This document shows positions 1 to 64,000 of a DNA stretch of 64,000 nt, piece after piece. The stretch comes from Saccharothrix deserti (GTDB lineage: Bacteria > Actinomycetota > Actinomycetes > Mycobacteriales > Pseudonocardiaceae): the NCBI RefSeq assembly GCF_009769385.1, contig NZ_VKAB01000040.1, positions 1-64,000 on the forward strand, read 5' to 3'. Position numbers and translations under genes: made by a program. The notes beneath the pieces were generated by a model. That model was not told the DNA's origin. It saw nothing but the letters and a program-made list of their open reading frames with translations, and ran no database searches. Each line of letters starts with the position of its first letter. Within the stretch, counting starts at the first letter, position 1.

Positions 1-2
1 GC

Positions 3-665
3 CTGGCGTTGTTCGACTCCGCGGTGGCCAGTGGTCAACCCGTGGTGGTCGCGGCGCGGTTGGACACGGCGGCGATCGCGAAGTCCGGTGTGGTGCCGGA
101 CGTCTTGCGCCGCCTGGTGCGGGCTCGCCGCGTCGTGGACGACGTGCCGGCCGGGCAGGAGTCGAAGCTGGCCGCGCAGCTGACCGGGCGATCCCCGGCC
201 GAGCAGGATCGGATCGTGCTGGAGTTCGTCCGGACGCAGGCCGCGGTGGTGCTCGGGCACGACAGCAGTGGCGCGATCACCCCGGACGAGACGTTCAAGG
301 CACTGGGGTTCGACTCGCTGTCCGGCGTGGAGTTCCGCAACCGGCTGCAGGCGGGCACCGGGCTGAACCTGCCCGCCACCACCGTGTTCGACCACCCGAC
401 ACCGCTCGCGCTGGCCGGATACGTCCGGCAGAACCTGTCCGGGGTCGGGGAGTCGAACGGCACGAGCGCGGAGTACTCCGAGTCCTACGTCCGCAAGCTG
501 CTGGAGCGGATCCCGATCGAGGCGCTGCGCGCGTCCGGGATGGTCGACATCGCGCTGCGGCTCGCCCCCACCGTGGAGCAGGCGCCGGTCGCCGAGCCGG
601 ACAACGGCAAGGACATCGCCGAGCTCGACGTGGACGAGCTCATCGACTTCGCGATGAACCAGTGA
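3..665 (+). CDS. Type I modular polyketide synthase, C-terminal end (ACP + docking domain), partial
   Basis: This is the 3' end of a modular PKS whose body lies left of the window; the frame is open from base 3. The first ~45 residues look like the linker after a ketoreductase domain. An acyl carrier protein follows, with the phosphopantetheine serine in GFDSLSGVEFRNRL and the usual VFDHPTPLALA helix. The tail (YVRKLLERIP ... ELDVDELIDFAMNQ) has the form of a C-terminal docking domain, which in this family hands the chain to the next PKS subunit. There is no thioesterase here, so chain release or extension happens elsewhere. The stop is followed within 12 bases by a MmgE/PrpD gene, which suggests co-transcription. 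Confidence 0.93.
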   Translation: MALFDSAVASGQPVVVAARLDTAAIAKSGVVPDVLRRLVRARRVVDDVPAGQESKLAAQLTGRSPAEQDRIVLEFVRTQAAVVLGHDSSGAITPDETFKALGFDSLSGVEFRNRLQAGTGLNLPATTVFDHPTPLALAGYVRQNLSGVGESNGTSAEYSESYVRKLLERIPIEALRASGMVDIALRLAPTVEQAPVAEPDNGKDIAELDVDELIDFAMNQ

Positions 666-676
666 GAGGACCCACC

Positions 677-2152
677 GTGGGCAGTCAGTTGATTCACCAG
701 CTCGTGTCCTGGGCCGCTGGACTGCGCTACGACGACATCCCCGCGCACACCGCGGCGCTCGCCCGCAGTCAGATCATCTCCAACCTGGCCGCGGTGCGGG
801 CGTCGGCCGCACACCCGCTGGGCGGCAAGATCGTCGCCGCGTTCGGCACCCCGTTCGAGGGGGATGCCCGGCAGACCGCGCACGTGCTCGCCGCGCTGTC
901 CATGTGCCTGGAGTACGACGAGGTCGCGTACTCCGGGCACCCGTCGGCGTCCTGCGTGAACGTCGCGCTGGCCTATGCCGGGCAGGAACAGCTGGACGGC
1001 AGGCAGCTGATCACCGCGGTGGTCGCGGCCAACGAGTGCGCCACCCGGTTCCAGGCGGGCATGCTGCTCGGCTCGTTCTTCCGCGGCCAGAGCGCGACGT
1101 ACACCCACCTGCTCGGCGCGGCCGTGGCGCGGCTGCACGCCCAGGAGCACAAGACCGCGATCTGGGAGGACGCCGTGGGCCTCGCCTTCGGCATCCTCCC
1201 GACCCCGGTGGAGCACGCGTTCCTGAACAGCGACGCCAAGGTGCTGGTCGCGGCCACCCCGGTGCGCATGGCGCTGGACGCCTGCGACGCCGCGGTGGCC
1301 GGGCTCGCCGGGCCGCACGACGTGCTGGAGGGACCGGACGGCGTGCTGGCCGCGCTGTCCGACGTGCCGATGCCCGACGCGGTCGTCGCCGGCCTCGGTC
1401 GCCGCTGGCACACCGACACGTTGTCGTTCAAGCGGTATCCGGCCAGCGCGTACCTCCAGGCCGCGTTCGAGTGCGCCGAACGCATCGCCGCCGGGGCGGG
1501 CGCGATCGACCCGGACGACGTGGCGGTCGTCCGGGTCGACGGATCGATCCTGACGTTCCTCCTGCAGCACAAGGCCGCGCCGTTCCTGGCCGAGGCGGAC
1601 ACGGCCACCGCGGCGCTGACCTTCTCCGTCGGCTACGGGATCGCCACGATCCTGCTCACGGGTTCGCTGACCACCGCCGACCTGGCGGGCGACGGCCTGC
1701 GGGACCCCGTCCGCTGGGCCCTCGCGGACAAGGTCGAGGTGCGGCACGACAAGAACCTGACCCGGCGGATGGTCGCCGCGACCGTGCCGCTCGGTGAGGC
1801 ACTGCGGCAGGCCGGCCCGCGCGCCATGCAGGTGCCCGCCATCGCCGCGTTCGGTGACGAGGCACAAGAGCTGCTCGCGGAGCTCGGGCCGCCGTCCGAG
1901 TCGTTCGCCGACGCCACCATGGCCATCGGTGCCAGGGTGGAGGTCGAGCTGCGCGACGGCACTACCCTGGTCGAGGAGCTCGGCCAGGCCACCGGGATGG
2001 CCGGACCGCCCACTCGGGACACCCACCAGGAGCTCGTCGCCGCGAAGTTCACGGCGAGCGGCGGTCACGCCGACGCGCTGGTCGACCTGTACCGGCTCGA
2101 CGAGCTCGACGCGGGCGCCGCGGCGACGGCCGTGCGGAAGGCCCTGGCATGA
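677..2152 (+). CDS. MmgE/PrpD family protein
   Basis: About 491 residues matching the MmgE/PrpD family, whose characterised members include 2-methylcitrate dehydratase and cis-aconitate decarboxylase. An N-terminal all-alpha part contains family-like stretches such as EYDEVAYSGHPSAS. I chose GTG at 677 because AGAGGA lies just upstream; an in-frame GTG at 662 overlaps the PKS stop but has no good ribosome site. The gene is coupled to the next one (ATGA, 2149-2152). In this setting it may act on a polyketide-derived carboxylate, for example by dehydration or decarboxylation; this is inference. Confidence 0.85.
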   Translation: MGSQLIHQLVSWAAGLRYDDIPAHTAALARSQIISNLAAVRASAAHPLGGKIVAAFGTPFEGDARQTAHVLAALSMCLEYDEVAYSGHPSASCVNVALAYAGQEQLDGRQLITAVVAANECATRFQAGMLLGSFFRGQSATYTHLLGAAVARLHAQEHKTAIWEDAVGLAFGILPTPVEHAFLNSDAKVLVAATPVRMALDACDAAVAGLAGPHDVLEGPDGVLAALSDVPMPDAVVAGLGRRWHTDTLSFKRYPASAYLQAAFECAERIAAGAGAIDPDDVAVVRVDGSILTFLLQHKAAPFLAEADTATAALTFSVGYGIATILLTGSLTTADLAGDGLRDPVRWALADKVEVRHDKNLTRRMVAATVPLGEALRQAGPRAMQVPAIAAFGDEAQELLAELGPPSESFADATMAIGARVEVELRDGTTLVEELGQATGMAGPPTRDTHQELVAAKFTASGGHADALVDLYRLDELDAGAAATAVRKALA

Positions 2153-2970
2153 CGGACGAGTTCGCCGCGCACCGGCGGTCGGTGGGAGAGATCAGCTACC
2201 TCGACGTCGGCGAGGGACCGGTCACCGTGTTCGTGCACGGGGTGTTCACCAACGCCCTGCTGTGGCGCAACTGCCTGCGCCGGCTGGCGGGTCACCGGCG
2301 GTGCATCGCGATCGACCTGCCCGGCCACGGCCACACGCCGCCGGTCGCGGACGCTTCGGTCGACGGGCTGGCCTCGGCGGTGCGGACCGTGCTCACCGCG
2401 CTGGAACTCACCGACGTGCACCTCGTCGGCAACGACACCGGCGGTGCCGTCTGCCAACTGGTGTACGCGGCGGACCCCGGCCGGTTCGCCTCGCTGGTCC
2501 TGACGAACTGCGACACCGAGGGGAACTTCCCGCCGCCGTTGTTCCGGCCTGCCGTGCACCTGGCCCGGCTGGGCCTGCTCAGCCTGCTGCGTCCGCTGGT
2601 AAAGGCGCCGCGCGTCGTCCGCCAGGCGTACCGGATCGGCTACCAGCACCCGGCACCGCCGGAGATCATCAGCAGCTTCGTCGGCCCCGTGCTGGGCTCC
2701 CCGTCCGGAAGACGGTTCATGCGCGAACTCCTGTCCTCCATGGACTCCCGCCGGCTGGCGCGGATCAACCCCGCGTTGCGCGAATGCCGGATCCCCGTCG
2801 CGCTCATCTGGGGCACCGGCGATCCGCTCTTCGCACCGCGCTGGGCGTCCTGGCTGAAAGACCTCATACCCGGCGCCACGGACGTGGTGCCGATCCCCGG
2901 TGGGCGGCTGTTCTTCGTCGACGACCGGGCCGACGAGTTCGTCACCGCCCTCCGGAACCACTGGAACTGA
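2149..2970 (+). CDS. Alpha/beta hydrolase with Asp at the nucleophile elbow
   Basis: A 273-residue alpha/beta-hydrolase fold protein with the oxyanion region VFVHGVFTN near the N-terminus. The nucleophile elbow reads VGNDTGG, so the expected nucleophile is Asp, as in haloalkane dehalogenase-like members, not Ser. An acid-type motif WGTGDPLF is present. Where the catalytic His normally stands, the sequence reads GGRLFFVDD with no His. Start and stop are coupled to the preceding MmgE/PrpD gene, and an AAGGAG site for the SCP2 gene follows directly. Classical dehalogenation is doubtful without the His; a lyase, cyclase or binding role in polyketide tailoring is possible. The substrate is unknown. 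Confidence 0.85.
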   Translation: MTDEFAAHRRSVGEISYLDVGEGPVTVFVHGVFTNALLWRNCLRRLAGHRRCIAIDLPGHGHTPPVADASVDGLASAVRTVLTALELTDVHLVGNDTGGAVCQLVYAADPGRFASLVLTNCDTEGNFPPPLFRPAVHLARLGLLSLLRPLVKAPRVVRQAYRIGYQHPAPPEIISSFVGPVLGSPSGRRFMRELLSSMDSRRLARINPALRECRIPVALIWGTGDPLFAPRWASWLKDLIPGATDVVPIPGGRLFFVDDRADEFVTALRNHWN

Positions 2971-2979
2971 AGGAGAACC

Positions 2980-3399
2980 ATGGCTGTCTTCGCCTCCGCC
3001 GAAGAGCTGTACGCACTCTTCGTCCCGTTCCTCGAGCAGGTGAGCCAGGGCCACCTGAAGAAGAAGTTCCTGTCGATCAAAGCCAGTTTCAAGGTGCACA
3101 ACACCGATCCGGACTCGATTGTGTTCATGGACTGCACCCAGGACCCACCGGTGGTCAAGGTCGGCGACGCCGCGGCGGCGGAACAGGCGGACATCGAACT
3201 GACCATGTCCGCCGACGACAGCCACCAGTTCTGGCTCGGCCGGCTGAACGTGACCAAGGCGATGGCCGGCCGGCGGGTCAAGTTCTCCGGGCCGCTGATG
3301 AAGCTGATCGGCATGCTGCCGGCGTTCCAGCCCGCGTTCGCGGAGTACCGCGAGTACCTGGTCACCAACGGCCATGAAGCGTTGCTGCAGAAGCAATGA
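2980..3399 (+). CDS. SCP2 sterol-carrier-like protein
   Basis: A 139-residue stand-alone SCP2 domain. The C-terminal half has the typical pattern: ADIELTMSADD, then a short helix with WLGRLNVTKAM, then GRRVKFSGPLMKL. SCP2 domains form a hydrophobic pocket that binds lipids or acyl chains. A strong AAGGAG precedes ATG 2980. It closes the coupled PKS-MmgE/PrpD-hydrolase unit, so it probably holds or presents a hydrophobic intermediate of that polyketide; this is inference from context. There is no signal peptide, so it should be cytoplasmic. Confidence 0.88.
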   Translation: MAVFASAEELYALFVPFLEQVSQGHLKKKFLSIKASFKVHNTDPDSIVFMDCTQDPPVVKVGDAAAAEQADIELTMSADDSHQFWLGRLNVTKAMAGRRVKFSGPLMKLIGMLPAFQPAFAEYREYLVTNGHEALLQKQ

Positions 3400-3515
3400 C
3401 CGTGGACGGACAGAGCTTCCGCGACGCACGGACGAGGTTCTCGGCAGGCACAGGGTTGCGGTGGGTGTGTTGGGCCGGCGAGACTGCACGTCTCCGTTCA
3501 CGGTTGGGGGACGCC

Positions 3516-4859
3516 TTGCGGACATTGGTCGTTGCTGCACTGTTCGGGAGTCTGCTGGTCGCCGCACCCGAGGCCGATGCGGCGGGGATCGGGTGGGTGC
3601 CTTGCCCTGATCAGCCGACGGCCGAGTGCGGGACGGTGGGGGTGCCGTTGGATTGGGCGGATCCGGGTGGGCCGTGGGTGGAGTTGGCGGTGTCCCGGGT
3701 TCGGGCCACCGATCCCGCGCGGCGGATCGGGGTGGTGTTCGTTGACGCGGGTGGGCCGGGTGGGTCCGGGGCGGAGTTCGCGCGTGCGCCGTATCTGAGT
3801 GCGGAAGTGCGGGCGCGGTTTGATGTTGTGGGATTTGATCAGTTGGGGACCAACGGCAGTTCGGCGATTCGGTGTTCGGCTGAGTTGATGGCGCTGAATC
3901 CTGGTGACGATCCGCAGGACGAGGCGGCGTTCGAGGCGTTGGCGCGGCACAACCGGGCGGTGCGTGAGGACTGTCGGGCCGACAATCCCGTGTTCGATCA
4001 CGTGGACACCAAGCGGTCCGCTCGGGACATGGACGCGGTGCGGAAAGCGTTGGGGGAGAGGCGGATCAGCTTCTACGGCATCTCCTACGGCACGTTGTTG
4101 GGCCAGCAGTACGCGGAGATGTTCGGGTCACGGGTGCGGTCCATGGTGTTGGACGGGGTGATCGACCACAGCGTCGACAAGCGCCGGTTCGTGCTGGACC
4201 GGGCACGGGCGGTGGAGGAGGCGTTCGGCGTGTTCGTCGCGTGGTGCGCGGACAACACCACGTGCGCGCTGCACGGGCAGGACGTCTACGCGGCGTGGGA
4301 GAAGGCACTGAAGGCAGCGGACGAGATCGGGTGGGGGCGGGAGAACCTGATCCTGTCGGCGTTCCACGAGATCCGCGGCGGGGCGTGGGAGAGCCTGGCG
4401 TCGCTCATCGCGGACGTCGGCGGCGCGCGGATGTCGTTCGAGTACAACTACAACTCGCTCCGCTACGCCGTGGTGTGCCAGGACTTCGCCTTGCGGTTCC
4501 GGGACTTCGGCGAGTACCGGGCATTGCGGGAAGCCGAACTCCGCGCGGCCCCCACGCTGCGCGGCACGTTCATCGGTCACCAGGAGGCCGCCACCTGCGT
4601 CGGCTTCACCGACCACCCGACCAACCCGCCGCACCGCCTCGACGTCGACCACGCACCACCGCTCCTCCTGCTGACCAGCCGCTACGACGTGGCCACGCCG
4701 TACGCGTGGGCGCGGAACGTGCACCGGCAGGCCGAGGGCTCGCACCTGGTCACCTTCGACGGCCCCGGCCACGGCGTCTACCACGCCAACGACTGCACGC
4801 GGACCGCCGCCGACGCCCACCTGCTCGGCACCGCGCCCGCGCGCGACACCACCTGCTGA
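3516..4859 (+). CDS. Secreted TAP-like alpha/beta hydrolase (tripeptidyl aminopeptidase family)
   Basis: A secreted peptidase of the actinomycete tripeptidyl-aminopeptidase group. The nucleophile elbow is YGISYGTLLGQQYA (Ser in GISYG). A C-terminal TAP-like region carries LLTSRYDVATPYAWA (acid) and GPGHGVYH (His). The frame is open from ATG 3396, which overlaps the SCP2 stop, but the first 40 codons do not look like protein. I prefer TTG 3516, with GGGGGA just upstream, because it starts a clean signal peptide (RTLVVAALFGSLL ... ADAAG). It is then a separate gene, not part of the PKS unit. Role: extracellular release of short peptides; substrate unknown. The start is uncertain. Confidence 0.82.
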   Translation: MRTLVVAALFGSLLVAAPEADAAGIGWVPCPDQPTAECGTVGVPLDWADPGGPWVELAVSRVRATDPARRIGVVFVDAGGPGGSGAEFARAPYLSAEVRARFDVVGFDQLGTNGSSAIRCSAELMALNPGDDPQDEAAFEALARHNRAVREDCRADNPVFDHVDTKRSARDMDAVRKALGERRISFYGISYGTLLGQQYAEMFGSRVRSMVLDGVIDHSVDKRRFVLDRARAVEEAFGVFVAWCADNTTCALHGQDVYAAWEKALKAADEIGWGRENLILSAFHEIRGGAWESLASLIADVGGARMSFEYNYNSLRYAVVCQDFALRFRDFGEYRALREAELRAAPTLRGTFIGHQEAATCVGFTDHPTNPPHRLDVDHAPPLLLLTSRYDVATPYAWARNVHRQAEGSHLVTFDGPGHGVYHANDCTRTAADAHLLGTAPARDTTC

Positions 4860-5030
4860 TCCTCCACACGGACGACCGAACACCCCTCAAGAGACGCTGA
4901 CCTCACCCTCCCGGGGTGGATAGCGTCGAGGTCGTCGGGGGCGTCGTCACTTCCGGTCCACCGCCACCGCGGGTCTGCGGTGCCTCCCGGCCGCGCGATC
5001 CACAGCGCACCACCGAGTTCGGGAGGACCT

Positions 5031-8000
5031 GTGTTCAGACCACGAAAGCGCGGTAAAGCCCTGGGAGCCGTCGTGCTGGCGGTCGGGCTCCTGGCCGTGC
5101 CGGCCACCGGGACGGCCGGTGCGGAACCGGCGCCCACGAACCGACCGCAGCCACGCACCGTCACGCTGATCACCGGCGACCGGGTCGTGGTGACCGGCGA
5201 GGCGGTCGGCGCGTTCCACCCCGGTCCCGGCCGCGAGAGGGTCACCTTCCACTCGACCCACCGGGCCGGTCGGCTGCACGTCGTCCCCGAGGACGCGGTC
5301 AAGGCCATCGCCGCGGGCCGGCTCGACCCGAGGCTGTTCGACATCACCGGTCTGATCGAAGCCGGCTACGACGACGCCCGCACCGACCCGAGGACGCGGT
5401 CAAGGCCATCGCCGCGGGCCGGCTCGACCCGAGGCTGTTCGACATCACCGGTCTGATCGAAGCCGGCTACGACGACGCCCGCACCGACCACGTGCCGCTC
5501 ATCATCACCGGCACACCCACCAGCGGCCTGCGATCGGCCCGCACCCTCCCCGGCGCGGTGGCCACCCGAGCACCCAAGGCCGACGCCGGCACCGCGTTCC
5601 GTGACCTGCTCGCCGACCCCGGCGTGACCAGGATCTGGCTCGACGGCCTGCTCCGCCCCACCCTCGACCGCTCCACCACCCAGATCGGCGCACCCACCGC
5701 CTGGCAGGCGGGGTACACCGGCAAGGGCGTCAAGGTCGCCGTGCTCGACGGCGGCGTGGACGGCGCGCACCCCGACCTCGCGGGCAAGGAGGTCGCCGAG
5801 CGCAACTTCACCGAGGACCCGGACAACACCGACACGGACGGCCACGGCACGCACGTCGCGGCCACCATCGCCAGCGGCAACCGGACGTACCGGGGCGTGG
5901 CGCCCGACGCCCGCATCCTCGACGGCAAGGTCTGCATGAACGGTGGCTGCCCCGAGTCCTGGATCCTGGCCGGCGTGCAGTGGGCCGTGGACGAGGGCGC
6001 GGACATCGTCAACCTCAGCCTCGGCGGCTACGACTCACCCGGCGTCGACCCGCTGGAGGAGGCGATCAACAACCTGACCGCGAAGACCGGCACCCTGTTC
6101 GTGGTCGCGGCGGGCAACGGCGGGCGGTCCGAGTCGATCGACTCGCCGGGCAGCGCCGACGCCGCGCTCACCGTCGGCGCGGTCCGGTACGACGACGACC
6201 TCGCCCACTTCTCCAGCCGCGGCCCGCGCAACGGTGACGGCGCGGTGAAGCCGGACATCACCGCGCCCGGCCTGAACATCGTCGCCGCCAAGGCGGCCAA
6301 GGCCACCATCGGCACCCCCGTCGGCCGGCGGCACCTCGCCCTGTCCGGCACGTCGATGGCCACCCCGCACGTCGCGGGCGCGGCGGCCCTGCTCGCCCAG
6401 CAGCACCCCGACTGGACCGGCGCCCAGCTCAAGGCCGCCCTCATGGCGTCGGCCAAGCCCAACCCGAACCTGGGCGTGTTCGACCAGGGCACCGGCCGGG
6501 TGGACCTGACCCGCGCGATCACCGCCACCGTCGCCGCCGAGCCGGTGAGCCTCACGTTCGAGGAACAGCGCTGGCCGCACGACGACGACACCCCGGTCGC
6601 CAAGACGGTCACCTACCGCAACAGCGGCCCGGAACCCGTCACCTTCGACCTCACCGCCGACCTGCGCGGACCGGACGGCCGAGCCGCACCCGAGGGCCTG
6701 CTCACCGTCACCCCCGCGCACGTCACCGTGCCCGCCGGCGGCACGACCGCCGTGGTCGTCACCGCGGACACCAGGGTCGGCACGCTCGACGGCGTCTACT
6801 CCGGCGCCGTGATCGGCGGACCCACGCGCACCCCGGTCAGCCTCGCCCGCGAGGTCGAGAGCTACGAGATCGCGGTCGAGCACCTCGACGCCGAGGGCGA
6901 CCCCGCGTTGGACCACACGACCGCGCTCGTCGGCATGGACAACGACGTCTACACGACCCTCTGGGGCCCCGACGGCATCGCCACCGCACGCGTGCCCAAG
7001 GGCGAGTACATGGCCCGCTCGGTCGTCCGCACGGGCGCACAGGCCGCCGTGCTCGCCCGCCCGACCATGACCGTGGACGCCGACCACACCCGGTTCACCT
7101 TCGACGCCCGCGTGGCCCAACCGCTCCGCGTCACCGCGCCCGATCCCACCGCGACCCCGATGATCGGCGACATCAACGTCTCCAGGGTGCTCAACGGCCG
7201 GCGCGTCGTGCTCAACACCGCGTTCCTGTCCGGCTTCGTGGACATGTCGCTCGGCCACTCCGGCCCGACCCTGCCCCCGCAGGACCTGAACGTCTCGATC
7301 GGCGCCCAGTTCCAGAGCCCGCCCCTCGACGGGACACCGACGCACCACCGGTTCCGCTGGGTCGTGCCGGGCGCGGTGCCCACCGGGTTCACCCGCGCGC
7401 CCACGCGGGACGAGCTGGTCGAGGTGCGCACCACGTTCGCCCCCGGTCCGGCCGACCGGCAGCACCTGCACAGCGGCAACGCCAGCCCGCCGGACGGCTC
7501 GGGCGGCTGGTCGGTGATGCTGCCGGTGCCCGCGGGCGGCGCGGTGGTCGACCTGATCACGCCCGACCAGCTCACCTGGGGCTGGGCCTACCAGCGGCTG
7601 TCACCGCAGTACCGGACCGAGGCCGACTACTCCTCGTTCAACCGCAGGTACGCGTTGGGCGGGAGCTACGCGGAGCGGTTCCTGTACCCGGTGCTCGGCC
7701 CCGGTCTGGCCGGCTACTCGGCCACCTACCTGGGCATCCACGAGGACCGGGTGACCGCGCAGGTGCCGCTGATCAACGACCGCGACGGCAACCTGGGCCG
7801 GGGCGGCCACGAGTCGGCGCGCACCTCGGTGTACCGCGACGGGCGGCTGGTCGGCCAGATCCGTGACCAGTGGGGCGAGTTCACCGTGCCGCCGGGTGAG
7901 GCCGACTACCGGGTCGAGCACGACGTCGTCCGGGACGCGACGGCCAACGAGCTGACCACGCGGGTCAGCGGGGCGTGGACGTTCCGCACGGACACCCTGC

Positions 8001-8332
8001 CCGACGGTCACGGCCGCCGGCTGCCGTTGTCGGTGGTGCGGTTCACCCCGCAGCTCGACGCCGCCGGTGGCGCGCCCGCCGGTCGGGTGCTGAGCGTGCC
8101 GCTGACCGTGGAGCAGCAGGACGGCGCGGACAACGGCGAGGTGAGCCGGATCCGGGTCGACGTGTCGTTCGACGACGGCAAGACCTGGCGGCGGGTGCCC
8201 GTCGCGGGCGGTGCCGCGCTGGTGCGGCACCCGAACTCGGCCGGTTACGCCTCGCTGCGCGCTTCAGGTTCCGACAGCGACGGCAACACCTTCGAGCACA
8301 CGGTGATCCGCGCTTACAAGATCACGAGCTAG
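5031..8332 (+). pseudogene. Secreted subtilisin-like (S8) serine protease, frameshifted by a 101-bp tandem duplication
   Basis: A large secreted subtilase. GTG 5031 has GGGAGGA upstream and starts a signal peptide (GAVVLAVGLLAVPATGTAGA). The propeptide region is then interrupted: bases 5286-5386 are repeated at 5387-5487. As 101 is not a multiple of three, the first frame ends at 5456 and the protease continues in another frame from about 5490. Removing one copy restores a single ~1,065-residue protein. The downstream part has all catalytic motifs: VAVLDGGVDGAHPDL (Asp), DGHGTHVA (His), AAGNGG (oxyanion Asn) and SGTSMATPHVAG (Ser), then a ~600-residue C-terminal extension. As written it cannot be secreted intact. 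The duplication could be real decay, a reversible slippage event or an assembly artefact. Confidence 0.88.
5286..5487. repeat. Perfect 101-bp tandem duplication inside the subtilase gene
   Basis: The segment 5286-5386 is repeated directly at 5387-5487; identity continues for two more bases on the right. No mismatch is seen between copies, so the event is recent, or it is an assembly error. It shifts the reading frame of the protease by +2. Confidence 0.95.
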
Positions 8333-8339
8333 GGCGTGC

Positions 8340-8371
8340 GTGCCGGGAGGGACGGCGGTCCCTCCCGGCAC
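8340..8371. terminator. Strong hairpin after the subtilase gene
   Basis: A 14-bp perfect stem with a 4-base loop (GGCG) begins 8 bases after the subtilase stop; the arms are GTGCCGGGAGGGAC and its complement. It lies between the convergent subtilase gene and the transporter-protein remnant, so it can end transcription from both sides. There is no U-tract, as is common in actinomycetes. Confidence 0.75.
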
Positions 8372-8376
8372 CCGCG

Positions 8377-8685
8377 TCAGTACGGCTCCACCGTGGGGAT
8401 GACGGGCGTCATCGGGGTGACCCCGAGCGTGCGGTCGTAGATCTGCCCCCAGGTGCGGTCGGCCGGCGCTTCGGTCAGGATGCCGTTGATCCGGTCGCGC
8501 AGTGGTTTGTCGTCGAGTGCCAGGCCGATGCCGTACCTGTTGATGCTCGCCGCCGAGAACCGGACTGTGTCGTACATGCCCGGTCGCTCCGCCACGTAGC
8601 CCGTGAGGGCGATGTCGTCGGAGAAGACCACGTCGACGCGCCGGCTGTACAGCGCTCGCTCGGCGGCAGGAGAGTGCGTCGGCGC
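8377..8685 (-). pseudogene. C-terminal remnant of a glutamate-type ABC transporter substrate-binding protein
   Basis: About 100 codons without a start. The translation has family-like landmarks of GluB-type solute-binding proteins: RRVDVVFSDDIALTGY followed by RYGIGLALDDKPLRDRIN. The N-terminal two-thirds, including the lipoprotein signal, are missing, and the sequence joins directly to the end of the PLP-enzyme gene at about 8690. It is a deletion scar; no ABC permease or ATPase partner lies nearby. Confidence 0.7.
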
Positions 8686-8688
8686 GGA

Positions 8689-9693
8689 TCACCGATGAAC
8701 CCAACGGTGATAGGCATCCAGGTCGACGTTGCTGCCGCAGATGACGGTGACGACGTGGCGGCCGGCGAAACGGTCACGGTCTTCCAGGACGGCGGCGACG
8801 CCGAGGGCGGCTGATGGCTCGACGATCAGGCCCGTGTGCTCCAGGAGCATCCGCATACCCGCGATGATCGACGACTCGTGGACGAGGACGGCGTCGTCGG
8901 CCACGGTGAGCAGGTCGTCCAGGACTTCCGGGATGGGGAACCGGCCTGCGACGCCGTCGGCGATGGTGTCGGTCGATTCGGTGGTGACGACGCGGCGCTC
9001 GTGCCAGGAGCGGGTCATCGCCGGTGCACCTGTGGGCTGCACACAGATCACTTCGACTCCGGGTGCCAGGGTTTTCAGGACGTGGCCCACGCCGGTGGCC
9101 ATCGCGCCGCCGCCCAGGGCGATCAGCACGGCGTCGAACGTGGACCCCTCGTCCGCCAACTCCAGACCGATCGTCGCGGCGCCCTCACAGGTCTCGACGT
9201 CCAGACTGTCCTCGACCAACCGAATGCCGCGCTGTTGCGCGGTGCTCGCCGCCCGTTCGCGGGCCATTTCGATGTCGCCGTCCACCAGTTGCAACTCCGC
9301 ACCCAGCGCGCGGATCCGATCCAGCTTGGCGACAGGTGCCCGCCGCGATGCCACTACCGTCACGTCGAGGCCACGGCGGCGGCCTGACCAAGCGAGCGCC
9401 TGGCCGAGGTTGCCCGCGCTGGCGCACACCACGGCAGTGCGGCCCTGCTCGGTCAGCAGGCTCGCCACGAGCTCGGTACCACGGGCCTTGAAGCTGCGGA
9501 CCGGATTCGCCGTTTCCAGTTTGATGCTCACCGTGCAGCCGAGCCGGCTTCCCAGTGCGTCACACCGGTACATCGGAGTGTTCAGGAACATGGGGTCGAT
9601 CACGTGGCGGGCCGCGTGAATCCGATCAAGATCAAGCCGCGTCTTGAGCACTCCGAGACCATAGACACCCGACTTGCGAAGCCGGTGGACCAT
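8689..9693 (-). CDS. PLP-dependent threonine/serine dehydratase-like enzyme
   Basis: A 334-residue fold-type II PLP enzyme. The Schiff-base lysine is in VRSFKARG, the phosphate-binding glycine loop is GGGAMATG, and CGSN near the C-terminus is the usual pyridine-nitrogen contact. KLETANPV and CASAGNLGQALA (substrate loop) also match the threonine dehydratase/serine racemase group. The likely reaction is deamination of Thr or Ser to the 2-keto acid. There is no C-terminal ACT domain, so it is of the short, catabolic type. The start is uncertain; the conserved part begins near DRIHAARHVIDP, so a shorter start is possible. It is divergent from the exonuclease gene. Confidence 0.85.
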   Translation of the reverse strand: MVHRLRKSGVYGLGVLKTRLDLDRIHAARHVIDPMFLNTPMYRCDALGSRLGCTVSIKLETANPVRSFKARGTELVASLLTEQGRTAVVCASAGNLGQALAWSGRRRGLDVTVVASRRAPVAKLDRIRALGAELQLVDGDIEMARERAASTAQQRGIRLVEDSLDVETCEGAATIGLELADEGSTFDAVLIALGGGAMATGVGHVLKTLAPGVEVICVQPTGAPAMTRSWHERRVVTTESTDTIADGVAGRFPIPEVLDDLLTVADDAVLVHESSIIAGMRMLLEHTGLIVEPSAALGVAAVLEDRDRFAGRHVVTVICGSNVDLDAYHRWVHR

Positions 9694-9800
9694 GCCACCG
9701 CGCTCGGTGTGACGTGCAGGTCGTCCGAGGTGAGTTTGACGATGCGGGCGACGGGTTGTGCGTAGAGCAACATTTGTCGGCCGGCTACTACGGTGGGCGC

Positions 9801-10886
9801 ATGATCGAAGCTTTGCGGTCGTGGGCTGACGGACCCATCGTCGCGTTGGACTTGGAGACGACGGACGTCAACCCACGCCGGGACCGGATGGTGACCGCCG
9901 CCATCATTGCCATCACGCCAGGCCGACCCGGAACGCGACCGGAGGTCGACACCCGTACCTGGTTGGCCGATCCCGGAGTCGAGATCCCCGCCGACGCCAC
10001 CGCCATCCACGGCATCACCACCGAGGTGGCCCGTCTCGAGGGCCGTCCCGCGGCTGAGGTGATCCACGACGTGGCCGCTGTGCTCACCGAGGTGTGGACG
10101 CCGACGACGCCGCTGTGCGCGTTCAACGCCGCGTTCGACCTGACGATGCTCGACGCCGAACTCCAGCGGCATCACGGTCGCCGTTTGCCGCTCAGCGGTC
10201 CCGTGGTCGATCCGCTGTGCATCGACCGGCAGCTCGATCCCCGGCGAGAGGGCAAGCGCACGCTGGCCGCGGTGTGCGATCACTACCAGGTGCGGCTCGA
10301 CGACGCCCACACCAGCTCGGGTGACGCGATCGCCACAGCGCGTTTGGCCTGGCGGTTGGCCAGGGTGTACCCCGACGCCGTGGGACGGGTCGCTCCGCAC
10401 GTCCTGCACAGCCACCAGGCCCGCTGGTACCGCGACAGCGAGTTCGCTTACGCCGACAAGCTCGAGCGACGCGCCGCGGGCTCGGCGGCCCGCGGCGATC
10501 GCGTCGGTGCCGAGCGGCTCGGTGCCCGCGCGGCGGATGTTCGGACGCGTGCCCGCTCCTGGCCGTTGTTGCCCGACGCGACGGCTCAAGTGGAGAACAC
10601 CCGCCGTCGCTTGCCGCCTCGGCCCGGTGGCGTGGCGAACTCGCACGCCTCCTGGACACCGGACCAGGACGCGGCACTGCGTGACGAGTGGTTGGCCGCC
10701 GATCCGCGGGAGGTCGCCGAGACGCGCCGCAAGGAGATCGCTGCTCGCTACGGGCGCACTCCGGGAGCGATCCGGTCACGGCTGCTGCGGCTGCGGTGCG
10801 ATCCCGAACTGCCGGGCCTCACCTGCGACGAGCAGCGTGCCGCCGAGCTGCAACGCCTCTACGACGCCGAACACGGTCGGAATTGA
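9801..10886 (+). CDS. DnaQ-like 3'-5' exonuclease (DEDDh) with C-terminal extension
   Basis: A 361-residue protein. The first ~180 residues are an RNase T/DnaQ exonuclease domain: DLETT (ExoI acids), IHGIT, NAAFDLTML (ExoII) and HTSSGDAIATARL (ExoIII, DEDDh type with His). The remaining ~180 residues are basic and helical; near the end RYGRTPGAIRSRLLRL looks like a helix-turn-helix-type DNA-binding segment. I chose ATG 9801 because the motif-bearing region begins directly there; an upstream GTG at 9714 adds poorly coding sequence. Role: trimming single-stranded DNA or RNA ends in repair. It stands alone. Confidence 0.85.
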   Translation: MIEALRSWADGPIVALDLETTDVNPRRDRMVTAAIIAITPGRPGTRPEVDTRTWLADPGVEIPADATAIHGITTEVARLEGRPAAEVIHDVAAVLTEVWTPTTPLCAFNAAFDLTMLDAELQRHHGRRLPLSGPVVDPLCIDRQLDPRREGKRTLAAVCDHYQVRLDDAHTSSGDAIATARLAWRLARVYPDAVGRVAPHVLHSHQARWYRDSEFAYADKLERRAAGSAARGDRVGAERLGARAADVRTRARSWPLLPDATAQVENTRRRLPPRPGGVANSHASWTPDQDAALRDEWLAADPREVAETRRKEIAARYGRTPGAIRSRLLRLRCDPELPGLTCDEQRAAELQRLYDAEHGRN

Positions 10887-11109
10887 TCACTTTCGCGATG
10901 TCGTTCGACATCGACCGCCCGCACGCGTGTCGTATCGGAGGTTGCCGTGACGGCATGGTTCACACTCAAGGCGTCACAGGCACGACAGGTGATCAAGGGG
11001 AGCCCTTGCCATCGGACTTGATCTTCGCAAATCGAGCTTCGCGGTCCCTCACCAACATGATCTTGATGAGATCGCCTCAATGCCGATGAGCGGGCTGTTG
11101 TGCGGTCGG

Positions 11110-12015
11110 TTAGGGCAGGCGTTCATTGGCGCCGGATGGATGGTTGGGACAGATGGGGTGCGGTGGTCGGTGACGGCGGGCGGTGATGAGCCAGGCACGC
11201 GAGTCGAAGTACACGCCGTCGTCGGTGTTGTGGGCGTCGAGGGTGGCGCGTAGCCGGGTGCGTGCTTGCTCGGCCGTCGCGGCGTCGAGGTTGGCAAGCA
11301 GGTCTTTGAATTCCCATAGGCGGAGCACGGCATCGAAGGCGGTGGCGCTGTCCGGGCCGTAGTAGACGGGCTCGTGCACGTCGGTGAAGCTGACTTCCGT
11401 GAAGCCGGCCGCCGCCAGGATGCCTTCCGTGACGGTCGGGTCGGCGAGTGAGAACGGGTCCGCACCGCCGGTGGGTGTGGCTGTTGCGGCGGTGAGGGTC
11501 CGGCGGATCGCGGAGGCCCATTCATTGCGGTCGCGGTCTTGCCAGACCAGTAGCACCAGGCGCGCTGCGGGGCGCAGGGCGCGCCCGATATTGGTGAACG
11601 CGGCGACCGGATCGGCGAAGAACATCGCTCCGAACCTGCTGATACAGAGGTCGAAATGCGCCGGTGGGAAGCGGTGAACCTGGGCGTCCGCCTGCTGGTA
11701 GGTGATGTTGGGCAGTCCCTGGTCTTCGCTGAGCTGACGGGCCCGTTCGAGCATTCGTGCGGAGAGGTCCACGCCTACCGCGCTTCCGGCGACGGCGGCG
11801 CGGGCGGCCTCGCGTGTGGACTGGCCCGTGCCACAGCCGATGTCGAGCACACGGTCACGGGAGCCGACGCGGGCAGCGGCGCGGAAGAGTTCGTTGTGCA
11901 GGCGCAACTCTGCGTCGTAGTCGAACAGGTCGGTGTGCCTGGTTCCGTGCTCACCCGCGGTCGGCTCGGAGTTCGGCCGCGTCTGGGCACCCTGCTGGTC
12001 GGACATCACCGTCAC
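11110..12015 (-). CDS. Class I SAM-dependent methyltransferase
   Basis: A 301-residue class I methyltransferase. Motif I is VLDIGCGTGQST (SAM-binding glycine loop), motif II ends in VGVDLSARML, and the post-motif FDLCISRFGAMFF replaces the usual acidic substrate loop. GTG 12015 has AGGA four bases upstream; ATG 12006 is the alternative. The gene is alone and convergent with the exonuclease. The methyl acceptor cannot be predicted. Confidence 0.85.
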   Translation of the reverse strand: MTVMSDQQGAQTRPNSEPTAGEHGTRHTDLFDYDAELRLHNELFRAAARVGSRDRVLDIGCGTGQSTREAARAAVAGSAVGVDLSARMLERARQLSEDQGLPNITYQQADAQVHRFPPAHFDLCISRFGAMFFADPVAAFTNIGRALRPAARLVLLVWQDRDRNEWASAIRRTLTAATATPTGGADPFSLADPTVTEGILAAAGFTEVSFTDVHEPVYYGPDSATAFDAVLRLWEFKDLLANLDAATAEQARTRLRATLDAHNTDDGVYFDSRAWLITARRHRPPHPICPNHPSGANERLP

Positions 12016-12071
12016 CGGATCCTCTCGATACCGATTTCAACATGTTTGTCGGTCTTGTGGATGTCGATGTC

Positions 12072-12719
12072 TCAAGGCTCTATCGGGCCGTCGCGGAGTA
12101 CGCCTCGCACCTGGTCCAGCGACACTGTTTCCGGCGGGAACTCCGCCAGCCACCAGGTGGCGCCCGCCTTGGCGTAGGGCGCCGGATCGGCGCTGGGTGG
12201 GAGGGCGACGGCGATGTCGTACGGGGTCGTCTTCGGCCGGCGGAGATCGGTGATGGTGGTGACGATGTCGGCGAGCTGGTCGGGGCGTTCGAGGTTGACC
12301 GGGAAGAAGCCGTCGTGCCGGGCGGCGCGGCGCAGCGGTTTGACGTTGCCGGGAAGTCCCGCGGCCCACACCGGCACACCGGGCCGCTGAACCGGTCGGG
12401 GACCGACGCCGAGGGTGAGGCGGCCACCGCTGAGCCGGTCCAGCGTCGCGGTCTCCCTGGCGACCTTGGGTGGCCGGCGGCGGGCAAGGGGTGTGACCAT
12501 GGGGCCGAACCGAAGGCGTTCGGTGGCGGTGGCGATCGCGGTCAGCGTGATCCACGGGTCGGCCACCTGCCGGACCGGCGCCCGCCAGCGCAGGTGGTCC
12601 CACACGAACACGCCGTGCCAGCCGGCCTCCTCCGCCTCGGCGGCCAGCCGTGCGACCACCGCCGGTTCGGCGAGATCGTCGAAGATCGGCAGCCAGAGCG
12701 CCGAACGCAACCGGGTCAT
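12072..12719 (-). CDS. Luciferase-like (LLM class) flavin-dependent monooxygenase, shortened
   Basis: About 215 residues of the F420/FMN luciferase-like family, which normally has ~280-340. The N-terminal barrel part (GVFVWDHLRWR, DPWITLTAIA) and the C-terminal part (PRPVQRPGVPVWAAG) are clear. TLGVG joins directly to PRPVQRP; family members usually have about 60 residues between these elements, including part of the barrel. This suggests an in-frame internal deletion. The start is coupled (ATGA) to the upstream hydrolase gene, so the two form an operon. Activity is doubtful. Confidence 0.75.
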   Translation of the reverse strand: MTRLRSALWLPIFDDLAEPAVVARLAAEAEEAGWHGVFVWDHLRWRAPVRQVADPWITLTAIATATERLRFGPMVTPLARRRPPKVARETATLDRLSGGRLTLGVGPRPVQRPGVPVWAAGLPGNVKPLRRAARHDGFFPVNLERPDQLADIVTTITDLRRPKTTPYDIAVALPPSADPAPYAKAGATWWLAEFPPETVSLDQVRGVLRDGPIEP

Positions 12720-13573
12720 GGTCGGCCACCTCCGGTGTGCTGGATCAGAGCCGGTACGAACACGTCCCACAGCGGCCTCGGCAGGTCGTGCCCCGCGCCT
12801 TCCAGGATCAGCAGCTTCGCGCCGGGAATCGCGTCGCGCAGTGCCTGCCCGTGGGGGAGGGGGAAAAGCGGGTCGTGGTCCCCGTGCACCACCAGGGTCG
12901 GCGCCGTGATGTCGCCAAAGCCGCGGGACGGCCCGTCGAAGGTCATCGCGTAGTGGTTGGCGAGGGTGGACGCGATGGTGCGGGTGCGGGCCACGTCCCG
13001 CTCGACCAGCGCACGCGTGGCGGCTTGGTCGAAGTACGGCGAGCCGCCCGAGCACGCCTTCGCCGATGCGACGACGAAGTCCACCACCGCGGCGGGATCG
13101 GCGGGGTCCGGGTCGGCGGGGGTGTTGCCGGTGAGCTCGTCCGACGACGGTGGGAGGCCGTCCTCGCCCGTGGAGGTGGAGACGAACGTCAGCGACGCGA
13201 CCCGGTCGGGGTGGTCCACCCCGAGGATGAGCCCGATTCCGCCGGACATGGACCGGCACACGACGTGCGCGCGTTCGACGTTCAGGGCGTCCAGGATGCC
13301 GAGCGCGTCCCCGGCCAGGTCGGTGAACGTGTAGCCCGGCCGCCCCGGCGGGTAGCTGGTGGATCTGCCGGTGTCCCGGTTGTCGTAGCGGATCACGAAC
13401 CGGTCGCCGCGCGCGATCCGTTCGCACAGCTCGGCTTCCCACCACAGCATCGAGGCGGCCGCACCATCGATGAGCAGGACGGCCGGGTTCCGGGGGTTTC
13501 CGAAGGTCTCGACGCACAGCTCGACATCGCGGATCTCGACGAGCTTCTCGCCGTTCGAAAGGTGATCGGTCAT
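12716..13573 (-). CDS. Alpha/beta hydrolase (RdmC-like esterase group)
   Basis: A 285-residue alpha/beta hydrolase with an apparently complete triad: Ser in CRSMSGG, the acid in HGDHDPLFP, and His in EGAGHDLP. The RYDNRDTGRST stretch is typical of the group that includes aclacinomycin methylesterase. I prefer ATG 13573 over an in-frame GTG at 13582. The stop overlaps the start of the shortened monooxygenase gene. It is similar in layout to the triad-less protein at 14513-15373, so the two may be paralogues. Substrate unknown. Confidence 0.85.
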   Translation of the reverse strand: MTDHLSNGEKLVEIRDVELCVETFGNPRNPAVLLIDGAAASMLWWEAELCERIARGDRFVIRYDNRDTGRSTSYPPGRPGYTFTDLAGDALGILDALNVERAHVVCRSMSGGIGLILGVDHPDRVASLTFVSTSTGEDGLPPSSDELTGNTPADPDPADPAAVVDFVVASAKACSGGSPYFDQAATRALVERDVARTRTIASTLANHYAMTFDGPSRGFGDITAPTLVVHGDHDPLFPLPHGQALRDAIPGAKLLILEGAGHDLPRPLWDVFVPALIQHTGGGRP

Positions 13574-13731
13574 GAACGCCACGCTAGTAGGGCAGCCGCA
13601 CTTGTCGTGCGACCTTTCGTGATAGGTGACACCTGATCTCGGTGGTTGACGCCACCCTGAGAAATGCCGAAGCCGGACCGGATTTCTGCTGTGCCCGTTC
13701 CCGCGGTCCGCACAGCGGTAGCTTGGGTTCC

Positions 13732-14250
13732 ATGATCGTATGGCTCAACGGCACCCACGGCGCAGGCAAGACGACGACCAGTGCACCCGTGCAGCAGCTG
13801 ATCCCCGATTCACGGGTGTTCAACGCCGAGAAGGTCGGCGAGACACTCATGGACATCACGCCGGGGCTGCCCGGGACGGACAACTTCCAGCACTGGCCGC
13901 CGTGGCGGCAGCTCGTGGTCGAGACCGCCCGCCGCGTACTCGACTACACCGGCGGCACTCTGGTGATGCCCATGACCGTCCTGGTCGAGCAGTACTGGCG
14001 CGAGATCAGCACGGGCCTCGCCCGACATGCCATTCCGGTACGGCACTTCGTCCTCCACGCTGACCAAGACACCCTCCGCGGGCGCATCGAGGGGGACCAT
14101 CCCATCCCCTCCCCATTCCGTCTCAAATACCTTGAGCCCTACGCCGAGGCGGCCCGCACGTGGCTACACGGCGAGGCCGAGGTCGTCGACACCACGCACC
14201 TCACGCCCACCCAGGCCGCCCTGCAGATCGCAGAGGCCGTCAAGAGTTGA
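13732..14250 (+). CDS. TmrB-like P-loop ATP-binding protein
   Basis: A 172-residue P-loop protein beginning MIVWLNGTHGAGKTTT (Walker A). The layout resembles Bacillus TmrB, a tunicamycin-resistance ATP-binding protein: start of type MIIWINGxxGxGKT, a pattern like DNFQHWPPWRQLV where TmrB has DDFQDYPLWR, and LVMPMTV for IVPMTI. Family knowledge gives nucleotide binding and, for TmrB, reduced tunicamycin sensitivity; resistance by this protein is inference. It is divergent from the hydrolase-monooxygenase operon, and the 158-bp gap would hold both promoters. Confidence 0.78.
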   Translation: MIVWLNGTHGAGKTTTSAPVQQLIPDSRVFNAEKVGETLMDITPGLPGTDNFQHWPPWRQLVVETARRVLDYTGGTLVMPMTVLVEQYWREISTGLARHAIPVRHFVLHADQDTLRGRIEGDHPIPSPFRLKYLEPYAEAARTWLHGEAEVVDTTHLTPTQAALQIAEAVKS

Positions 14251-14512
14251 GGTCCGCCCGCCACGCGAAAACAGGCGCAGGTGGCAACAAAGAACGAACA
14301 GCCGAAAAGTGAGCGTCCCGCCGGACACCTCGACCGAGCCTGGCCTGGCACCGGCCGTACCGCCAGTCTGAAGTAGCCGATATGAGCGTGTAGCAACTGT
14401 CGGACGTGACCGGGATGCCGGTTGCCGGTTTCAGTCGTCGTGCCCGGCGTTTCCACCGGACCCGATCCGATCAGGTCGGTTCGGATCAGGTCAGCCCTTG
14501 CTACGGTGACGC

Positions 14513-15373
14513 ATGCTTCCGGTACGGGCCAACGGCGTCGAACTCGGTGTGGAGATCTTCGGTCGCGATGCCGATCCCCTCGTGCTGCTGGCCGGCGGCA
14601 CCACGATGCTCTCCTGGCCGGACGCGCTGTGCGAGCGGCTCGCGGCCGGCGGACGTCGAGTGGTCCGTTACGACCTGCGCGACTGCGGGGGCTCCACGAC
14701 CGTCGATCCGGAGGCACCCGGCTACACGCTCCGCGATCTCGCCGCCGACGCGGCGGCGCTCGTCGACGCGCTCGGCGCCACCACCGCCCACCTCGGCGGC
14801 ATCGGCGTCGGCGGCATGGTCGCGCAGGTCGCCGCACTCGACCACCCGGGTGTGTTCTCGGCGCTGACCCTGATCGGGACGCGCCCGGTCGCGCCGGGCC
14901 CGGTCGATGACGATCTGCCCGATCACGACGCGGAGGCGATGGGCGCACTGTTCTCCCTCCCGATGCCTGATTGGAGCGACCGGGCCGCGGTCGCCGCGTA
15001 CGCCGCCGACCGGGCGGCGCTGCTCGGCGACGACCCGGAGCAAGCGCGCACGACCGCGGCGCGGATGTGGGACCGCACACCGTCGAGCGCCCCTTCAGCG
15101 CACGAGGCGAACCAGCTCGGGATGGTGTTCGCCCGACTCGACTGCGCGCCGCGGTGGCGCGAGAGGCTCGGCGATCTGGCCGTACCGACGCTTGTCGTGC
15201 ACGGCCGCGCGAACCTGTTCTTCCCAGTCGGCAACGGCGAAGCGCTCGCCGCCCAGATCCCCGGCGCGCGGTTGCTCGTCCTGGACGACATGGCCACAGC
15301 GCTTCCCGACGCCGCAGCCGACCAAGTCGCCGCAGCGATGCTCGACCTGCCGACCATCCCGCCGAGTGCGTGA
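14513..15373 (+). CDS. Alpha/beta-hydrolase homologue lacking the whole catalytic triad
   Basis: A 286-residue protein that aligns by eye along its length with the esterase at 12716-13573 (RYDLRDCGGST, YTLRDLAADA, VPTLVVHG, GEALAAQIPGARLLVLD). All three catalytic positions differ: the elbow is GGIGVGG (Gly for Ser), the acid loop is HGRANLFFP (Asn for Asp), and the His site is DDMATALP (Thr for His). The reading frame is intact with good codon use, so it looks like a maintained pseudo-enzyme, not a decayed gene. It may bind a ligand or partner. No operon partner. Confidence 0.82.
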   Translation: MLPVRANGVELGVEIFGRDADPLVLLAGGTTMLSWPDALCERLAAGGRRVVRYDLRDCGGSTTVDPEAPGYTLRDLAADAAALVDALGATTAHLGGIGVGGMVAQVAALDHPGVFSALTLIGTRPVAPGPVDDDLPDHDAEAMGALFSLPMPDWSDRAAVAAYAADRAALLGDDPEQARTTAARMWDRTPSSAPSAHEANQLGMVFARLDCAPRWRERLGDLAVPTLVVHGRANLFFPVGNGEALAAQIPGARLLVLDDMATALPDAAADQVAAAMLDLPTIPPSA

Positions 15374-15747
15374 CCGCCGAGCGTTGCGAGATCGTCACTG
15401 CGACCGGCGGACTGACCCGCAGAAGTGCTGTCGTTCGTCATGCGCCAAGGCTTCAACCCTGACACAGCATCGAGGCCAAACCTTCCACCGCCGCACCCGA
15501 CACGCACGCACCTGTCCAACGGGTTGCCATGCGGCAGATCGGAAACTCATCGCGGCGCACTACGCTCATGCCGCTCAGCGGGCGGTCACGAACGTGCGCT
15601 CATGCCGATGAGCGTTCCCGTTGAGCGGTTCCGGCGCCACCGCGTTGGCGTTGATCAGCGTGGCGATGCCCGGCACCGTTCTGCTCGCGGCGGGCGGGCG
15701 GCGAAATTCGCTGGAGTCGGCTCGATCGTTCACCCAGAATCGGCCGT
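15374..15747. other. Intergenic region without recognised gene
   Basis: 374 bases between the pseudo-hydrolase and the phosphotransferase. I see no convincing coding frame. The motif CATGCCGATGAGCG (15601) resembles ATGCCGATGAGCGGG at 11,090, and CATGCCGCTCAGCGGG (15567) is a variant, so these may be small dispersed repeats or insertion-element ends. Confidence 0.4.
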
Positions 15748-16557
15748 GTGCTCGTCGCCCCGGACGCCGTCGTGGCCGGCCACGGTCTGCCGACCGGGCC
15801 GGTCACGATCCACGTCGATCGCCCCGGCCGGCTGGTCGCCAGGGTCGGCGGCTTCGCGGTGAAGGTCGACGAGCGGCCGGACGCGTTCGTGCGGGAACGG
15901 GCGGCGATCGCCCGGCTCGGCGCGGCGGGCCTGCCGGTGTCGGAAGTCCACGCCAGTCGCGATGACGCCCCGTCCCATCTGGTGCTGCGGTGGATCGAGG
16001 GAGAGCCACTGTCGATGGCCGGCCCGCCATCGGTGCGGCGCGAGGCGGGCCGGCTGCTGCGTCGGGTTCACGCCGAGCCCGAGAGCAGACCGGACACGAT
16101 CGGTGAGTGGATGACGGACTGGACCACCTGGATCCTGGCTTGGCTGGCGGACTTCGCCGGTGTGCCGGCGCAGCGGTGCGACGAGATCCGGGCCTGGTGC
16201 CGACGCCTCCAGCCGCTGATGACCGGCCGCGGCACGCTGACGCTGTTGGACGGCCGCCCCGACCACTTCGTGGTGCGCGATGGCCGGATCGCCGGCCTGA
16301 TCGACCTGGAAGACGTCAGCGCCGGCGACCCCGCGATGGATCTGGCGGTGCTCGCAGTCGCCGACGAGGACCTGCTGCCCGAGGTGCTGGAGGGATACGC
16401 GCCGACGAGGGCGGAAGCGGCCGCTTTCGACGAGCTGATTCCGTTTTACGTGCTGCTGCGCCGGCTCGCAGCAGCCAACTGGGAGCACCAGCACGGTAAC
16501 CCCGCCCGCACACCCCGCCTGTTGGAACAAGTAGCCAGGACGCGGATATCTCCTTGA
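15748..16557 (+). CDS. Aminoglycoside phosphotransferase-like kinase
   Basis: A 269-residue member of the APH/choline-kinase-like family. Lysine in GFAVKVDE and FVRERAAIARL are the ATP-lobe landmarks; WIEGEPL is the hinge. The catalytic loop is unusual: LLDGRPDHFVV stands where HGDLHPGN is usual, keeping an Asp but not the HGD or the metal-binding Asn. The metal motif is normal (GLIDLEDVSAGDP). Proteins of this family phosphorylate aminoglycosides, macrolides or small alcohols; the substrate cannot be told here, and the altered loop makes resistance activity uncertain. GTG 15748 is the only sensible start. Confidence 0.78.
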   Translation: MLVAPDAVVAGHGLPTGPVTIHVDRPGRLVARVGGFAVKVDERPDAFVRERAAIARLGAAGLPVSEVHASRDDAPSHLVLRWIEGEPLSMAGPPSVRREAGRLLRRVHAEPESRPDTIGEWMTDWTTWILAWLADFAGVPAQRCDEIRAWCRRLQPLMTGRGTLTLLDGRPDHFVVRDGRIAGLIDLEDVSAGDPAMDLAVLAVADEDLLPEVLEGYAPTRAEAAAFDELIPFYVLLRRLAAANWEHQHGNPARTPRLLEQVARTRISP

Positions 16558-16599
16558 CGAAGTCGGCGCTGGTCAACTTTGCCGACGCGTCCCCGGTCA

Positions 16600-17200
16600 G
16601 CAACGCGATGACTCGATGGCATCCGGGCGGTGTTGACGTTGTCGCCCAGGTTCTCCAGGCCGGCGGCGAGGTTGCCGACCGCGGTGAGGGAGGTGTCGGT
16701 GTCCTTGGTGCCGACGCGGATCCACCAGTGCCTCGCCCGGCCGGGGTTGCGTTGCTCGGTGAAGTGCATCGGGTTCATCAGGTCGAGCTTGCCGCGCAGG
16801 TCGGGGTCGAGCCGTGCCCGGTTGTCGCCGGTCGCGTGACGTGGGCTGTACAGCGTGAAGTGCCGGGCCTTGGTGGCGCCGAGGCCGCACAGGTTGTTCT
16901 CGCCGGTGGAGAGGTCGAAGGCGTCGAACGACGGCACGTTCTTCTTCCGCGCGCCCACGTGCCGGAGGAAACCCGCCCAGTCGAAGACCGCCCGGTTGCC
17001 GGACCACGTGATCCCGGGGGTTCGCGGCCAGGTAGGCGGCGCGGTCCGCGTCCGACAGGCCCTTGAGGTAACCGGTGGCCGCCGGCTGGAGGTAGGTCTT
17101 CAGGAGGTAGTCGTCGTAGTTGTTCGACGGCTGGTTGCAGGTCAAGCAGCACATGCAGGTACGCCTGGGGCAGCAGTGCCGGGATGTCGGGCCGAGTCGG
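16600..17200 (-). pseudogene. Remnant of a secreted tannase-like alpha/beta hydrolase
   Basis: Pieces of one protein are spread over more than one frame of the minus strand. The upstream piece has NYDDYLLKTYLQPAATGYL; after a frame change near 16,980-17,010 the downstream piece has GARKKNVPSFDAFDLSTGEN and HWWIRVGTKDTDTS. These resemble the C-terminal half of bacterial subtype-B tannase-like hydrolases (moderate confidence). The N-terminal part with the nucleophile is missing, and the 3' end runs into unrelated sequence at about 16,620. It is a decayed gene. Confidence 0.6.
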
Positions 17201-17429
17201 AGGTAGCGGTCGGCGTAGGTGTGCAAGATCCTGCGTTCGGCGTCGGTGTCGGCTGTAGAGGCTGCCGGGTTGGTCGATAGCGGAGCGCTCGGCCTTGGCT
17301 CTGCACGTTCGAAGCCGACTTGTCGTCGACGGCTTCGTCGACCGATTCTGCTTGCCCGGCTTGGCATCCGGCACTTCGCCAGCGCATCGAGATCCGCAGG
17401 GTTTATCCTGGCCGAGGACGTGGAAAGCG

Positions 17430-17600
17430 TCGTGGCCCATACCTTGGTGATCGAGCCGGTCGGGAACAGCTTGTCCGGTGTCATGTCGACGCCGCTGTTC
17501 GGGCTCGCGATGCCGACAGCCCCGATCTCAACCTGTCCGTCCTCGGTGACGCCCGTCACGGTGCCGGGAATGGGGTGACGATGTGCCGGCTCTTGCCGTG
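17430..17600 (-). pseudogene. Fragment of a class C beta-lactamase-family serine hydrolase
   Basis: A short frame contains PIPGTVTGVTEDGQVEIGA and DKLFPTGSITKVW, the N-terminal landmark of beta-lactamase/penicillin-binding-type hydrolases (SxxK is SITK). The rest is missing: after ATTL the frame becomes unrelated. It lies just downstream of another serine hydrolase of the same superfamily on the same strand but is not a copy of it. Confidence 0.6.
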
Positions 17601-17632
17601 TCTCCTGGAGTTCCGCTACGGGAGTCTTCCCG

Positions 17633-18863
17633 TCATCCGAGGCAGGATCGGACGGCTTCGGCCAGGTTCGCTGCCCGCGGGTCGTCGGGTCGGTAGTTCC
17701 AGAGGTTGGTGACGTAGCCGAAGCCGACACCGGCGTCGGGATCGCCGAAGCCGATCGATCCGCCGGAGCCCGGGTGGCCGAACGACCCCGGCCCGACCAT
17801 CGGCATCGGTGGGCCGGCTCGCCAGAACCCGAGCGACATGTTGAAGGAGCGTTCGGCCGGGATGTCCAGCCCCGGCGGCAGCCCGTACATCCGGGTCTTG
17901 TCGGTCTGGACGGCTGTCATCGTCTCGACCGTCGCCGGGTCGAGCAGCCGCACGCCGTCGACGTCGCTCACCGTGGCGGCATACATCCGGGCCAGTGATC
18001 GCGCGTCCGAGACCATGTTCGCGGCCGGGAACTCCGCCGCGCGCCAGGCACGCGTCCGGAAGTATCCGGACGTGGGATCCATGGCGCCGCCGAGCACACC
18101 CGCGCGCATTTGGACCGCGTCGGGACTCCACATGGATTCGACCCACGCGGTGACCGTGTCCGCGTCGAGCCCGGTCGTCGCGATCATCCCGGCGAGCAGC
18201 TCCTCCAGGGTGAACGGAGCGGCGTCCTCGAACCGGGCCACCCGCGGCTCTTGTTGCTCGGGCAATCCGATCCAGGCGCTCAGTCCGAGCGGGGCAGCCA
18301 CCTCCTCGGCGAAGAACGTGCCGAGTGACTTGCCGGTGATCCGACGCACGACCTCCCCGACCAGGAACCCGTACGTGACGGCGTGGTAGACGTGCTCGGT
18401 GCCCGGCTGCCACAGCGGGCTTCTGCGCTTCGAGCGCACGGATGACCGGGTCCCAGGCGCACGCCTGCTCGAACGTCAGCGGTCCGTCGACGATCGGCAG
18501 ACCCGCCTGGTGGGACAGCAGCCAGCGCACCGGGATGCGGTCCTTGCCTCCTGCGCCGAACTCCGGCCAGTACTGGACGACCGGGGCGTCGAGATCCAGC
18601 TGACCGCGCTGTGCCAGCAGGTGGGCGCAGATCGCGGTTGCGCCTTTCGTCGTGGACGCGACCTGGACGACGGTGTCCTCGGTCCAGGGTCGGTTGGCCT
18701 CGCGATCGGCGAGGCCGTCCCACAGGTCGACGACGGGACGGCCGTCCACGTAGACGCTGCACGCCGCGCCGACCTCGCCGGGGTTGCCCTCGAAGTTCGC
18801 CCGGAACACGTCGGCGACCTTGCCCCAGCCGTCCTCGACACCCGGGCTTGTCGTGCTTGCCAT
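17633..18863 (-). pseudogene. Serine hydrolase (EstB / class C beta-lactamase family), single frameshift
   Basis: A ~400-residue beta-lactamase-fold esterase split by a one-base frameshift. The N-terminal frame from ATG 18863 (AAAGGA upstream) has VQVASTTKGATAI (SxxK) and ends correctly at DPVIRALEAQ. The C-terminal frame resumes with SPLWQPGTEHVYHAVTYG (YxN-like site) and runs to 17633. Dropping one A in the CAGAAGCCC run near 18,424 joins them. This may be a sequencing error or recent inactivation. It follows the ABC permease gene on the same strand and probably belongs to the PadR-controlled unit. Confidence 0.8.
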
Positions 18864-18970
18864 GCTGTGATCCTTTCCGGAGATCGGGAACTCAGGGAAT
18901 CGAAACCCGCGGGTCGGCAGCGAGCGGCGTTCGACGTGGACGTCGTTGACCGCCCTTGGGCCGCGGCAGG

Positions 18971-19735
18971 CTAGGAGATCCTGCGGCGGTAAGTGATCGT
19001 GGCGAAGATGTAGGCGACGATGAGGATGCCGACGCACCAGGCGAGGGCGATCCAGATGTCGGTGCCGATCGGCTGTTGGGTGAACAAGCCGCGGATGGTG
19101 TTGACGATGGACGTGACCGGCTGGTGTTCGGCGAAGGCGCGCACCGGGCCGGGCATGGTGTTGGTGGGCACGAAGGCCGAGCTGAGGAACGGCAGGAAGA
19201 TGAGCGGGTAGGAGAACGCGCTCGCGCCGTCGACGGACTTCGCGGTGAGGCCGGGGATGACGGCGAGCCAGGTCAGCGCCAGGGTGAACAGGAACAGGAT
19301 GCCCGCGACCGCGAGCCACTCGGCCACTCCCGCGTTCGTGCGGAAGCCCATGAGCAGCGCCACGAGCAGGACGACCACGAGTGAGATCAGGTTGGCGACC
19401 AGCGATGTGAGCACGTGCGCCCACAGCACGGACGACCGTGCGATCGGCATGGACTGGAACCGCTCGAAGATGCCGCCCTTCATGTCGAGGAAGAGTCGAA
19501 ACGCGGTGTAGGAGATGCCGGAGGCGACGGTGATGAGCAGGATGCCGGGCAGCATGTACTGCACGTACGAGTCCGAGCCGGTGTCGATCGCGCCGCCGAA
19601 GACGTATACGAACATCAGCATCATGGCGATCGGCATGATCGCGGTGGTGATGATGGTGTCGGGGCTGCGGGCGATGTGGCGCAGTGATCGTCCCAACAGG
19701 ACGTTGGTGTCGCCGAAGAAGTGCTTGGCCATCAT
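18971..19735 (-). CDS. ABC-2 type transporter permease (DrrB-like)
   Basis: A 254-residue integral membrane protein with about six hydrophobic segments (IMPIAMMLMFVYVFGG, MLPGILLITVASG, ISLVVVLLVALLMG and others) and the ABC-2 signature region around ERFQSMPIARS. It is the partner of the ATPase encoded directly upstream (stop-start gap of a few bases). DrrAB-type pairs export hydrophobic drugs or lipids. The order PadR - DUF1048 - ATPase - permease suggests an inducible multidrug exporter. Confidence 0.88.
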   Translation of the reverse strand: MMAKHFFGDTNVLLGRSLRHIARSPDTIITTAIMPIAMMLMFVYVFGGAIDTGSDSYVQYMLPGILLITVASGISYTAFRLFLDMKGGIFERFQSMPIARSSVLWAHVLTSLVANLISLVVVLLVALLMGFRTNAGVAEWLAVAGILFLFTLALTWLAVIPGLTAKSVDGASAFSYPLIFLPFLSSAFVPTNTMPGPVRAFAEHQPVTSIVNTIRGLFTQQPIGTDIWIALAWCVGILIVAYIFATITYRRRIS

Positions 19736-19741
19736 CGTTGC

Positions 19742-20512
19742 CTACCTCTTGTCGCCGACGAGCGCGAGGAAGACGTCTTCCAGTGTCGGCTGCTTCTCGA
19801 CGTACTCGACCTCGGCGGGCGGGAGCAGTTTCTTCAGCTCGGCGAGGGTGCCGTTCACGATGATCCGACCCTCGTGGAGGATCGCGATCCGGTCGGCGAG
19901 TTGTTCGGCTTCGTCCAGGTACTGCGTCGTGAGCAGCACCGTCGTGCCCTGGTCGGCGAGTTCCTTGACGGCCTGCCACACCTCGATGCGCCCCTGGGGA
20001 TCGAGGCCGGTCGTCGGCTCGTCGAGGAAGATGACCGGCGGATTCCCGACGAGGCTCATCGCGATGTCGAGGCGGCGGCGCATGCCACCCGAATACGTCG
20101 ACACCTTCCGCGCGGCCGCGTCGGTCAGCGAGAAACGGTCGAGCAGGTCGTCCGCGATCCTTCCCGGGTTCTTGAGGTGCCTCAGCCGGGCGACCAGCAC
20201 GAGGTTCTCCCGCCCGCTGAGGATTTCGTCGACGGCGGCGAACTGTCCGGTGAGGCTGATGGACTCGCGGACGTCCCCGCCCTGTGTGGCGACGTCGAAG
20301 CCGTTGACGGTGACGGTTCCCGCGTCCGCCTTGAGCAGCGTGGACAGGATCTTCACCGCCGTGGTCTTGCCGGCGCCGTTCGAGCCGAGCAGGGCGAAAA
20401 TGCTGCCCCGCGCCACCTCGAAGTCCACGCCGCGTAACACCTGCAGCGTCTTGTACGACTTCTCCAAGCCCTGCACGCGGATCGCGGGTCCGGCTGCCGT
20501 TCGGGTCGTCAT
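19742..20512 (-). CDS. ABC transporter ATP-binding protein (DrrA-like)
   Basis: A 256-residue ATPase of the drug-resistance subfamily. Walker A is GSNGAGKTT, the signature is YSGGMRRRLD, Walker B is VIFLDEPTTGLDP, and the TTQYLDEAEQLADRI stretch is typical of DrrA. The C-terminal part (EYVEKQPTLEDVFLALVG) is the usual tail. ATG 20512 has AGGAGGG upstream and overlaps the DUF1048 stop (ATGA), so translation is coupled. It energises the adjacent permease. Confidence 0.92.
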   Translation of the reverse strand: MTTRTAAGPAIRVQGLEKSYKTLQVLRGVDFEVARGSIFALLGSNGAGKTTAVKILSTLLKADAGTVTVNGFDVATQGGDVRESISLTGQFAAVDEILSGRENLVLVARLRHLKNPGRIADDLLDRFSLTDAAARKVSTYSGGMRRRLDIAMSLVGNPPVIFLDEPTTGLDPQGRIEVWQAVKELADQGTTVLLTTQYLDEAEQLADRIAILHEGRIIVNGTLAELKKLLPPAEVEYVEKQPTLEDVFLALVGDKR

Positions 20513-20883
20513 GAGTTGCCCTCCTCGGATTCCTGTTCGGCGCGCTTGATGGCGTTGGTCAGCCGGTCCCGCTCCCGGGTGACCCATCCGCCCTTCGTGT
20601 AGTTCTGGAGAAACGCCTCGACGAACTCCACCGGGTCCTCGCCGACGATCTCGCGGATGGGCGTTCCGTCCGCCGCGGCCCGTTCGAACAGGTCGGCCAG
20701 GTCCTCGAACATCGAAGCCGCGCTGTCGCCGTCCGACGCCCCGAAGAACATCAGGTACCGTTCCAGCGCGTCGACCGCCGCGCGGTAGTCCGCGGGAAGT
20801 TGCCGCGTGCGCGCCTTGTACGCCCGCCAGCGCCGCTTGTCGCCGATGACCTTCGACGCCAGATCTGCGATGTTCATGGTCAT
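20509..20883 (-). CDS. DUF1048 family protein
   Basis: A 124-residue acidic helical protein of the DUF1048 type, a family commonly encoded next to PadR regulators and ABC exporters. It is coupled to both neighbours: ATG 20883 overlaps the PadR stop, and its own stop overlaps the ATPase start. ATG 20877 is an alternative start. No catalytic motif is seen. It is probably an accessory or regulatory subunit of the PadR/exporter unit; this is inference. Confidence 0.8.
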   Translation of the reverse strand: MTMNIADLASKVIGDKRRWRAYKARTRQLPADYRAAVDALERYLMFFGASDGDSAASMFEDLADLFERAAADGTPIREIVGEDPVEFVEAFLQNYTKGGWVTRERDRLTNAIKRAEQESEEGNS

Positions 20884-21209
20884 TTACCCTCTTCGCGGAG
20901 CTTGTCCAGTCGTTCCGTGAGGAAGCTCCAGGTCCTCCAGAACTCTTCGAGGTGTTCCCGTCCCTGAGCGTTGAGGGAGAACACCTTGCGCGGCGGTCCC
21001 TTCTCGGACGGGACTTTCTCCACGTCGACGAGGCCGCGCTGCTCGATCCTGATGAGCAGGGCGTAGATCGTGCCCTCGGCGATGTCGGAGAAGCCCTGAT
21101 CCCGCAGCCACGCCGTGATCTCGTAGCCGTACGCGGACCGGCCGGACAGGATCGCGAGGACGATGCCCTCCAGCGTTCCCTTGAGCATCTCCGTCACCTG
21201 CTTGCCCAT
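20880..21209 (-). CDS. PadR family transcriptional regulator
   Basis: A 109-residue winged-helix regulator. The pattern LKGTLEGIVLAILSG, then AYGYEIT, then EGTIYALLIRIEQRGLV is characteristic of PadR, and the C-terminal helix (LEEFWRTWSFLTERLD) is the dimerisation helix of the short PadR-s2 type. GAAGGAGGG precedes ATG 21209. It is first in a coupled operon with DUF1048 and an ABC exporter, and by family habit it should repress this operon until a toxic ligand binds. Confidence 0.92.
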   Translation of the reverse strand: MGKQVTEMLKGTLEGIVLAILSGRSAYGYEITAWLRDQGFSDIAEGTIYALLIRIEQRGLVDVEKVPSEKGPPRKVFSLNAQGREHLEEFWRTWSFLTERLDKLREEGK

Positions 21210-21228
21210 GGAACACCCTCCTTCAGGC

Positions 21229-21259
21229 TACTTAGTGTTGCTGACTACCGGTACCTAGT
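21229..21259. promoter_or_regulatory. Candidate PadR operator/promoter
   Basis: Upstream of the PadR gene, an AT-richer island carries two direct copies of TAC[TC]TAGT (21229-21236 and 21252-21259), 23 bases start to start. The right half also sits in ACTACCGGTACCTAGT, whose arms ACTA/TAGT are inverted. This fits an autoregulated operator over the promoter; no clear -35/-10 pair can be fixed. Confidence 0.4.
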
Positions 21260-21599
21260 AAAACTGAATAGTGCCGGCGGTGCAAGCTCCACTTGCGGCG
21301 GGACCAGATCGTGGGGACCAGGATCGGTCGCCGCCCTGACAGCGAACAGCCATCGCGCTGACACCGCTCCTGACACGGAGGCCCATCAGGGGTAGTAGGG
21401 CGGTGCGCCGGGGCAAGGCGCCCTCGATCCGCGTGACGAGGACCTACCTCCTCCTCTGGGCGAGTCGTCGCCGCCCCACGTGGGGTCGGCGAGGTTCCAG
21501 TCCGAGGATGGCGATCGGGTCTTCGGCCGCGAGCGGCTGCTGGGGGAAGCTGCCGGCCCGGGTTGTCGCAGCGGCGGTCCTGGCAGTGTTCGGCCCATC

Positions 21600-21836
21600 C
21601 GGCAGTGGGAAGTCCTCGCTGCTGTGCGCGCCCGCTGCCCCGAGAGGGCTCCGGCTGGTTCCGTCGGCGGCGTCGATGTTGACCTCGCTCATGTGGTTGA
21701 CCACCACGGCCACCCGGCGTCCTTCCCAGTTGGCCGGCACGTGGTTGAGCAGGGTGGTCTTGCCCGCGCCGAGGAAGCCGGACAGGACGGTGACGGGTAC
21801 GCGTGGGGGAGTGGGCGCAACAGACATGATCATCAA
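21600..21836 (-). pseudogene. N-terminal remnant of a CobW/COG0523 GTPase (zinc metallochaperone family)
   Basis: The frame begins normally: [20 protein letters not shown] is the Walker A region of COG0523 proteins, followed by [18 protein letters not shown] (normally [11 protein letters not shown]). After about residue 60 the sequence no longer resembles the family, so the GTPase core is lost. In actinomycetes this gene type often stands with zinc-independent ribosomal protein paralogues under Zur; a piece of such a paralogue lies directly upstream. Confidence 0.75.
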
Positions 21837-21891
21837 TCTCGGTGGGGGGACGGTGGCGGATGCGGGCCGCCGGTGGCGGCGGCCCGTCCGG

Positions 21892-22005
21892 TCAACGTCC
21901 TTGGCTGGGGTAGGGCAGTAGTGCCATCTCTCGTGCGTTCTTGATCGCGGTGGCGACCTGGCGTTGTTGTTGCGGCGTCAGGCCGGTGACGCGAGGCTGC
22001 GCGAG
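21892..22005 (-). pseudogene. C-terminal remnant of ribosomal protein bS18 (alternative paralogue)
   Basis: About 35 codons ending at 21892 read [19 protein letters not shown] then AREMALLPY, the typical S18 C-terminus. The N-terminal half is missing; the frame joins foreign sequence near 22,000. Its position directly upstream of the CobW fragment on the same strand matches the usual order of the zinc-starvation (C-minus) ribosomal protein operon, so it is probably what remains of rpsR2. The main S18 gene must be elsewhere. Confidence 0.75.
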
Positions 22006-22350
22006 CGCGTCACCGGATGTGTCGTCGGTGTGGACGCCGACCCGTTCCTGCTGGAACTGGCCCGTGCCACCGGGCCGACGTGGAGTACCTGCGCGCGGAC
22101 CTGACCACGCCGGGCTGGTCCGGCCCGTCGGACGGCCAGTTATCCGTCGAACTCGTGCAGGCCGGCGCGGCACACGATGTCGCGTCGGGTCAGGACACGG
22201 GGAAGGGTCCTCGCCTGTCTCGGCGGGAGGACATCGGAGGTCACGTGTGGGCCGGTACGAAAGGTCCGGCCGCGCTGCCGGATCGTTCCGGGCACGGTCC
22301 CGCCCGGTGCCGGCCGATCGGTCCGGGCACGGTCGGTTGACGGGCACGCA
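22000..22350 (+). pseudogene. Fragments of a SAM methyltransferase
   Basis: Short plus-strand pieces in two frames read [20 protein letters not shown] and then [15 protein letters not shown], the motif II and following region of a class I methyltransferase. The glycine loop and the C-terminal half are absent. It abuts the S18 remnant, so a deletion joined two unrelated genes near 22,000. Nothing else is recognisable up to the acetyltransferase. Confidence 0.5.
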
Positions 22351-22472
22351 GGCTTCGCCTCGTGCGGGTGTCCATAGGTGACGCCTACCGGGTGCCCGGG
22401 TGTTCCAGTCCCTCAAGCCGCTGGTCACTGGCGCGTCTTCACTACGCCGAGCTTATTGCCTATTCTTTGCAG

Positions 22473-23009
22473 GTGCATAATTATTGCATCAAGGTGGCGA
22501 CGCGTGATGACCTCGACGGTGCGCGCGTGGTGATGCTCGACGCCGTCTACCGGGACTTCGGTACCGGCTACGTGCCTCGCTGGCACCGCGACATCATGGA
22601 TCCCGAGGCGTTCTACCTGCGGTCTGAGCGGCACACCCTGCTCGTGGCGGTCGACGAGCAGGACGGGACGGTGGTCGCCACCGGGGCGTTGGACTCGCGG
22701 GGGCCCGCGCATCCGCCGAATCCGCGGTGGTTGGCCGAGCGCTACCCGTCGGGGGAGACCGCCCAGCTGCGGCGTGTGTACGTGCGCCCCGAGCATCGGC
22801 GGCGGGGTCTGGCCCGGCGGATGGTGGGCGAGCTGCTGGACTTCGCGAAGGCGGACGGCGGTTACCGCGTGGTGTACCTGCACGCCTACCCGCATGCGCC
22901 CGGCGCGTTGGCCCTGTGGCAGTCGCTGGGCGAGGTGGTGTGCGACGAGCGGCACGAGGTGCCCGGTGGCGGGAGTGGAGTCGTCCACTTCGAAGTGCCC
23001 CTTCCTTAA
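22473..23009 (+). CDS. GNAT family N-acetyltransferase
   Basis: About 178 residues. The GNAT acetyl-CoA motif A is AQLRRVYVRPEHRRRGLARRM, preceded by strand beta4 (VVATGALDSRG). The start is uncertain: GTG 22473 begins just before the coding-like part, and in-frame GTG 22362 adds poor sequence. A small AT-rich island (TTATTGCCTATTCTTTGCAG, then GCATAATTATTGCATC, ~22,453-22,491) surrounds the start, unlike the rest of the region. The stop codon touches the first GACAAT-type operator at 23,009. The acceptor is unknown; it may not belong to the metallophore locus. Confidence 0.75.
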   Translation: MHNYCIKVATRDDLDGARVVMLDAVYRDFGTGYVPRWHRDIMDPEAFYLRSERHTLLVAVDEQDGTVVATGALDSRGPAHPPNPRWLAERYPSGETAQLRRVYVRPEHRRRGLARRMVGELLDFAKADGGYRVVYLHAYPHAPGALALWQSLGEVVCDERHEVPGGGSGVVHFEVPLP

Positions 23010-23025
23010 TGACAATGAATGTCAT
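23009..23025. promoter_or_regulatory. Zur-like box upstream of the permease-remnant/MFS unit
   Basis: ATGACAATGAATGTCAT is a 6-5-6 inverted repeat of the GACAAT class, 16 bases before the ATG at 23,041. It resembles Zur boxes of actinobacteria (TGAnAATnATTnTCA type) and not DtxR/IdeR boxes. Three relatives precede the other units of this locus. Confidence 0.65.
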
Positions 23026-23040
23026 CTACACTGACCGCTC

Positions 23041-23451
23041 ATGACACCGCGGAGAACCAGGGCCATGCGTTTTCACCGTCGTCACCGGCTGGCCGCCGTC
23101 CTCCCGCCGGTCACCCGCCATGCCCTGCTCCGCATCCCCGGCGTCGCGCTCGCCTTGGCCGCCCTGGGTTTGCTCGGTCTGGGCGGCCAACCGCCGTCAC
23201 CCGAGTGGGGTCTGCTGCTCGCCGAGAACCTGCCCTACGCCGAGCGCGCCCCGTGGGTGGTGCCGGTCCCCGCCGCCGCGCTCGCCCTGCTGGGTGCGCT
23301 GGCGGTCATCGCAGCCGGCGGAGCTCGTCTTCCCCGCCCACCACAGTGGACATGGGTACGCGGGTCCTCGGCGACACCGCGGCAACCGGAACGTGGAGCG
23401 ACCCCGATGCGGCACACCGCAGCCGTCACAGCCCGTGAGGATTTCGCATGA
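23041..23451 (+). CDS. C-terminal part of a DppC/NikC-type ABC permease (short, probably remnant)
   Basis: 136 residues. The middle reads as the last two transmembrane segments of a peptide/nickel ABC permease: VALALAALGLLGLGGQPPSPEWG, then LLLAENLPY, then VPVPAAALALLGALAV. The N-terminal transmembrane segments and the EAA loop are absent, so it cannot act alone. It still has the Zur-like box in front and is coupled to the MFS gene (ATGA). It could be a scar of a second importer kept as leader cistron, or a small membrane protein. Confidence 0.6.
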   Translation: MTPRRTRAMRFHRRHRLAAVLPPVTRHALLRIPGVALALAALGLLGLGGQPPSPEWGLLLAENLPYAERAPWVVPVPAAALALLGALAVIAAGGARLPRPPQWTWVRGSSATPRQPERGATPMRHTAAVTAREDFA

Positions 23452-24752
23452 CAGAGTTGATCTCCGGAGCGGTGAAGCGTTCCCGGGAACGAGGGCCACG
23501 GCGCGAGCGGACCTGGAAGACCCTGTCCCCGCTGCTGCGTCTGTTGATCCTGACGCAACTCGCCTTCAACGTCGGCTTCTACGCCGTCCTGCCGTTCCTC
23601 TCCGAACACCTCGGCTCCATCGGCATGGTCGGCTGGCTGGTCGGGCTGGTGTTGGGGCTGCGGACCTTCAGCCAGCAGGGCCTGTTCGTGCTGGGTGGTG
23701 CGCTCGTCGACCGCTACGGGGTCCGGCCGGTGGTGCTCGCCGGCTGCACGCTGCGGATCGCCGGGTTCGCCTGGCTGGGGTACGCCGAGCGGCCCGCGGC
23801 GGTCATCGGCGCGGTGCTGCTGATCGGCTTCGCCGCCGCGCTGTTCTCCCCCGCGGTCGAATCCGAGGTCGCCCGGCAGGCGGTGAGCTGGGAGCAGGCG
23901 GGCAACGGGCCGCGGACCAGGGTGTTGGCCCTGTTCACCGTGGCGGGCCAGGCCGGGGCGTTCGTCGGCCCGCTGCTGGGCGCGCTGCTGCTCGCCGTGG
24001 ACTTCCGCACCGTCTGCCTCGCCGGCGCCGTGGTCTTCGTCCTCGTCCTCGCCGGGCACGCGTGGCTGATGTCGCAACACATCCCCGGCCGAACCCGGGT
24101 CTCCGGGCGGGGCGGCGTGCGGGCGATGCTGCGCAACCGCCGCTTCCTGGCACTGTGCGGCGCGTACGGCGCCTACCTGCTGGCCTACAACCAGTTCTAC
24201 CTCGCGCTGCCGGACGAAGTAGCGCGCGCCGCGGGCTCACAGGCGCCCCTGGCGTGGCTGTTCGCCCTGTCCTCCCTGCTCGTCGTGTCCGTCCAGTTGC
24301 CGGTCACCCGCTGGGCCGGGAACCGGCTGGACCTGCGCAGGTCCATGGCCATCGGGCTGTTGCTCATCTCCGCGGGCTTCGTCGTCGTCGCCGCCCGGCC
24401 GGCCGCGTGGACGGGAGTCGCCGGACTGGCACCGGCGGCGGGCTTCGTCGTCCTGCTCACCGTCGGCCAGATGCTGGTGGTCCCGACAGCCCGTGCGTGG
24501 GTTCCCGACCTCGCCGCGGAGGGCAGGCTCGGCCTCTACGTCGGCGCCCTGTCCTCGGTCTCCGGCTTGATCGTCCTCGTCGGCAGCGCGGCAACCGGCT
24601 CCCTGCTCGACCTGGGCCTCCCGCACGCCGTGCCCTGGCTCGTCCTCGCCACGATCCCGGCGCTGGCCATCTTGCTGCTGCCCCGCGGCGTCGACAGTCC
24701 TCAATCGACGGAGGAACCGGGTGACATCACGACGAGCGGAACGCCGGTGTGA
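23448..24752 (+). CDS. MFS transporter, probable metallophore exporter
   Basis: A 434-residue major facilitator protein with 12 predicted membrane segments. The motif between TM2 and TM3 is GGALVDRYGVRPVVLAG. ATG 23448 overlaps the preceding stop, so expression depends on the promoter with the box at 23,009. Many siderophore clusters use an MFS exporter of this kind (EntS-like). Its place at the head of the locus, under the shared operator, suggests it exports the product of the megasynthases; substrate by inference. Confidence 0.82.
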   Translation: MTELISGAVKRSRERGPRRERTWKTLSPLLRLLILTQLAFNVGFYAVLPFLSEHLGSIGMVGWLVGLVLGLRTFSQQGLFVLGGALVDRYGVRPVVLAGCTLRIAGFAWLGYAERPAAVIGAVLLIGFAAALFSPAVESEVARQAVSWEQAGNGPRTRVLALFTVAGQAGAFVGPLLGALLLAVDFRTVCLAGAVVFVLVLAGHAWLMSQHIPGRTRVSGRGGVRAMLRNRRFLALCGAYGAYLLAYNQFYLALPDEVARAAGSQAPLAWLFALSSLLVVSVQLPVTRWAGNRLDLRRSMAIGLLLISAGFVVVAARPAAWTGVAGLAPAAGFVVLLTVGQMLVVPTARAWVPDLAAEGRLGLYVGALSSVSGLIVLVGSAATGSLLDLGLPHAVPWLVLATIPALAILLLPRGVDSPQSTEEPGDITTSGTPV

Positions 24753-24886
24753 CCGGTGACCTGCGCCAACCCGGCAAACCACGAGTTCTGGCAGAGCGTG
24801 CGTACGGGTGCCGGGACTGCGAACGAGCTCGACTGACAGACCTCCGTCACCAATGTCATGACTCGCGACAACCAGACGCACGCAAC

Positions 24887-24916
24887 TTGTAACGATAATC
24901 ATTGTCGAACTAGCAT
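24887..24916 (+). promoter_or_regulatory. Promoter with embedded Zur-like box upstream of the methyltransferase gene
   Basis: TTGTAA (24,887) and TAGCAT (24,911) are 18 bases apart and fit -35/-10. Between them lies CGATAATCATTGTCG (24,893-24,907), an almost perfect inverted repeat; its reverse reads CGACAATGATTATCG, matching the other boxes. A repressor bound here would block RNA polymerase. Confidence 0.65.
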
Positions 24917-24941
24917 GCTCCCGACCGACTCGGGAGGCGTG

Positions 24942-26081
24942 ATGGAGGAACTCGTTCGCCGGGCTGCGACGGCCGGTGAAGCGGCGGTGGCGGCGGCCGA
25001 TCTCGCCGCGCTCGGTGATCTGGCCGATCTGCTCGACCGGGCCGCGCTGCTCGCGATCGCGTACACCGTGAGACGTCAGGGACTGTTCGACGCGCCCGAC
25101 GCCGCGCACGATCTCCGCGAGATCGTCACTGCCATGAAGGTCGCTCCTCGGCACGTCCGGATCGTGCGCCGTTGGCTCGCGGCGCTCGAGCGCGAAGACA
25201 TGCTCGCGCGGGACGCGGCGCGGTATCGAGGACTGCGCCGGGTGGGGGCCGCGGAGGTCGAAGGGGCGCGCGCCCGCCTGGACTCTGTGGCCCGTGGGTT
25301 CGAGCACGGTCCGGGGCTGGCGCGCTTCTTCCAGCTGTCGGTGTCGTATCTGCCGGAACTGCTGCGCGACGAGATCTCGTTGCAGGCGCTGCTGTTCGCC
25401 GACGGTGACCTGGACGTGGCCGACGACGTGTACCGGCGCAACCTGGCAAGCAGGTACACCAACAACGCCGCCGCGGCGGTGATGAGGGTGTTCGCCGAGC
25501 GGCACGCGGGACCTGGGTCGGTGCGGGTGTTGGAGATCGGGGCGGGTGTAGGCGGTACGACGGTCGAGGTGCTGCCGGAGCTGGACGGGCTGGAAGTCGA
25601 CTACCTGTTCACCGATGTGACGCGGTTCTTCCTGATGGCGGCGAAGGAGCGGTTCGCGTCTCGGTCGTGGGTGCGCTACGGCTTGTTCGACCTCAACCGC
25701 GACGCCTCGGAGCAGGGGTGCCCGCCGGGATCGGTGGACCTGGTGCTCGCGGCCAACGTGTTGCACAACGCGCGGCACGCGGGGCGGACGCTGCGGGCGA
25801 TCCGCGACCTGCTCGCGCCGGGTGGGCGCCTGGTGTTCATCGAGACCTGTCGTGATCACTACCAGCTCATGACCTCGATGCAGTTCCTGATGTCGCCGCC
25901 CGCCACCGAGCCGGACGCGGACTTCGCGGACTTCCGCCGGGGCACCGATCGGATCTTCCCGACGCGGGAGGAGTGGCTCGGCGAGCTCGCCGCGGCAGGT
26001 TTCCGGGATCCGCTTTGCGTGCCGGGTGTGGACCACCCGCTGAGCCGGATCGGGCAGCACGTGTTCTCCGCGATGCGCTGA
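24942..26081 (+). CDS. Stand-alone methyltransferase related to NRPS/PKS-embedded MT domains
   Basis: A 379-residue protein. The C-terminal half is a class I methyltransferase of the kind found inside NRPS/PKS modules: RRNLASRYTNN, then VLEIGAGVGGTTVEVLPEL (SAM loop, residues ~196-205), then YLFTDVTRFFL and NVLHNARHAG. The N-terminal ~170 residues are helical and O-methyltransferase/dimerisation-like. GGGAGG precedes ATG 24942. Neither megasynthase carries an MT domain, whereas the yersiniabactin enzymes do, so this protein may methylate the chain in trans; this is inference. Confidence 0.8.
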   Translation: MEELVRRAATAGEAAVAAADLAALGDLADLLDRAALLAIAYTVRRQGLFDAPDAAHDLREIVTAMKVAPRHVRIVRRWLAALEREDMLARDAARYRGLRRVGAAEVEGARARLDSVARGFEHGPGLARFFQLSVSYLPELLRDEISLQALLFADGDLDVADDVYRRNLASRYTNNAAAAVMRVFAERHAGPGSVRVLEIGAGVGGTTVEVLPELDGLEVDYLFTDVTRFFLMAAKERFASRSWVRYGLFDLNRDASEQGCPPGSVDLVLAANVLHNARHAGRTLRAIRDLLAPGGRLVFIETCRDHYQLMTSMQFLMSPPATEPDADFADFRRGTDRIFPTREEWLGELAAAGFRDPLCVPGVDHPLSRIGQHVFSAMR

Positions 26082-26109
26082 TTGACAATGATTGTCGTTT
26101 CCGTAAGCT
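26082..26109 (+). promoter_or_regulatory. Promoter with Zur-like box for the KS-AT...TE operon
   Basis: A consensus -35 TTGACA (26,082) and TAAGCT (26,104) are 16 bases apart. The box TGACAATGATTGTCG (26,083-26,097), a near-perfect 7-1-7 palindrome, covers the -35. It is the best of the four related operators and drives an apparent six-gene coupled operon to 40,588. Confidence 0.72.
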
Positions 26110-26110
26110 G

Positions 26111-26146
26111 ACGACGGTCGTCACTCGTCCGAGTGACGACCGTCGT
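26111..26146 (+). other. Perfect 17-bp leader hairpin before the NRPS/PKS start codon
   Basis: ACGACGGTCGTCACTCG is followed after two bases by its exact reverse complement. The stem ends 17 bases before GTG 26164 and 7 bases after the likely -10, so it lies at or near the transcript 5' end. The ribosome site (GGGAG) is free just 3' of it. It could protect the mRNA 5' end, act as an attenuation device, or be a second protein operator. Confidence 0.7.
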
Positions 26147-26163
26147 CGCCTGGGAGTGAGCCC

Positions 26164-29100
26164 GTGAACGAGTCCGTCGCCGTCGTCGGGTTTTCCTGTC
26201 GTTTCCCCGGTGCCGGTGATGCGGACGCGTTCTGGCAGCTGCTCGTCGACGGCCGTGAGGCGCTGACCCGGTTCACCGACGAGGAGCTGGCGCAGCGCGG
26301 CGTGCCCACCGGGCTGCGCCGCAACCCGGCCTATGTGCCGGTGGGTGGTCTGCTGGCCGACCAGGACCGGTTCGACCCGGCGCCGTTCGGCATGTCGCGC
26401 ACCGAGGCGGAGCTGCTCGACCCGCAGCAGCGCGTGTTCCTGGAGTGCGCGTGGCACGCGCTCGAGCACGCCGGACTTGCCCGCGGTGCGGGCGTGACCG
26501 GGGTGTTCGCGGGCGCCGCGCTCTCCGCCTATCTCGCGACGAACCTCGCGCACCGCTTCGACCCGCTCGGAGGCGCGGACCCCGCGGGCAGCCTGCAGTT
26601 GCACACCGGCAACGTGGCCGACTACCTGCCGTTGCGGACCGCGCACCGGCTCGGCCTGGAAGGACCCGCGGTCGCGGTGGGCGCCACGTGCGCCACGTCG
26701 CTGGTCGCCGTGCACATCGCGGTGCAGGCGCTGCTCGCGGGCGAGTGCGACACCGCGCTGGCGGGCGGGGTGTCGCTGCGGGTGCCGCAGGGACTGGGCT
26801 ACCTGCACGTGCCGGACGGTCCGTTCTCCGCGGACGGCCACACCCGCCCCTACTCGGCGCAAGCCAGGGGCACGGTCTTCACCCAGGGGGCCGGTGTCGT
26901 CGTGCTGCGGCGGCTGTCCGACGCGCTGGCCGACGGCGACCACGTGCACGCCGTCGTCCTCGGCTCCGCCGTGGGCAACGACGGCGCGGACCGCGCCGGC
27001 TTCACCGCCCCCTCGTCCGCGGGGCAGGCGCGCACGATCGCAGAGGCGCTCGCCGTCGGCGACGTCGACCCTCGTTCCGTGTCCTACGTGGAAGGGCACG
27101 GGACGGGAACCATCCTGGGCGATCCCATCGAGGTGCAAGCGTTGCGGCGGGTCTTCGGCGACGCCGACCGCCCGTGGTGCGGCCTCGGATCGGTCAAGGG
27201 CAACATCGGTCACGCGGACTCGGCGGCGGGCATCGCGGGATTCCTCAAGGTGGTTCAGGCGCTGCGGAACCGCACGCTCCCAGCGTCACTGCACGCGCAT
27301 CCGGTGAACCCCGAAGTCGGGCTGGAGGGCTCCGCCTTCCGGATCGTCGACCGCACCGAGCGCTGGGAGACCGAGCGAGTGCGCCGCGCGGGTGTCAGCT
27401 CGTTCGGCATCGGCGGCGTCAACTGCCACGTCGTGCTGGAGGAGGCGCCGGTCACGCCGGAGCCGGACCGTGACGAGCGGGCGCAGGTGCTGGTGGTCTC
27501 CTCGGCGACGGCGCAGGCCTGCCGCGCCACGGCTCGCGCACTCTCCGACGCCGTCACCTCGGCGCCCGTCGCCGATGTCGCGCACACCCTGACCCGCAGG
27601 CGGCAGCTCGCCGCGAGGGCCGCGGTGACGGTCGCGCCCGGTGAGGACGTCGCCGAGGCACTGCGCCGGGCCGTCGTTGTCGAGGCGGCAGGCACGCCGC
27701 CGCGCGTGGTGTTCGCCTTTCCCGGCGGCGGTGCCCAGTACGCCGGGATGGCCGAGGGCCCGTACCGCGACGAACAGGTCTTCACGTCCACAGTGGACGA
27801 ACTGGCGGAGTTCCTGCTGCCGTTGTCCGGCGCGGACGTGCGCGACGTGCTGCTCGACCCGGTGGCCACCGCGGCCGCCCGCAGTCCGCGCCGCGGCCTG
27901 CCCGCACTGTTCACCGCCTGTCTCGCCACCGCCCGCCTGCTGGAGTCCTGGGGTGTGCGCCCGGACGTGGTGCTCGGGCACAGCGTCGGCGAGTACGCCG
28001 CCGCCGTTGTCGCGGGCGTGCTCTCGTGGCAGGACGCTGCACTGCTGGTGGCCGAACGGTCGCGGCTGATGGAGGAGTTGCCGCAGGGCGCGATGCTCTC
28101 GGTGCCGCTCGGCGAAGCGGACGTGCGTGACCTGCTGGCCGCACATCCGGCTCTCGATCTCGCCGCGATCAACGCGTCCGACTCGTGCGCGGTGTCCGGG
28201 CCGAGCGACGCCATCACCGTCCTGCGGGACGTCCTCGCCGCACGGGGCGTCGAATCGCACGTTGTCGGCGTCGATGTCGCCGCCCACTCCCGCCTGGTGG
28301 AGTCCGCCATGCCCGCGCTGCGCGCGGTCGCCGCGCGGCTGACCGCCGCACCGGCCACGATCCCGCTGGTCACCACGCTCACCGGCCAGGTGGCCACGGG
28401 CGCGGCGCTCGCCGATCCCGAGCACTGGGTGCGGCACCTGCGGGGCACGGTGCGCTTCGCCGACGCGCTGGACACCGCGCTGGGCGACGGTGACCCGGTC
28501 CTCGTGCAGGTCGGTCCCGGCGGCATGATCGCCTCGCTCGCCGCGCGCCACGAGTCCGTCCGCGCGGCGGTGACGACCTTCCCGCGCGCGGGCGAGGGCA
28601 CCGCCGGCCGTGCCGCGCTGCTCGACGCGGCCGGGACCCTGTGGGCGCACGGTGTTCCCGTTGACCTGACCGCAACGCACCGAGGCCGCAGGACGCGGGT
28701 TCCGCTGCCCGGCTACGCCTTCCAGCGCGAACGGTTCTGGATCGAGCCCCAGCGCACGCGCACGGGCGCGGTGGTCGGCCCGGTCGCGGCCGAGCCCGAT
28801 GTGGCGGAACCGCTGCAGTTGCCGTCGTGGCGGAGGCTGCCGCCGCTCGCGCCGGTGGCCGCCCTTGCGAACCGGCGGTGGGCCGTGCTGGGCGACGGGC
28901 ACTGGGCGGACGCGCTGCGCGCCGCTCTGCCCGTGGTCGACGGCGACGCGGACGCGGTGATCGCGGTCCACTCGGGCACGTCGCTGCATGACGAGGTGCT
29001 GGCATACGGCCGACTCGACGGCACACCTCTGGTACAGCTCACCGTGCGCGGCGAGCGGGTGATCGGTGACGAGGTGGTGGACCCGGTCGCCGCCGGTGTG

Positions 29101-32100
29101 CGCGGTCTGCCCAGGGTGCTCGCCCAGGAGGTGCCCGGCCTGCGCTGGCGCACCCTCGACCTGCCGGACGACGAGCCAGGCGAGGCGGGTGTCGCCGCCG
29201 TGCTGGCCGAGACCGCCGATCTGCTCGCCACCCCCGACGGTGGGGCGTGGGAACTCGCGTTGCGCGCCGGACAGCGGTGGATCCGCCAGTGGGAACCGTG
29301 GCAGCCCAACGACACCGAGGACCTGCCCTCGGACCCGGTCGTTGTCGTGACCGGTGGCTCGGGCAACGTCGCCCGCGCGCTGGCGGACGCCCTGCACGCC
29401 CGCGGCTCGGCGCGGGTGGTGCTCGCTTCTCGCAGCACCACGCCGTCGGTGGACGTCACGGATGCCGACCAGCTGCGCGCGCTGCTCGCGGACGTGGCCG
29501 ACCAGCACGGCACGATCGACCTCGTCGTCCACGCCCCGGTCGTGATCGAGCTGGCGGCGTTGTCCGAAATGGACGATCAGGTGGTGGCGGACGCCTTGGC
29601 GCCCAAGGTGACCGGCGCGCTCAACCTCCGCTCCGCTGTCGAGGCCCTGCCACCCCGGGGGCGTCCTCGCGCGGTCGTGCTGATGTCCTCGGCGGCCGGG
29701 ACGATCGGCGGCTTCGGTCTCGGCGCCTATGTCGCGGCCAGCCGGTTCCTCGACGGTTTCGCCGCCGGTGGCACACCTGGCACCACCTGGGTCGCGATCG
29801 ACTGGGACCGCTGGCGGTTCGGGACCGCCCAGGAACACGAGGCGGCGGCCGAGATCACCATGCGGCACGCGCTCGACGCGGCCGACGCGGTGCGGGCCCT
29901 GCTGCGGGTGGCCGGTCTCGCACTGGCCGGGACCGTTCCGCACCAGGTGGCCGTGTCCCCGGCCGAGCTCAACACGCGTTCTCTCGCGATCGGAGCGCGG
30001 CAGACGCGTGCCGAGTCCGGCGGCGACGCGCCGGCCACCGCCGAGGAACGTCTCGTCGCCGAGGTGCTGGGCGAGGCGCTGGGCCGTCCGGTGACCAGCC
30101 GCGACGACGACTTCTTCGCACTCGGCGGGCACTCCCTGCTCGCCACCCGCGTGCTCGCCCGGCTGCGCGACGACCACGGCGTCGAGCTGCGGCTGCGCGA
30201 CCTGCTGGCCCGGCCGACCGTCGCGGGGCTCGCCGAGCTGATCACGACGACGACCGGCCCCGCCCGCCGGGAGGAGCCTGCCGCCGCACCGGTCGCCGCG
30301 GGGGAACCGTTCCCGCTCACCAGGGTGCAGCACGCCTACTGGGTCGGCCGGTCCGCCGCGTTCGCGCTCGGCGAGGTCGGGTGCCACTTCTACCTGGAGC
30401 ACGACTGCGCGGAGCTGGACCACGAGCGCTACCAGAACGCGTGGAACCGGCTCATCGAGCGGCACGAGATGCTGCGCTGCGTGGTCGGCCCGGACGGCCA
30501 CAACGTGGTGCTGACCGAGGTTCCCCGCTACCGGGTACCGGTGCACGAGCTGTCCGATGCGGACGAGCTGGAGGCGTTGCGGGCACGGCTGTCCCACCGC
30601 GTCGCCGACCCCGGCCGCTGGCCGTTGATCGAAGCCCACGTCGTGCGGATGCCCGGCGGGCGGCACCGGGTGCTCGTCTCGGTCGACGTGCTCGTCTGCG
30701 ACTCCGCGAGCTACCTGATCCTCGACCGCGAGCTGCGCGCGCTGTACGAGAACCCGCAGGCCGAGCTGCCCCCGATCGGTACGACCTTCGCCGAGTGCGC
30801 GCGGGCGATGGACCGCCGCCGCGGTGACACCGAGCACCGGCGTGCGGCCGAGTACTGGCTGCGCCGCGTCGACGCGCTCCCGGTCGCGCCACCGCTGCCA
30901 CTGCGCGAGAGCGAGGGCGCGCCCCGGTTCGCCCGGCGCAGCGCCAGGCTGGCCGCGCCGCTGTGGAACCGGGTGCGTGAGCAGGCCGGGCAAATGGGCG
31001 TGACGCCGACCGCCGTGCTGCTGACGGCTTACGCCGACGTGCTCGCCGCGTGGTCGCGCACGGACCACTTCTGCCTCACGCTCACCGTGTTCGACCGGCC
31101 CGACGTGCACCCCGACGTGGACAGGGTGGTCGGCGAGTTCTCGTCACTGCTGCTGTTCGAAGCCGATCACCGCGGGCTCGCGACGTTCGCCGAGCGGGCG
31201 AAAGCGGCGCAGCACCGGTTGTTCGACGACCTGGACCACCGGTCGTTCTCCGGTCTCGAAGTGCTCACCGAGCAGGCGCGGCGCACCGGCAGGCAGCAGA
31301 ACGTGCCGGTCGTGTTCACCGGCATGCTGGGGCTGGACCGCCTCGGCGGTGAGCCGCACGACCACGAGTGGCTCGGGCCGGTCGACTTCGGCGTGAGCCA
31401 GACCCCGCAGGTGTGGCTCGACCACCAGGCCTACGAGCACCGCGGCGCGCTGGTGCTGCAGTGGGACGTGGCCGAGACATCGCTGGACGCCGAAGAGGCC
31501 GACACCGCCTTCACCGCCTACGTCACGTGGCTGACCGCGCTGGCCGAGTCGGGCGACGCCTGGACCGGCGGTGAAGCGGGCCCGATGCCGCACGGGGAGT
31601 TCGCGCCCTCGCCGTCCGAGGACGAGCACGTCGTCGGCGCGGCGGACGACGACGCCTCGACCGGCGGCGACGCGGCGTCAGGGGAGTCCCAGGGCGACCA
31701 CGTCATCGACGTGCTCACCGGGATCTGGGCGGAACTGCTCGACCTCGAACCGGGTGCGATCCCGGCGGACGTCTCGTTCCTCGGTCTCGGCGGTGACTCC
31801 CTGCTCGTCGTCCGGATGGCCTCGATCATCCGGCAGAAGCTGGACGTCGTGCTCGCGCTGACCGAGATCCGCGCCGAGCTGACCCTCACCGATCTGGTCG
31901 AGCTGGTGCGCCGACGTGGCGAGGGCGGCGCTGCTCGCAGGGCGCTCGACGTGACCGTGCGCCGCAGGTTCGAGCCTGCCGAGCCGTTCGGGCTGCTCCC
32001 ACTGCAACAGGCCTACTTCGTCGGCCAGCAGGGGGAGTGGGAGCTGTCCTACTCCTCGGCGCACGTGTGCACCGACATCGCACTGTCCGATGTGGACGCC

Positions 32101-34449
32101 GAGCGCGCTCCGGCGGCCTTGGCCGACGCGCTGCGCCGGGTGATCGCACACCAGCCGATGCTGCGGGTGCGGATCACGCCCGATGGCACGCAGCGCATCC
32201 TCGCCGCCGACGACCCGCAGACCGCGGTCGTGCCCGAGGTGTGCGACCTGCGAGACGCGAACGACGACGTCGTGGCCGTCGAGCTCGACCGAATCCGGGC
32301 CGAGATGAGCCTGCGCGGACCCGACCCCGCCACGGGACCTCCGCTGGAGATGAGGCTGACCCTGCTGCCCGGCGGGCGGGCGCGGCTGCACACCGCGTTC
32401 AGCCTCCTCGCGGTGGACGGCTGGTCGGGTGGCGTGTTCGACCGTGAACTGCTGACCTACGTGGCCGATCCCAACGCCGTGCTGCCCCCGCTGCTGGTCG
32501 ACTTCGGCGACTACGCCACCGCTCTGGAGGAGGTGCGCGGGGGAGAGCAGTGGCGGGCCGACCACGAGTGGTGGTCGCGACGCCTGCCGCAGCTGCCCGC
32601 CGCGCCCGCGCTGCCGATGATCGCCGACCCCGACGGGCTGGACGTGACCGCGATGGCGGCACGGGAAGCGCGCCTGGTGCCTTCAGACTGGTCGGCGTTG
32701 CGGGAACGCTGCGCCGAGCACGAGGTCACGCCGACCGCTGCCGTGCTGGCGGTCTACGCCATCGCGCTCGCCCGGCTCGCGGGCGGCAGGCGGTTCCTGT
32801 TGAACAGCCTGCAAGCGGGCCGGCTGCCGCTGCACCCGGACGTGGACCGGATGATCGGCGCGTTCTCGTCGACCGCGCTGCTGTCGATCGATCTGCCGCA
32901 CGGCGGGCGGCTCGCCGACCTGGCCGCCGCCGTGCGCGGCGAGATCACCGAGTCGCTCGCGCACAACCTGGTCAGCGGCGTCGAGGTGTCGCGTGAGCTG
33001 GCCCGGCACCGGGGCACGCACAGGCCTGTCGCGCCGGTGGTGTTCCAGAGCACCATCGGCATGGACGCGGCACTGGGTGGCGAGCGGCCGCTGACCGCCG
33101 GACCGCTCGGCCGGATCGACATCTCCGACTACGTGCAGCACATCCGCACTCCCCAGGTGTTCCTGGAGCTGCGGGTGTTCGAGCTGCGCGGCGAGCTGGT
33201 GCTGAACTTCGCCGTGGTCGAGGAGCTGTTCGGCACGGAGGTGGTCGACCGGCTGTTCGGCGAGGTCGTGGGCACGGTCCGTGAACTCGCCGCCGGACTG
33301 GGCTGGGACGATGTCGTGGAGCTGCCTGCCGACACCGGCACCGGGCAAGCCGATGAGCCGACCACCGAACGCGGGCGGGTCGAGCCCGGCGCGCCCCGCG
33401 ACGAGCTGGAGCGGCGGATCGCGGCGCTGTGGGCCGACCTGCTCGGTGTGTCCGAAGTGGACAGGTCGGACGAGTTCTTCGCGCTGGGCGGCGATTCGCT
33501 GCTCGCCGTGCGGATGCTCGGCAGGCTGGCACGGGAACACGGGAGCAGCGCGCAACCCCGCGCCTTCCTCGCCGCCCCCACGCCCGCCGGGCTCGCCGCC
33601 GCGGTGCGCGCGGACGAGCCGGTCCCGGTGGCGGACATCGCGGTGCCCCTGCGCGACGGCGACGGACCGCCGCTGTTCCTGCTGCACCCCTCGGGTGGCG
33701 ACGTCCTGTGCTACGCCGACCTCGCCCGGCGCATCAGCGCGCCGAACCCGGTGATCGCACTGGCCGATCCGGGGCTCTCCGGACACGGCGGACCCGAGTC
33801 GATCGCGGCGATGGTCGAGCAGTACCTCGCGGTGCTGCGGGCTCATCAGCCGCACGGACCGTACCTGCTAGGTGGCTGGTCGATGGGCGGCACCGTCGGG
33901 CACCAACTGGCGTGCGCGCTGCGCGAGCGCGGCGAGCGGGTGGCGCTGCTGGTGATGATCGACTCCAACAGCCCGGAGCGGATCGTCGCGATCGAAGGGC
34001 TGGACCGGCAGCGCACCGACGACGAGGTCCGGCTGCGCTACCTGCGGTCGGTGGAGGCGTACCTCGACGTCGACTGCGGCACCGACCACGGCGCCGACGA
34101 GCTGGAGCGGGCGCTGGCCGAGCGCGGGGTCACCGTGACCCCCGCCCGCTACGCGGTGTTCGCACGGCACCTGCGCGGCCTCGCTTCACATCACGCGAGC
34201 CCGCTGGACGCCGAGACCCCCGTGCTGCTGCTGCGCGCGGGACGCACGTCACCGCGCAACGCACGCATCGGCATGGGCGTGGACGACGCGTTCGACGAGC
34301 ACGACCTCGGCTGGAGCGGCCACGTGGCGGGTGAGTTCCGCGTGGTGGAGGTCGACGCCCACCACTACTCGATCCTCGGGGATCCCGCCGTGAAGCACGT
34401 CGCCGACGCGATCTCCTCGGCGCTCGCCCGGATCGCGAAGGAGAGCTGA
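26164..34449 (+). CDS. Hybrid PKS-NRPS: KS-AT-KR-ACP-Cy-PCP-Cy*-PCP-TE
   Basis: A 2,761-residue megasynthase. KS (~4-425) has C176 in GATCATS, H312 and H350. AT (~515-830) has S607 in GHSVG. KR (~1055-1240) has GGSGN, S1175 and Y1189. ACP S1324. Cy domain (~1378-1810) has the cyclisation motif D1508-x4-D1513-xx-S1516. PCP S1879. A second Cy-like domain (~1940-2385) reads S2080-x4-D2085-GW-S2088, losing the first Asp. PCP S2445, then TE with S2573 in GWSMGG and His about 2733. No A domain is present, so the carriers must be charged in trans. The order matches yersiniabactin HMWP1 plus one extra Cy*-PCP. Predicted role: malonate extension, ketoreduction, one or two cysteine condensations, release. 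It is coupled to the next gene (TGATG). Confidence 0.93.
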   Translation: MNESVAVVGFSCRFPGAGDADAFWQLLVDGREALTRFTDEELAQRGVPTGLRRNPAYVPVGGLLADQDRFDPAPFGMSRTEAELLDPQQRVFLECAWHALEHAGLARGAGVTGVFAGAALSAYLATNLAHRFDPLGGADPAGSLQLHTGNVADYLPLRTAHRLGLEGPAVAVGATCATSLVAVHIAVQALLAGECDTALAGGVSLRVPQGLGYLHVPDGPFSADGHTRPYSAQARGTVFTQGAGVVVLRRLSDALADGDHVHAVVLGSAVGNDGADRAGFTAPSSAGQARTIAEALAVGDVDPRSVSYVEGHGTGTILGDPIEVQALRRVFGDADRPWCGLGSVKGNIGHADSAAGIAGFLKVVQALRNRTLPASLHAHPVNPEVGLEGSAFRIVDRTERWETERVRRAGVSSFGIGGVNCHVVLEEAPVTPEPDRDERAQVLVVSSATAQACRATARALSDAVTSAPVADVAHTLTRRRQLAARAAVTVAPGEDVAEALRRAVVVEAAGTPPRVVFAFPGGGAQYAGMAEGPYRDEQVFTSTVDELAEFLLPLSGADVRDVLLDPVATAAARSPRRGLPALFTACLATARLLESWGVRPDVVLGHSVGEYAAAVVAGVLSWQDAALLVAERSRLMEELPQGAMLSVPLGEADVRDLLAAHPALDLAAINASDSCAVSGPSDAITVLRDVLAARGVESHVVGVDVAAHSRLVESAMPALRAVAARLTAAPATIPLVTTLTGQVATGAALADPEHWVRHLRGTVRFADALDTALGDGDPVLVQVGPGGMIASLAARHESVRAAVTTFPRAGEGTAGRAALLDAAGTLWAHGVPVDLTATHRGRRTRVPLPGYAFQRERFWIEPQRTRTGAVVGPVAAEPDVAEPLQLPSWRRLPPLAPVAALANRRWAVLGDGHWADALRAALPVVDGDADAVIAVHSGTSLHDEVLAYGRLDGTPLVQLTVRGERVIGDEVVDPVAAGVRGLPRVLAQEVPGLRWRTLDLPDDEPGEAGVAAVLAETADLLATPDGGAWELALRAGQRWIRQWEPWQPNDTEDLPSDPVVVVTGGSGNVARALADALHARGSARVVLASRSTTPSVDVTDADQLRALLADVADQHGTIDLVVHAPVVIELAALSEMDDQVVADALAPKVTGALNLRSAVEALPPRGRPRAVVLMSSAAGTIGGFGLGAYVAASRFLDGFAAGGTPGTTWVAIDWDRWRFGTAQEHEAAAEITMRHALDAADAVRALLRVAGLALAGTVPHQVAVSPAELNTRSLAIGARQTRAESGGDAPATAEERLVAEVLGEALGRPVTSRDDDFFALGGHSLLATRVLARLRDDHGVELRLRDLLARPTVAGLAELITTTTGPARREEPAAAPVAAGEPFPLTRVQHAYWVGRSAAFALGEVGCHFYLEHDCAELDHERYQNAWNRLIERHEMLRCVVGPDGHNVVLTEVPRYRVPVHELSDADELEALRARLSHRVADPGRWPLIEAHVVRMPGGRHRVLVSVDVLVCDSASYLILDRELRALYENPQAELPPIGTTFAECARAMDRRRGDTEHRRAAEYWLRRVDALPVAPPLPLRESEGAPRFARRSARLAAPLWNRVREQAGQMGVTPTAVLLTAYADVLAAWSRTDHFCLTLTVFDRPDVHPDVDRVVGEFSSLLLFEADHRGLATFAERAKAAQHRLFDDLDHRSFSGLEVLTEQARRTGRQQNVPVVFTGMLGLDRLGGEPHDHEWLGPVDFGVSQTPQVWLDHQAYEHRGALVLQWDVAETSLDAEEADTAFTAYVTWLTALAESGDAWTGGEAGPMPHGEFAPSPSEDEHVVGAADDDASTGGDAASGESQGDHVIDVLTGIWAELLDLEPGAIPADVSFLGLGGDSLLVVRMASIIRQKLDVVLALTEIRAELTLTDLVELVRRRGEGGAARRALDVTVRRRFEPAEPFGLLPLQQAYFVGQQGEWELSYSSAHVCTDIALSDVDAERAPAALADALRRVIAHQPMLRVRITPDGTQRILAADDPQTAVVPEVCDLRDANDDVVAVELDRIRAEMSLRGPDPATGPPLEMRLTLLPGGRARLHTAFSLLAVDGWSGGVFDRELLTYVADPNAVLPPLLVDFGDYATALEEVRGGEQWRADHEWWSRRLPQLPAAPALPMIADPDGLDVTAMAAREARLVPSDWSALRERCAEHEVTPTAAVLAVYAIALARLAGGRRFLLNSLQAGRLPLHPDVDRMIGAFSSTALLSIDLPHGGRLADLAAAVRGEITESLAHNLVSGVEVSRELARHRGTHRPVAPVVFQSTIGMDAALGGERPLTAGPLGRIDISDYVQHIRTPQVFLELRVFELRGELVLNFAVVEELFGTEVVDRLFGEVVGTVRELAAGLGWDDVVELPADTGTGQADEPTTERGRVEPGAPRDELERRIAALWADLLGVSEVDRSDEFFALGGDSLLAVRMLGRLAREHGSSAQPRAFLAAPTPAGLAAAVRADEPVPVADIAVPLRDGDGPPLFLLHPSGGDVLCYADLARRISAPNPVIALADPGLSGHGGPESIAAMVEQYLAVLRAHQPHGPYLLGGWSMGGTVGHQLACALRERGERVALLVMIDSNSPERIVAIEGLDRQRTDDEVRLRYLRSVEAYLDVDCGTDHGADELERALAERGVTVTPARYAVFARHLRGLASHHASPLDAETPVLLLRAGRTSPRNARIGMGVDDAFDEHDLGWSGHVAGEFRVVEVDAHHYSILGDPAVKHVADAISSALARIAKES

Positions 34450-35072
34450 TGCTGCCCAACTGGCTCTACACCCAGAGCGTGCTGCCGGTCGAGCTGGCGG
34501 CGCAGGCCGCCGACCCGGCCGCCGACCGGGCGGAGGTGCTCGCCAGGTTGTCCGCGAGCCCGCTCGCCGACGTGGGCCACCGGGAATGGGAACAGATCGG
34601 TCGCGGCCTTGCGGCACTCGGTGCGGCGTCTCCCGGCATCGGCAGGGAGTTCGCCGAGCACCTCGCCCAGCACTACCGCGGTGACGCGCCCCGGCCGTAC
34701 CTGGTGCGTGCCGCGCTGCTCGTGTCCGCGGCGGTCGGCGTGGCGTCGACCGTCGTGCGCCAGGCCGCGCCGAGCCAGACCCGCGAGGTGGGTGAGGCGG
34801 CCACCGCTGTGCTGACGGCGCAGGCCGCTCTGCTGCGGGTGCTCAGCATGCTCGACGTCTTCGCGATGACGGGTCGTGACGTCGACCCCACGGTGTCCGC
34901 GAGCTTCCACGCCGTGGTCCGCGGCGCGGCACAGACGTTGCTGGGTGTGGACGACCCCACTGGGGGCGTCCACGCGACGCTCGCCGATGACGTGCTCGAC
35001 GCCCCCGAGTGGTCCGAGCGGGTCGCCCGCTCGCTCGTGGGGGACTGGTCCTCTTTCGAAGGGTGTGAGTGA
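34449..35072 (+). CDS. Hypothetical protein of the metallophore operon
   Basis: A 207-residue mostly helical protein that I do not recognise. It has no signal peptide; the stretch LVRAALLVSAAVGVASTVV is mildly hydrophobic but not clearly a membrane helix. There are no metal- or nucleotide-binding motifs. Start and stop both overlap neighbours (TGATG at 34,447 and 35,070), between the megasynthase and the importer lipoprotein, so it is co-expressed tightly. It may be a biosynthetic helper or an iron/zinc-uptake accessory. Confidence 0.75.
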   Translation: MLPNWLYTQSVLPVELAAQAADPAADRAEVLARLSASPLADVGHREWEQIGRGLAALGAASPGIGREFAEHLAQHYRGDAPRPYLVRAALLVSAAVGVASTVVRQAAPSQTREVGEAATAVLTAQAALLRVLSMLDVFAMTGRDVDPTVSASFHAVVRGAAQTLLGVDDPTGGVHATLADDVLDAPEWSERVARSLVGDWSSFEGCE

Positions 35073-36571
35073 TGCTCGAAATGTCCCGCCGGACTGCGGT
35101 GGGCGCTGCTCTCCTCCTGGCGCTCGGTGGTTGCGCCACCGGGGGCGCGACCCAGCCGGGTGGTGCCCCCGGAACACCGGTGGACGGTGGAACACTGCGC
35201 TACGGCGCTGTGGCCGCGAGCGGCGGAACCGCCGTGACCGATCCGCACGGCAGCTTGTTCAACGAGTCGGACTGGGTGCGGATGGGCGCGCTCTACGACG
35301 TGCTGACGGTGCCCGGCGACAACGGCGCGGTGCTGCCGCGGCTCGCCAGCTCGTGGACGTCGGAGGAGAACGCGACGCGGTGGCGGTTCGAGCTGCGCAC
35401 GGACGCCGTGTTCAGCGACGGCAAGCCCGTGCGTGCCGCGGACGTGCTGCACTCGCTGCGCCGCATCGCGGCCAAGGCGGCGCAGAACGGCGGCAGGCTC
35501 GGCACGGTCGACATCGACAAGTCCACGGCGGACGGCGACCACGCGGTGGTGCTGCGCACCACGCAGCCCGACGCCGACCTGCCGAGGACGCTCGCGGGCG
35601 TGACGTTCGTGGTGCCAGACGGCGTGGAGAGCTTCGAGAACCCGGTCGGCTCCGGACCGTTCACCCTGTCCACCATGGATGGACAAACGGCCGTGCTGGC
35701 GCGCAACGACAAGTGGTGGGGCAAGCGACCGCACCTGGACCAGCTGGAGATCCGTGGGTTCGCCGACCCGCAGGCACTGGCCGCCGCCGTGACCTCCGGT
35801 GAGGTGGACGTGGCCGCGAACGTGAGCCCCGCCGCCGCGAAGACCGCGGAGCGGACCGGAAACCTCGTGGTGTCGCGCCGTCCGGGTGCGACGACCTACC
35901 CGATGCTGATGCGCCTGGACAAGGCGCCGTTCGACCGGCCGGAGGTGCGCAGGGCTGTCAAGCTCGCCGTCGACCGGCAGGCGCTCGTGGACGGCGTCCT
36001 GCTCGGCTACGGCACCACCGGTGGTGACGTGCCCGGTGGCCCCGACGTGCCACCGCCCGCGCGTGACATCACCGAGGCACGCCGCGTGCTCTCGTCGGTG
36101 GGCAGCGTCGTGCTGCACACGACGACCGCCTATCCGGGCATGGTGAGCGCGGCGACGCTGCTCGCCACGCAGCTCGGCGAGGCAGGAATGAAGGTCGAGG
36201 TGCGCCAGCACCCGCCGGAGACGTACTGGACCCAGGTCTACACCGTCGAGCCGCTCGCGATGGGCTACTACACCGACGTCCCGTTCCCGGTGTGGGTGCG
36301 CCAGACCGCGCTGAGCACATCGGCGTTCAACGAGACCGGCTGGAAGAACGCGGACTTCGACGCGGAGTTCGCCGCCGCCATGGCCGTGGTGGACCAGGGC
36401 CAGCGTGAAGCGCAGCTGAAGGAGCTGCGCGAGCGGATGGCCGCCGACGGCGGCTGGCTCGTGTGGGGCTTCGGCGACGGGCTCGACGTGTCCTCGCCCG
36501 CTGTGCAGGGACTTCCCACGAGCACCGGCTTCGCCCGGATCTTCCTGGACGGTGTGTGGCTGCGGCGCTGA
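35072..36571 (+). CDS. Extracellular solute-binding lipoprotein, family 5 (peptide/nickel type)
   Basis: A 499-residue SBP_bac_5 protein. It begins with a lipoprotein signal: SRRTAVGAALLLALGGC, with the lipidated Cys at residue 21. Family landmarks are WRFELRTDAVFSDGKPVRAADV and later DKAPFDRPEVRRAVKLAVD. Members capture oligopeptides, nickel complexes or siderophore-like chelates outside the membrane. Linked permease and ATPase genes follow, with overlaps. In this locus the likely cargo is the metal-loaded product of the megasynthases, by inference. Confidence 0.88.
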   Translation: MLEMSRRTAVGAALLLALGGCATGGATQPGGAPGTPVDGGTLRYGAVAASGGTAVTDPHGSLFNESDWVRMGALYDVLTVPGDNGAVLPRLASSWTSEENATRWRFELRTDAVFSDGKPVRAADVLHSLRRIAAKAAQNGGRLGTVDIDKSTADGDHAVVLRTTQPDADLPRTLAGVTFVVPDGVESFENPVGSGPFTLSTMDGQTAVLARNDKWWGKRPHLDQLEIRGFADPQALAAAVTSGEVDVAANVSPAAAKTAERTGNLVVSRRPGATTYPMLMRLDKAPFDRPEVRRAVKLAVDRQALVDGVLLGYGTTGGDVPGGPDVPPPARDITEARRVLSSVGSVVLHTTTAYPGMVSAATLLATQLGEAGMKVEVRQHPPETYWTQVYTVEPLAMGYYTDVPFPVWVRQTALSTSAFNETGWKNADFDAEFAAAMAVVDQGQREAQLKELRERMAADGGWLVWGFGDGLDVSSPAVQGLPTSTGFARIFLDGVWLRR

Positions 36572-37482
36572 CGGTCGGGCGCGCCGCGCTGACCCTCTTC
36601 CTGGTGTGCCTGCTGGTCTTCCTCATCACCACCGCGCTGCCCGGTGACGCGGCCGTGATCGCCGCCGGGCAGCACGCGACGCCCGAGCGGATCGCGGAGC
36701 TGCGGGCGGCGCTCGGGCTCGACCAGCCGGTCTGGACCCGGTTCGCCGGGTGGCTCTCCGGCGCCGTGCGAGGCGACCTCGGCGTGTCACTTGTGGACGG
36801 GCGTCCGGTGGCCCCGCTGCTGTGGTCGCGGTTCACCGCGACGCTCTTCATCGCGGTGCCGGTCTGGGTGCTGGCGCTGGGCGTCGGCACGCCTGTCGCG
36901 ATGCTGCTCGGCTGGCGTGCCGACCGCGCGAGCTCCGCGCTGCTCGCCGCGATCGCCGGACTGCCGGAGGTGGTGCTGGCCGGTGGGCTCGTCGTGGTCT
37001 TCGCGACCTGGCTGGGCTGGCTGCCCGCGGTGTCGCTGGTCCCGGCGGGCGGCACCGCGGCGGACCGGCCGGAGGTGCTCGTCCTGCCGGTGTTGGCGCT
37101 CGCGCTGCCTGCGACCGCGTGGATCGCCCGCCTGTTGCGCGGCCCGGTCAGCGACGTGGTGGGCAGGCCGTTCGTCACCGACGCGCTCCTGCGCGGCGTG
37201 CCGGTGCCGACGGTGGCGGTGCGGCACGTGCTGCCGCACCTGGTCCCGCCGCTGGCGCAGGCGGGCGCGGTGCTGGCCGGGGGCGTGCTCACCGCGACGA
37301 CCGTGGTGGAGGCGGTGTTCGCCTACCCCGGCATGGGCCAGCTGCTGGCCACCGCGGTCGGCACGCGGGACAGCCCCGTGCTCCAGGGGTTGGCGGCGCT
37401 CGTGGCGGTGGTGGTGCTGATCGCGGTGCTCGCAGCCGACGCGGTGGCTGCCGTGCCGGCCGGACGGGCAGGCGCCCGATGA
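36556..37482 (+). CDS. ABC importer permease (DppB/NikB-like)
   Basis: About 308 residues with six membrane segments. Landmarks of the DppB type are ITTALPGDAA near the N-terminus, LRAALGLDQPVWTRF, and VEAVFAYPGMGQLL near the C-terminus. GTG 36556 fits the start of the first membrane helix and overlaps the lipoprotein stop by 16 bases; the frame is open further upstream, but that part lies inside the lipoprotein gene. It pairs with the permease half of the next, fused protein. Confidence 0.87.
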   Translation: MAAALTVGRAALTLFLVCLLVFLITTALPGDAAVIAAGQHATPERIAELRAALGLDQPVWTRFAGWLSGAVRGDLGVSLVDGRPVAPLLWSRFTATLFIAVPVWVLALGVGTPVAMLLGWRADRASSALLAAIAGLPEVVLAGGLVVVFATWLGWLPAVSLVPAGGTAADRPEVLVLPVLALALPATAWIARLLRGPVSDVVGRPFVTDALLRGVPVPTVAVRHVLPHLVPPLAQAGAVLAGGVLTATTVVEAVFAYPGMGQLLATAVGTRDSPVLQGLAALVAVVVLIAVLAADAVAAVPAGRAGAR

Positions 37483-39587
37483 GGACCTGGTTGCTCGTGA
37501 TGGGGCTGCTGACGGTGTCGGCGGTCGTCCTGTGCGGTGCGTGGTTCGCCCCGCACGACGTCACCGAGGTGGTCGGCGTGCCGTGGTCGGCTGAGGGCCT
37601 GCTGGGCACCGACGTGCTCGGCCGCGACGTGCTCTCCCGTCTGCTCGCCGGAGGCGCGGGACTGCTGGCCGTCGCCGTGCCCGCCGGGCTCGCGGCGAGC
37701 CTGCTCGGCACGGTCGCGGGCCTGGCCGCGACGTGGACCCCGTGGGTCGAACGCCTGGTGCTGCGAACGAGCGCGGGCATGCTCGCCGTACCGGGCCTGC
37801 TCGTGGTGCTCACGTGCGCGGTGGCACTGCCCGCGTGGGCCGCTGTGCTGGCGGGCATGGTGCTGCTCGGCACGCCGCTCTCGGCGCGCGTGGTGCACGC
37901 CGCCGCCACGCCGCTGCGCCGCGCGGGCTTCGTGCTGGCGGCAGTCGTGCGGGGCGAACGCCCACGCGCGGTGCTGATGCGCGAGCTGCTGCCCGTGGTG
38001 GGCGCGACGGTGCTCTCCGACGCCGGACTGCGCGTGGTGGCCGCGGTGCAGCTGACGGTCGCCGTGCACGCGCTCGGTCTCGGTCCGCAGCCACCCGCGC
38101 CGGACTGGGCTGTCATGATCAGGGAGAACCTGCCCGGCGTCGCGCTGAACCCGTGGTCGGTGCTCGCCCCGGCCGCGGCCGTCGCGGCGCTGACAGCCGC
38201 GCTGCTGCTCGGGCTCGACCTGCTCGGCACCCGGATCGTGCCCCGCACCGTGCCGCGCAGGCACGCGCCACCACCACCCGGCCCGTCGCGCCCGGTGACC
38301 GGTGTGGTCGAACTGCGCGGCGTGACGGTGGAGTCCGAGCCGGGGGTGCCGTTGTTCGCAGGCCTCGACCTGACCGTCGCCGAAGGCGAGATCGTCGGTG
38401 TCGTCGGCCCGTCCGGCGCCGGGAAGACCAGTCTGCTCAGGCTGCTGCTGGGCGATGTCCGGCCGGGCGCGCGGGTGGTCACGGGACAGCTGCTGTGGCA
38501 CGGGGAACCCGTGGTGTTCGGCAGCCGGGTGGCGCGGCGGTGGCGGCGCGCCCACGTCGGCCTGCTGCCACAGGACCCGGCCGCGACGCTGGATCCGTTG
38601 CGGCGCGTCGGGGCGGTGGCCCCGGCAGACGTGCTCGCCCGGCTGGGGCTCCCGTCCGACGTCGGGCGACGCCACCCGCACGCCCTGTCGGGCGGACAGG
38701 CCCAGCGGGTGGTGCTCGCCAGAGCGCTGGCGGCCGATCCCGAGCTGCTGCTGCTCGACGAACCGACCAGCGGACTGGACGCGGCGACCCGGCGTCTGGT
38801 GACCGAGGAGATCACCGCGAGGCGCCGCAGCACCGTGATCGTCACCCACGACCTGCGCTGGGCCCGGTCGGTGTGCGATCGCGTGGTCGAGCTGCGGCAC
38901 GGGGCGCTCGTACCGGTGGGGGAGACGCCCACCCGGCCGCGGGCTGCGGTCGTCGAGTTCGGTGCGCCCGTGCTGCGGCTGGAGGACGTGGCCGTCGCGC
39001 GGCGCGGCCGGGAGCTGGTGCGCGGCGTCGACCTGGAACTGCGGCGCGGTGAACTGCTCGTCCTCGTCGGTCCCTCAGGGGCGGGCAAGAGCACACTGCT
39101 GCACGCCGTGGCCGGGCTGCATCCGGTGATCGGGCGGGTCGAGGCACGCGGAACCGTGGCGCTGCTGGGCCAGGACCCGGTGGCCGAGCTGAACCCCGTG
39201 CACTCGCTGGGATCCGCTGTCGCACGGCCGCTGCGCCTGGCGGGCCTGCGGCGCCGGGAAGCACGGGACCGGGCGGTGGAGCTGCTCGCCGAGGTGGGGC
39301 TCGGACCGGAGTTCGCCGATCGCCGGCCGGGCGAGTGCTCGGGTGGACAGCGGCAACGCGCCGCGCTCGCGCGAGCGCTGGCGAGCGACCCGGACGTGCT
39401 GCTCGCCGACGAGCCGACCTCGGCGCTGGACGCGACGACCGCGGACGCGGTGCTGGAAGTGCTGGACCGACGCCGTGCCGCCGGTCTGGCGGTGTTCTTC
39501 GTGACCCACGACGAGGACGTGGCGGCCAGGGCCGACCGGGTCTTCGAGGTGGTGGACGGCCGATGTGCGGAGAGGGTGTCGACGTGA
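37479..39587 (+). CDS. Fused ABC importer: DppC-type permease + two ATPase domains
   Basis: A 702-residue protein joining three usually separate subunits. Residues 1-265 are a DppC/NikC-like permease (LLGTDVLGRDVLSRLLAG is the family hallmark). Residues ~280-490 form ATPase 1: GPSGAGKTS, LSGGQAQRVVLARAL, LLLLDEPTSGLD. Residues ~495-700 form ATPase 2: GPSGAGKST, CSGGQRQRAALARAL, LLADEPTSALD. Both nucleotide sites look intact. ATG 37479 overlaps the preceding stop (ATGA). With the lipoprotein and DppB-like permease it makes a complete importer from three polypeptides. The fusion is uncommon and fixes stoichiometry. Confidence 0.9.
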   Translation: MRTWLLVMGLLTVSAVVLCGAWFAPHDVTEVVGVPWSAEGLLGTDVLGRDVLSRLLAGGAGLLAVAVPAGLAASLLGTVAGLAATWTPWVERLVLRTSAGMLAVPGLLVVLTCAVALPAWAAVLAGMVLLGTPLSARVVHAAATPLRRAGFVLAAVVRGERPRAVLMRELLPVVGATVLSDAGLRVVAAVQLTVAVHALGLGPQPPAPDWAVMIRENLPGVALNPWSVLAPAAAVAALTAALLLGLDLLGTRIVPRTVPRRHAPPPPGPSRPVTGVVELRGVTVESEPGVPLFAGLDLTVAEGEIVGVVGPSGAGKTSLLRLLLGDVRPGARVVTGQLLWHGEPVVFGSRVARRWRRAHVGLLPQDPAATLDPLRRVGAVAPADVLARLGLPSDVGRRHPHALSGGQAQRVVLARALAADPELLLLDEPTSGLDAATRRLVTEEITARRRSTVIVTHDLRWARSVCDRVVELRHGALVPVGETPTRPRAAVVEFGAPVLRLEDVAVARRGRELVRGVDLELRRGELLVLVGPSGAGKSTLLHAVAGLHPVIGRVEARGTVALLGQDPVAELNPVHSLGSAVARPLRLAGLRRREARDRAVELLAEVGLGPEFADRRPGECSGGQRQRAALARALASDPDVLLADEPTSALDATTADAVLEVLDRRRAAGLAVFFVTHDEDVAARADRVFEVVDGRCAERVST

Positions 39588-40588
39588 GGTTCGACGACGT
39601 GTGGATCACCGGGACCGGTGGCGTGCTCGGGGAGCTGCTGCCCGTGCGGCAGGCCGTCACCGACGGCAGGTACGCGGCCGCTGACGCGGCGGAGGCGGGT
39701 ATGACGTCGGTGTCGGTGTCCGTCGAGTCGCCGCCGGAGATGGCTGTTCGCGCCGGGCGGCTCGCGCTCGGCACCGCCTCGCCCGGACTGCACCTGCACG
39801 GCGCGGCCCGCTTCCAGGGCATCGACCTGTGGTCGGCGTCCTGCTGGATCGCGAGCCGGCTGCTGCCCGGACCGCTGGCGGGGCTGTCGATGCAGGTCAA
39901 CGCGCTGTGCAACAGCGGACTCGCGGCACTGGAACTCGCCGCGACCACGCTCACCGCACGCCAGGACCTCCGTGAGGCACTGATCACCGTGGCCGACTGG
40001 TTCCCCGAGCCGGCGGTCGACCGGTGGAACCTCGACTCCGGGGTGCTGCTGGGTGACGGCGGGGCAGCGGCCGTGCTCGGCCGTGGCGGCGGACAGCTGC
40101 GGCTGCTGTCGTGCGTGTCCTGGACCGACCCGTCCCTGGAGGGGCTGCAACGGGGCAACGAGCCGTTCCACGCGGCGTCGCCCGCGGTGCTGAAGCCGCT
40201 CGTGCTGCGCCGGTTGGCCCGCGAGTTCTACGCGGTGAGCGGGCGATCCCCGGCCTCGGTGGTCGACGCGCACGTCACCGGCGTGCGCACCGTCGTCGCA
40301 CAGGCGCTCGCCGAGGCCGGGACGACGCTCGACGAGGCGCGCTGGGCCGTGCCGCCGTTCGTCGGCCGCACCTCGTTCCGCTTCGGCTACGCCCAGCCGC
40401 TCGGGCTCGACCCGGCGCGAACGCTGGTCGACCTGGGGCTGAGTACCGGCCACATGGGCGGCGTTGACCACCTGTACGCGCTGGACCACCTGCTGCGCGG
40501 CGACCTGCTCGCACCGGGGGACAAGGTCGTGCTGATCGGCGTCGGCGGCGGGTTCACCTTCTCCTGCGCGGTCCTGCAGGCCGCGTGA
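39584..40588 (+). CDS. KAS III-like (FabH family) ketoacyl synthase/acyltransferase
   Basis: A 334-residue thiolase-fold protein. The active-site cysteine is in VNALCNSGLAALE. A histidine occurs in DAHVTGV, and the C-terminal site reads LSTGHMGGVDHLYAL, where FabH has the asparagine motif. The changed Asn region recalls the acyl-transferring branch (CerJ/DpsC-like) more than true KAS III. GTG 39584 overlaps the transporter stop. It is last in the operon. No salicylate synthase or aryl-AMP ligase is seen in the locus, so this enzyme may supply or transfer the starter acyl group; this is inference. Confidence 0.8.
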   Translation: MRFDDVWITGTGGVLGELLPVRQAVTDGRYAAADAAEAGMTSVSVSVESPPEMAVRAGRLALGTASPGLHLHGAARFQGIDLWSASCWIASRLLPGPLAGLSMQVNALCNSGLAALELAATTLTARQDLREALITVADWFPEPAVDRWNLDSGVLLGDGGAAAVLGRGGGQLRLLSCVSWTDPSLEGLQRGNEPFHAASPAVLKPLVLRRLAREFYAVSGRSPASVVDAHVTGVRTVVAQALAEAGTTLDEARWAVPPFVGRTSFRFGYAQPLGLDPARTLVDLGLSTGHMGGVDHLYALDHLLRGDLLAPGDKVVLIGVGGGFTFSCAVLQAA

Positions 40589-40626
40589 GCCGCCCATTCA
40601 CTCCCTGCCAGTGACCGACTTGGCTG

Positions 40627-40676
40627 TGGTCGTGAGTGGTTTCCGTCGCTCTGGCAAGGGAAACCACTCACGACCA
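40627..40676. terminator. Bidirectional terminator between convergent operons
   Basis: An 18-bp perfect stem (arms 40,627-40,644 and 40,659-40,676, core GGTCGTGAGTGGTTTCC) with a 14-base loop lies between the KAS III stop and the oxidoreductase stop. It can end both converging transcripts. Its length and perfection are unusual. Confidence 0.85.
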
Positions 40677-40682
40677 AGGGGA

Positions 40683-41612
40683 TCAGCCGGGGATCGGCAC
40701 GTTCACGGACGAGCGGAACAGGTCCTGCTCCAGCCAGATCGCGGCTTTCGCGCCGTCCGCCGCCGCAGTGATCACGAACGGTGTCGGACCCACCAGCTCG
40801 GCCAGACGCGCGGTGTCGCCCGCGGCGTAGACGCCTGCCACCGTGGTCTGCTGCATGGCGTTGACCCGAACGCAGCCGTCCGGCAGCAGCTCGCAGCCCA
40901 GTGAGGCGGCCAGGTCTGACCGCTGCCGCGACACCGGCCGGTGGAAGACCGCGCCGCGCTCCAGCGGCGTGCCGTCGGCGAAGTGGACGATCAGCGCGTT
41001 TTGCACGCCGCCGACGCGGGTGACGGGTTCCTCGCGCACCTCGATCTTGCGGTCGGACAGCGCGGCACGCAGTTCCTCGGATACCTCCAGCGGGCCGTTC
41101 GCGCACAGCACGACGTCATCGCTGAACCGGTCTGCCACGTACAGCGCCAGCATCGCGTGCGAGAAGTCACCGCCCAGCACCGCGAGCGGTTTGCCCGCCG
41201 TCTCGAAGCCGTGGCAGAACGGGCAGTGGTACACGCCGCGCCCGAACCGCTCGGCCACCCCGTCGACCTCGGGCAGCACGTCGGCCTGGCCGCTCGCCAG
41301 CAGCAGCCGCCGGGCGCGTTCGGTCGATCCGCCCGCCAGTTCGACGGCGAAGTCGTCCGCGGTTCCGGTCACGGCCACGACGAGGTCCTCGCGGATCTCG
41401 ACGGTCGGGTAGTTCGCCAGCTCCTGGCGGCCCAGCCGCCGGAGCTCGGCGGGCGGGAAGCCGTCGCGGGAGAGGAACATGTGCATCTCCTCCGCCGGCT
41501 CGTTGCGGTAGGTGCCGCTGTCGACCACCAGCACGCGCCTGCGTTGCCTGCCCAGGGTCAGCGCGGCGTTGAGGCCGGCGGGCCCACCACCGACGACGAT
41601 CACATCGAACAC
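40683..41612 (-). CDS. FAD-dependent oxidoreductase, thioredoxin-reductase-like with CPFC
   Basis: A 309-residue two-dinucleotide-domain flavoprotein. FAD motif VVGGGPAGLNAALTLGR; redox-active CPFCHGFE at about residue 140; a second Rossmann site is present as AVLGGDFSHAMLAL; C-terminal AAGDTA. CPFCHGFE resembles the GliT/HlmI dithiol oxidases (CxxCHG) more than classical TrxR (CATC). I prefer GTG 41612 with AGAGGA upstream to TTG 41630. It lies downstream of the two ABC exporter-fold genes in the same direction. A role in oxidising thiols or thiazolidine/thiazoline rings of the product is plausible. Confidence 0.85.
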   Translation of the reverse strand: MFDVIVVGGGPAGLNAALTLGRQRRRVLVVDSGTYRNEPAEEMHMFLSRDGFPPAELRRLGRQELANYPTVEIREDLVVAVTGTADDFAVELAGGSTERARRLLLASGQADVLPEVDGVAERFGRGVYHCPFCHGFETAGKPLAVLGGDFSHAMLALYVADRFSDDVVLCANGPLEVSEELRAALSDRKIEVREEPVTRVGGVQNALIVHFADGTPLERGAVFHRPVSRQRSDLAASLGCELLPDGCVRVNAMQQTTVAGVYAAGDTARLAELVGPTPFVITAAADGAKAAIWLEQDLFRSSVNVPIPG

Positions 41613-41626
41613 GTTCGTCCTCTCGT

Positions 41627-43360
41627 TCAATTCCGCCCCGCAGCGATGCGCCAGCCACGGGCGTTTTCCCTCTGGGTCACGAAATCGGCGTACCGGCCAC
41701 CGCGCTCCAGCAACTCCTCGTGCGTGCCTGCGTCCGCGACACGACCGCCGTCGAGCACGACGATCCGGTCCGCGTTGCGCACGGTGCTGAGCCGGTGCGC
41801 GATCACGAGCAGGGTCCGTCCTCTCGCGAGCGTCGCCAGCGCGGTCGTCACGGCCGCCTCGTTCTCCGCGTCCAGCGCGGCCGTGGCCTCGTCCAGCAGC
41901 ACGATCGGGGCGTCCTTGAGCAGTGCGCGCGCGATCGCCACGCGCTGCCGCTCACCACCGGACAGCCGTGTTCCGCCTTCCCCGACCCGGGTCTGCCATC
42001 CGTCCGGCAGGCGCCGCACGATCTCGGTGACACCGGCCAGCCGCGCGGCCTCGCGCACCTCCTCCTCGCCTGCGTCGGGCCGGCCGAGGCGGATGTTGTC
42101 CTCCAGGGTCGTGTCGAACAGGTAGGTGTCCTGGAACACGGGCGCGATGAGGCCGAGCAGGTCGGCCGTGCGCAACTCGCGGACATCCGCGCCGCCCACC
42201 CGCACCGAGCCGGAGTCGACGTCGAAGAACCGCGCCACCAGGCGGACCACCGTGCTCTTGCCCGCGCCCGAGGCCCCGACCAGCGCCGTGGTGGTGCCGG
42301 GCGCGACGGTGAAGCTCACGTCGTCGAGCACCGGCCGGTCGTCGTAGCCGAAGCGGACCCGGTCGAACTCGATCGAAGGTGAGCCGAGCGGTGCCGACCG
42401 CTCGGGTTCCGGCAATGCCCGTGCGGCGAACACCGCCTCGATGCGGTCCAGCGAGCCCGCGGCCATGCGCAGTGCCGCGCCCAGCTCCGCCGCGCTGAGC
42501 AGCGGTTCGGTGAACCGGACCGCGAGCACCAGCGCCACCACGACCGCGGGCAGGTCCACGTCCGCGCCGGCCGCGAGCGCCGCGCCGAGCACCAGCAGCG
42601 CGGTGAACGCCGTCTGCACCGCCAGGACGAAGCCTGCGAGTCCGGGCAACGCCGTGCGCAGCATGCGCCGCGCCGCGTTGCGCGCGGAGACCAGCGCGTC
42701 GTCGAGGAGGGCGAACCCGTGCGCGGAGCGGCCGAACGCCCGCAGCACCGGCTGGTTGCGGGCGAACTCGACGACCTGGCCGCCCGCTTCGGCGCCGGCG
42801 GCGTCCGCGGCCTGGTCCGTGCGCTGCACCAGCCTTCCGGTCCAGCGGTGGGCCGCGATCACGACGGGTGCGGCGACGAGCGCGCCGACCGCGATCCGCC
42901 AGTCGACGAACAGCAGCACGGCGACGACGGTCGCGGGTGTGACCACCGCGTGCGCGAGCGGATCGAGCAGGTGCCCCGGCACGCCCATGACGCTCATGAC
43001 GTTCTGCGTGGCGACGCGGCCGAGCGACCCGACCCGCGTGGTGGTGAACCAGCCCAGCGGCAGCGTGACGACGTGGTCGCCGAGCCGCTCGTGCAGCACG
43101 CCGCCAAGCGCGTATCCCGCCCGCCTGCCCGCCACGACCCCTCGACTGTGCAGCAGCGCGTACGCACCGACGGCGACGGCGAGCACCGCGAGCCAGGGCC
43201 ACGCCCGCTGCGGTTCGCCCGAGACCAGCGCCCGCAGAACCGGGAGCAGCACGCCGAACGCCACGCCCTGCACGGCGGCGGCCGCACCGAGGCACCACAC
43301 GGCACGGCGCAGCTGCGTGGCCTGCCCCGGACCCATCAATGACAGCAACCGGCGGATCAC
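41627..43360 (-). CDS. ABC exporter-fold protein (YbtQ/IrtB-like)
   Basis: A 577-residue membrane-plus-ATPase protein. Six membrane helices, then an ATPase with GASGAGKST, Q-loop VFQDTYLF, signature LSGGERQRVAIARAL and IVLLDEATAALD. GTG 43360 overlaps the stop of the companion gene. Pairs of this kind in yersiniabactin (YbtP/YbtQ) and mycobactin (IrtA/IrtB) loci have exporter architecture but take up metal-siderophores. Here a second, binding-protein-dependent importer also exists, so direction cannot be told from sequence. Confidence 0.88.
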   Translation of the reverse strand: MIRRLLSLMGPGQATQLRRAVWCLGAAAAVQGVAFGVLLPVLRALVSGEPQRAWPWLAVLAVAVGAYALLHSRGVVAGRRAGYALGGVLHERLGDHVVTLPLGWFTTTRVGSLGRVATQNVMSVMGVPGHLLDPLAHAVVTPATVVAVLLFVDWRIAVGALVAAPVVIAAHRWTGRLVQRTDQAADAAGAEAGGQVVEFARNQPVLRAFGRSAHGFALLDDALVSARNAARRMLRTALPGLAGFVLAVQTAFTALLVLGAALAAGADVDLPAVVVALVLAVRFTEPLLSAAELGAALRMAAGSLDRIEAVFAARALPEPERSAPLGSPSIEFDRVRFGYDDRPVLDDVSFTVAPGTTTALVGASGAGKSTVVRLVARFFDVDSGSVRVGGADVRELRTADLLGLIAPVFQDTYLFDTTLEDNIRLGRPDAGEEEVREAARLAGVTEIVRRLPDGWQTRVGEGGTRLSGGERQRVAIARALLKDAPIVLLDEATAALDAENEAAVTTALATLARGRTLLVIAHRLSTVRNADRIVVLDGGRVADAGTHEELLERGGRYADFVTQRENARGWRIAAGRN

Positions 43361-45042
43361 GCGTGCACCGCCCACAGCGCCGCGTACCTGCCACCGGCCG
43401 CGAGCAACTCCGTGTGCCTGCCTCGTTCCACGACAACTCCTCCGTCCAGCACGACGATCTGGTCCGCATCGACCACTGTGGACAGTCGGTGCGCGATCAC
43501 CAGCACGGTCCGGCCATCGGCCAGTTCGCTGATCGCTTCCTGGATCGCGGCCTCCGATTCGGCGTCGGCGAACGCCGTCGCCTCGTCGAGCACCAGCACC
43601 GGGGTGTCGGCGAGCAGTGCCCGCGCGATCGACACGCGCTGTGCCTCGCCACCGGAGAGCCGCACGTCGTCGCCGAGAACCGTGAGATAGCCGTCCGGAA
43701 GCTCGGTGATCCGGTCGTGGATCCGCGCGGCGCGTGCCACCCGGACGACCTCGTCGAAGTCGGCGTCCGGCCGGGCGAGACGGATGTTGTCCAGCACGGT
43801 CGTGCGCAGCAGGCGCACATCCTGCAGCACGAAGCCGATCCAGCGGTAGAGCTGCGCGCTGGGCAGGTCGCGGATGTCCACGCCGTTGATCCGCACCGCT
43901 CCTTCCGGCACGTCGTGGAACCTCGCCACGAGCGCGGCCAGCGTCGACTTGCCCGATCCCGACGGCCCGACGAGTGCGGTGACGGTGCCCGGTTCGAGCA
44001 CCAGGTCGATGCCGTGCAGTACCTCGGCGCCGTCGTCGTAGCGGAACCGGACCGAGTCCAGCTCCACGCGGGCCGGGCCGAGCGGCACCTCCCGCGGGTG
44101 CGCCGGCTCGGGCAGCGGCGGCGTCGCGAGCAGGTCCTCGATCCGGCCCGTCGCGGCCCGGCCCGCCCGCAGGTCCTGGACGCTGTAGCTGATTGCCAGG
44201 GTGGGCGTGCTCAAGCCGATGCCCAGCACGACGAACGGGATCAGGTCGACGGGCGTGAGCAGACCGGCGCCGATGAGCGCGGTGCCCGCGGTCAGCACGA
44301 CGAGCAGCGCCACCAGCGGCGCCTGGGCGAGCTGGCTGCGGGTGAGCGACGGCGTCACCTGCTCCGCCCACCCGGTCACGAACGTGCCGTAGGAGCGTGC
44401 GGCGTCGCGGAACCGCCGGTGCGCCTTGCCCGTCTGGCCGAACGCCTTCACCACCGCGATCCCGTGCACGAACTCCACCACGGCGTTGTCCAGCCGCTGG
44501 GTCGCCTGGTGGTACTCCGCCATGCGCGCGGTCACGTCGCGCATGGCGCGGGCGTGCAGCAGCAGCCCCGCGCCCAGCGGCAACAGGGTGATCACCGTCA
44601 TCAGCGGGTCGATCGCGAGCAGGTAGAGCATTGAAGTCACCGGCACGACGACAGCGGTGACGAGGTCGAGCAGCGAGTGCGCCACCAGGTGGTGCAGCGC
44701 CGCGACGTCGTCGTGGACCGCTCGCTTCACCGCGCCTGAACCCCGTGCGGAGAACCAGCCGAGCGGCAGTCGGCCGAGATGGGCGGCGAGCTTGCGGCGC
44801 AGGTGCAGCTGCAGGTCGTTGTCCGCGAGGTGGGTGAGCGTCGTGGCGGCAGTGAGCAGGACCACCCGAACGGGGAGCGCGGCGACGCCGAGCATCACGT
44901 GGTGCCACCACGGGCCACCGCTGAGCAGTGCTCGACCGACTTCGGCCACGGCGACGAAGGGGACGACGCCTGCCAGCGCGGCCAGCGCCTGACAGGCGAT
45001 TCCAGTGATCAACCGGCCGTGCACCGGCCGTATCAGGATCAT
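43357..45042 (-). CDS. ABC exporter-fold protein (YbtP/IrtA-like)
   Basis: A 561-residue homologue and partner of the next protein. The membrane domain has LPLGWFSARGSGAVKR and VVKAFGQTG; the ATPase has [33 protein letters not shown] and VLVLDEATAFAD. The last motif, with AFADAES where the usual form is ALD, is typical of the siderophore-uptake branch. I prefer ATG 45042, which keeps the divergent operator in the untranslated region; an in-frame upstream start at 45,063 would overlap the box. It is transcribed away from the NRPS gene. Confidence 0.88.
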   Translation of the reverse strand: MILIRPVHGRLITGIACQALAALAGVVPFVAVAEVGRALLSGGPWWHHVMLGVAALPVRVVLLTAATTLTHLADNDLQLHLRRKLAAHLGRLPLGWFSARGSGAVKRAVHDDVAALHHLVAHSLLDLVTAVVVPVTSMLYLLAIDPLMTVITLLPLGAGLLLHARAMRDVTARMAEYHQATQRLDNAVVEFVHGIAVVKAFGQTGKAHRRFRDAARSYGTFVTGWAEQVTPSLTRSQLAQAPLVALLVVLTAGTALIGAGLLTPVDLIPFVVLGIGLSTPTLAISYSVQDLRAGRAATGRIEDLLATPPLPEPAHPREVPLGPARVELDSVRFRYDDGAEVLHGIDLVLEPGTVTALVGPSGSGKSTLAALVARFHDVPEGAVRINGVDIRDLPSAQLYRWIGFVLQDVRLLRTTVLDNIRLARPDADFDEVVRVARAARIHDRITELPDGYLTVLGDDVRLSGGEAQRVSIARALLADTPVLVLDEATAFADAESEAAIQEAISELADGRTVLVIAHRLSTVVDADQIVVLDGGVVVERGRHTELLAAGGRYAALWAVHA

Positions 45043-45056
45043 GTCGCCCAGCCTAG

Positions 45057-45083
45057 TTGACAATCGTTATCAATGTCGACAAG
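45057..45083. promoter_or_regulatory. Divergent Zur-like box between the ABC pair and the NRPS gene
   Basis: TGACAATCGTTATCA (45,058-45,072) is an imperfect 7-1-7 inverted repeat, followed by ATGTCGACA, which may be a further half-site. It lies 16 bases from ATG 45042 on one side and 64 bases from ATG 45136 on the other, so one operator can control both units. TTGACA at 45,057 and TTGATA on the other strand could be -35 elements. Confidence 0.65.
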
Positions 45084-45135
45084 GGTGAAGGGACGCCCGA
45101 TCGGGTGGGGAAGTTCTTCACGTTCTGGAGTTGTG

Positions 45136-48100
45136 ATGCTCTCCGTTGAGGCGCTGGTCCGGGAATCCGTTGCCGATCTGGTCGGTCTGCCGCCGCACGA
45201 GGTCGACCTCACCCGGCGGTTCGCCGAGCTGGGTGTGGAGTCACTGGAGGCGCTGCGGTTGCGCAGGCTGGTGGCGACGCGCACGGGCGTCGAGCTCCCG
45301 CTGACGTGCTTCCTGGGCGACCGCCCGGCGTACGACGTCGTCGCCGAGCTCGCGAACACCCCGGCGGGGGTTCGGCAGGCCGCCGTCGAGATCCCGTCCG
45401 TGACGGCGGGGGAACCGGTTCCGCTCACCCCTGTGCAGGCGGCTTACTGGGCCGGCCGCGGTGCCGACTTCGCGCTCGGTGGCGTGGCGACGTTCTGGTA
45501 CCACGAGTACGACCTCGCCCCCGGCGTCGACCTGGACGTGCTGGAAGCGGCCTGGAACCGGCTCGTCGCGCACCACCCGATGCTGCGCACCACCATCGGC
45601 AGGGACGGCAGGCAGCGGGAGCCGGCCTCGGTCCCGCCCTACCGGATCGGCCGAACCGAGCTGCGCGACGTCGCCGACGCGGACCGGCTCCGGGAGGAAC
45701 GCTCCCACCAGGTGCGTCCCGCGCACGAGTGGCCGTTGTTCGACCTGCACGCCGCGCTGCTCCCGGACGGCCGCACCCGGCTGTTCGTCGGGTTCGACGT
45801 GCTGGTGCTGGACTTCGCGAGCTGGCGGCTGCTGATGCGGCAGTGGGGGGAACTCCTCGCCGACGCAACCGCGCAGCTGCCCACCTCGTCCGCGGAATTC
45901 CTCGACATCGTGGCGCACCGCGAGGTGGATCCCGCGTACCGCGAGCGGCGGGCTCGCGACCGCTCCCACTGGCTCGCCAAGCTGGACGAGCTCCCGGACG
46001 GGCCGCGGCTGCCGGTCGTCGAGTTCACCGGCGCGCCGCGGTTCGGCAGGCGCTCCCACCGGCTCACCGATCAGGAGTGGGCGAACCTGCGCACGCGTGC
46101 GGCCGAGCACGGGGTCAGCCCGACCGCGGTGTTGCTCGCCGCATACGGCCTCGTGCTGTCCAGGTGGGGCGCCGGTGACCGGTTCGGTCTCAACGCGACG
46201 CTGTTCGACCGGCCCGAGGACGTGCCCGGCGTCGAGCACGTCGTCGGCGACTTCACCACCACGGCGCTGGTCGGGATGTCCGGGCTGGACCCGTTGGGGT
46301 GGTCGGGTTTCGCGTCGTTCGCCAAGCAGGTCAACGTCGAGCTGTGGACGGCCATCGACCACCGCGCGTTCGCGGGGGTCGAGGTCCTGCGCGAACTCGC
46401 CGCGCGGCGAGGCGACGTGCTCGCCGCGGGCACCTACCCGGTTGTGTTCACCTCTGGCGTGGGCATCGGCGACGGCGCACCGCCCGCCGCCTGGCTCGGC
46501 ACCGAGGTCTTCGGTGTCTCCCAGACGCCACAGGTGCTGCTCGACCACCTCGTCTGGGAGGAGGACGGCACGCTCCGGCTGGTGTGGGACGCGGTCGAGG
46601 CGGCGTTCCCCGCCGGGTTCGTCGACGGCTTGGCCGAAGCGCAGTGCACGCTGCTGCGCTCGCTCGCCCGCGACGCGTCGCTGTGGACGGCGGTCGACCT
46701 CGGCTGGGATCCGTCCTTCGCGCGTGGAGAACCGCTGGACGTGACGCCGTTCGGCAACTGCGGTCCGCTGCTGGACGCGCCGGTGCGGCAGGCGGCGATG
46801 CGCGTGCCGACCGCACCCGCGCTGCTGTCCGCCGCAGGTGCGGTCACCCACGCCGAGCTCTCCGACCGCGCCGGTGTGCTCGGCGGGCACCTGGCCGCGT
46901 CCGGCGTAGGGGTGGGGGACTTGGTGCTGGTCGCCTTGCCCAAGAGCCCGGCGCAGCTGGTCGCCGTGCTCGGCGTGCACCGCTGCGGCGCCGGATACGT
47001 ACCGGTGGACCCGAGCTGGCCCGCCGCCCGCATCGAGGCGGTCTGCGAGCGTGCCGGGATCAGGCACGCCGTGGTGGCGGCAGGGCACCGCCCGGCACTG
47101 CCCGACGACATCCAAGTGTCCGAAGTGGACGAACGGGGCGCGCCCACGGTGCTCGCGACCGGCGCGGCCCGGCCCGGCACGGTCGGGCTCGGCGCGCCAG
47201 ACCCCGCAGACTTGGCCTACGTCATTTTCACGTCGGGCTCCACCGGTGTGCCGAAGGGCGTGGCCATCGAGCACCGCCAGGCGCGCACGACCGTGGACGA
47301 CGTCACCGACCGGTTCGCGATCACCGGCGAGGACCGGGTGCTCGCGTTGTCCGCGCTGAGCTTCGACCTCTCCGTCTACGACGTCTTCGGCGTGCTCGGC
47401 ACCGGTGGCGCCGTGGTGGTGCCCGACTCCGCACGGCAGCGCGACCCCCAGCACTGGTGCGAGCTGATCGGCACGCACCGGGTGACCGTGTGGAACACCG
47501 CGCCCGCACTGCTGGAGATCCTCGTCGAGTACGCCGAGGCCGATCCGGTCGCCGCCGCGCAGCTGTCGTCGCTGCGCCTCGCGATGCTCTCGGGCGACTG
47601 GATTCCGGTGAGCCTGCCCGACCGGTTGCGCGCGCTGGTGCCCGGCGTCGAGGTGATGAGCCTCGGCGGCGCGACCGAGGCGTCGATCTGGTCCATCACG
47701 TTCCCGATCGGGGAGGTCGACCCGGACTGGTCGAGCATCCCGTACGGCCGGGCGCTGCGCGACCAGAGCTTCCACGTGCTGGACGACGAGGGACGGCCCT
47801 GTCCCGTCGGCGAGCCGGGTGAGCTGTTCATCGGCGGTGCCGGCGTGGCGCGGGGCTACCTCGGCGACGAGGCGCAGACCGCCGCGCGGTTCGCCGTCCA
47901 CCCGGTGCTCGGCGATCGGCTCTACCGGACCGGCGACCTCGGCAAGTGGCGGTACGACGGCACCATCCAGTTCCTGGGTCGCACCGATCGCCAGGTCAAG
48001 GTGAGGGGCCACCGCATCGAGCTCGGTGACGTCGAGTCGGCGCTCGACCGCCTACCCGAGGTCCGCCAAGCGGTCGCCGCGGCGGTGCCGGGCCCGGACG

Positions 48101-50412
48101 ACCGGCCGCGACTGATCGCCCACGTGGCGCTCGTGGCGCCGCTGGCGAACGCCGACCGCGTGCTGACCGAGGCACTGGGCAAGCGACTGCCGGACTACAT
48201 GGTCCCGTCGAGGTTCGTGTGGCACGACGCCCTGCCCGTCACCGAGAACGGGAAGGTGGACCACAAGGCACTGCCCAACCCCTTCCGGTCCGCGCCACGG
48301 CAGACGCCGTCGCCGTCGGCACCCGTCCACCCGATCGAAGCCGTGCTGCGGGAGGTGCTCGGCCAGGAGGCCGACTTCTCCACCGGACTGATCACCGCCG
48401 GTGCGACGTCCTTGGACGTGGTGCGCATCGCCAACGCCGTCGAGGACATGACCGGCGTCCGACCGTCGTTCCTCGACCTGGTCGCGCACTCCTCGATCGA
48501 CGCGCTGGTGCGCTCGTTGTCCGCACCGGCCGCCCGCCCTGCCGAACTCCAGCCCGCCGCGCCGGTCTCACCCGCGCCGGTCGGCCCGTTCCCGGTGCCG
48601 GACGCGGCGCTGCACCTCGCGGACGCGCTCACCGAGGCCGCGCGGTGGTTGCGCGAGCTGCACGGCTGGGCGCGGCAGACCCGTCCGGAGGTTCCGGCCG
48701 CCACGCCGGGACCGTTCCACCTCACCGAGATGCAGCTCGCTTACCTGGTGGGACGAGCCGACACGTGGCTCGGTGACGCCGTGGCACCGCACTACTACAC
48801 CGAGGTCGATGTGGACGACCTCGACGTCGACCGGCTCGCGGACGCGCTGCGGACCGTCGTGACCCGGCATCCGATGCTGCGCGCGACCGTGACTCCCGAG
48901 ACGCTGCAACAGGTGCACGGCGAGGTGCCCGCTCCCCGGATCGACGTGCTCGACCTGCGTGCGCACGACGAGACGAGTCGGGAACGAACGTTGCTGCGGC
49001 TGCGCGAGGAGCGCTCGCACCGGGTGCTCGACCCGGCCCGGTGCCCGATGCTGCACGTGGTGGCGAGCAGGTTGACCGAGCGCACCTGGCGTGTCCACTT
49101 CGGACTGGATCTGCTCTTCTGCGACGCGCAGAGCGCGGTCGTGCTCGCGCAGGAGTTGATGACGGCCTACCGCGATCCGGCGGGGTTGCCCGCCGCACCG
49201 GCCGTGACGTTCGAGCAGTGGGTCACGTCACGGCGCCCCGCCGCCGAGCGGGCACTCCAGTACTGGCGCAGTGCCGCGGCGGAGATGGCCGACGGCCCCG
49301 CGCTACCCGCCCTGCCGCCGGGCCCCGGTGCGGTCCGGTTCACCCGCCGTCGCGCCGTCCTGGACGAGCGCGCCTGGGCGGCGTTGCGCCGGCACGCCCG
49401 CGCCCGCGGCGTGACCCCGGCCGGGCTGCTCGTCACCGCGTTCGGGGACGTTCTGCGCGCGGGCGGCTGTGGCGACCGCTTCACCCTGGTGATGACGGCG
49501 TTCGACCGGCCAGCCGAGCACGTGGGCGTCATCGGCGACTACACCTCGACGTTGCTGCTGGACGTGCGTGCCGGCGCGGGCTCGTTCGCCGACCGCGCGC
49601 AGGCACTTCAACAGCGGCTCTGGACTGACCTGGATCACAGCGCCGGTGTGCACGGCAACGAGGTGCTGCGCGAGCTCGCCACCCACAGGGGCGGGCAGGT
49701 CCTGCTGCCTGCGGTGTTCTCGAGCGGGCTGGGCAGCACGACGGCGGACGCCTCGGAGCTGCTGGCCGGCTTCGGCCGCACCGCCTACGCGATCAGCCAG
49801 ACCCCGCACGTGCTGCTGGACTGCCAGGTCTTCGAGCAGGACGGTACCCTGCGGATCAACTGGGACTGCGTGGACGCCGCCTTCCCCGATGGCTACCTGG
49901 ACCATCTCTTCACCGCCTACCTCGACCTGGCGACCACGCTCGCGGAGCCGGCGGCGTGGGAGACGGTCGATCCGGCGGGCCTGGCCGCCCGCGCGCTGAC
50001 CGCACGTGCCCCGGTGCCGCGCCGGCCGGTGCCCGCACGGCTCGCGCAGCACGGTGACCCGGCGGTGGAAGCCGCGGTGGCGGAGGTGCTCGGCGGGCTG
50101 CTGGACGTGCCCGCACAGCGACTGGACCGGACGCGGACGTTCTTCGAACTGGGCGCCACCTCGCTGCTGCTGGTCAAGGCACATCGCGAGCTGCGCGCGA
50201 CCCGTGCGCCCGCGTTGACCGTGCTCGACCTGTTCGCCCATCCGTCGATCCGCGCACTGGCCGCCCACATCAGTGGCCGGGACGCCGTGAAGTCCACCGG
50301 GGAACCTGCCGCGGAATCCGCTGTGGACCCGATCGTGCTCGCGGCCCGTCACCGGGGCCGCAGGCGTGCCGGTCGGATGGCCCCTCGACCGACAAGAGGC
50401 GCGAAGCCGTAA
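45136..50412 (+). CDS. NRPS: ArCP-Cy-A(Cys)-PCP-Cy-PCP (HMWP2-like)
   Basis: A 1,758-residue synthetase. An N-terminal carrier (S36 in GVESLEA) begins the protein with no loading enzyme. Cy1 (~95-530) has D221-x4-D226-xx-S229. The A domain (~550-1050) has IFTSGSTGVPKG at 697 and pocket residues D744, L745, Y748, N787, M817, S819, L843, I851, W852, which fit the cysteine pattern DLYN[LM]S[LM]IW. PCP1 S1092. Cy2 (~1195-1620) has D1325-x4-D1330-xx-S1333. PCP2 S1676. The order equals yersiniabactin HMWP2 without its MT. It should build a starter-thiazoline-thiazoline chain and pass it to the KS of the hybrid megasynthase. ATG 45136 has TGGAG upstream. There is one A domain for all cysteine carriers. 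Confidence 0.93.
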   Translation: MLSVEALVRESVADLVGLPPHEVDLTRRFAELGVESLEALRLRRLVATRTGVELPLTCFLGDRPAYDVVAELANTPAGVRQAAVEIPSVTAGEPVPLTPVQAAYWAGRGADFALGGVATFWYHEYDLAPGVDLDVLEAAWNRLVAHHPMLRTTIGRDGRQREPASVPPYRIGRTELRDVADADRLREERSHQVRPAHEWPLFDLHAALLPDGRTRLFVGFDVLVLDFASWRLLMRQWGELLADATAQLPTSSAEFLDIVAHREVDPAYRERRARDRSHWLAKLDELPDGPRLPVVEFTGAPRFGRRSHRLTDQEWANLRTRAAEHGVSPTAVLLAAYGLVLSRWGAGDRFGLNATLFDRPEDVPGVEHVVGDFTTTALVGMSGLDPLGWSGFASFAKQVNVELWTAIDHRAFAGVEVLRELAARRGDVLAAGTYPVVFTSGVGIGDGAPPAAWLGTEVFGVSQTPQVLLDHLVWEEDGTLRLVWDAVEAAFPAGFVDGLAEAQCTLLRSLARDASLWTAVDLGWDPSFARGEPLDVTPFGNCGPLLDAPVRQAAMRVPTAPALLSAAGAVTHAELSDRAGVLGGHLAASGVGVGDLVLVALPKSPAQLVAVLGVHRCGAGYVPVDPSWPAARIEAVCERAGIRHAVVAAGHRPALPDDIQVSEVDERGAPTVLATGAARPGTVGLGAPDPADLAYVIFTSGSTGVPKGVAIEHRQARTTVDDVTDRFAITGEDRVLALSALSFDLSVYDVFGVLGTGGAVVVPDSARQRDPQHWCELIGTHRVTVWNTAPALLEILVEYAEADPVAAAQLSSLRLAMLSGDWIPVSLPDRLRALVPGVEVMSLGGATEASIWSITFPIGEVDPDWSSIPYGRALRDQSFHVLDDEGRPCPVGEPGELFIGGAGVARGYLGDEAQTAARFAVHPVLGDRLYRTGDLGKWRYDGTIQFLGRTDRQVKVRGHRIELGDVESALDRLPEVRQAVAAAVPGPDDRPRLIAHVALVAPLANADRVLTEALGKRLPDYMVPSRFVWHDALPVTENGKVDHKALPNPFRSAPRQTPSPSAPVHPIEAVLREVLGQEADFSTGLITAGATSLDVVRIANAVEDMTGVRPSFLDLVAHSSIDALVRSLSAPAARPAELQPAAPVSPAPVGPFPVPDAALHLADALTEAARWLRELHGWARQTRPEVPAATPGPFHLTEMQLAYLVGRADTWLGDAVAPHYYTEVDVDDLDVDRLADALRTVVTRHPMLRATVTPETLQQVHGEVPAPRIDVLDLRAHDETSRERTLLRLREERSHRVLDPARCPMLHVVASRLTERTWRVHFGLDLLFCDAQSAVVLAQELMTAYRDPAGLPAAPAVTFEQWVTSRRPAAERALQYWRSAAAEMADGPALPALPPGPGAVRFTRRRAVLDERAWAALRRHARARGVTPAGLLVTAFGDVLRAGGCGDRFTLVMTAFDRPAEHVGVIGDYTSTLLLDVRAGAGSFADRAQALQQRLWTDLDHSAGVHGNEVLRELATHRGGQVLLPAVFSSGLGSTTADASELLAGFGRTAYAISQTPHVLLDCQVFEQDGTLRINWDCVDAAFPDGYLDHLFTAYLDLATTLAEPAAWETVDPAGLAARALTARAPVPRRPVPARLAQHGDPAVEAAVAEVLGGLLDVPAQRLDRTRTFFELGATSLLLVKAHRELRATRAPALTVLDLFAHPSIRALAAHISGRDAVKSTGEPAAESAVDPIVLAARHRGRRRAGRMAPRPTRGAKP

Positions 50413-50429
50413 TTTGCCGTTACCGTGCG

Positions 50430-50816
50430 TTTGACGGCACCTCTGGTGCTCGACCACAAGCACTTACGCCCCAATGGCCAGAACGAGCGCCCCGGTGAGG
50501 TGTTGGCGTCTGGCCTCAGCCACGGCGACACATCCACCGCCAGCACGATGCGGTCATCTGCCGACTTCGGTAACTGTTGTGTTGCAACAAGGTTCCGCAA
50601 GCGTGCGATGTCGACCCGGCCGGAGTTCACCGTGTCGTAGAGAGCGCCGTGCCCACGCCTATGCTCGGTGCCAGCGACAACTCCACCAGCGACCGGACCG
50701 TCGGTGCACAGCGCCGCGTCCGCCAGTTCGAACAACGCATCGGCCCGCGCGGTCAGGCACCCGTAGAACCCCTGCCGAAACCCGAGCAGCGCCCCGAGTG
50801 CCCACCTCACGAGCAC
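50430..50816 (-). mobile_element. Transposase remnant (N-terminal part of a DDE transposase)
   Basis: Minus-strand frames contain FRQGFYGCLTARADALFELA and VDIARLRNLVATQ with VLAVDVSPWLRPDAN, the N-terminal part of a common actinomycete DDE transposase. Two compensating frame changes near 50,690 alter about ten residues, and the protein stops resembling a transposase after LRPDANTSP, so the catalytic core is lost. It abuts the 3' end of the NRPS gene and marks the right edge of the metallophore locus. Confidence 0.7.
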
Positions 50817-50822
50817 TGATGG

Positions 50823-51584
50823 TCAACCCGCCTGCGCTCGGTTGTACGACACGACGAGGCGGAAGCCGGCGTCCCAGTGGTCGAGGTTGAGAAGATCTTG
50901 GTGTTGTTCGTGCCATCGGCCGCTGTGCAGGTCTTTACGCAGGCGGCGGATGCCCCGCTCGACGGCATCGGGATCTGTTTGTGCCAGGGCGGAACAGGCG
51001 CGCCGGACGCGGGGATCGAGGTAGGCGGCTGGGCGCCGCCAATACGCGGGGAATACCCCGTCGGTGAAATCCCAGGGCAGCGGCAGCTGAGTGACGCTGT
51101 CGGCGCCCAGTTCGTTCGCGATGTCGGCCGCGGAGGGCCGCGTGAGTTCCAGGTCGGCGATTTCGGGCACGTACTCGCGGACGAACCAGAATTCGGTGTG
51201 TCGACGAGTGTCGTAGGCGAGGACGACTTGGCGTGGCGCTACCCGACGTAGCTCGGCGAGCCCGCGTCGCCAGTCGGTCCAATGATGGACGGTGAGCACG
51301 GCCAGCGCGGCGTCGACCGCGTGATCGCGGACTGGTAGGGCCTCGGCGACCGCGCGAACGACGGGGCTTGTGCCATGCGGTCGTTGACGGATCATCTCCA
51401 CGGAAGGTTCGATGGCCAGCACTGTTCGGTCATCTGGCTCGTATGAGCCTGTGCCCGCGCCCACATCGATGATGGAGCGCGAGTCGCCGAGAGCGGCGAG
51501 GATGGCTGCCATCCACCGCGGGTCGGTACGCCGTCCCAGCGAGTATCCCGTGCCGATCTCGTCGTAGAGCTCTGCGTCGGCCAC
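50823..51584 (-). CDS. SAM-dependent methyltransferase
   Basis: A 253-residue class I methyltransferase. Motif I is [12 protein letters not shown], then [11 protein letters not shown], and [15 protein letters not shown] for the post-motif region (Methyltransf_11 type). GTG 51584 has GGGGGAGG five bases upstream. The frame is open further upstream through a transposase fragment, so an annotated fusion would be artificial. It is flanked by two transposase remnants, suggesting that it arrived or was trapped with them. Acceptor unknown. Confidence 0.82.
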
Positions 51585-51639
51585 CCCGAGCCTCCCCCTG
51601 TTGATCGGTTTGCCTGGAGAGTAACGGTCGCATACCGGA

Positions 51640-52096
51640 CGCTTCACCCTGGTTGTCAGGCTCGATTGGAGGATGGTTGAGGCGGCTACCCGGTGGCCGA
51701 GCTTGAGCAGCTCGCCCTGGATCCGGCGGTAGCCCCAACCGCTGTTCTCCCGCGCCGTGCGCTCGATCAACGCCACCACGGCATCGTCGACCGGCGGGCG
51801 CCCGGTCCGGCTCGGGCAGGTCCACTTCCCCGCGACCAGACGCCGATGCCATCGCAGGACGGTGCCCGGTGTCACCAACCGGTGCCCGCGCAGCAGACGA
51901 GGCAGTCGGCGCACCAACGCGGCGAGCACCGCGCGATCAGCCCAATCCGGCCGTGGCGGGGATTGGCCCGGCGCAGCACGGCGACCTCACGTCGCAGCAC
52001 CAGCAGCTCGATGTCCTTGGCCGCGGAGGACCGGCCGACCAGAACCAACCAGCCGACGAGCCGGACGAAGATCAGATACAGCAGTCGTAACGCCAC
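51640..52096 (-). mobile_element. Integrase-type transposase remnant (N-terminal part)
   Basis: Two minus-strand frames form the N-terminal third of an IS transposase: [17 protein letters not shown], then after a frameshift near 51,940 [19 protein letters not shown] and [19 protein letters not shown]. The integrase core with the DDE residues is absent; the frame runs into the methyltransferase leader. It is an old insertion truncated at its 3' side. Confidence 0.75.
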
Positions 52097-52502
52097 GCTT
52101 CACGATCGTGCCCTATGGCCCATGGTGCACGATCACCGCAGCTCAACGACCCAGCGCAGAGTTCTGGCACCCCACAGGGCGTTGAAACCGATGGCGTGGA
52201 CGCAAGGGGCAGCGCCGATCTCGGCCGAGCGCCACGTATCCAACGGGTAGCCCTTGGCCTTCAACGGGCTTCTCGGCACCAAGCAAGAGAACGCGCCGTG
52301 CTGATCGGTTCAGTTCCTCAAGGAACTGGCCGTCTCGCCGCCGCATCCCGCGGTATGTCGGTGCCACCATGCGCTGTCATGCGGCGTAGAGCGCCAGTGC
52401 AGCCAGCGACGCGTCGGCGTTCAGTGCGCCACTGGCTGCGTGACGCCCTCGCTGTGGCTGATTTGGCACCGCACGGGCTGAGCGACGGCCCGTTGAGCGG
52501 GG
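52097..52502. other. Intergenic region without recognised gene
   Basis: 406 bases between the transposase remnant and the CHAT gene. A minus-strand stretch (KGYPLDTWRSAEIGAAP, ~52,190-52,250) looks coding-like but short and unidentifiable; it may be another mobile-element scrap. I see no tRNA and no clear terminator. Confidence 0.35.
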
Positions 52503-55500
52503 TCAGGCTCCATAGTGGACGTAGGAGGACCAGGTGTCGGGGCGGTCGGGGTTGCGGGTACGAGCGCGGTGGAGTGCCTGGTGGAGTGCTCGGGCAGGCT
52601 CGGTGGTCGAGGTGAGCGCTTGGTAGAAGTCCTGGGTGGTGCGCGGGGCTTCGGTGTCGTAGATGGGCCAGAGGGTGGCGACGGCGTTTCGGTAACCGGC
52701 CAGCAGGAACGCCGAGGCGATGGTGATGGCTTCGTCCGGCAAGGTGTAACCGCCTTGTGCGGTGCTGCATGCGGACAGGAAAGCCAGGTCGGCGTTCAGT
52801 TCGAGTTGGCTGATGTCGCCCACTCGTAGTTCGGCGCCGCTGTGGAGGATCAGGCGGCTGGACGACGGGCGGTAAGGGTCGGTTACGCCGTGGCAGGCGA
52901 AGTGCACGCGATCGGCGTCGGTCAGCTGTGTCAGGACTTGATGTCGAGCGGCGTCGGTGTCGGCCAGAAAGACGCCATCGGGGAAGATGCCGCGGAGGAA
53001 CTCGGTTTCGCGCTTGACGCCGGGCAGGGAGGGCCACCCGCGAGCGTCGGGCACGGCCACGCCCAGGAAGGTATCGGTGCGCGCGGGCCGTCGACTTCTG
53101 GCGTGGACGAGCGCGCGGATCGTGGGCGTGAACGACGAGACCACGTGGTCGAGCACCGTGTCGGTGGTGCCGTGGTGGCCGGCCGCGGCCAAGGGCAGGA
53201 AGGTGAACACCCCGGTCGGGCACCACCACAGCCGGGGGGCCTCCGCAGGGCTGTGCGGGTTCCCCATGCCCAAGGTGCGCAGCACAGGTTGAGCTGTGCA
53301 GTCCCACAGCCATTCCAGGATCTCGAACAGCTTCCCCGCCGCGCGGTCCTTGATGTTGACGTCTGATTCCATGCGCAACAGTGTGTTGACGGCGTGTGCG
53401 GCGTCCTCTTCGGACAGAGGAAGCCTGAGCGCATCGACGTCGTTCTCGGTAATGACGATCGCGTCGGTGCGTGATCCATAGGAGTTGATGACGACGAGTG
53501 GCCCGTCGGCGGCGGCATCGGTGAGCGCTTGGCGGGACGGCTGCGCGAGGAGACGTTCGACGCCGGGTAGGGCGAGCAGGTCTTTGCGCAGCCCGTTCCA
53601 CCATGCGGCGCGACGATGGCGTCGGGTCAGCGTCTCGTCCGCCGAGGCCGCCGAGGCTCCCCACAGTTGCTGCCACTGGGCTGCGAGGTGGGGAGCATGT
53701 TCACGCACGGCCGAGAGCAGGCCGCGCAGGTCGAGCGCCTGGGTGATGAGTGTGGCGCGACCCGCTTCGAGCAACTGCACCGCCCGGAGCGGATCACCCG
53801 ACTCCAACGCGCAGGACGCTGCCGCGATCGCGATGCCGGTCGTGTCCGACAGCATCGTTTCCCGGGCTTCGTCGGTCAGGCGCGGGCCGACGGCGAACGG
53901 CAGTTGGTCGACGGCCAGGGCGTAGTCACTCGTGGCAGCGGCCCAGTCTCGGCGCTCGTGGTTCAGTTGCCCGCTGCTGCGTGCGGCGGTCAGCCGTTGC
54001 AGCGGAGAGGCGTTCGGCAAGCGCGCGGCCTCGGCGAAGGCCGCGATGGCGGCCCTGTGATCGGCGGCGTTGGCGGTTGCCCGGTAGCGGTCGAGGTGGA
54101 GACGACCGAGGTGGAACAGGCGTCGAGAGCGTTTGACGTCATCGACCGCCCGGTCCGCGGCGAGGGCGCGGAAGATCCGGATGGCTTCGTCCAGGTGCTG
54201 TGGTTCCCCCTCGCGGTCGGCCAGTATCTGTAGGCCCAGTGCCAGGTCGAACCGGTAGCTGTCGAGTTCGTCCGTTCCTTCCGGTGTCTGTTCGACCAGT
54301 GCGCGGGAGATCTCCAACGACTCGCGAAGATGACGCATGTTCCCGGTCATGATCGCGTGATCCTGAAGCGCGCTGCTCAGGGCTGTCCGCGCGTTGAGCT
54401 GCCTGGGGCTGCCGGGTGGGAGGAGTTCGACGGCCTGCCGCGCGAACCTGATGGCGTCCGTCAGCGCGGTCGGGCCGCGGAAGCCCTTTGCGGCGATCAG
54501 CATGACGCAGAGCCGGTGCGCGACGTCCGCCCTGCTCTGGTCGAGCCCGCCAAGGAGTTCGTGGGCGCGTCGCAACGCGCGGATCGCCTCGTCGAGCGCG
54601 GTGTGGTCGCTGTAGGTCTCGAACAGCCGTAAGAACGGCTCCGATATGGCGATCAGGTACTCGGTGACGTGGACGTGGTGGTCTGTTCCGGAGCGGGTGA
54701 GTTCGGATGCGGCGGCGACGGCCTCGTCCAGCAGGTCCGGGCGCGGGTCGAGTTGGACGAGGAAAGTCAACCCGTCCACCAGGGCGACGAGAAGTTCGCT
54801 GTGCTCGGCTGACGTGGGTTCGGCCGTCTTCAGGACCTCGCGGATCACGGGGATGAGCCGCGCGAGGTCGTCGGGGGACGCCTCGCCTACCGCGATCGCC
54901 TCCTTCCACGAGTTGACCAGGGCGCGCAGGATCCTCGCCTTGCCGAAGCGATCCGGGGTGACGGCCTCGCCGGCCTTTCTCAGCGAGTCCACGGCCTCCG
55001 TCAGAAGGTCCGGGCTGTCGGTGAGCCGGTGGCACTCGACGAGCAAACCCGCGTGATTGGCGAGGACGCTCGGGTATGCCGGGTGGGACGGCGACAGATC
55101 GGCAAGACCGCGACGCGATAGCGTCAGGCACTCGTCGAGAGCCCCGATGTCGCCGGCGCGGTAGCTCTTCCGCAGCACACCCAACAGGCCCCCGAGGCGG
55201 GTGTGGTGCTCGGGGTGCCCCGGAGGTGTCACCGCGAAAGCCGTCCGCGCCATGCGGACGGCTTCTTCGACGTGGTTCTCGTCGCCGGTCAGATCCATGA
55301 GGGCGGTCAGGGCCACGGCCAGGTTCCCGCAGTACATCCCGTAGTGGACGTGCTGCGCCGGGGTCACCGCGACGGCGCGCCGCGCGGCCTCGACCGCCCG
55401 TTCGTGCCCGGTCGCGTCAGTGGTCGGCAGGAACCGCAGTCTCAGGGCTTCGCAGAGGTTCGAGTAGGCCATTCCCGGATCGGGGTCCTCGGGGCGCTGC

Positions 55501-56546
55501 CGGGCCGCGGCGAGCGTGTGCAGCTCGATCGCTTCGTCGATGTCTTTCGTCCGGGCCGTCACGCGGAAGCGCTGTGTCAGGGCTGAGGCGAGGTTCCCCA
55601 CCCGCGCGGGCCAGTTCACGTCGTCCGCCTGCGTCTGCCCGACGGCCTGACGTCCGTAGTGGACGGCCTCGTCGAGGCGCTTGATATCCGGGGAGAGCCC
55701 GTCGGCGACCCTCAGGGCCACCGACAGCCGGGACAGGAACCGGGGGTCGATTCGTCCGCCCGTGGCAGCGGCCGCGATCGCTTCTCGGCTGAGGGTCACC
55801 GCCTCCTCGATCGCCTCCACGTCCCCGTCTGCCTCTGCCTTCACCCGTAGGCAATCCGACAGCTGGTCGGCAAGAGTCGGCCAGTCCTCCGCAGGGCTGT
55901 TGGCCACGGCCAGACGTGCCGCCGCGATTGCCCCTTCAAGTTGCTCGGCCTCCCGGATCTGCATGTACGCCATCAAATGGTGAAAGGAGAGAGCCGAATG
56001 CGCGGCCACGAGGTGGTGCAGCAGTTCCTCTCGGTCGAGGTCTGCGGGGTCGGTAGGAACTGCTGCTGCGCCTTCCAGCAGATCGACGGCCAGGAAGAGC
56101 GACTCGGGATCACTGGTCCGGTGGTAGTGGTCGAGCTTCCGAGAGCCGTGGTCGAGAGCGAGGTCGGGGGAGGCTTCGATGAACGTCCGCAGGGTCATGT
56201 GCGGGACGGAGGCAGGATCGGACTGGTATGTCAGAAACAGGAAGTACATGGCCAGCCCGCGTTCGGCGCCGCCCGACTCCTCGGGCAGGACTTCGGCTCG
56301 CATGAACTGGAGCCACCCGAAGGCGGTGATCACCTCCAGGTCGAGGTCGTCGAGGAGTACCTCCCGTCCCTCTCCGGGGTGATCCAGCCCTGTATGGCCG
56401 GCGAGATGGTTGCGCGCGATGTCGGTCTCGGTCGAGAACAGCGCCCGAACGAACTCGCCGACGGCACCCTGGTTCGGCTCGGCGAGAAGCCGTTGGTACT
56501 GCTCGATGAGCAGCACGACCCGGGCGACAGCCTCGTCCCGTGTCAT
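52503..56546 (-). CDS. TPR-repeat protein with C-terminal CHAT (caspase-like) protease domain
   Basis: A 1,347-residue protein. The first ~950 residues are tandem helical repeats with TPR-like character (recurring [LI]DEAI.L.R.A patterns). The last ~300 are a CHAT domain: catalytic His1219 in VHFACHG and Cys1260 in FLSACSTAQGG, followed by YTLPDEAITIASAFLLAG and VATLWPIYD. CHAT proteases are linked to signalling, programmed cell death and phage defence (for example the Craspase peptidase and other conflict systems). ATG 56546 overlaps the stop of the upstream small membrane protein. The target protein is unknown. Confidence 0.9.
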   Translation of the reverse strand: MTRDEAVARVVLLIEQYQRLLAEPNQGAVGEFVRALFSTETDIARNHLAGHTGLDHPGEGREVLLDDLDLEVITAFGWLQFMRAEVLPEESGGAERGLAMYFLFLTYQSDPASVPHMTLRTFIEASPDLALDHGSRKLDHYHRTSDPESLFLAVDLLEGAAAVPTDPADLDREELLHHLVAAHSALSFHHLMAYMQIREAEQLEGAIAAARLAVANSPAEDWPTLADQLSDCLRVKAEADGDVEAIEEAVTLSREAIAAAATGGRIDPRFLSRLSVALRVADGLSPDIKRLDEAVHYGRQAVGQTQADDVNWPARVGNLASALTQRFRVTARTKDIDEAIELHTLAAARQRPEDPDPGMAYSNLCEALRLRFLPTTDATGHERAVEAARRAVAVTPAQHVHYGMYCGNLAVALTALMDLTGDENHVEEAVRMARTAFAVTPPGHPEHHTRLGGLLGVLRKSYRAGDIGALDECLTLSRRGLADLSPSHPAYPSVLANHAGLLVECHRLTDSPDLLTEAVDSLRKAGEAVTPDRFGKARILRALVNSWKEAIAVGEASPDDLARLIPVIREVLKTAEPTSAEHSELLVALVDGLTFLVQLDPRPDLLDEAVAAASELTRSGTDHHVHVTEYLIAISEPFLRLFETYSDHTALDEAIRALRRAHELLGGLDQSRADVAHRLCVMLIAAKGFRGPTALTDAIRFARQAVELLPPGSPRQLNARTALSSALQDHAIMTGNMRHLRESLEISRALVEQTPEGTDELDSYRFDLALGLQILADREGEPQHLDEAIRIFRALAADRAVDDVKRSRRLFHLGRLHLDRYRATANAADHRAAIAAFAEAARLPNASPLQRLTAARSSGQLNHERRDWAAATSDYALAVDQLPFAVGPRLTDEARETMLSDTTGIAIAAASCALESGDPLRAVQLLEAGRATLITQALDLRGLLSAVREHAPHLAAQWQQLWGASAASADETLTRRHRRAAWWNGLRKDLLALPGVERLLAQPSRQALTDAAADGPLVVINSYGSRTDAIVITENDVDALRLPLSEEDAAHAVNTLLRMESDVNIKDRAAGKLFEILEWLWDCTAQPVLRTLGMGNPHSPAEAPRLWWCPTGVFTFLPLAAAGHHGTTDTVLDHVVSSFTPTIRALVHARSRRPARTDTFLGVAVPDARGWPSLPGVKRETEFLRGIFPDGVFLADTDAARHQVLTQLTDADRVHFACHGVTDPYRPSSSRLILHSGAELRVGDISQLELNADLAFLSACSTAQGGYTLPDEAITIASAFLLAGYRNAVATLWPIYDTEAPRTTQDFYQALTSTTEPARALHQALHRARTRNPDRPDTWSSYVHYGA

Positions 56547-56992
56547 CTACCGATGCCCTCCTCGGGGAGATCGTCGGTCGTCGCCTCGATGCTCCCCGTG
56601 GGCGGATCGGCTACCGGCTCGATCACCCAGGCGCCACGAGCGTAATCCTTCCGGACCAGCAGCCACGCGTCGTCGTCGATCGGAAGCCGCAGGTTGAGAA
56701 TGGCCGTCGCCTGCGCGGCCGTCAGATCGGCGGGCAATTGGAAGATCACGCGACGCACCGTGTCGACCAGGACGACCTGGCCGTCGTCCAACAGCTTCTC
56801 CTCGGCGGTCTTGGCTTTCCCTCCCGGCAGGATCCTGCGTAACCACGCGTAGAGATCCTCTCCGACCTTCCCCGCCATGCCTTCAAGCAGGGGCAGGAAC
56901 ACGGATCCGGCCAAGAACGAGAGAAGGACTGTCCCGATCGAACGGGTAGGGCCTGCTGTCTCGGACGGCTGCGTGATGGGTTCGTGTTTCAC
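56543..56992 (-). CDS. Small membrane-anchored protein coupled to the CHAT gene
   Basis: A 149-residue protein. One hydrophobic segment near the N-terminus (IGTVLLSFLAGSVFLPLL) is followed by a cytoplasmic basic stretch and a small alpha/beta domain (DGQVVLVDTVRRVIFQLP ... LPIDDDAWLLVRKDY). I do not recognise a family. GTG 56992 is the likely start, with GGCGGA just upstream. Its stop overlaps the CHAT start (ATGA), so the two are made together. It could tether or regulate the TPR-CHAT protein. Confidence 0.75.
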   Translation of the reverse strand: MKHEPITQPSETAGPTRSIGTVLLSFLAGSVFLPLLEGMAGKVGEDLYAWLRRILPGGKAKTAEEKLLDDGQVVLVDTVRRVIFQLPADLTAAQATAILNLRLPIDDDAWLLVRKDYARGAWVIEPVADPPTGSIEATTDDLPEEGIGR

Positions 56993-57383
56993 TCCGCCAT
57001 GATGCCGGGGAGACGCCGGTCTCGTCCGATCCTTCAGGAACGCCGGCCCGATCGGAGCAGAGCGGCTACAAGCAGTGACGCCCGCGAACGTCCTGGGCGA
57101 TAGGACAACCCGTTCCGGGTGGTCGGCGGGCGCACGCCGCGACAAAAGCGCGGAGTTCGCGGCAATTGCCGTCCGCGCTGTCGACCACCGTGCCGACGCC
57201 ATCGCGAAGGCAGCCGAGGGCGCTGCGGACACCGGTGACTTCGACCGGTCCGAGGTGCCCATCCGGGTCCACGACGCCTGCAAGGGCGGTGGTCGCCGTC
57301 GGTGGGGATGAACGGGGCCGGCGGCGTGCCGACTCCTCCGCCGATAAGCGGGTTTGGGCGCAGCCTTCGGATAGTCTGAAGTC
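56993..57383. other. Gap with possible small minus-strand ORF
   Basis: 391 bases. Minus-strand codons from about 57,290 to 57,066 have strongly GC-biased third positions and read DGHLGPVEVTGVRSALGCLR, which suggests a short gene or the end of one, but no ribosome site or family can be given. The promoter for the CHAT unit should also lie here. Confidence 0.35.
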
Positions 57384-58073
57384 GTGGGTACGGACCGTTC
57401 CAGCGTGAGGGCGACGGCCGCTGAAGGTGTGCGGGATGCGCTCGGGATAGAGCCGACAGTGGACGCCCTGCTGGACAGGCTCAGCCGGCAAGTGGGATCC
57501 CACGAGGTCGATGTGGTGGTCGCGACTGTTCGCCGTTCTCCTCTCGATAGGCGGTGCTGTTCGCTGGCCGGGGTTGCGGCCGCGTCGCTGGCCATTGACT
57601 ACCTCGCCGCCAGTTGGTGGCACGAACCCCGTAGGCGCACGATCACGAGTGGCGCGCCGGGCGATGACCGTTCACCCGCCGTGTTGCTCAGGTCCGAAAT
57701 CGGCTCGACATCGGTCGGCTCCGGACCCTCATACCCTGGTGCGGAAGTGCTCGGCATGTGGGCGGCAGACGACGTCGCGGATCACCTGTGGGGCGCACCG
57801 GTTGCCTACGTGGACATGAATTCGTCGCAACCGGTGGATCGTGTGCCCGCTCCCCGGAACAGTCAGCCCGGTGACCGGCTCCTCTTGGCGTGGGATCCGG
57901 GATGCCGGGTCGAGGCCGTGGTCGAGGAGCGGGGCACTGGAACGTTGGGTACCAGGCTCGACGGTGCCCTTCGTTACTCACCGACCGCGGACCTCCGGTG
58001 GAACTGGGCTACCGCCACGGAACCCGGTCCGCACCGACTACCTGGCGAACCACCGGACGAGTCCACAGGGTAG
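57384..58073 (+). CDS. Hypothetical protein
   Basis: 229 codons from GTG 57384, with moderate codon bias. The N-terminal half looks helical (AAEGVRDALGIEPTVDALLD), and the C-terminal half is rich in Pro/Gly/Asp. No domain, signal or membrane segment was recognised. The codon bias is weaker between ~57,540 and 57,700, so a frameshift inside a longer protein is possible. No operon partner. Confidence 0.4.
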   Translation: MGTDRSSVRATAAEGVRDALGIEPTVDALLDRLSRQVGSHEVDVVVATVRRSPLDRRCCSLAGVAAASLAIDYLAASWWHEPRRRTITSGAPGDDRSPAVLLRSEIGSTSVGSGPSYPGAEVLGMWAADDVADHLWGAPVAYVDMNSSQPVDRVPAPRNSQPGDRLLLAWDPGCRVEAVVEERGTGTLGTRLDGALRYSPTADLRWNWATATEPGPHRLPGEPPDESTG

Positions 58074-58229
58074 GACGGCGTCAAGCACCCTCATCTGCCG
58101 CTGATGCCGTGCCGGTTGGGCAGGTTGGGCAGGTTGGTGAGGCTGTGTCCGTCGATGGGTTGTCCGGGGACTCTGCCGGGAAACAGCCGGCGGGGTGTGT
58201 TCGGTCCGTGGGAGATCATCAGTGGGGCC

Positions 58230-58605
58230 GGCGGCCCGGAGGCAAGGTCTTGGAGCAGGGCGCCGAGGCGTGGCGGCAGCAGCACCGGGTGGCGGCCGAC
58301 CGTCAGGTAGGTGTCGTCTCCCTTCACCTGCTGATCGCTCTGGGGACGGAGGCGGCGATGGTCGGGTTCCGGGTCCGCTACACCCTGGCCACGAAGTTGG
58401 TCAACGAGCTGGCCGAGGCCGCCGACGACAAGGTGTTGACCAAGACCATCGCCCGTTACGGGCGTGTCGATCTTTATGCATCGACGAACTGGGCTACGTG
58501 GAGCTGGACCGGCGCGGCGCCGAGCTGCTGTTCCAGGTCCTGACCGAGCGCCAAGAGAAGAACTCGGTCGCGATCGCGTCCAACGAGTCCTTCGCGAAAG
58601 CGCAC
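58230..58605 (+). mobile_element. IS21-family helper ATPase (IstB) remnant
   Basis: Plus-strand pieces in two frames: VRYTLATKLVNELAEAADD with LTKTIARYGRVDL, then after a frameshift near 58,480 IDELGYVELDRRGAELLFQV and KNSVAIASNESF. This is the AAA+ core of IstB (Walker B is IDELGY). The Walker A start and the C-terminus are missing. No IstA is nearby. Confidence 0.75.
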
Positions 58606-58660
58606 ATGTTCGCGCGAACCTGTGTCAGGCGCTGCCGAAACTCGACAGGTTCAACCTGGC

Positions 58661-59134
58661 TCAGTCATGACCGCCGGACGGGAGGAGGAGGAAATGGCGT
58701 ACGTCGGCGGCCAGGGCGGCCATTTGTTCACCGGCTTCTTGCCGGGTGGTGATGGAGGCTTCCCAGGTGTCGCGCGAGTTCCAGGGGCGGAGGGTCCAGG
58801 TCAGGCTGACGTGGCCTCCGGAGTGGAATACCGCGCGGAGCGCGAGGTGGTTGACGCTCCAGACGCGCTCGCCGTCCCAGCCGCGGAAGTCGTCGGCCAG
58901 TCCTTCCAGGAAGCGGGCGAGGTCGTCATCCCATACCCGTACTTCTCCGCCGTCGACGCGGGCGTTCAACCCGCCGGCTTGGGCGATGACGCTGAACGCC
59001 ACCCCGTACTGGTCGGGGAAGTATCGGTCGACGAGCCTGATGACCACGTTGGGATCCTCGCGGCACCGGACCACCACCTCGGGTGACTCGACCGGTTCGA
59101 CGTGTTCTGGGCTCACTGGCTGAATGATAGGCAT
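58661..59134 (-). CDS. DUF6228-like hypothetical protein
   Basis: A 157-residue protein. Landmarks such as VWDDDLARFLEGLADDFRGW, SVNHLALRAVFHSGGHVSL and TWTLRPW are typical of small actinomycete immunity-like or DUF6228 proteins (family assignment moderate). There is no signal or membrane segment. ATG 59134 is the first start in frame. It sits between IstB and recombinase remnants, which suggests an accessory, mobile region. Confidence 0.65.
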   Translation of the reverse strand: MPIIQPVSPEHVEPVESPEVVVRCREDPNVVIRLVDRYFPDQYGVAFSVIAQAGGLNARVDGGEVRVWDDDLARFLEGLADDFRGWDGERVWSVNHLALRAVFHSGGHVSLTWTLRPWNSRDTWEASITTRQEAGEQMAALAADVRHFLLLPSGGHD

Positions 59135-59149
59135 TCCCTTGGGGCTGTC

Positions 59150-59690
59150 ATTCTGAATTCCGTGGAGGCAGCCGGTCGGCGTCGATGTGGTCGGCGAGGT
59201 AGATCAGTGGCGCTTGGGGTCCATGCCGAACGCTGCCGCGACGAGTTTCGGGTCCATGGTGTTGACCAGGTCGACCAGGCGGGTGCTGCGGATCATGCGG
59301 GGTGAGAGCCCGCAGCCGTCGAGGACGTGGCTGAGATAGGCGGTCGAGGCGGGTCCCCGCCCGGCCTTGGTGCCCTTGGTGACGATGACATGCGGATTGT
59401 CCGTTGCCGGTCGCGGTGGACCAGGCAGCGTTGCAGCACGGCCCAGCCGGCGGGATCGAGCGGAACCGGGTGCGGCCGGTTGCCCAGCCGCAGGGCCTGG
59501 GCCTGGTGCCTTCTCCGCCGGCAGCCGCCGCGGCCGGGGCCCGGACGTGTGAGCTCCCTTGCCGAACCGGACATGCAGCTTGCCGAACGGCCCTCGGGTG
59601 AAGTGCACGTCCGGGCTGTCCAACGAGGACGCCTCCTCCGGGCGTGCGGCACACTGCCGCGGATGAGTCGTACCGTCGTTCCGCTCTACC
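59150..59690 (-). mobile_element. Tyrosine-type recombinase remnant
   Basis: The C-terminus reads KAGRGPASTAYLSHVLDGCG, then SPRMIRSTRLVDLVNTMDPK and LVAAAFGM, a C-terminal pattern found in actinomycete integrase-like recombinases. Upstream pieces (RFGKGAHTSGPRPR) are in other frames, with breaks near 59,420-59,560. The N-terminus is absent. It is decayed. Confidence 0.65.
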
Positions 59691-59761
59691 ACTGCGAAGT
59701 CTGCTCGAAGCCGGGGCAGGCGGTCTAGACTCGACGGGCGACCTTGCGAAGGAGTTGCGCA

Positions 59762-60214
59762 GTGGGCGACGAATCGTTGTTCTACCGACCGAAAAACCCG
59801 CTGGTCAGCACCGTCGGCGCGCTTTTGGGCGGACCGACGCCGAGCCGCACGGGTGACCCGGCTGTGCGTTTCGACCCCAACGGGGTCGAGTATCACGAGT
59901 CGTACGGACGTGGGCCAATTACTCGCCTGGGGTGGAAGGAAGTCCGTGCGGTCGCGGTTCTGCCCGGACCGGTTGAGGGCCGTCAGGCCTTGTGCGTGTA
60001 CCCGTTTCATGAGCTACCGGAACCCGATATCCCAGTCAGCGAGCTGTGGACTGGTTCCGGGCCAGGCCTCGCGATCCATTTTACGTCGTTGTTCGGCACG
60101 CCGATCGCAGTGCATTGGCATCACGTGCGAGGTCCGTCGCTGGAGAAACTTGCCAAGCACCTGCCAGCCTGGACCGAGGGGCGGATAGCTCTAACTTCGG
60201 CACGCCCAGCCTGA
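59762..60214 (+). CDS. Hypothetical protein
   Basis: 150 residues from GTG 59762, with AAGGAG upstream. The translation (VRFDPNGVEYHESYGRGP ... TRLGWKEVRAV) resembles a PH-like or YcxB-type beta-rich domain in which a 'genuine' strand pair surrounds W-x-E-V; this is only a structural impression. There is no signal peptide. Codon use is less biased than in neighbours, as often in accessory genes. Confidence 0.6.
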   Translation: MGDESLFYRPKNPLVSTVGALLGGPTPSRTGDPAVRFDPNGVEYHESYGRGPITRLGWKEVRAVAVLPGPVEGRQALCVYPFHELPEPDIPVSELWTGSGPGLAIHFTSLFGTPIAVHWHHVRGPSLEKLAKHLPAWTEGRIALTSARPA

Positions 60215-60491
60215 GGTTCGGTGAGCAACGATCGGAACCCGGTGTGCCACCAACGTTGGAGGCGTGATGTGGAGGTAGTCGCTGCTGGGGGTCCGACTTG
60301 GCTCGGCGGGCCAGCGAACAGCAGCAGGAGCAGCGGGTCCGCCTCGGATCATGATCCGCATCACCAGTCTCCGACTCACCGGACGGGCGGGGAAACAGCT
60401 TTCAGGACACGCGACCACCAGGACTTCCACACGCGGCATGATCACCCCCGAAGAACTTCCGAAAGCGACCACCAAGTCACCGGCATTGGGC

Positions 60492-61267
60492 CTAGGCGGC
60501 GCGCCTGCGCAGCAGCAGGCCGCCGGCCACGAGCGTCGCGGCGGCCCACCCGGCGGTCACTCCGAGACCGGCCCAAGGGGCTATGGGCAGGCTAGGGAGA
60601 TCGGTGGTGGCCTGGATGGCGAGCCCGGCGCTCATCGGCCCGATCTGCTGGAGCAGGCGCTGCCAGTGCGGATCGCCGATCGCCTGGGAGAGGATGGGGA
60701 CGAGGTAAAGCAGCCGAGGACAACCCCGATGCTGGTCGCGGGGTCCCGCACGATGGTGGCGACGCCGAGGCTGAGCAGGGCGATCAGGGCGAGGTAGAGG
60801 ATCGACCCGACGGTCGCACGCAGCGTAGGCCCGTCGGCCAGGGACAGGGCCGGGTAGCCGCGGGCAGCCGTGAAGCCGTGGCCGGGCAGGACGAGCCGCC
60901 CAGCCAGCAGCGACCCGAGAACCGCGACGGTCCCGGCCGCGGCCACGATGCAGGTGAGGGTGACGGCTTTGGCTGCGAGGACGGTGACCCGACGCGGCAT
61001 CGCCGCCAGGGTGGTGCGGATCATGCCCGAGTTGTACTCGCCGCTGATGATCTGCACGGCCAGGATGGCGATCAGCGCTTGGCCCAGGTAAACGCCGGTG
61101 AGGCTGAGCTTGGTGGTGTCGTCGCGGCAACCGGCGGCGTCGCAGGTCATCATCGAGGTCACCGCGACGCTCAGGGCGACGGTCAGCACGATGGTTCCCA
61201 GCAGCAGCCACCGGGGGCCGGCGACGGTGCGTATCTTCGTCCACTCCGCGTGCAGGGCCGGTCTCAT
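60492..61267 (-). pseudogene. ABC-2 family permease, single frameshift
   Basis: A membrane protein of the ABC-2 permease type. From ATG 61267: AEWTKIRTVAGPRWLLLG, ISGEYNSGMIRTTLAAMPRR (family hallmark), several membrane helices. Near 60,718 one base appears lost (GGC-CTG expected, GG-CTG found); the rest continues in the next frame with LLYLVPILSQAIGDPHW to the end at 60,492 (GGLLLRRRAA). The start overlaps the stop of a second permease. No ATPase gene is left. Confidence 0.78.
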
Positions 61268-62275
61268 GCGTCCCTCCTGTGGAGGAGGACGGCCGCTGCG
61301 GCCAGGCTCACGACCGCGTAGCCGGCCAGGACGGCGTACCCCGCCCACGGCGCCAGCGGGTAGTAGCCGTTGTACGGCGTGTAAATGCTTGTGACCTGGT
61401 GGTACGGCACAAGCGTCTGCTGGACGGCGAAGGCCGCGGCCGGTGTCACCCGGGCCAGCCAGTCCGACACGCCGGCGGGCATGAACGGGTTGGCGATCAG
61501 GAGGTAGGGCAGCGCGGTGGCCGCGATGACGGTGGTGATCGCCCCGGCACTGCGCCGGAACATGGTGCCGACGGCGAGAGCCAGGACCGAGGCGGTCGCG
61601 AGCAGCGCCGCGGTCCCGAGCACCAACCGTAGTTCGGTTGAAGACGTCACCGGGAAGATGTACACGCCGTTGGCCCGCGCGAGCCGTTCGCCGAGCGGCA
61701 GCGCGATGGCCGCGCCCGCCAGCCCGGCGGCGAAGGTGACGGTGCCCAGCACGATGGCCTTGGCCGCCAGCACCCGGCTCCGTCTCGGGCTGGCGGCCAA
61801 GGTGACGTGGATCAGGGCCTGCCGGTATTCGGCGGTGATGAACAGCGTCCCCACGACGATCAGCGCGATCAGCGCGGCGAACGTGCCGGTGAGGATGTCT
61901 CGGAGGGTGCCACCGGTTGGCAGGGTTTCGCGAACGGCGGGCGCTATGTCGCCGGCGCCGGTCACCGTGAAGCGGCCGTCGGATTCCGTGAACGAACCCG
62001 ACGTGTTCTGCGGGTAGCCGGCGAAGGTGGGGGATTCGGGCCCCACCTGGTCACCTGCCCAGTCACCACCGGCCCGGCTTCCCTGGATGCGAAGATCTTC
62101 GAAGACGGCCGTGGACATGCTGCCGCGCGTGCCTTTGCCGTGCACGGAAGGCGGAGATGCGACGAACAGCCCGACTTGCGCGGCCGGTCCGAGCCCGCTC
62201 ACGTGCGCAGTGCCCACCGTGGTCCAGTGCGTGCCGTCGGCGGAGGCATGGCCGGTGATCGCGTCGCAGGAGTGC
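61264..62275 (-). pseudogene. ABC-2 family permease with extracytoplasmic domain, 5'-truncated
   Basis: The frame carries part of an extracytoplasmic domain (GTHWTTVGTAHVSGLGP, VGLFVASPP), then membrane helices with ITAEYRQALIHVTLAASPRR, and ends in VLLHRRDA. It has no proper start: upstream of ~62,275 the sequence becomes the antisense of a histidine kinase gene. The N-terminal membrane part is lost. It is coupled to the frameshifted permease downstream. Confidence 0.7.
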
Positions 62276-62284
62276 TCGCCTCCC

Positions 62285-62739
62285 GCCGCGACCAAGCAAC
62301 ACAGCGAGGCATCGACCTCGCCGAACACCTCACGCCCGCGGTGACGACCGGCGACCCGAGACTGATCGAAAGCCTCATCGCCAACCTCATCGACAACGCC
62401 ATCCGCCACAACCATCCGGACGGGCACGTGGAGATCACCACGCAGACTTCCGGTACACAGGTGACCCTTACGGTCACCAACAGCGGGCCAGTCATCCCGG
62501 ACACCCAGATCCAGCGACTCTTCCAACCCTTCCAGAGACTGGCGCCCGACCGTAACGGCCGCCGCGACGGCTACGGTCTCGGCCTCGCCATCGTCAACGC
62601 CGTCGCCCAAGCGCACCACGCCACCCTCACCACCAGCGCACGCCCCGAGGGCGGCCTGTCCATCACCGTGCGGTTCGCGCACGCATCTCATCCGAACCTC
62701 CAACATCGAGGGGACAATTACGCACGGCTCGCGACGTGA
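62285..62739 (+). pseudogene. C-terminal remnant of a sensor histidine kinase
   Basis: About 150 codons of a HATPase_c domain: N-box NLIDNAIRHNHPDGH, LTVTNSGPVIP (G1), FQPFQRLA (F-box), GYGLGLAIVNAVAQAHH (G2). The sensor, HAMP and phospho-acceptor His parts are absent; the frame upstream is antisense of the permease. In many actinomycetes ABC-2 permeases lie beside such kinases, so a deletion joined the two. Confidence 0.75.
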
Positions 62740-62924
62740 ATACCGAGGGTGTGTCCGGGTTGTCAGTGGTCGCGGCCGAGGAGGATGTGGGGGGTAGCCC
62801 GCGGTTGATCGGCTCGCCGAGTTCGATGTCGAGGTCGGCGATGAACTTCTCCAGGCAGGCAGGCGGTCGCTCGGTGGGTGCGCCGGGTGCTCCGCGGTGA
62901 ACGCCGTGCCGGCTTCCGTGGAGT

Positions 62925-63327
62925 GCCGCACCAGATCCTGGGCTGGCACCACATGCTGTCCGGTTGGTATCCGCCGACCACGGCGGAGCACCTGCACCGG
63001 AACATGGTCGGGGACGGCCTGTTCCACCTGCTGTGCCTGCTCTTCGTCGTCGGTGGCGTGTGGCTGCTCAACCGGTCCGGCCCGCTCCAGGCGCGTGTGC
63101 TGTGGGGCGGCGTGCTGGCCGGCTGGGGTGCGTTCAACCTGGTCGAAGGAGTGGTCGACCACCACCTGCTCGGTGTGCACCACGTCCGTCCCGGCCCGCA
63201 CGAACTCGTCTACGACCTCGGTTTTCTCGGTTTGGGCGCGGTGTTGCCGGCAGTCGGCGTGGTGCTCGGGCGACCCGCTCGACGGCCGGCGAGGCGGTGG
63301 GTTCGAACGGACAAGACGTGGACGTGA
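62925..63327 (+). pseudogene. DUF2243 membrane protein, 5'-truncated
   Basis: Clear DUF2243 landmarks: HQILGWHHMLSGWYPPTT, GVLAGWGAFNLVEGVVDHH and HHVRPGP, with three remaining membrane helices. The family normally starts with one more helix ending in FxDGIxLHQ; here the sequence before HQILGWHH is unrelated. It is a partial gene, function unknown. Confidence 0.7.
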
Positions 63328-63575
63328 AGAGTGCGCGCAAGTCGGGTGTGGCCTGGGACGGTCTTGGGTGCCGGACGTTCTGCTGAGCCGTTGCACGTGC
63401 AGCACGCCGTTCGGTTGCCCGGGTCACCGCCGACCTTCGGGAAGTCCTTGCGCGAATGGCGGAACGAAACCGGCAGCATTGGAACGCCTTGCCCGGCGCG
63501 AGTGGGGCGCGGTAGTTTCGGCAGGTCTTGAATGGTTCAAACGGTCCATGCAGTGGACTGGAAGGGACCTGAATC

Positions 63576-64000
63576 GTGCGCAGACGATCAACGACGTTGT
63601 TAACCGCCCTCGCAAGCGCAGCCGTCGCATCCGTGGCCACGGCTCTGGTGGTCGGGTTACCGGCAGAGGCGCACGACACGGACAAGACCGGCGCCCGCCA
63701 TCTGGGCGATCCCGAATACGGTGTCTGTCGTGGCACGGATCCCCAGTGCTATCACAACTGGGGAAACTTCGATCCGAGCAAAGGAATCCGTGTTCTCGTG
63801 TACTCGCGGACGGGCGGACCGCGACACGCGAACCTCGGCCCTGCCTTACCTCCCGGGCTCAATCCGGCATTGTCCGACGCGAACGTGGCGCAGAAGGCGA
63901 TCGTGCGACTGGGCGAGCAGAACGGCTTCGCGGCCGACTGGACCGAGGACGTCACGCAGCTCGCTTCGGCGGGGGCACTGCTGAAGTACAACGCGGTGGT
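63576..64000 (+). CDS. Secreted ThuA-like domain protein, partial (runs off the window)
   Basis: GTG 63576 with GAAGGGAC upstream starts a signal peptide (RRRSTTLLTALASAAVASVA ... AEAHD). After a Cys-containing linker (YGVCRGTDPQCYHNWG) a ThuA-type domain begins: GIRVLVYSRTGGPRHANLG, VRLGEQNGFAADWTEDV, LLKYNAVV. ThuA-like domains occur in secreted sugar-related and glycosyl-hydrolase-associated proteins. The end is outside the window. Confidence 0.75.
   Translation, partial: MRRRSTTLLTALASAAVASVATALVVGLPAEAHDTDKTGARHLGDPEYGVCRGTDPQCYHNWGNFDPSKGIRVLVYSRTGGPRHANLGPALPPGLNPALSDANVAQKAIVRLGEQNGFAADWTEDVTQLASAGALLKYNAV

Follow-up and report, generated by a model that had tools for sequence, protein, structure and literature searches.

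The coelibactin cluster of Streptomyces coelicolor (SCO7676-92) is described as a Zur-controlled NRPS metallophore cluster encoding a predicted zincophore (PMC5472717, PMC12161575, PMC6103462). The coelibactin-like sorangibactin pathway is reported to combine a salicylate synthase with a salicyl-loading A protein and two NRPSs (PMC10127202), and [S,S]-EDDS of Amycolatopsis japonicum is described as a metallophore discovered via Zur regulation (PMC12161575, PMC6103462). Yersiniabactin is reported to bind both iron and zinc and to serve E. coli Nissle as a zincophore (PMC8636617, the main text of which does not contain the term 'Zur').

The locus described here lies in a stretch of 64,000 nucleotides, the whole of which is referred to as the window. 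The host is a soil actinomycete. The cluster encodes a yersiniabactin-type NRPS/PKS, an IrtAB/YbtPQ-like ABC pair, an Opp/Nik-type importer, a KASIII acyltransferase and a dithiol oxidase of the HlmI/DepH/GliT type (Table 1). By description it resembles coelibactin as an NRPS metallophore cluster with Zur regulation, which in the window is predicted. It differs from the sorangibactin pathway in having a KS-AT-KR PKS module and the KASIII acyltransferase, with linked salicylate genes not found, and its chemistry differs from that of [S,S]-EDDS. On the results reported below, the locus is likely to encode a zincophore system under repression by Zur.

Table 1. Features of the cluster and its flank, in window coordinates.
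Feature	Position	Strand	Remarks
Duplicated 328-bp piece, alternative S18 (rpsR2)/CobW junction	21666..21993	-	Identity to C3 locus; partial Pfam cobW and S18 matches
GNAT acetyltransferase	22362..23009	+	47% paralogue of GNAT ending C2 gene run
Zur-type box 1 (predicted)	23010..23024	.	Precedes small membrane ORF and MFS
Small ORF	23065..23451	+	Weak BPD_transp_1 match, under Pfam cut-off
MFS transporter	23448..24752	+	38% paralogue of C2-operon MFS
Zur-type box 2 (predicted)	24893..24907	.	Precedes methyltransferase; sister species copy identical
Methyltransferase, stand-alone	24942..26081	+	Would act in trans
Zur-type box 3 (predicted)	26083..26097	.	Covers TTGACA of PKS operon promoter; sister species copy identical
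HMWP1-like synthase	26164..34449	+	KS-AT-KR-ACP-Cy-PCP-degenerate Cy-PCP-TE
All-helical 207-aa protein	34449..35072	+	AlphaFold mean pLDDT 88
SBP_bac_5 (Opp/Nik-type) solute-binding protein	35069..36571	+	
OppB/NikB-like permease	36556..37482	+	
Permease and two ABC ATPase domains fused (OppC-D-F-like)	37479..39587	+	
KASIII-type acyltransferase	39563..40588	+	Nearest solved relatives: daunorubicin PKS KASIII, CerJ, ChlB3
FAD dithiol oxidase-like protein (HlmI/DepH/GliT family)	40683..41612	-	CPFC motif
ABC half transporter AbcB, IrtB/YbtQ-like	41627..43375	-	High scores for IrtB and YbtQ, exceeded by P-glycoprotein-type chains
ABC half transporter AbcA	43357..45042	-	Best solved match IrtA (mycobactin importer)
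Zur-type box 4 (predicted)	45058..45072	.	Divergent promoter region, ABC/oxidase unit versus NRPS
HMWP2-like NRPS	45136..50412	+	ArCP-Cy-A-PCP-Cy-PCP

Zur-type boxes in the window

The four GACAAT palindromes of the original prediction are all present where it had placed them: box 1 (TGACAATGAATGTCA), box 2 (CGATAATCATTGTCG, reverse CGACAATGATTATCG), box 3 (TGACAATGATTGTCG) and box 4 (TGACAATCGTTATCA). The common consensus proposed for them fits the boxes, although box 1 itself departs from it by one mismatch. Allowing at most one mismatch, this consensus gave 7 strand-matches in the window, at the four places, against 0.04 expected, and TGANAATNNTTNTCA gave 6 strand-matches at three of the four places against 0.05 expected, box 2 having two mismatches to it. 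The observed box count was reached by none of 100 shuffles. The Zur motif of S. coelicolor is described as a 15-bp 7-1-7 palindrome like tGaNNatSatNNtCa (PMC5472717). Each of the four boxes agrees with this published motif at 9-10 of 11 informative positions, in keeping with the proposed likeness to actinobacterial Zur boxes.

The boxes lie in promoters as proposed; the one-to-one pairing of boxes with units did not hold, since box 4 sits between divergent genes, and four boxes therefore cover five units. Nor is every unit boxed, as had been claimed: upstream of the linked GNAT gene no box was found, the best score being 7. Box 3 covers the TTGACA of a promoter with a 16-bp spacer to TAAGCT, which bears out the predicted overlap with a -35 element, and box 2 lies inside the 18-bp spacer that separates TTGTAA from TAGCAT. 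The same simple rule found no promoter match at boxes 1 and 4.

Conservation of the boxes

In the sister species, znuA, a zur paralogue, CobW and alternative ribosomal genes share one contig with the cluster, all of them no more than 15 kb away from it. Boxes 2-4 are kept there and box 1 is missing; the site at the alternative ribosomal promoter of that species is a poor one (score 7). In a cluster from another family, the core proteins of which are 32-43% identical to those of the window, a box located 34 bp before the first gene agrees with the published 21-bp motif at 15 of 15 positions.

A box was found upstream of the homologous NRPS in 24 of 25 actinobacterial loci compared with 3 of 277 control regions, which excluded regions overlapping NRPS promoters and window positions 22300-26200; two of the three control matches are a single site before two divergent genes. 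The 25 loci comprise 23 of at least 78 named loci listed, together with the window and the sister species (G393), and are non-independent, seven for example being from Nocardia. The conserved box scored exactly 4 in 12 of the 25, and the two from Brevibacterium appear poor by eye. Outside the 25, L083 has a box with a score of 4, while seven actinobacterial loci with a longer, fused NRPS (L122, L132-L134, L142, L147, L148) have no box scoring 4 or better. For the remaining 47 named loci, non-actinobacterial by title, the search covered sites with at most one mismatch in loci with a G+C of 0.58 or more, of which L104 and L109 have some. Actinobacterial relatives of the cluster bear similar predicted Zur sites.

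A search of 397 genomes of the order gave matches to the KASIII protein in 35, the host's own included, and neighbourhoods were examined in 10 of the other 34. The cluster is present near KASIII in G393 (L058, L059) and G396 (L065) and absent from twelve KASIII stretches (L060-L064 and L066-L072, from G295, G204, G138, G338, G326, G251, G377, G150 and a second G393 locus).

Zur-type sites and regulators in the genome

The 10.8-Mb genome of the host was scanned with the motif at no more than one mismatch, which identified 12 places: three in the cluster, one upstream of znuA (zero mismatches), one at a second predicted metallophore operon (C2), one in the gap between CobW and a zur-like gene (C3) and six others. 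From the C3 site to the start called for the zur-like gene the distance is 424 bp, of which 10 bases are masked. The C2 operon encodes SbnA-like and ATP-grasp proteins and an MFS transporter, its gene run ends with a GNAT gene, and it may be nearer to the EDDS kind. A site with two mismatches is located in the divergent promoter of the alternative ribosomal protein and CobW genes. The six other places are not recognised Zur targets and are unexplained or doubtful. One (C18) is at a FecCD-type permease operon, a transporter type for which siderophores or B12 are frequent cargo; one (C16) is at an Opp-like operon, with a GH6 gene in the same stretch, and is perhaps unrelated; one (C7) is at a methyltransferase gene; for the remaining three the promoter link is not convincing. 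The proposed check, whether a scan would also hit znuA, the alternative ribosomal protein promoter and zur, mostly came out in favour of a Zur regulon; the FecCD operon and the five further unrecognised sites stand against that reading.

The host encodes a canonical zur (C4), located after an ArsR/SmtB-like gene, with an E value of about 1e-59 to solved actinobacterial Zur (FurB, 2e-59). Together with the motif at znuA and at the alternative ribosomal protein/CobW promoter, this supports the proposed Zur regulon. Since the genome has five Fur-family genes, a paralogue could be the regulator, and the boxes could belong to a different member of the Fur family (the C3 zur-like paralogue, or a Nur-like or FurA-like protein) with a metal other than zinc. 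The box upstream of the C3 paralogue and the likeness of the Opp genes to nickel transporters would fit such a regulator; the C3 paralogue, however, is itself closest to FurB/Zur, and the same motif marks znuA as well as the genes for alternative ribosomal proteins, described as established zinc targets, making this reading quite improbable. Control of the cluster by Zur is very likely, judging from these sequence features.

The fragments of S18 and CobW genes reported upstream of the cluster are present, and the corresponding loci are linked in the sister species, but the fragments are not remnants in the sense proposed. The 328-bp piece is 98.8% identical to the C3 locus of the same genome (L015 10003-10330) and 81.7% identical to the sister species; by these identities it is therefore a recent duplication scar, with no functional operon. 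A decayed Zur operon was accordingly rejected as independent evidence.

Iron-type boxes

Yersiniabactin-type clusters are usually viewed as iron siderophore clusters, and DtxR/IdeR proteins recognise a TTAGGTTAGGCTAACCTAA-type consensus. Boxes of this type were not found in the window at up to five mismatches; elsewhere in the genome they mark a siderophore-like cluster of the hydroxylase/NRPS kind, as well as FecCD-like genes, on C20. The results agree with the claim that the four boxes are not of the IdeR/DtxR type, and DtxR control of the cluster was rejected. The expected counts, the shuffles and the conservation at homologous loci likewise reject chance matches. That the boxes are chance A+T-rich palindromes in an iron siderophore cluster under DtxR is thus extremely unlikely, despite the usual view of such clusters.

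Assembly line and starter unit

Yersiniabactin is assembled on ArCP-Cy-A-PCP-Cy-PCP and KS-AT-KR-ACP-Cy-PCP...TE lines, and the Cy-domain NRPS and the PKS of the window follow the same HMWP2/HMWP1 order; a YbtPQ/IrtAB-like ABC pair is common to both systems. The window differs in having an extra degenerate Cy-PCP, the Opp system, the dithiol oxidase and Zur-type boxes. In-line methyltransferase domains were not found by Pfam in the window NRPS/PKS, and no salicylate synthase or salicyl-AMP ligase was recognised in the cluster. From the Cy domains, we infer that the product contains cysteine-derived thiazolines. No salicylate synthase in the genome exceeded the cut-off (best 193 of 325 bits), which speaks against a salicylate starter. 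The best aryl-AMP ligase-like gene, a stand-alone gene on C36, is also below cut-off (587 of 724 bits) but could still supply a starter, so that loading by the KASIII protein, whose daunorubicin relative we take to be DpsC, is only a candidate.

Transporters and accessory proteins

Staphylopine (Cnt), a zinc metallophore, is served by an MFS exporter and an Opp/Nik-type importer. The window likewise has both transporter types; the match of its Opp-type system to the CntA profile is only 38 bits, and opine synthesis genes were not recognised in the window. The 207-aa protein belongs to a set of 27 database proteins, itself included, and its AlphaFold model, although good, resembled no PDB fold significantly (best E 0.16, to acyl-CoA-dehydrogenase-type helices).

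The dithiol oxidase-like protein shares family and CxxC motif with HlmI (presumably 4ntd), DepH and GliT. These serve holomycin, romidepsin and gliotoxin, and the literature passages on them draw no link to a metallophore. The family is described as closing disulfides on zinc-chelating metabolites and protecting their makers (PMC11317636, PMC10500201). This family role, and the binding of both iron and zinc by yersiniabactin, would be compatible with a cluster that is controlled by Zur but makes a broad-range or iron metallophore timed by zinc, or a weapon that starves neighbours of zinc. The two importer-type transporters and the location of the sister species cluster among zinc-uptake genes argue against such products, which are considered unlikely.

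Proposed function

The predicted Zur sites in the promoters suggest that the product probably captures zinc, and a zincophore is the likely product on the sequence evidence. When zinc is sufficient, zinc-bound Zur would occupy the four 7-1-7 palindromes near the starts of the five units and silence them. When zinc is scarce, Zur would leave the boxes and a yersiniabactin-like chelator would be made on the Cy-domain NRPS/PKS line, probably exported by the MFS transporter, and its zinc complex re-imported via the Opp/Nik-type system, the IrtAB/YbtPQ-like ABC system, or both.

More speculatively, the cluster may belong to a widespread, unnamed family of thiazoline zincophores under Zur control, spread over actinobacteria that include Saccharothrix, Lentzea, Amycolatopsis, Streptomyces, Nonomuraea and Nocardia. 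In the window branch, KASIII would replace salicylate priming, and the dithiol oxidase would switch the zinc affinity of a thiol-bearing chelator, a redox-gated zincophore; this extended proposal is doubtful at present. If the oxidase does act on the product, metal binding would be switchable by redox state. The enzymes alone do not reveal the metal of a predicted metallophore, and the regulatory reading offers a clear, testable answer for clusters easily mistaken for those of iron siderophores.

Zur-type boxes at the promoters of the cluster

The four palindromes of the original prediction were all found, with centres 23-74 bp 5' of the gene starts chosen in the analysis. The motif TGANAATNNTTNTCA, allowing one mismatch or fewer, gave 6 strand-matches at three places in the window versus 0.05 on average in dinucleotide-shuffled versions of the window, of which 0/100 reached six; the consensus of the original prediction gave 7 strand-matches at four places versus 0.04. 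Box 2 lies inside the spacer of a putative promoter (TTGTAA-18-TAGCAT) under a simple -35/-10 rule and box 3, as had been proposed, covers the TTGACA of TTGACA-16-TAAGCT; boxes 1 and 4 had no promoter match under that rule. The positions relative to the promoters fit repressor sites. One box per transcription unit had been proposed; box 4 lies between divergent genes and thus four boxes serve five units.

Features in the window and in other contigs (C) of the same genome; L, fetched stretches of that genome; matches have at most one mismatch unless stated
Feature	Location	Description
Box 1	window 23010-23024
Box 2	window 24893-24907
Box 3	window 26083-26097
Box 4	window 45058-45072
S18/CobW piece	window 21666-21993	328 bp
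Helical protein	window 34449-35072	207 aa, all-helical
Fused ORF	window 50826-51929	right of NRPS; HTH_32 (transposase-type) match fused with methyltransferase domain
CHAT protein	window 52506-56546	1347 aa, CHAT domain at C-terminus
Match	C2:432284	divergent promoter 5' of ZnuA gene (Pfam 1e-70)
Match	C2:436881	5' of ATP-grasp, DUF364, SbnA-like, racemase and MFS genes; codirectional Opp-type transporter and GNAT genes 3' of these
Second gene run	L013:12936-19001, L167:1-6957	the genes 3' of C2:436881, with a further gene after MFS
Match	C3:388944	between CobW gene and zur-like gene
zur-like paralogue	C3:388212 (L015:8171-8521)	adjoins CobW
Match, 2 mismatches	C3:391079	divergent promoter, rpmB2/rpmG2/rpsN2/rpsR2/cobW versus cobW2/L31/L32
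Match, 0 mismatches	C18:29542	5' of FecCD permease and ATPase
Region 3' of C18 box	L014:2763-9043	FecCD/ATPase genes, CydDC-like ABC pair
Match	C16:131530	5' of Opp-like operon; GH6 gene in same stretch
Match	C7:398232	5' of methyltransferase gene
Matches	C3:446904, C15:122808, C28:9229	no convincing promoter link

Distribution of the motif in the genome

Scanning of the whole genome (10.8 Mb, 162 contigs) at one mismatch or fewer yielded 19 strand-matches at 12 places versus 1 and 0 for the reversed motif. Boxes 1, 3 and 4 account for three of these places. At two mismatches there were 94 forward and 88 reverse strand-matches versus 36 and 37 for the control. The expectation that znuA, alternative ribosomal protein and zur genes would also be hit was borne out for znuA, a textbook Zur target with a second site at two mismatches among the matches listed, and, also among these and at two mismatches, for the ribosomal/CobW promoter, the small genes of which were named by inspecting translations; the match nearest the zur-like gene is 424 bp from its called start, including 10 masked bases.

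The genome encodes five Fur-family genes. The C4 protein matches the solved actinobacterial Zur structures 3mwm, 7vo0 and 2o03 (FurB) with E values of 1e-59 to 2e-59, its gene following an ArsR/SmtB-like gene. The closest solved matches of the C3 paralogue and the C10 protein are FurB (E 6e-18) and 3eyy, which we take to be Nur (E 1.5e-38). The gene after the C11 member is taken for katG from its first residues. The sister-species counterpart of the C3 paralogue (58%) occupies the same place, with a weak box (score 4, the mismatches to the motif summed over two strands) 52 bp 5'.

Consistent with the claim that the boxes are not of the IdeR/DtxR type, no DtxR-type box was detected in the window at five or fewer mismatches. 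The DtxR consensus had 8 forward and 3 reverse strand-matches in the genome at three or fewer mismatches (control 0). These include, on C20, matches near N-hydroxylase-like, binding-protein and NRPS genes and another 5' of FecCD-like permease genes, functions judged from translations.

Conservation of the cluster and its boxes

The orthologous cluster of the sister species encodes proteins 95-98% identical (the 207-aa protein 80%), with MFS interrupted. Boxes 2 and 3 are identical there, box 4 has one base changed and box 1 is missing. Within 15 kb upstream on the same contig are znuA with boxes and transporter partners, the zur paralogue, CobW, S18/S14/L33/L28-type and CobW2/L31-type genes, with a few other genes between, as assigned via similarity to the C2 and C3 stretches or by inspection; the linked genes lie on three contigs in the genome studied here. 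In the sister's alternative ribosomal promoter, the corresponding position has only a poor site, CGACAATCGTTACCG (score 7).

The S18 and CobW remnants noted upstream are present as fragments, but the piece is 98.8% identical to the C3 locus of its own genome versus 81.7% to the sister, so that it is a recent duplication of the alternative S18/CobW junction. It marks the edge of a rearrangement on the left side of the cluster. The fused ORF suggests mobile-element remnants at the right border.

NRPS promoters were compared in 25 actinobacterial loci (the window, the sister and 23 of at least 78 named loci), a box being counted where the 300 bp 5' of the NRPS held a site scoring at most 4. Boxes were found in 24/25 of these regions, 12 of the 25 loci scoring exactly 4, and in 3/277 other upstream regions of the same loci; the 25 include close relatives and are therefore not 25 independent tests. 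Mononucleotide shuffles of each 600-bp region reached the observed score in at most 2/200. Nonomuraea and relatives have two such sites in tandem, and all seven actinobacterial loci examined with a different, fused NRPS had no box at a score of 4 or less. A genome of another family in the order (G396) has MT-PKS-FabH-NRPS genes (32-43% identity), with a box, TGATAACAATTTTCA, centred 34 bp 5' of the first gene and agreeing with the published 21-bp actinobacterial motif at 15/15 informative positions.

Assembly line and transport

The NRPS (ArCP-Cy-A-PCP-Cy-PCP) and PKS (KS-AT-KR-ACP-Cy-PCP-Cy-like-PCP-TE) follow the assembly plan of yersiniabactin HMWP2/HMWP1; unlike that system, no in-line methyltransferases were found in the window's NRPS/PKS and there is one separate methyltransferase gene. 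The Cy domains align to the Irp2, EpoB and BmdB structures, and the first Asp of DxxxxDxxS in the Cy-like domain is Ser in 4/4 PKSs compared. The FabH-like protein groups with a daunorubicin PKS KASIII (presumably DpsC), CerJ and ChlB3; its Cys is present in 4/5 aligned orthologues and is Ser in the one from a related locus of another genome (L099). Without counting itself, the 207-aa protein has 26 homologues in the database; where the organism is named, they come from Saccharothrix, Lentzea and Amycolatopsis. The closest solved match of the reductase-like protein is 4ntd, which we take to be HlmI, and DepH and GliT are among the matches that follow; CxxC is conserved in 8/8 homologues viewed, six having CPFC and the two from Brevibacterium loci CAYC. 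Dithiol oxidases of this kind form the disulfide in dithiols that chelate zinc (PMC11317636, PMC10500201).

AbcA is closest to IrtA (E 4e-131), the mycobactin importer. AbcB matches IrtB (7e-106) and YbtQ (1.5e-99), with P-glycoprotein-type exporters ranking above. The PKS operon encodes an Opp/Nik-type importer. The C2 run, whose own Zur-type box is 4.6 kb away from that of znuA and which includes a DUF364 protein of putative heavy-metal chelation, looks like a diaminopropionate-based metallophore pathway. The GNAT, MFS, SBP and OppB proteins of the cluster are paralogues (34-47%) of those of the run, and thus both predicted metallophore loci have the same type of transport and GNAT genes. 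The C18 genes may encode an additional system for taking up zinc or a metallophore.

In the literature searched, mostly without subscription papers, no published Zur-controlled yersiniabactin-type cluster was found in actinobacteria. Coelibactin (PMC5472717, PMC12161575, PMC6103462) and EDDS (PMC12161575, PMC6103462) are the known Zur-controlled metallophores of actinobacteria, and yersiniabactin is known to serve as a zincophore (PMC8636617). The cluster is very probably under Zur control, and its main function is likely to be that of a zincophore.
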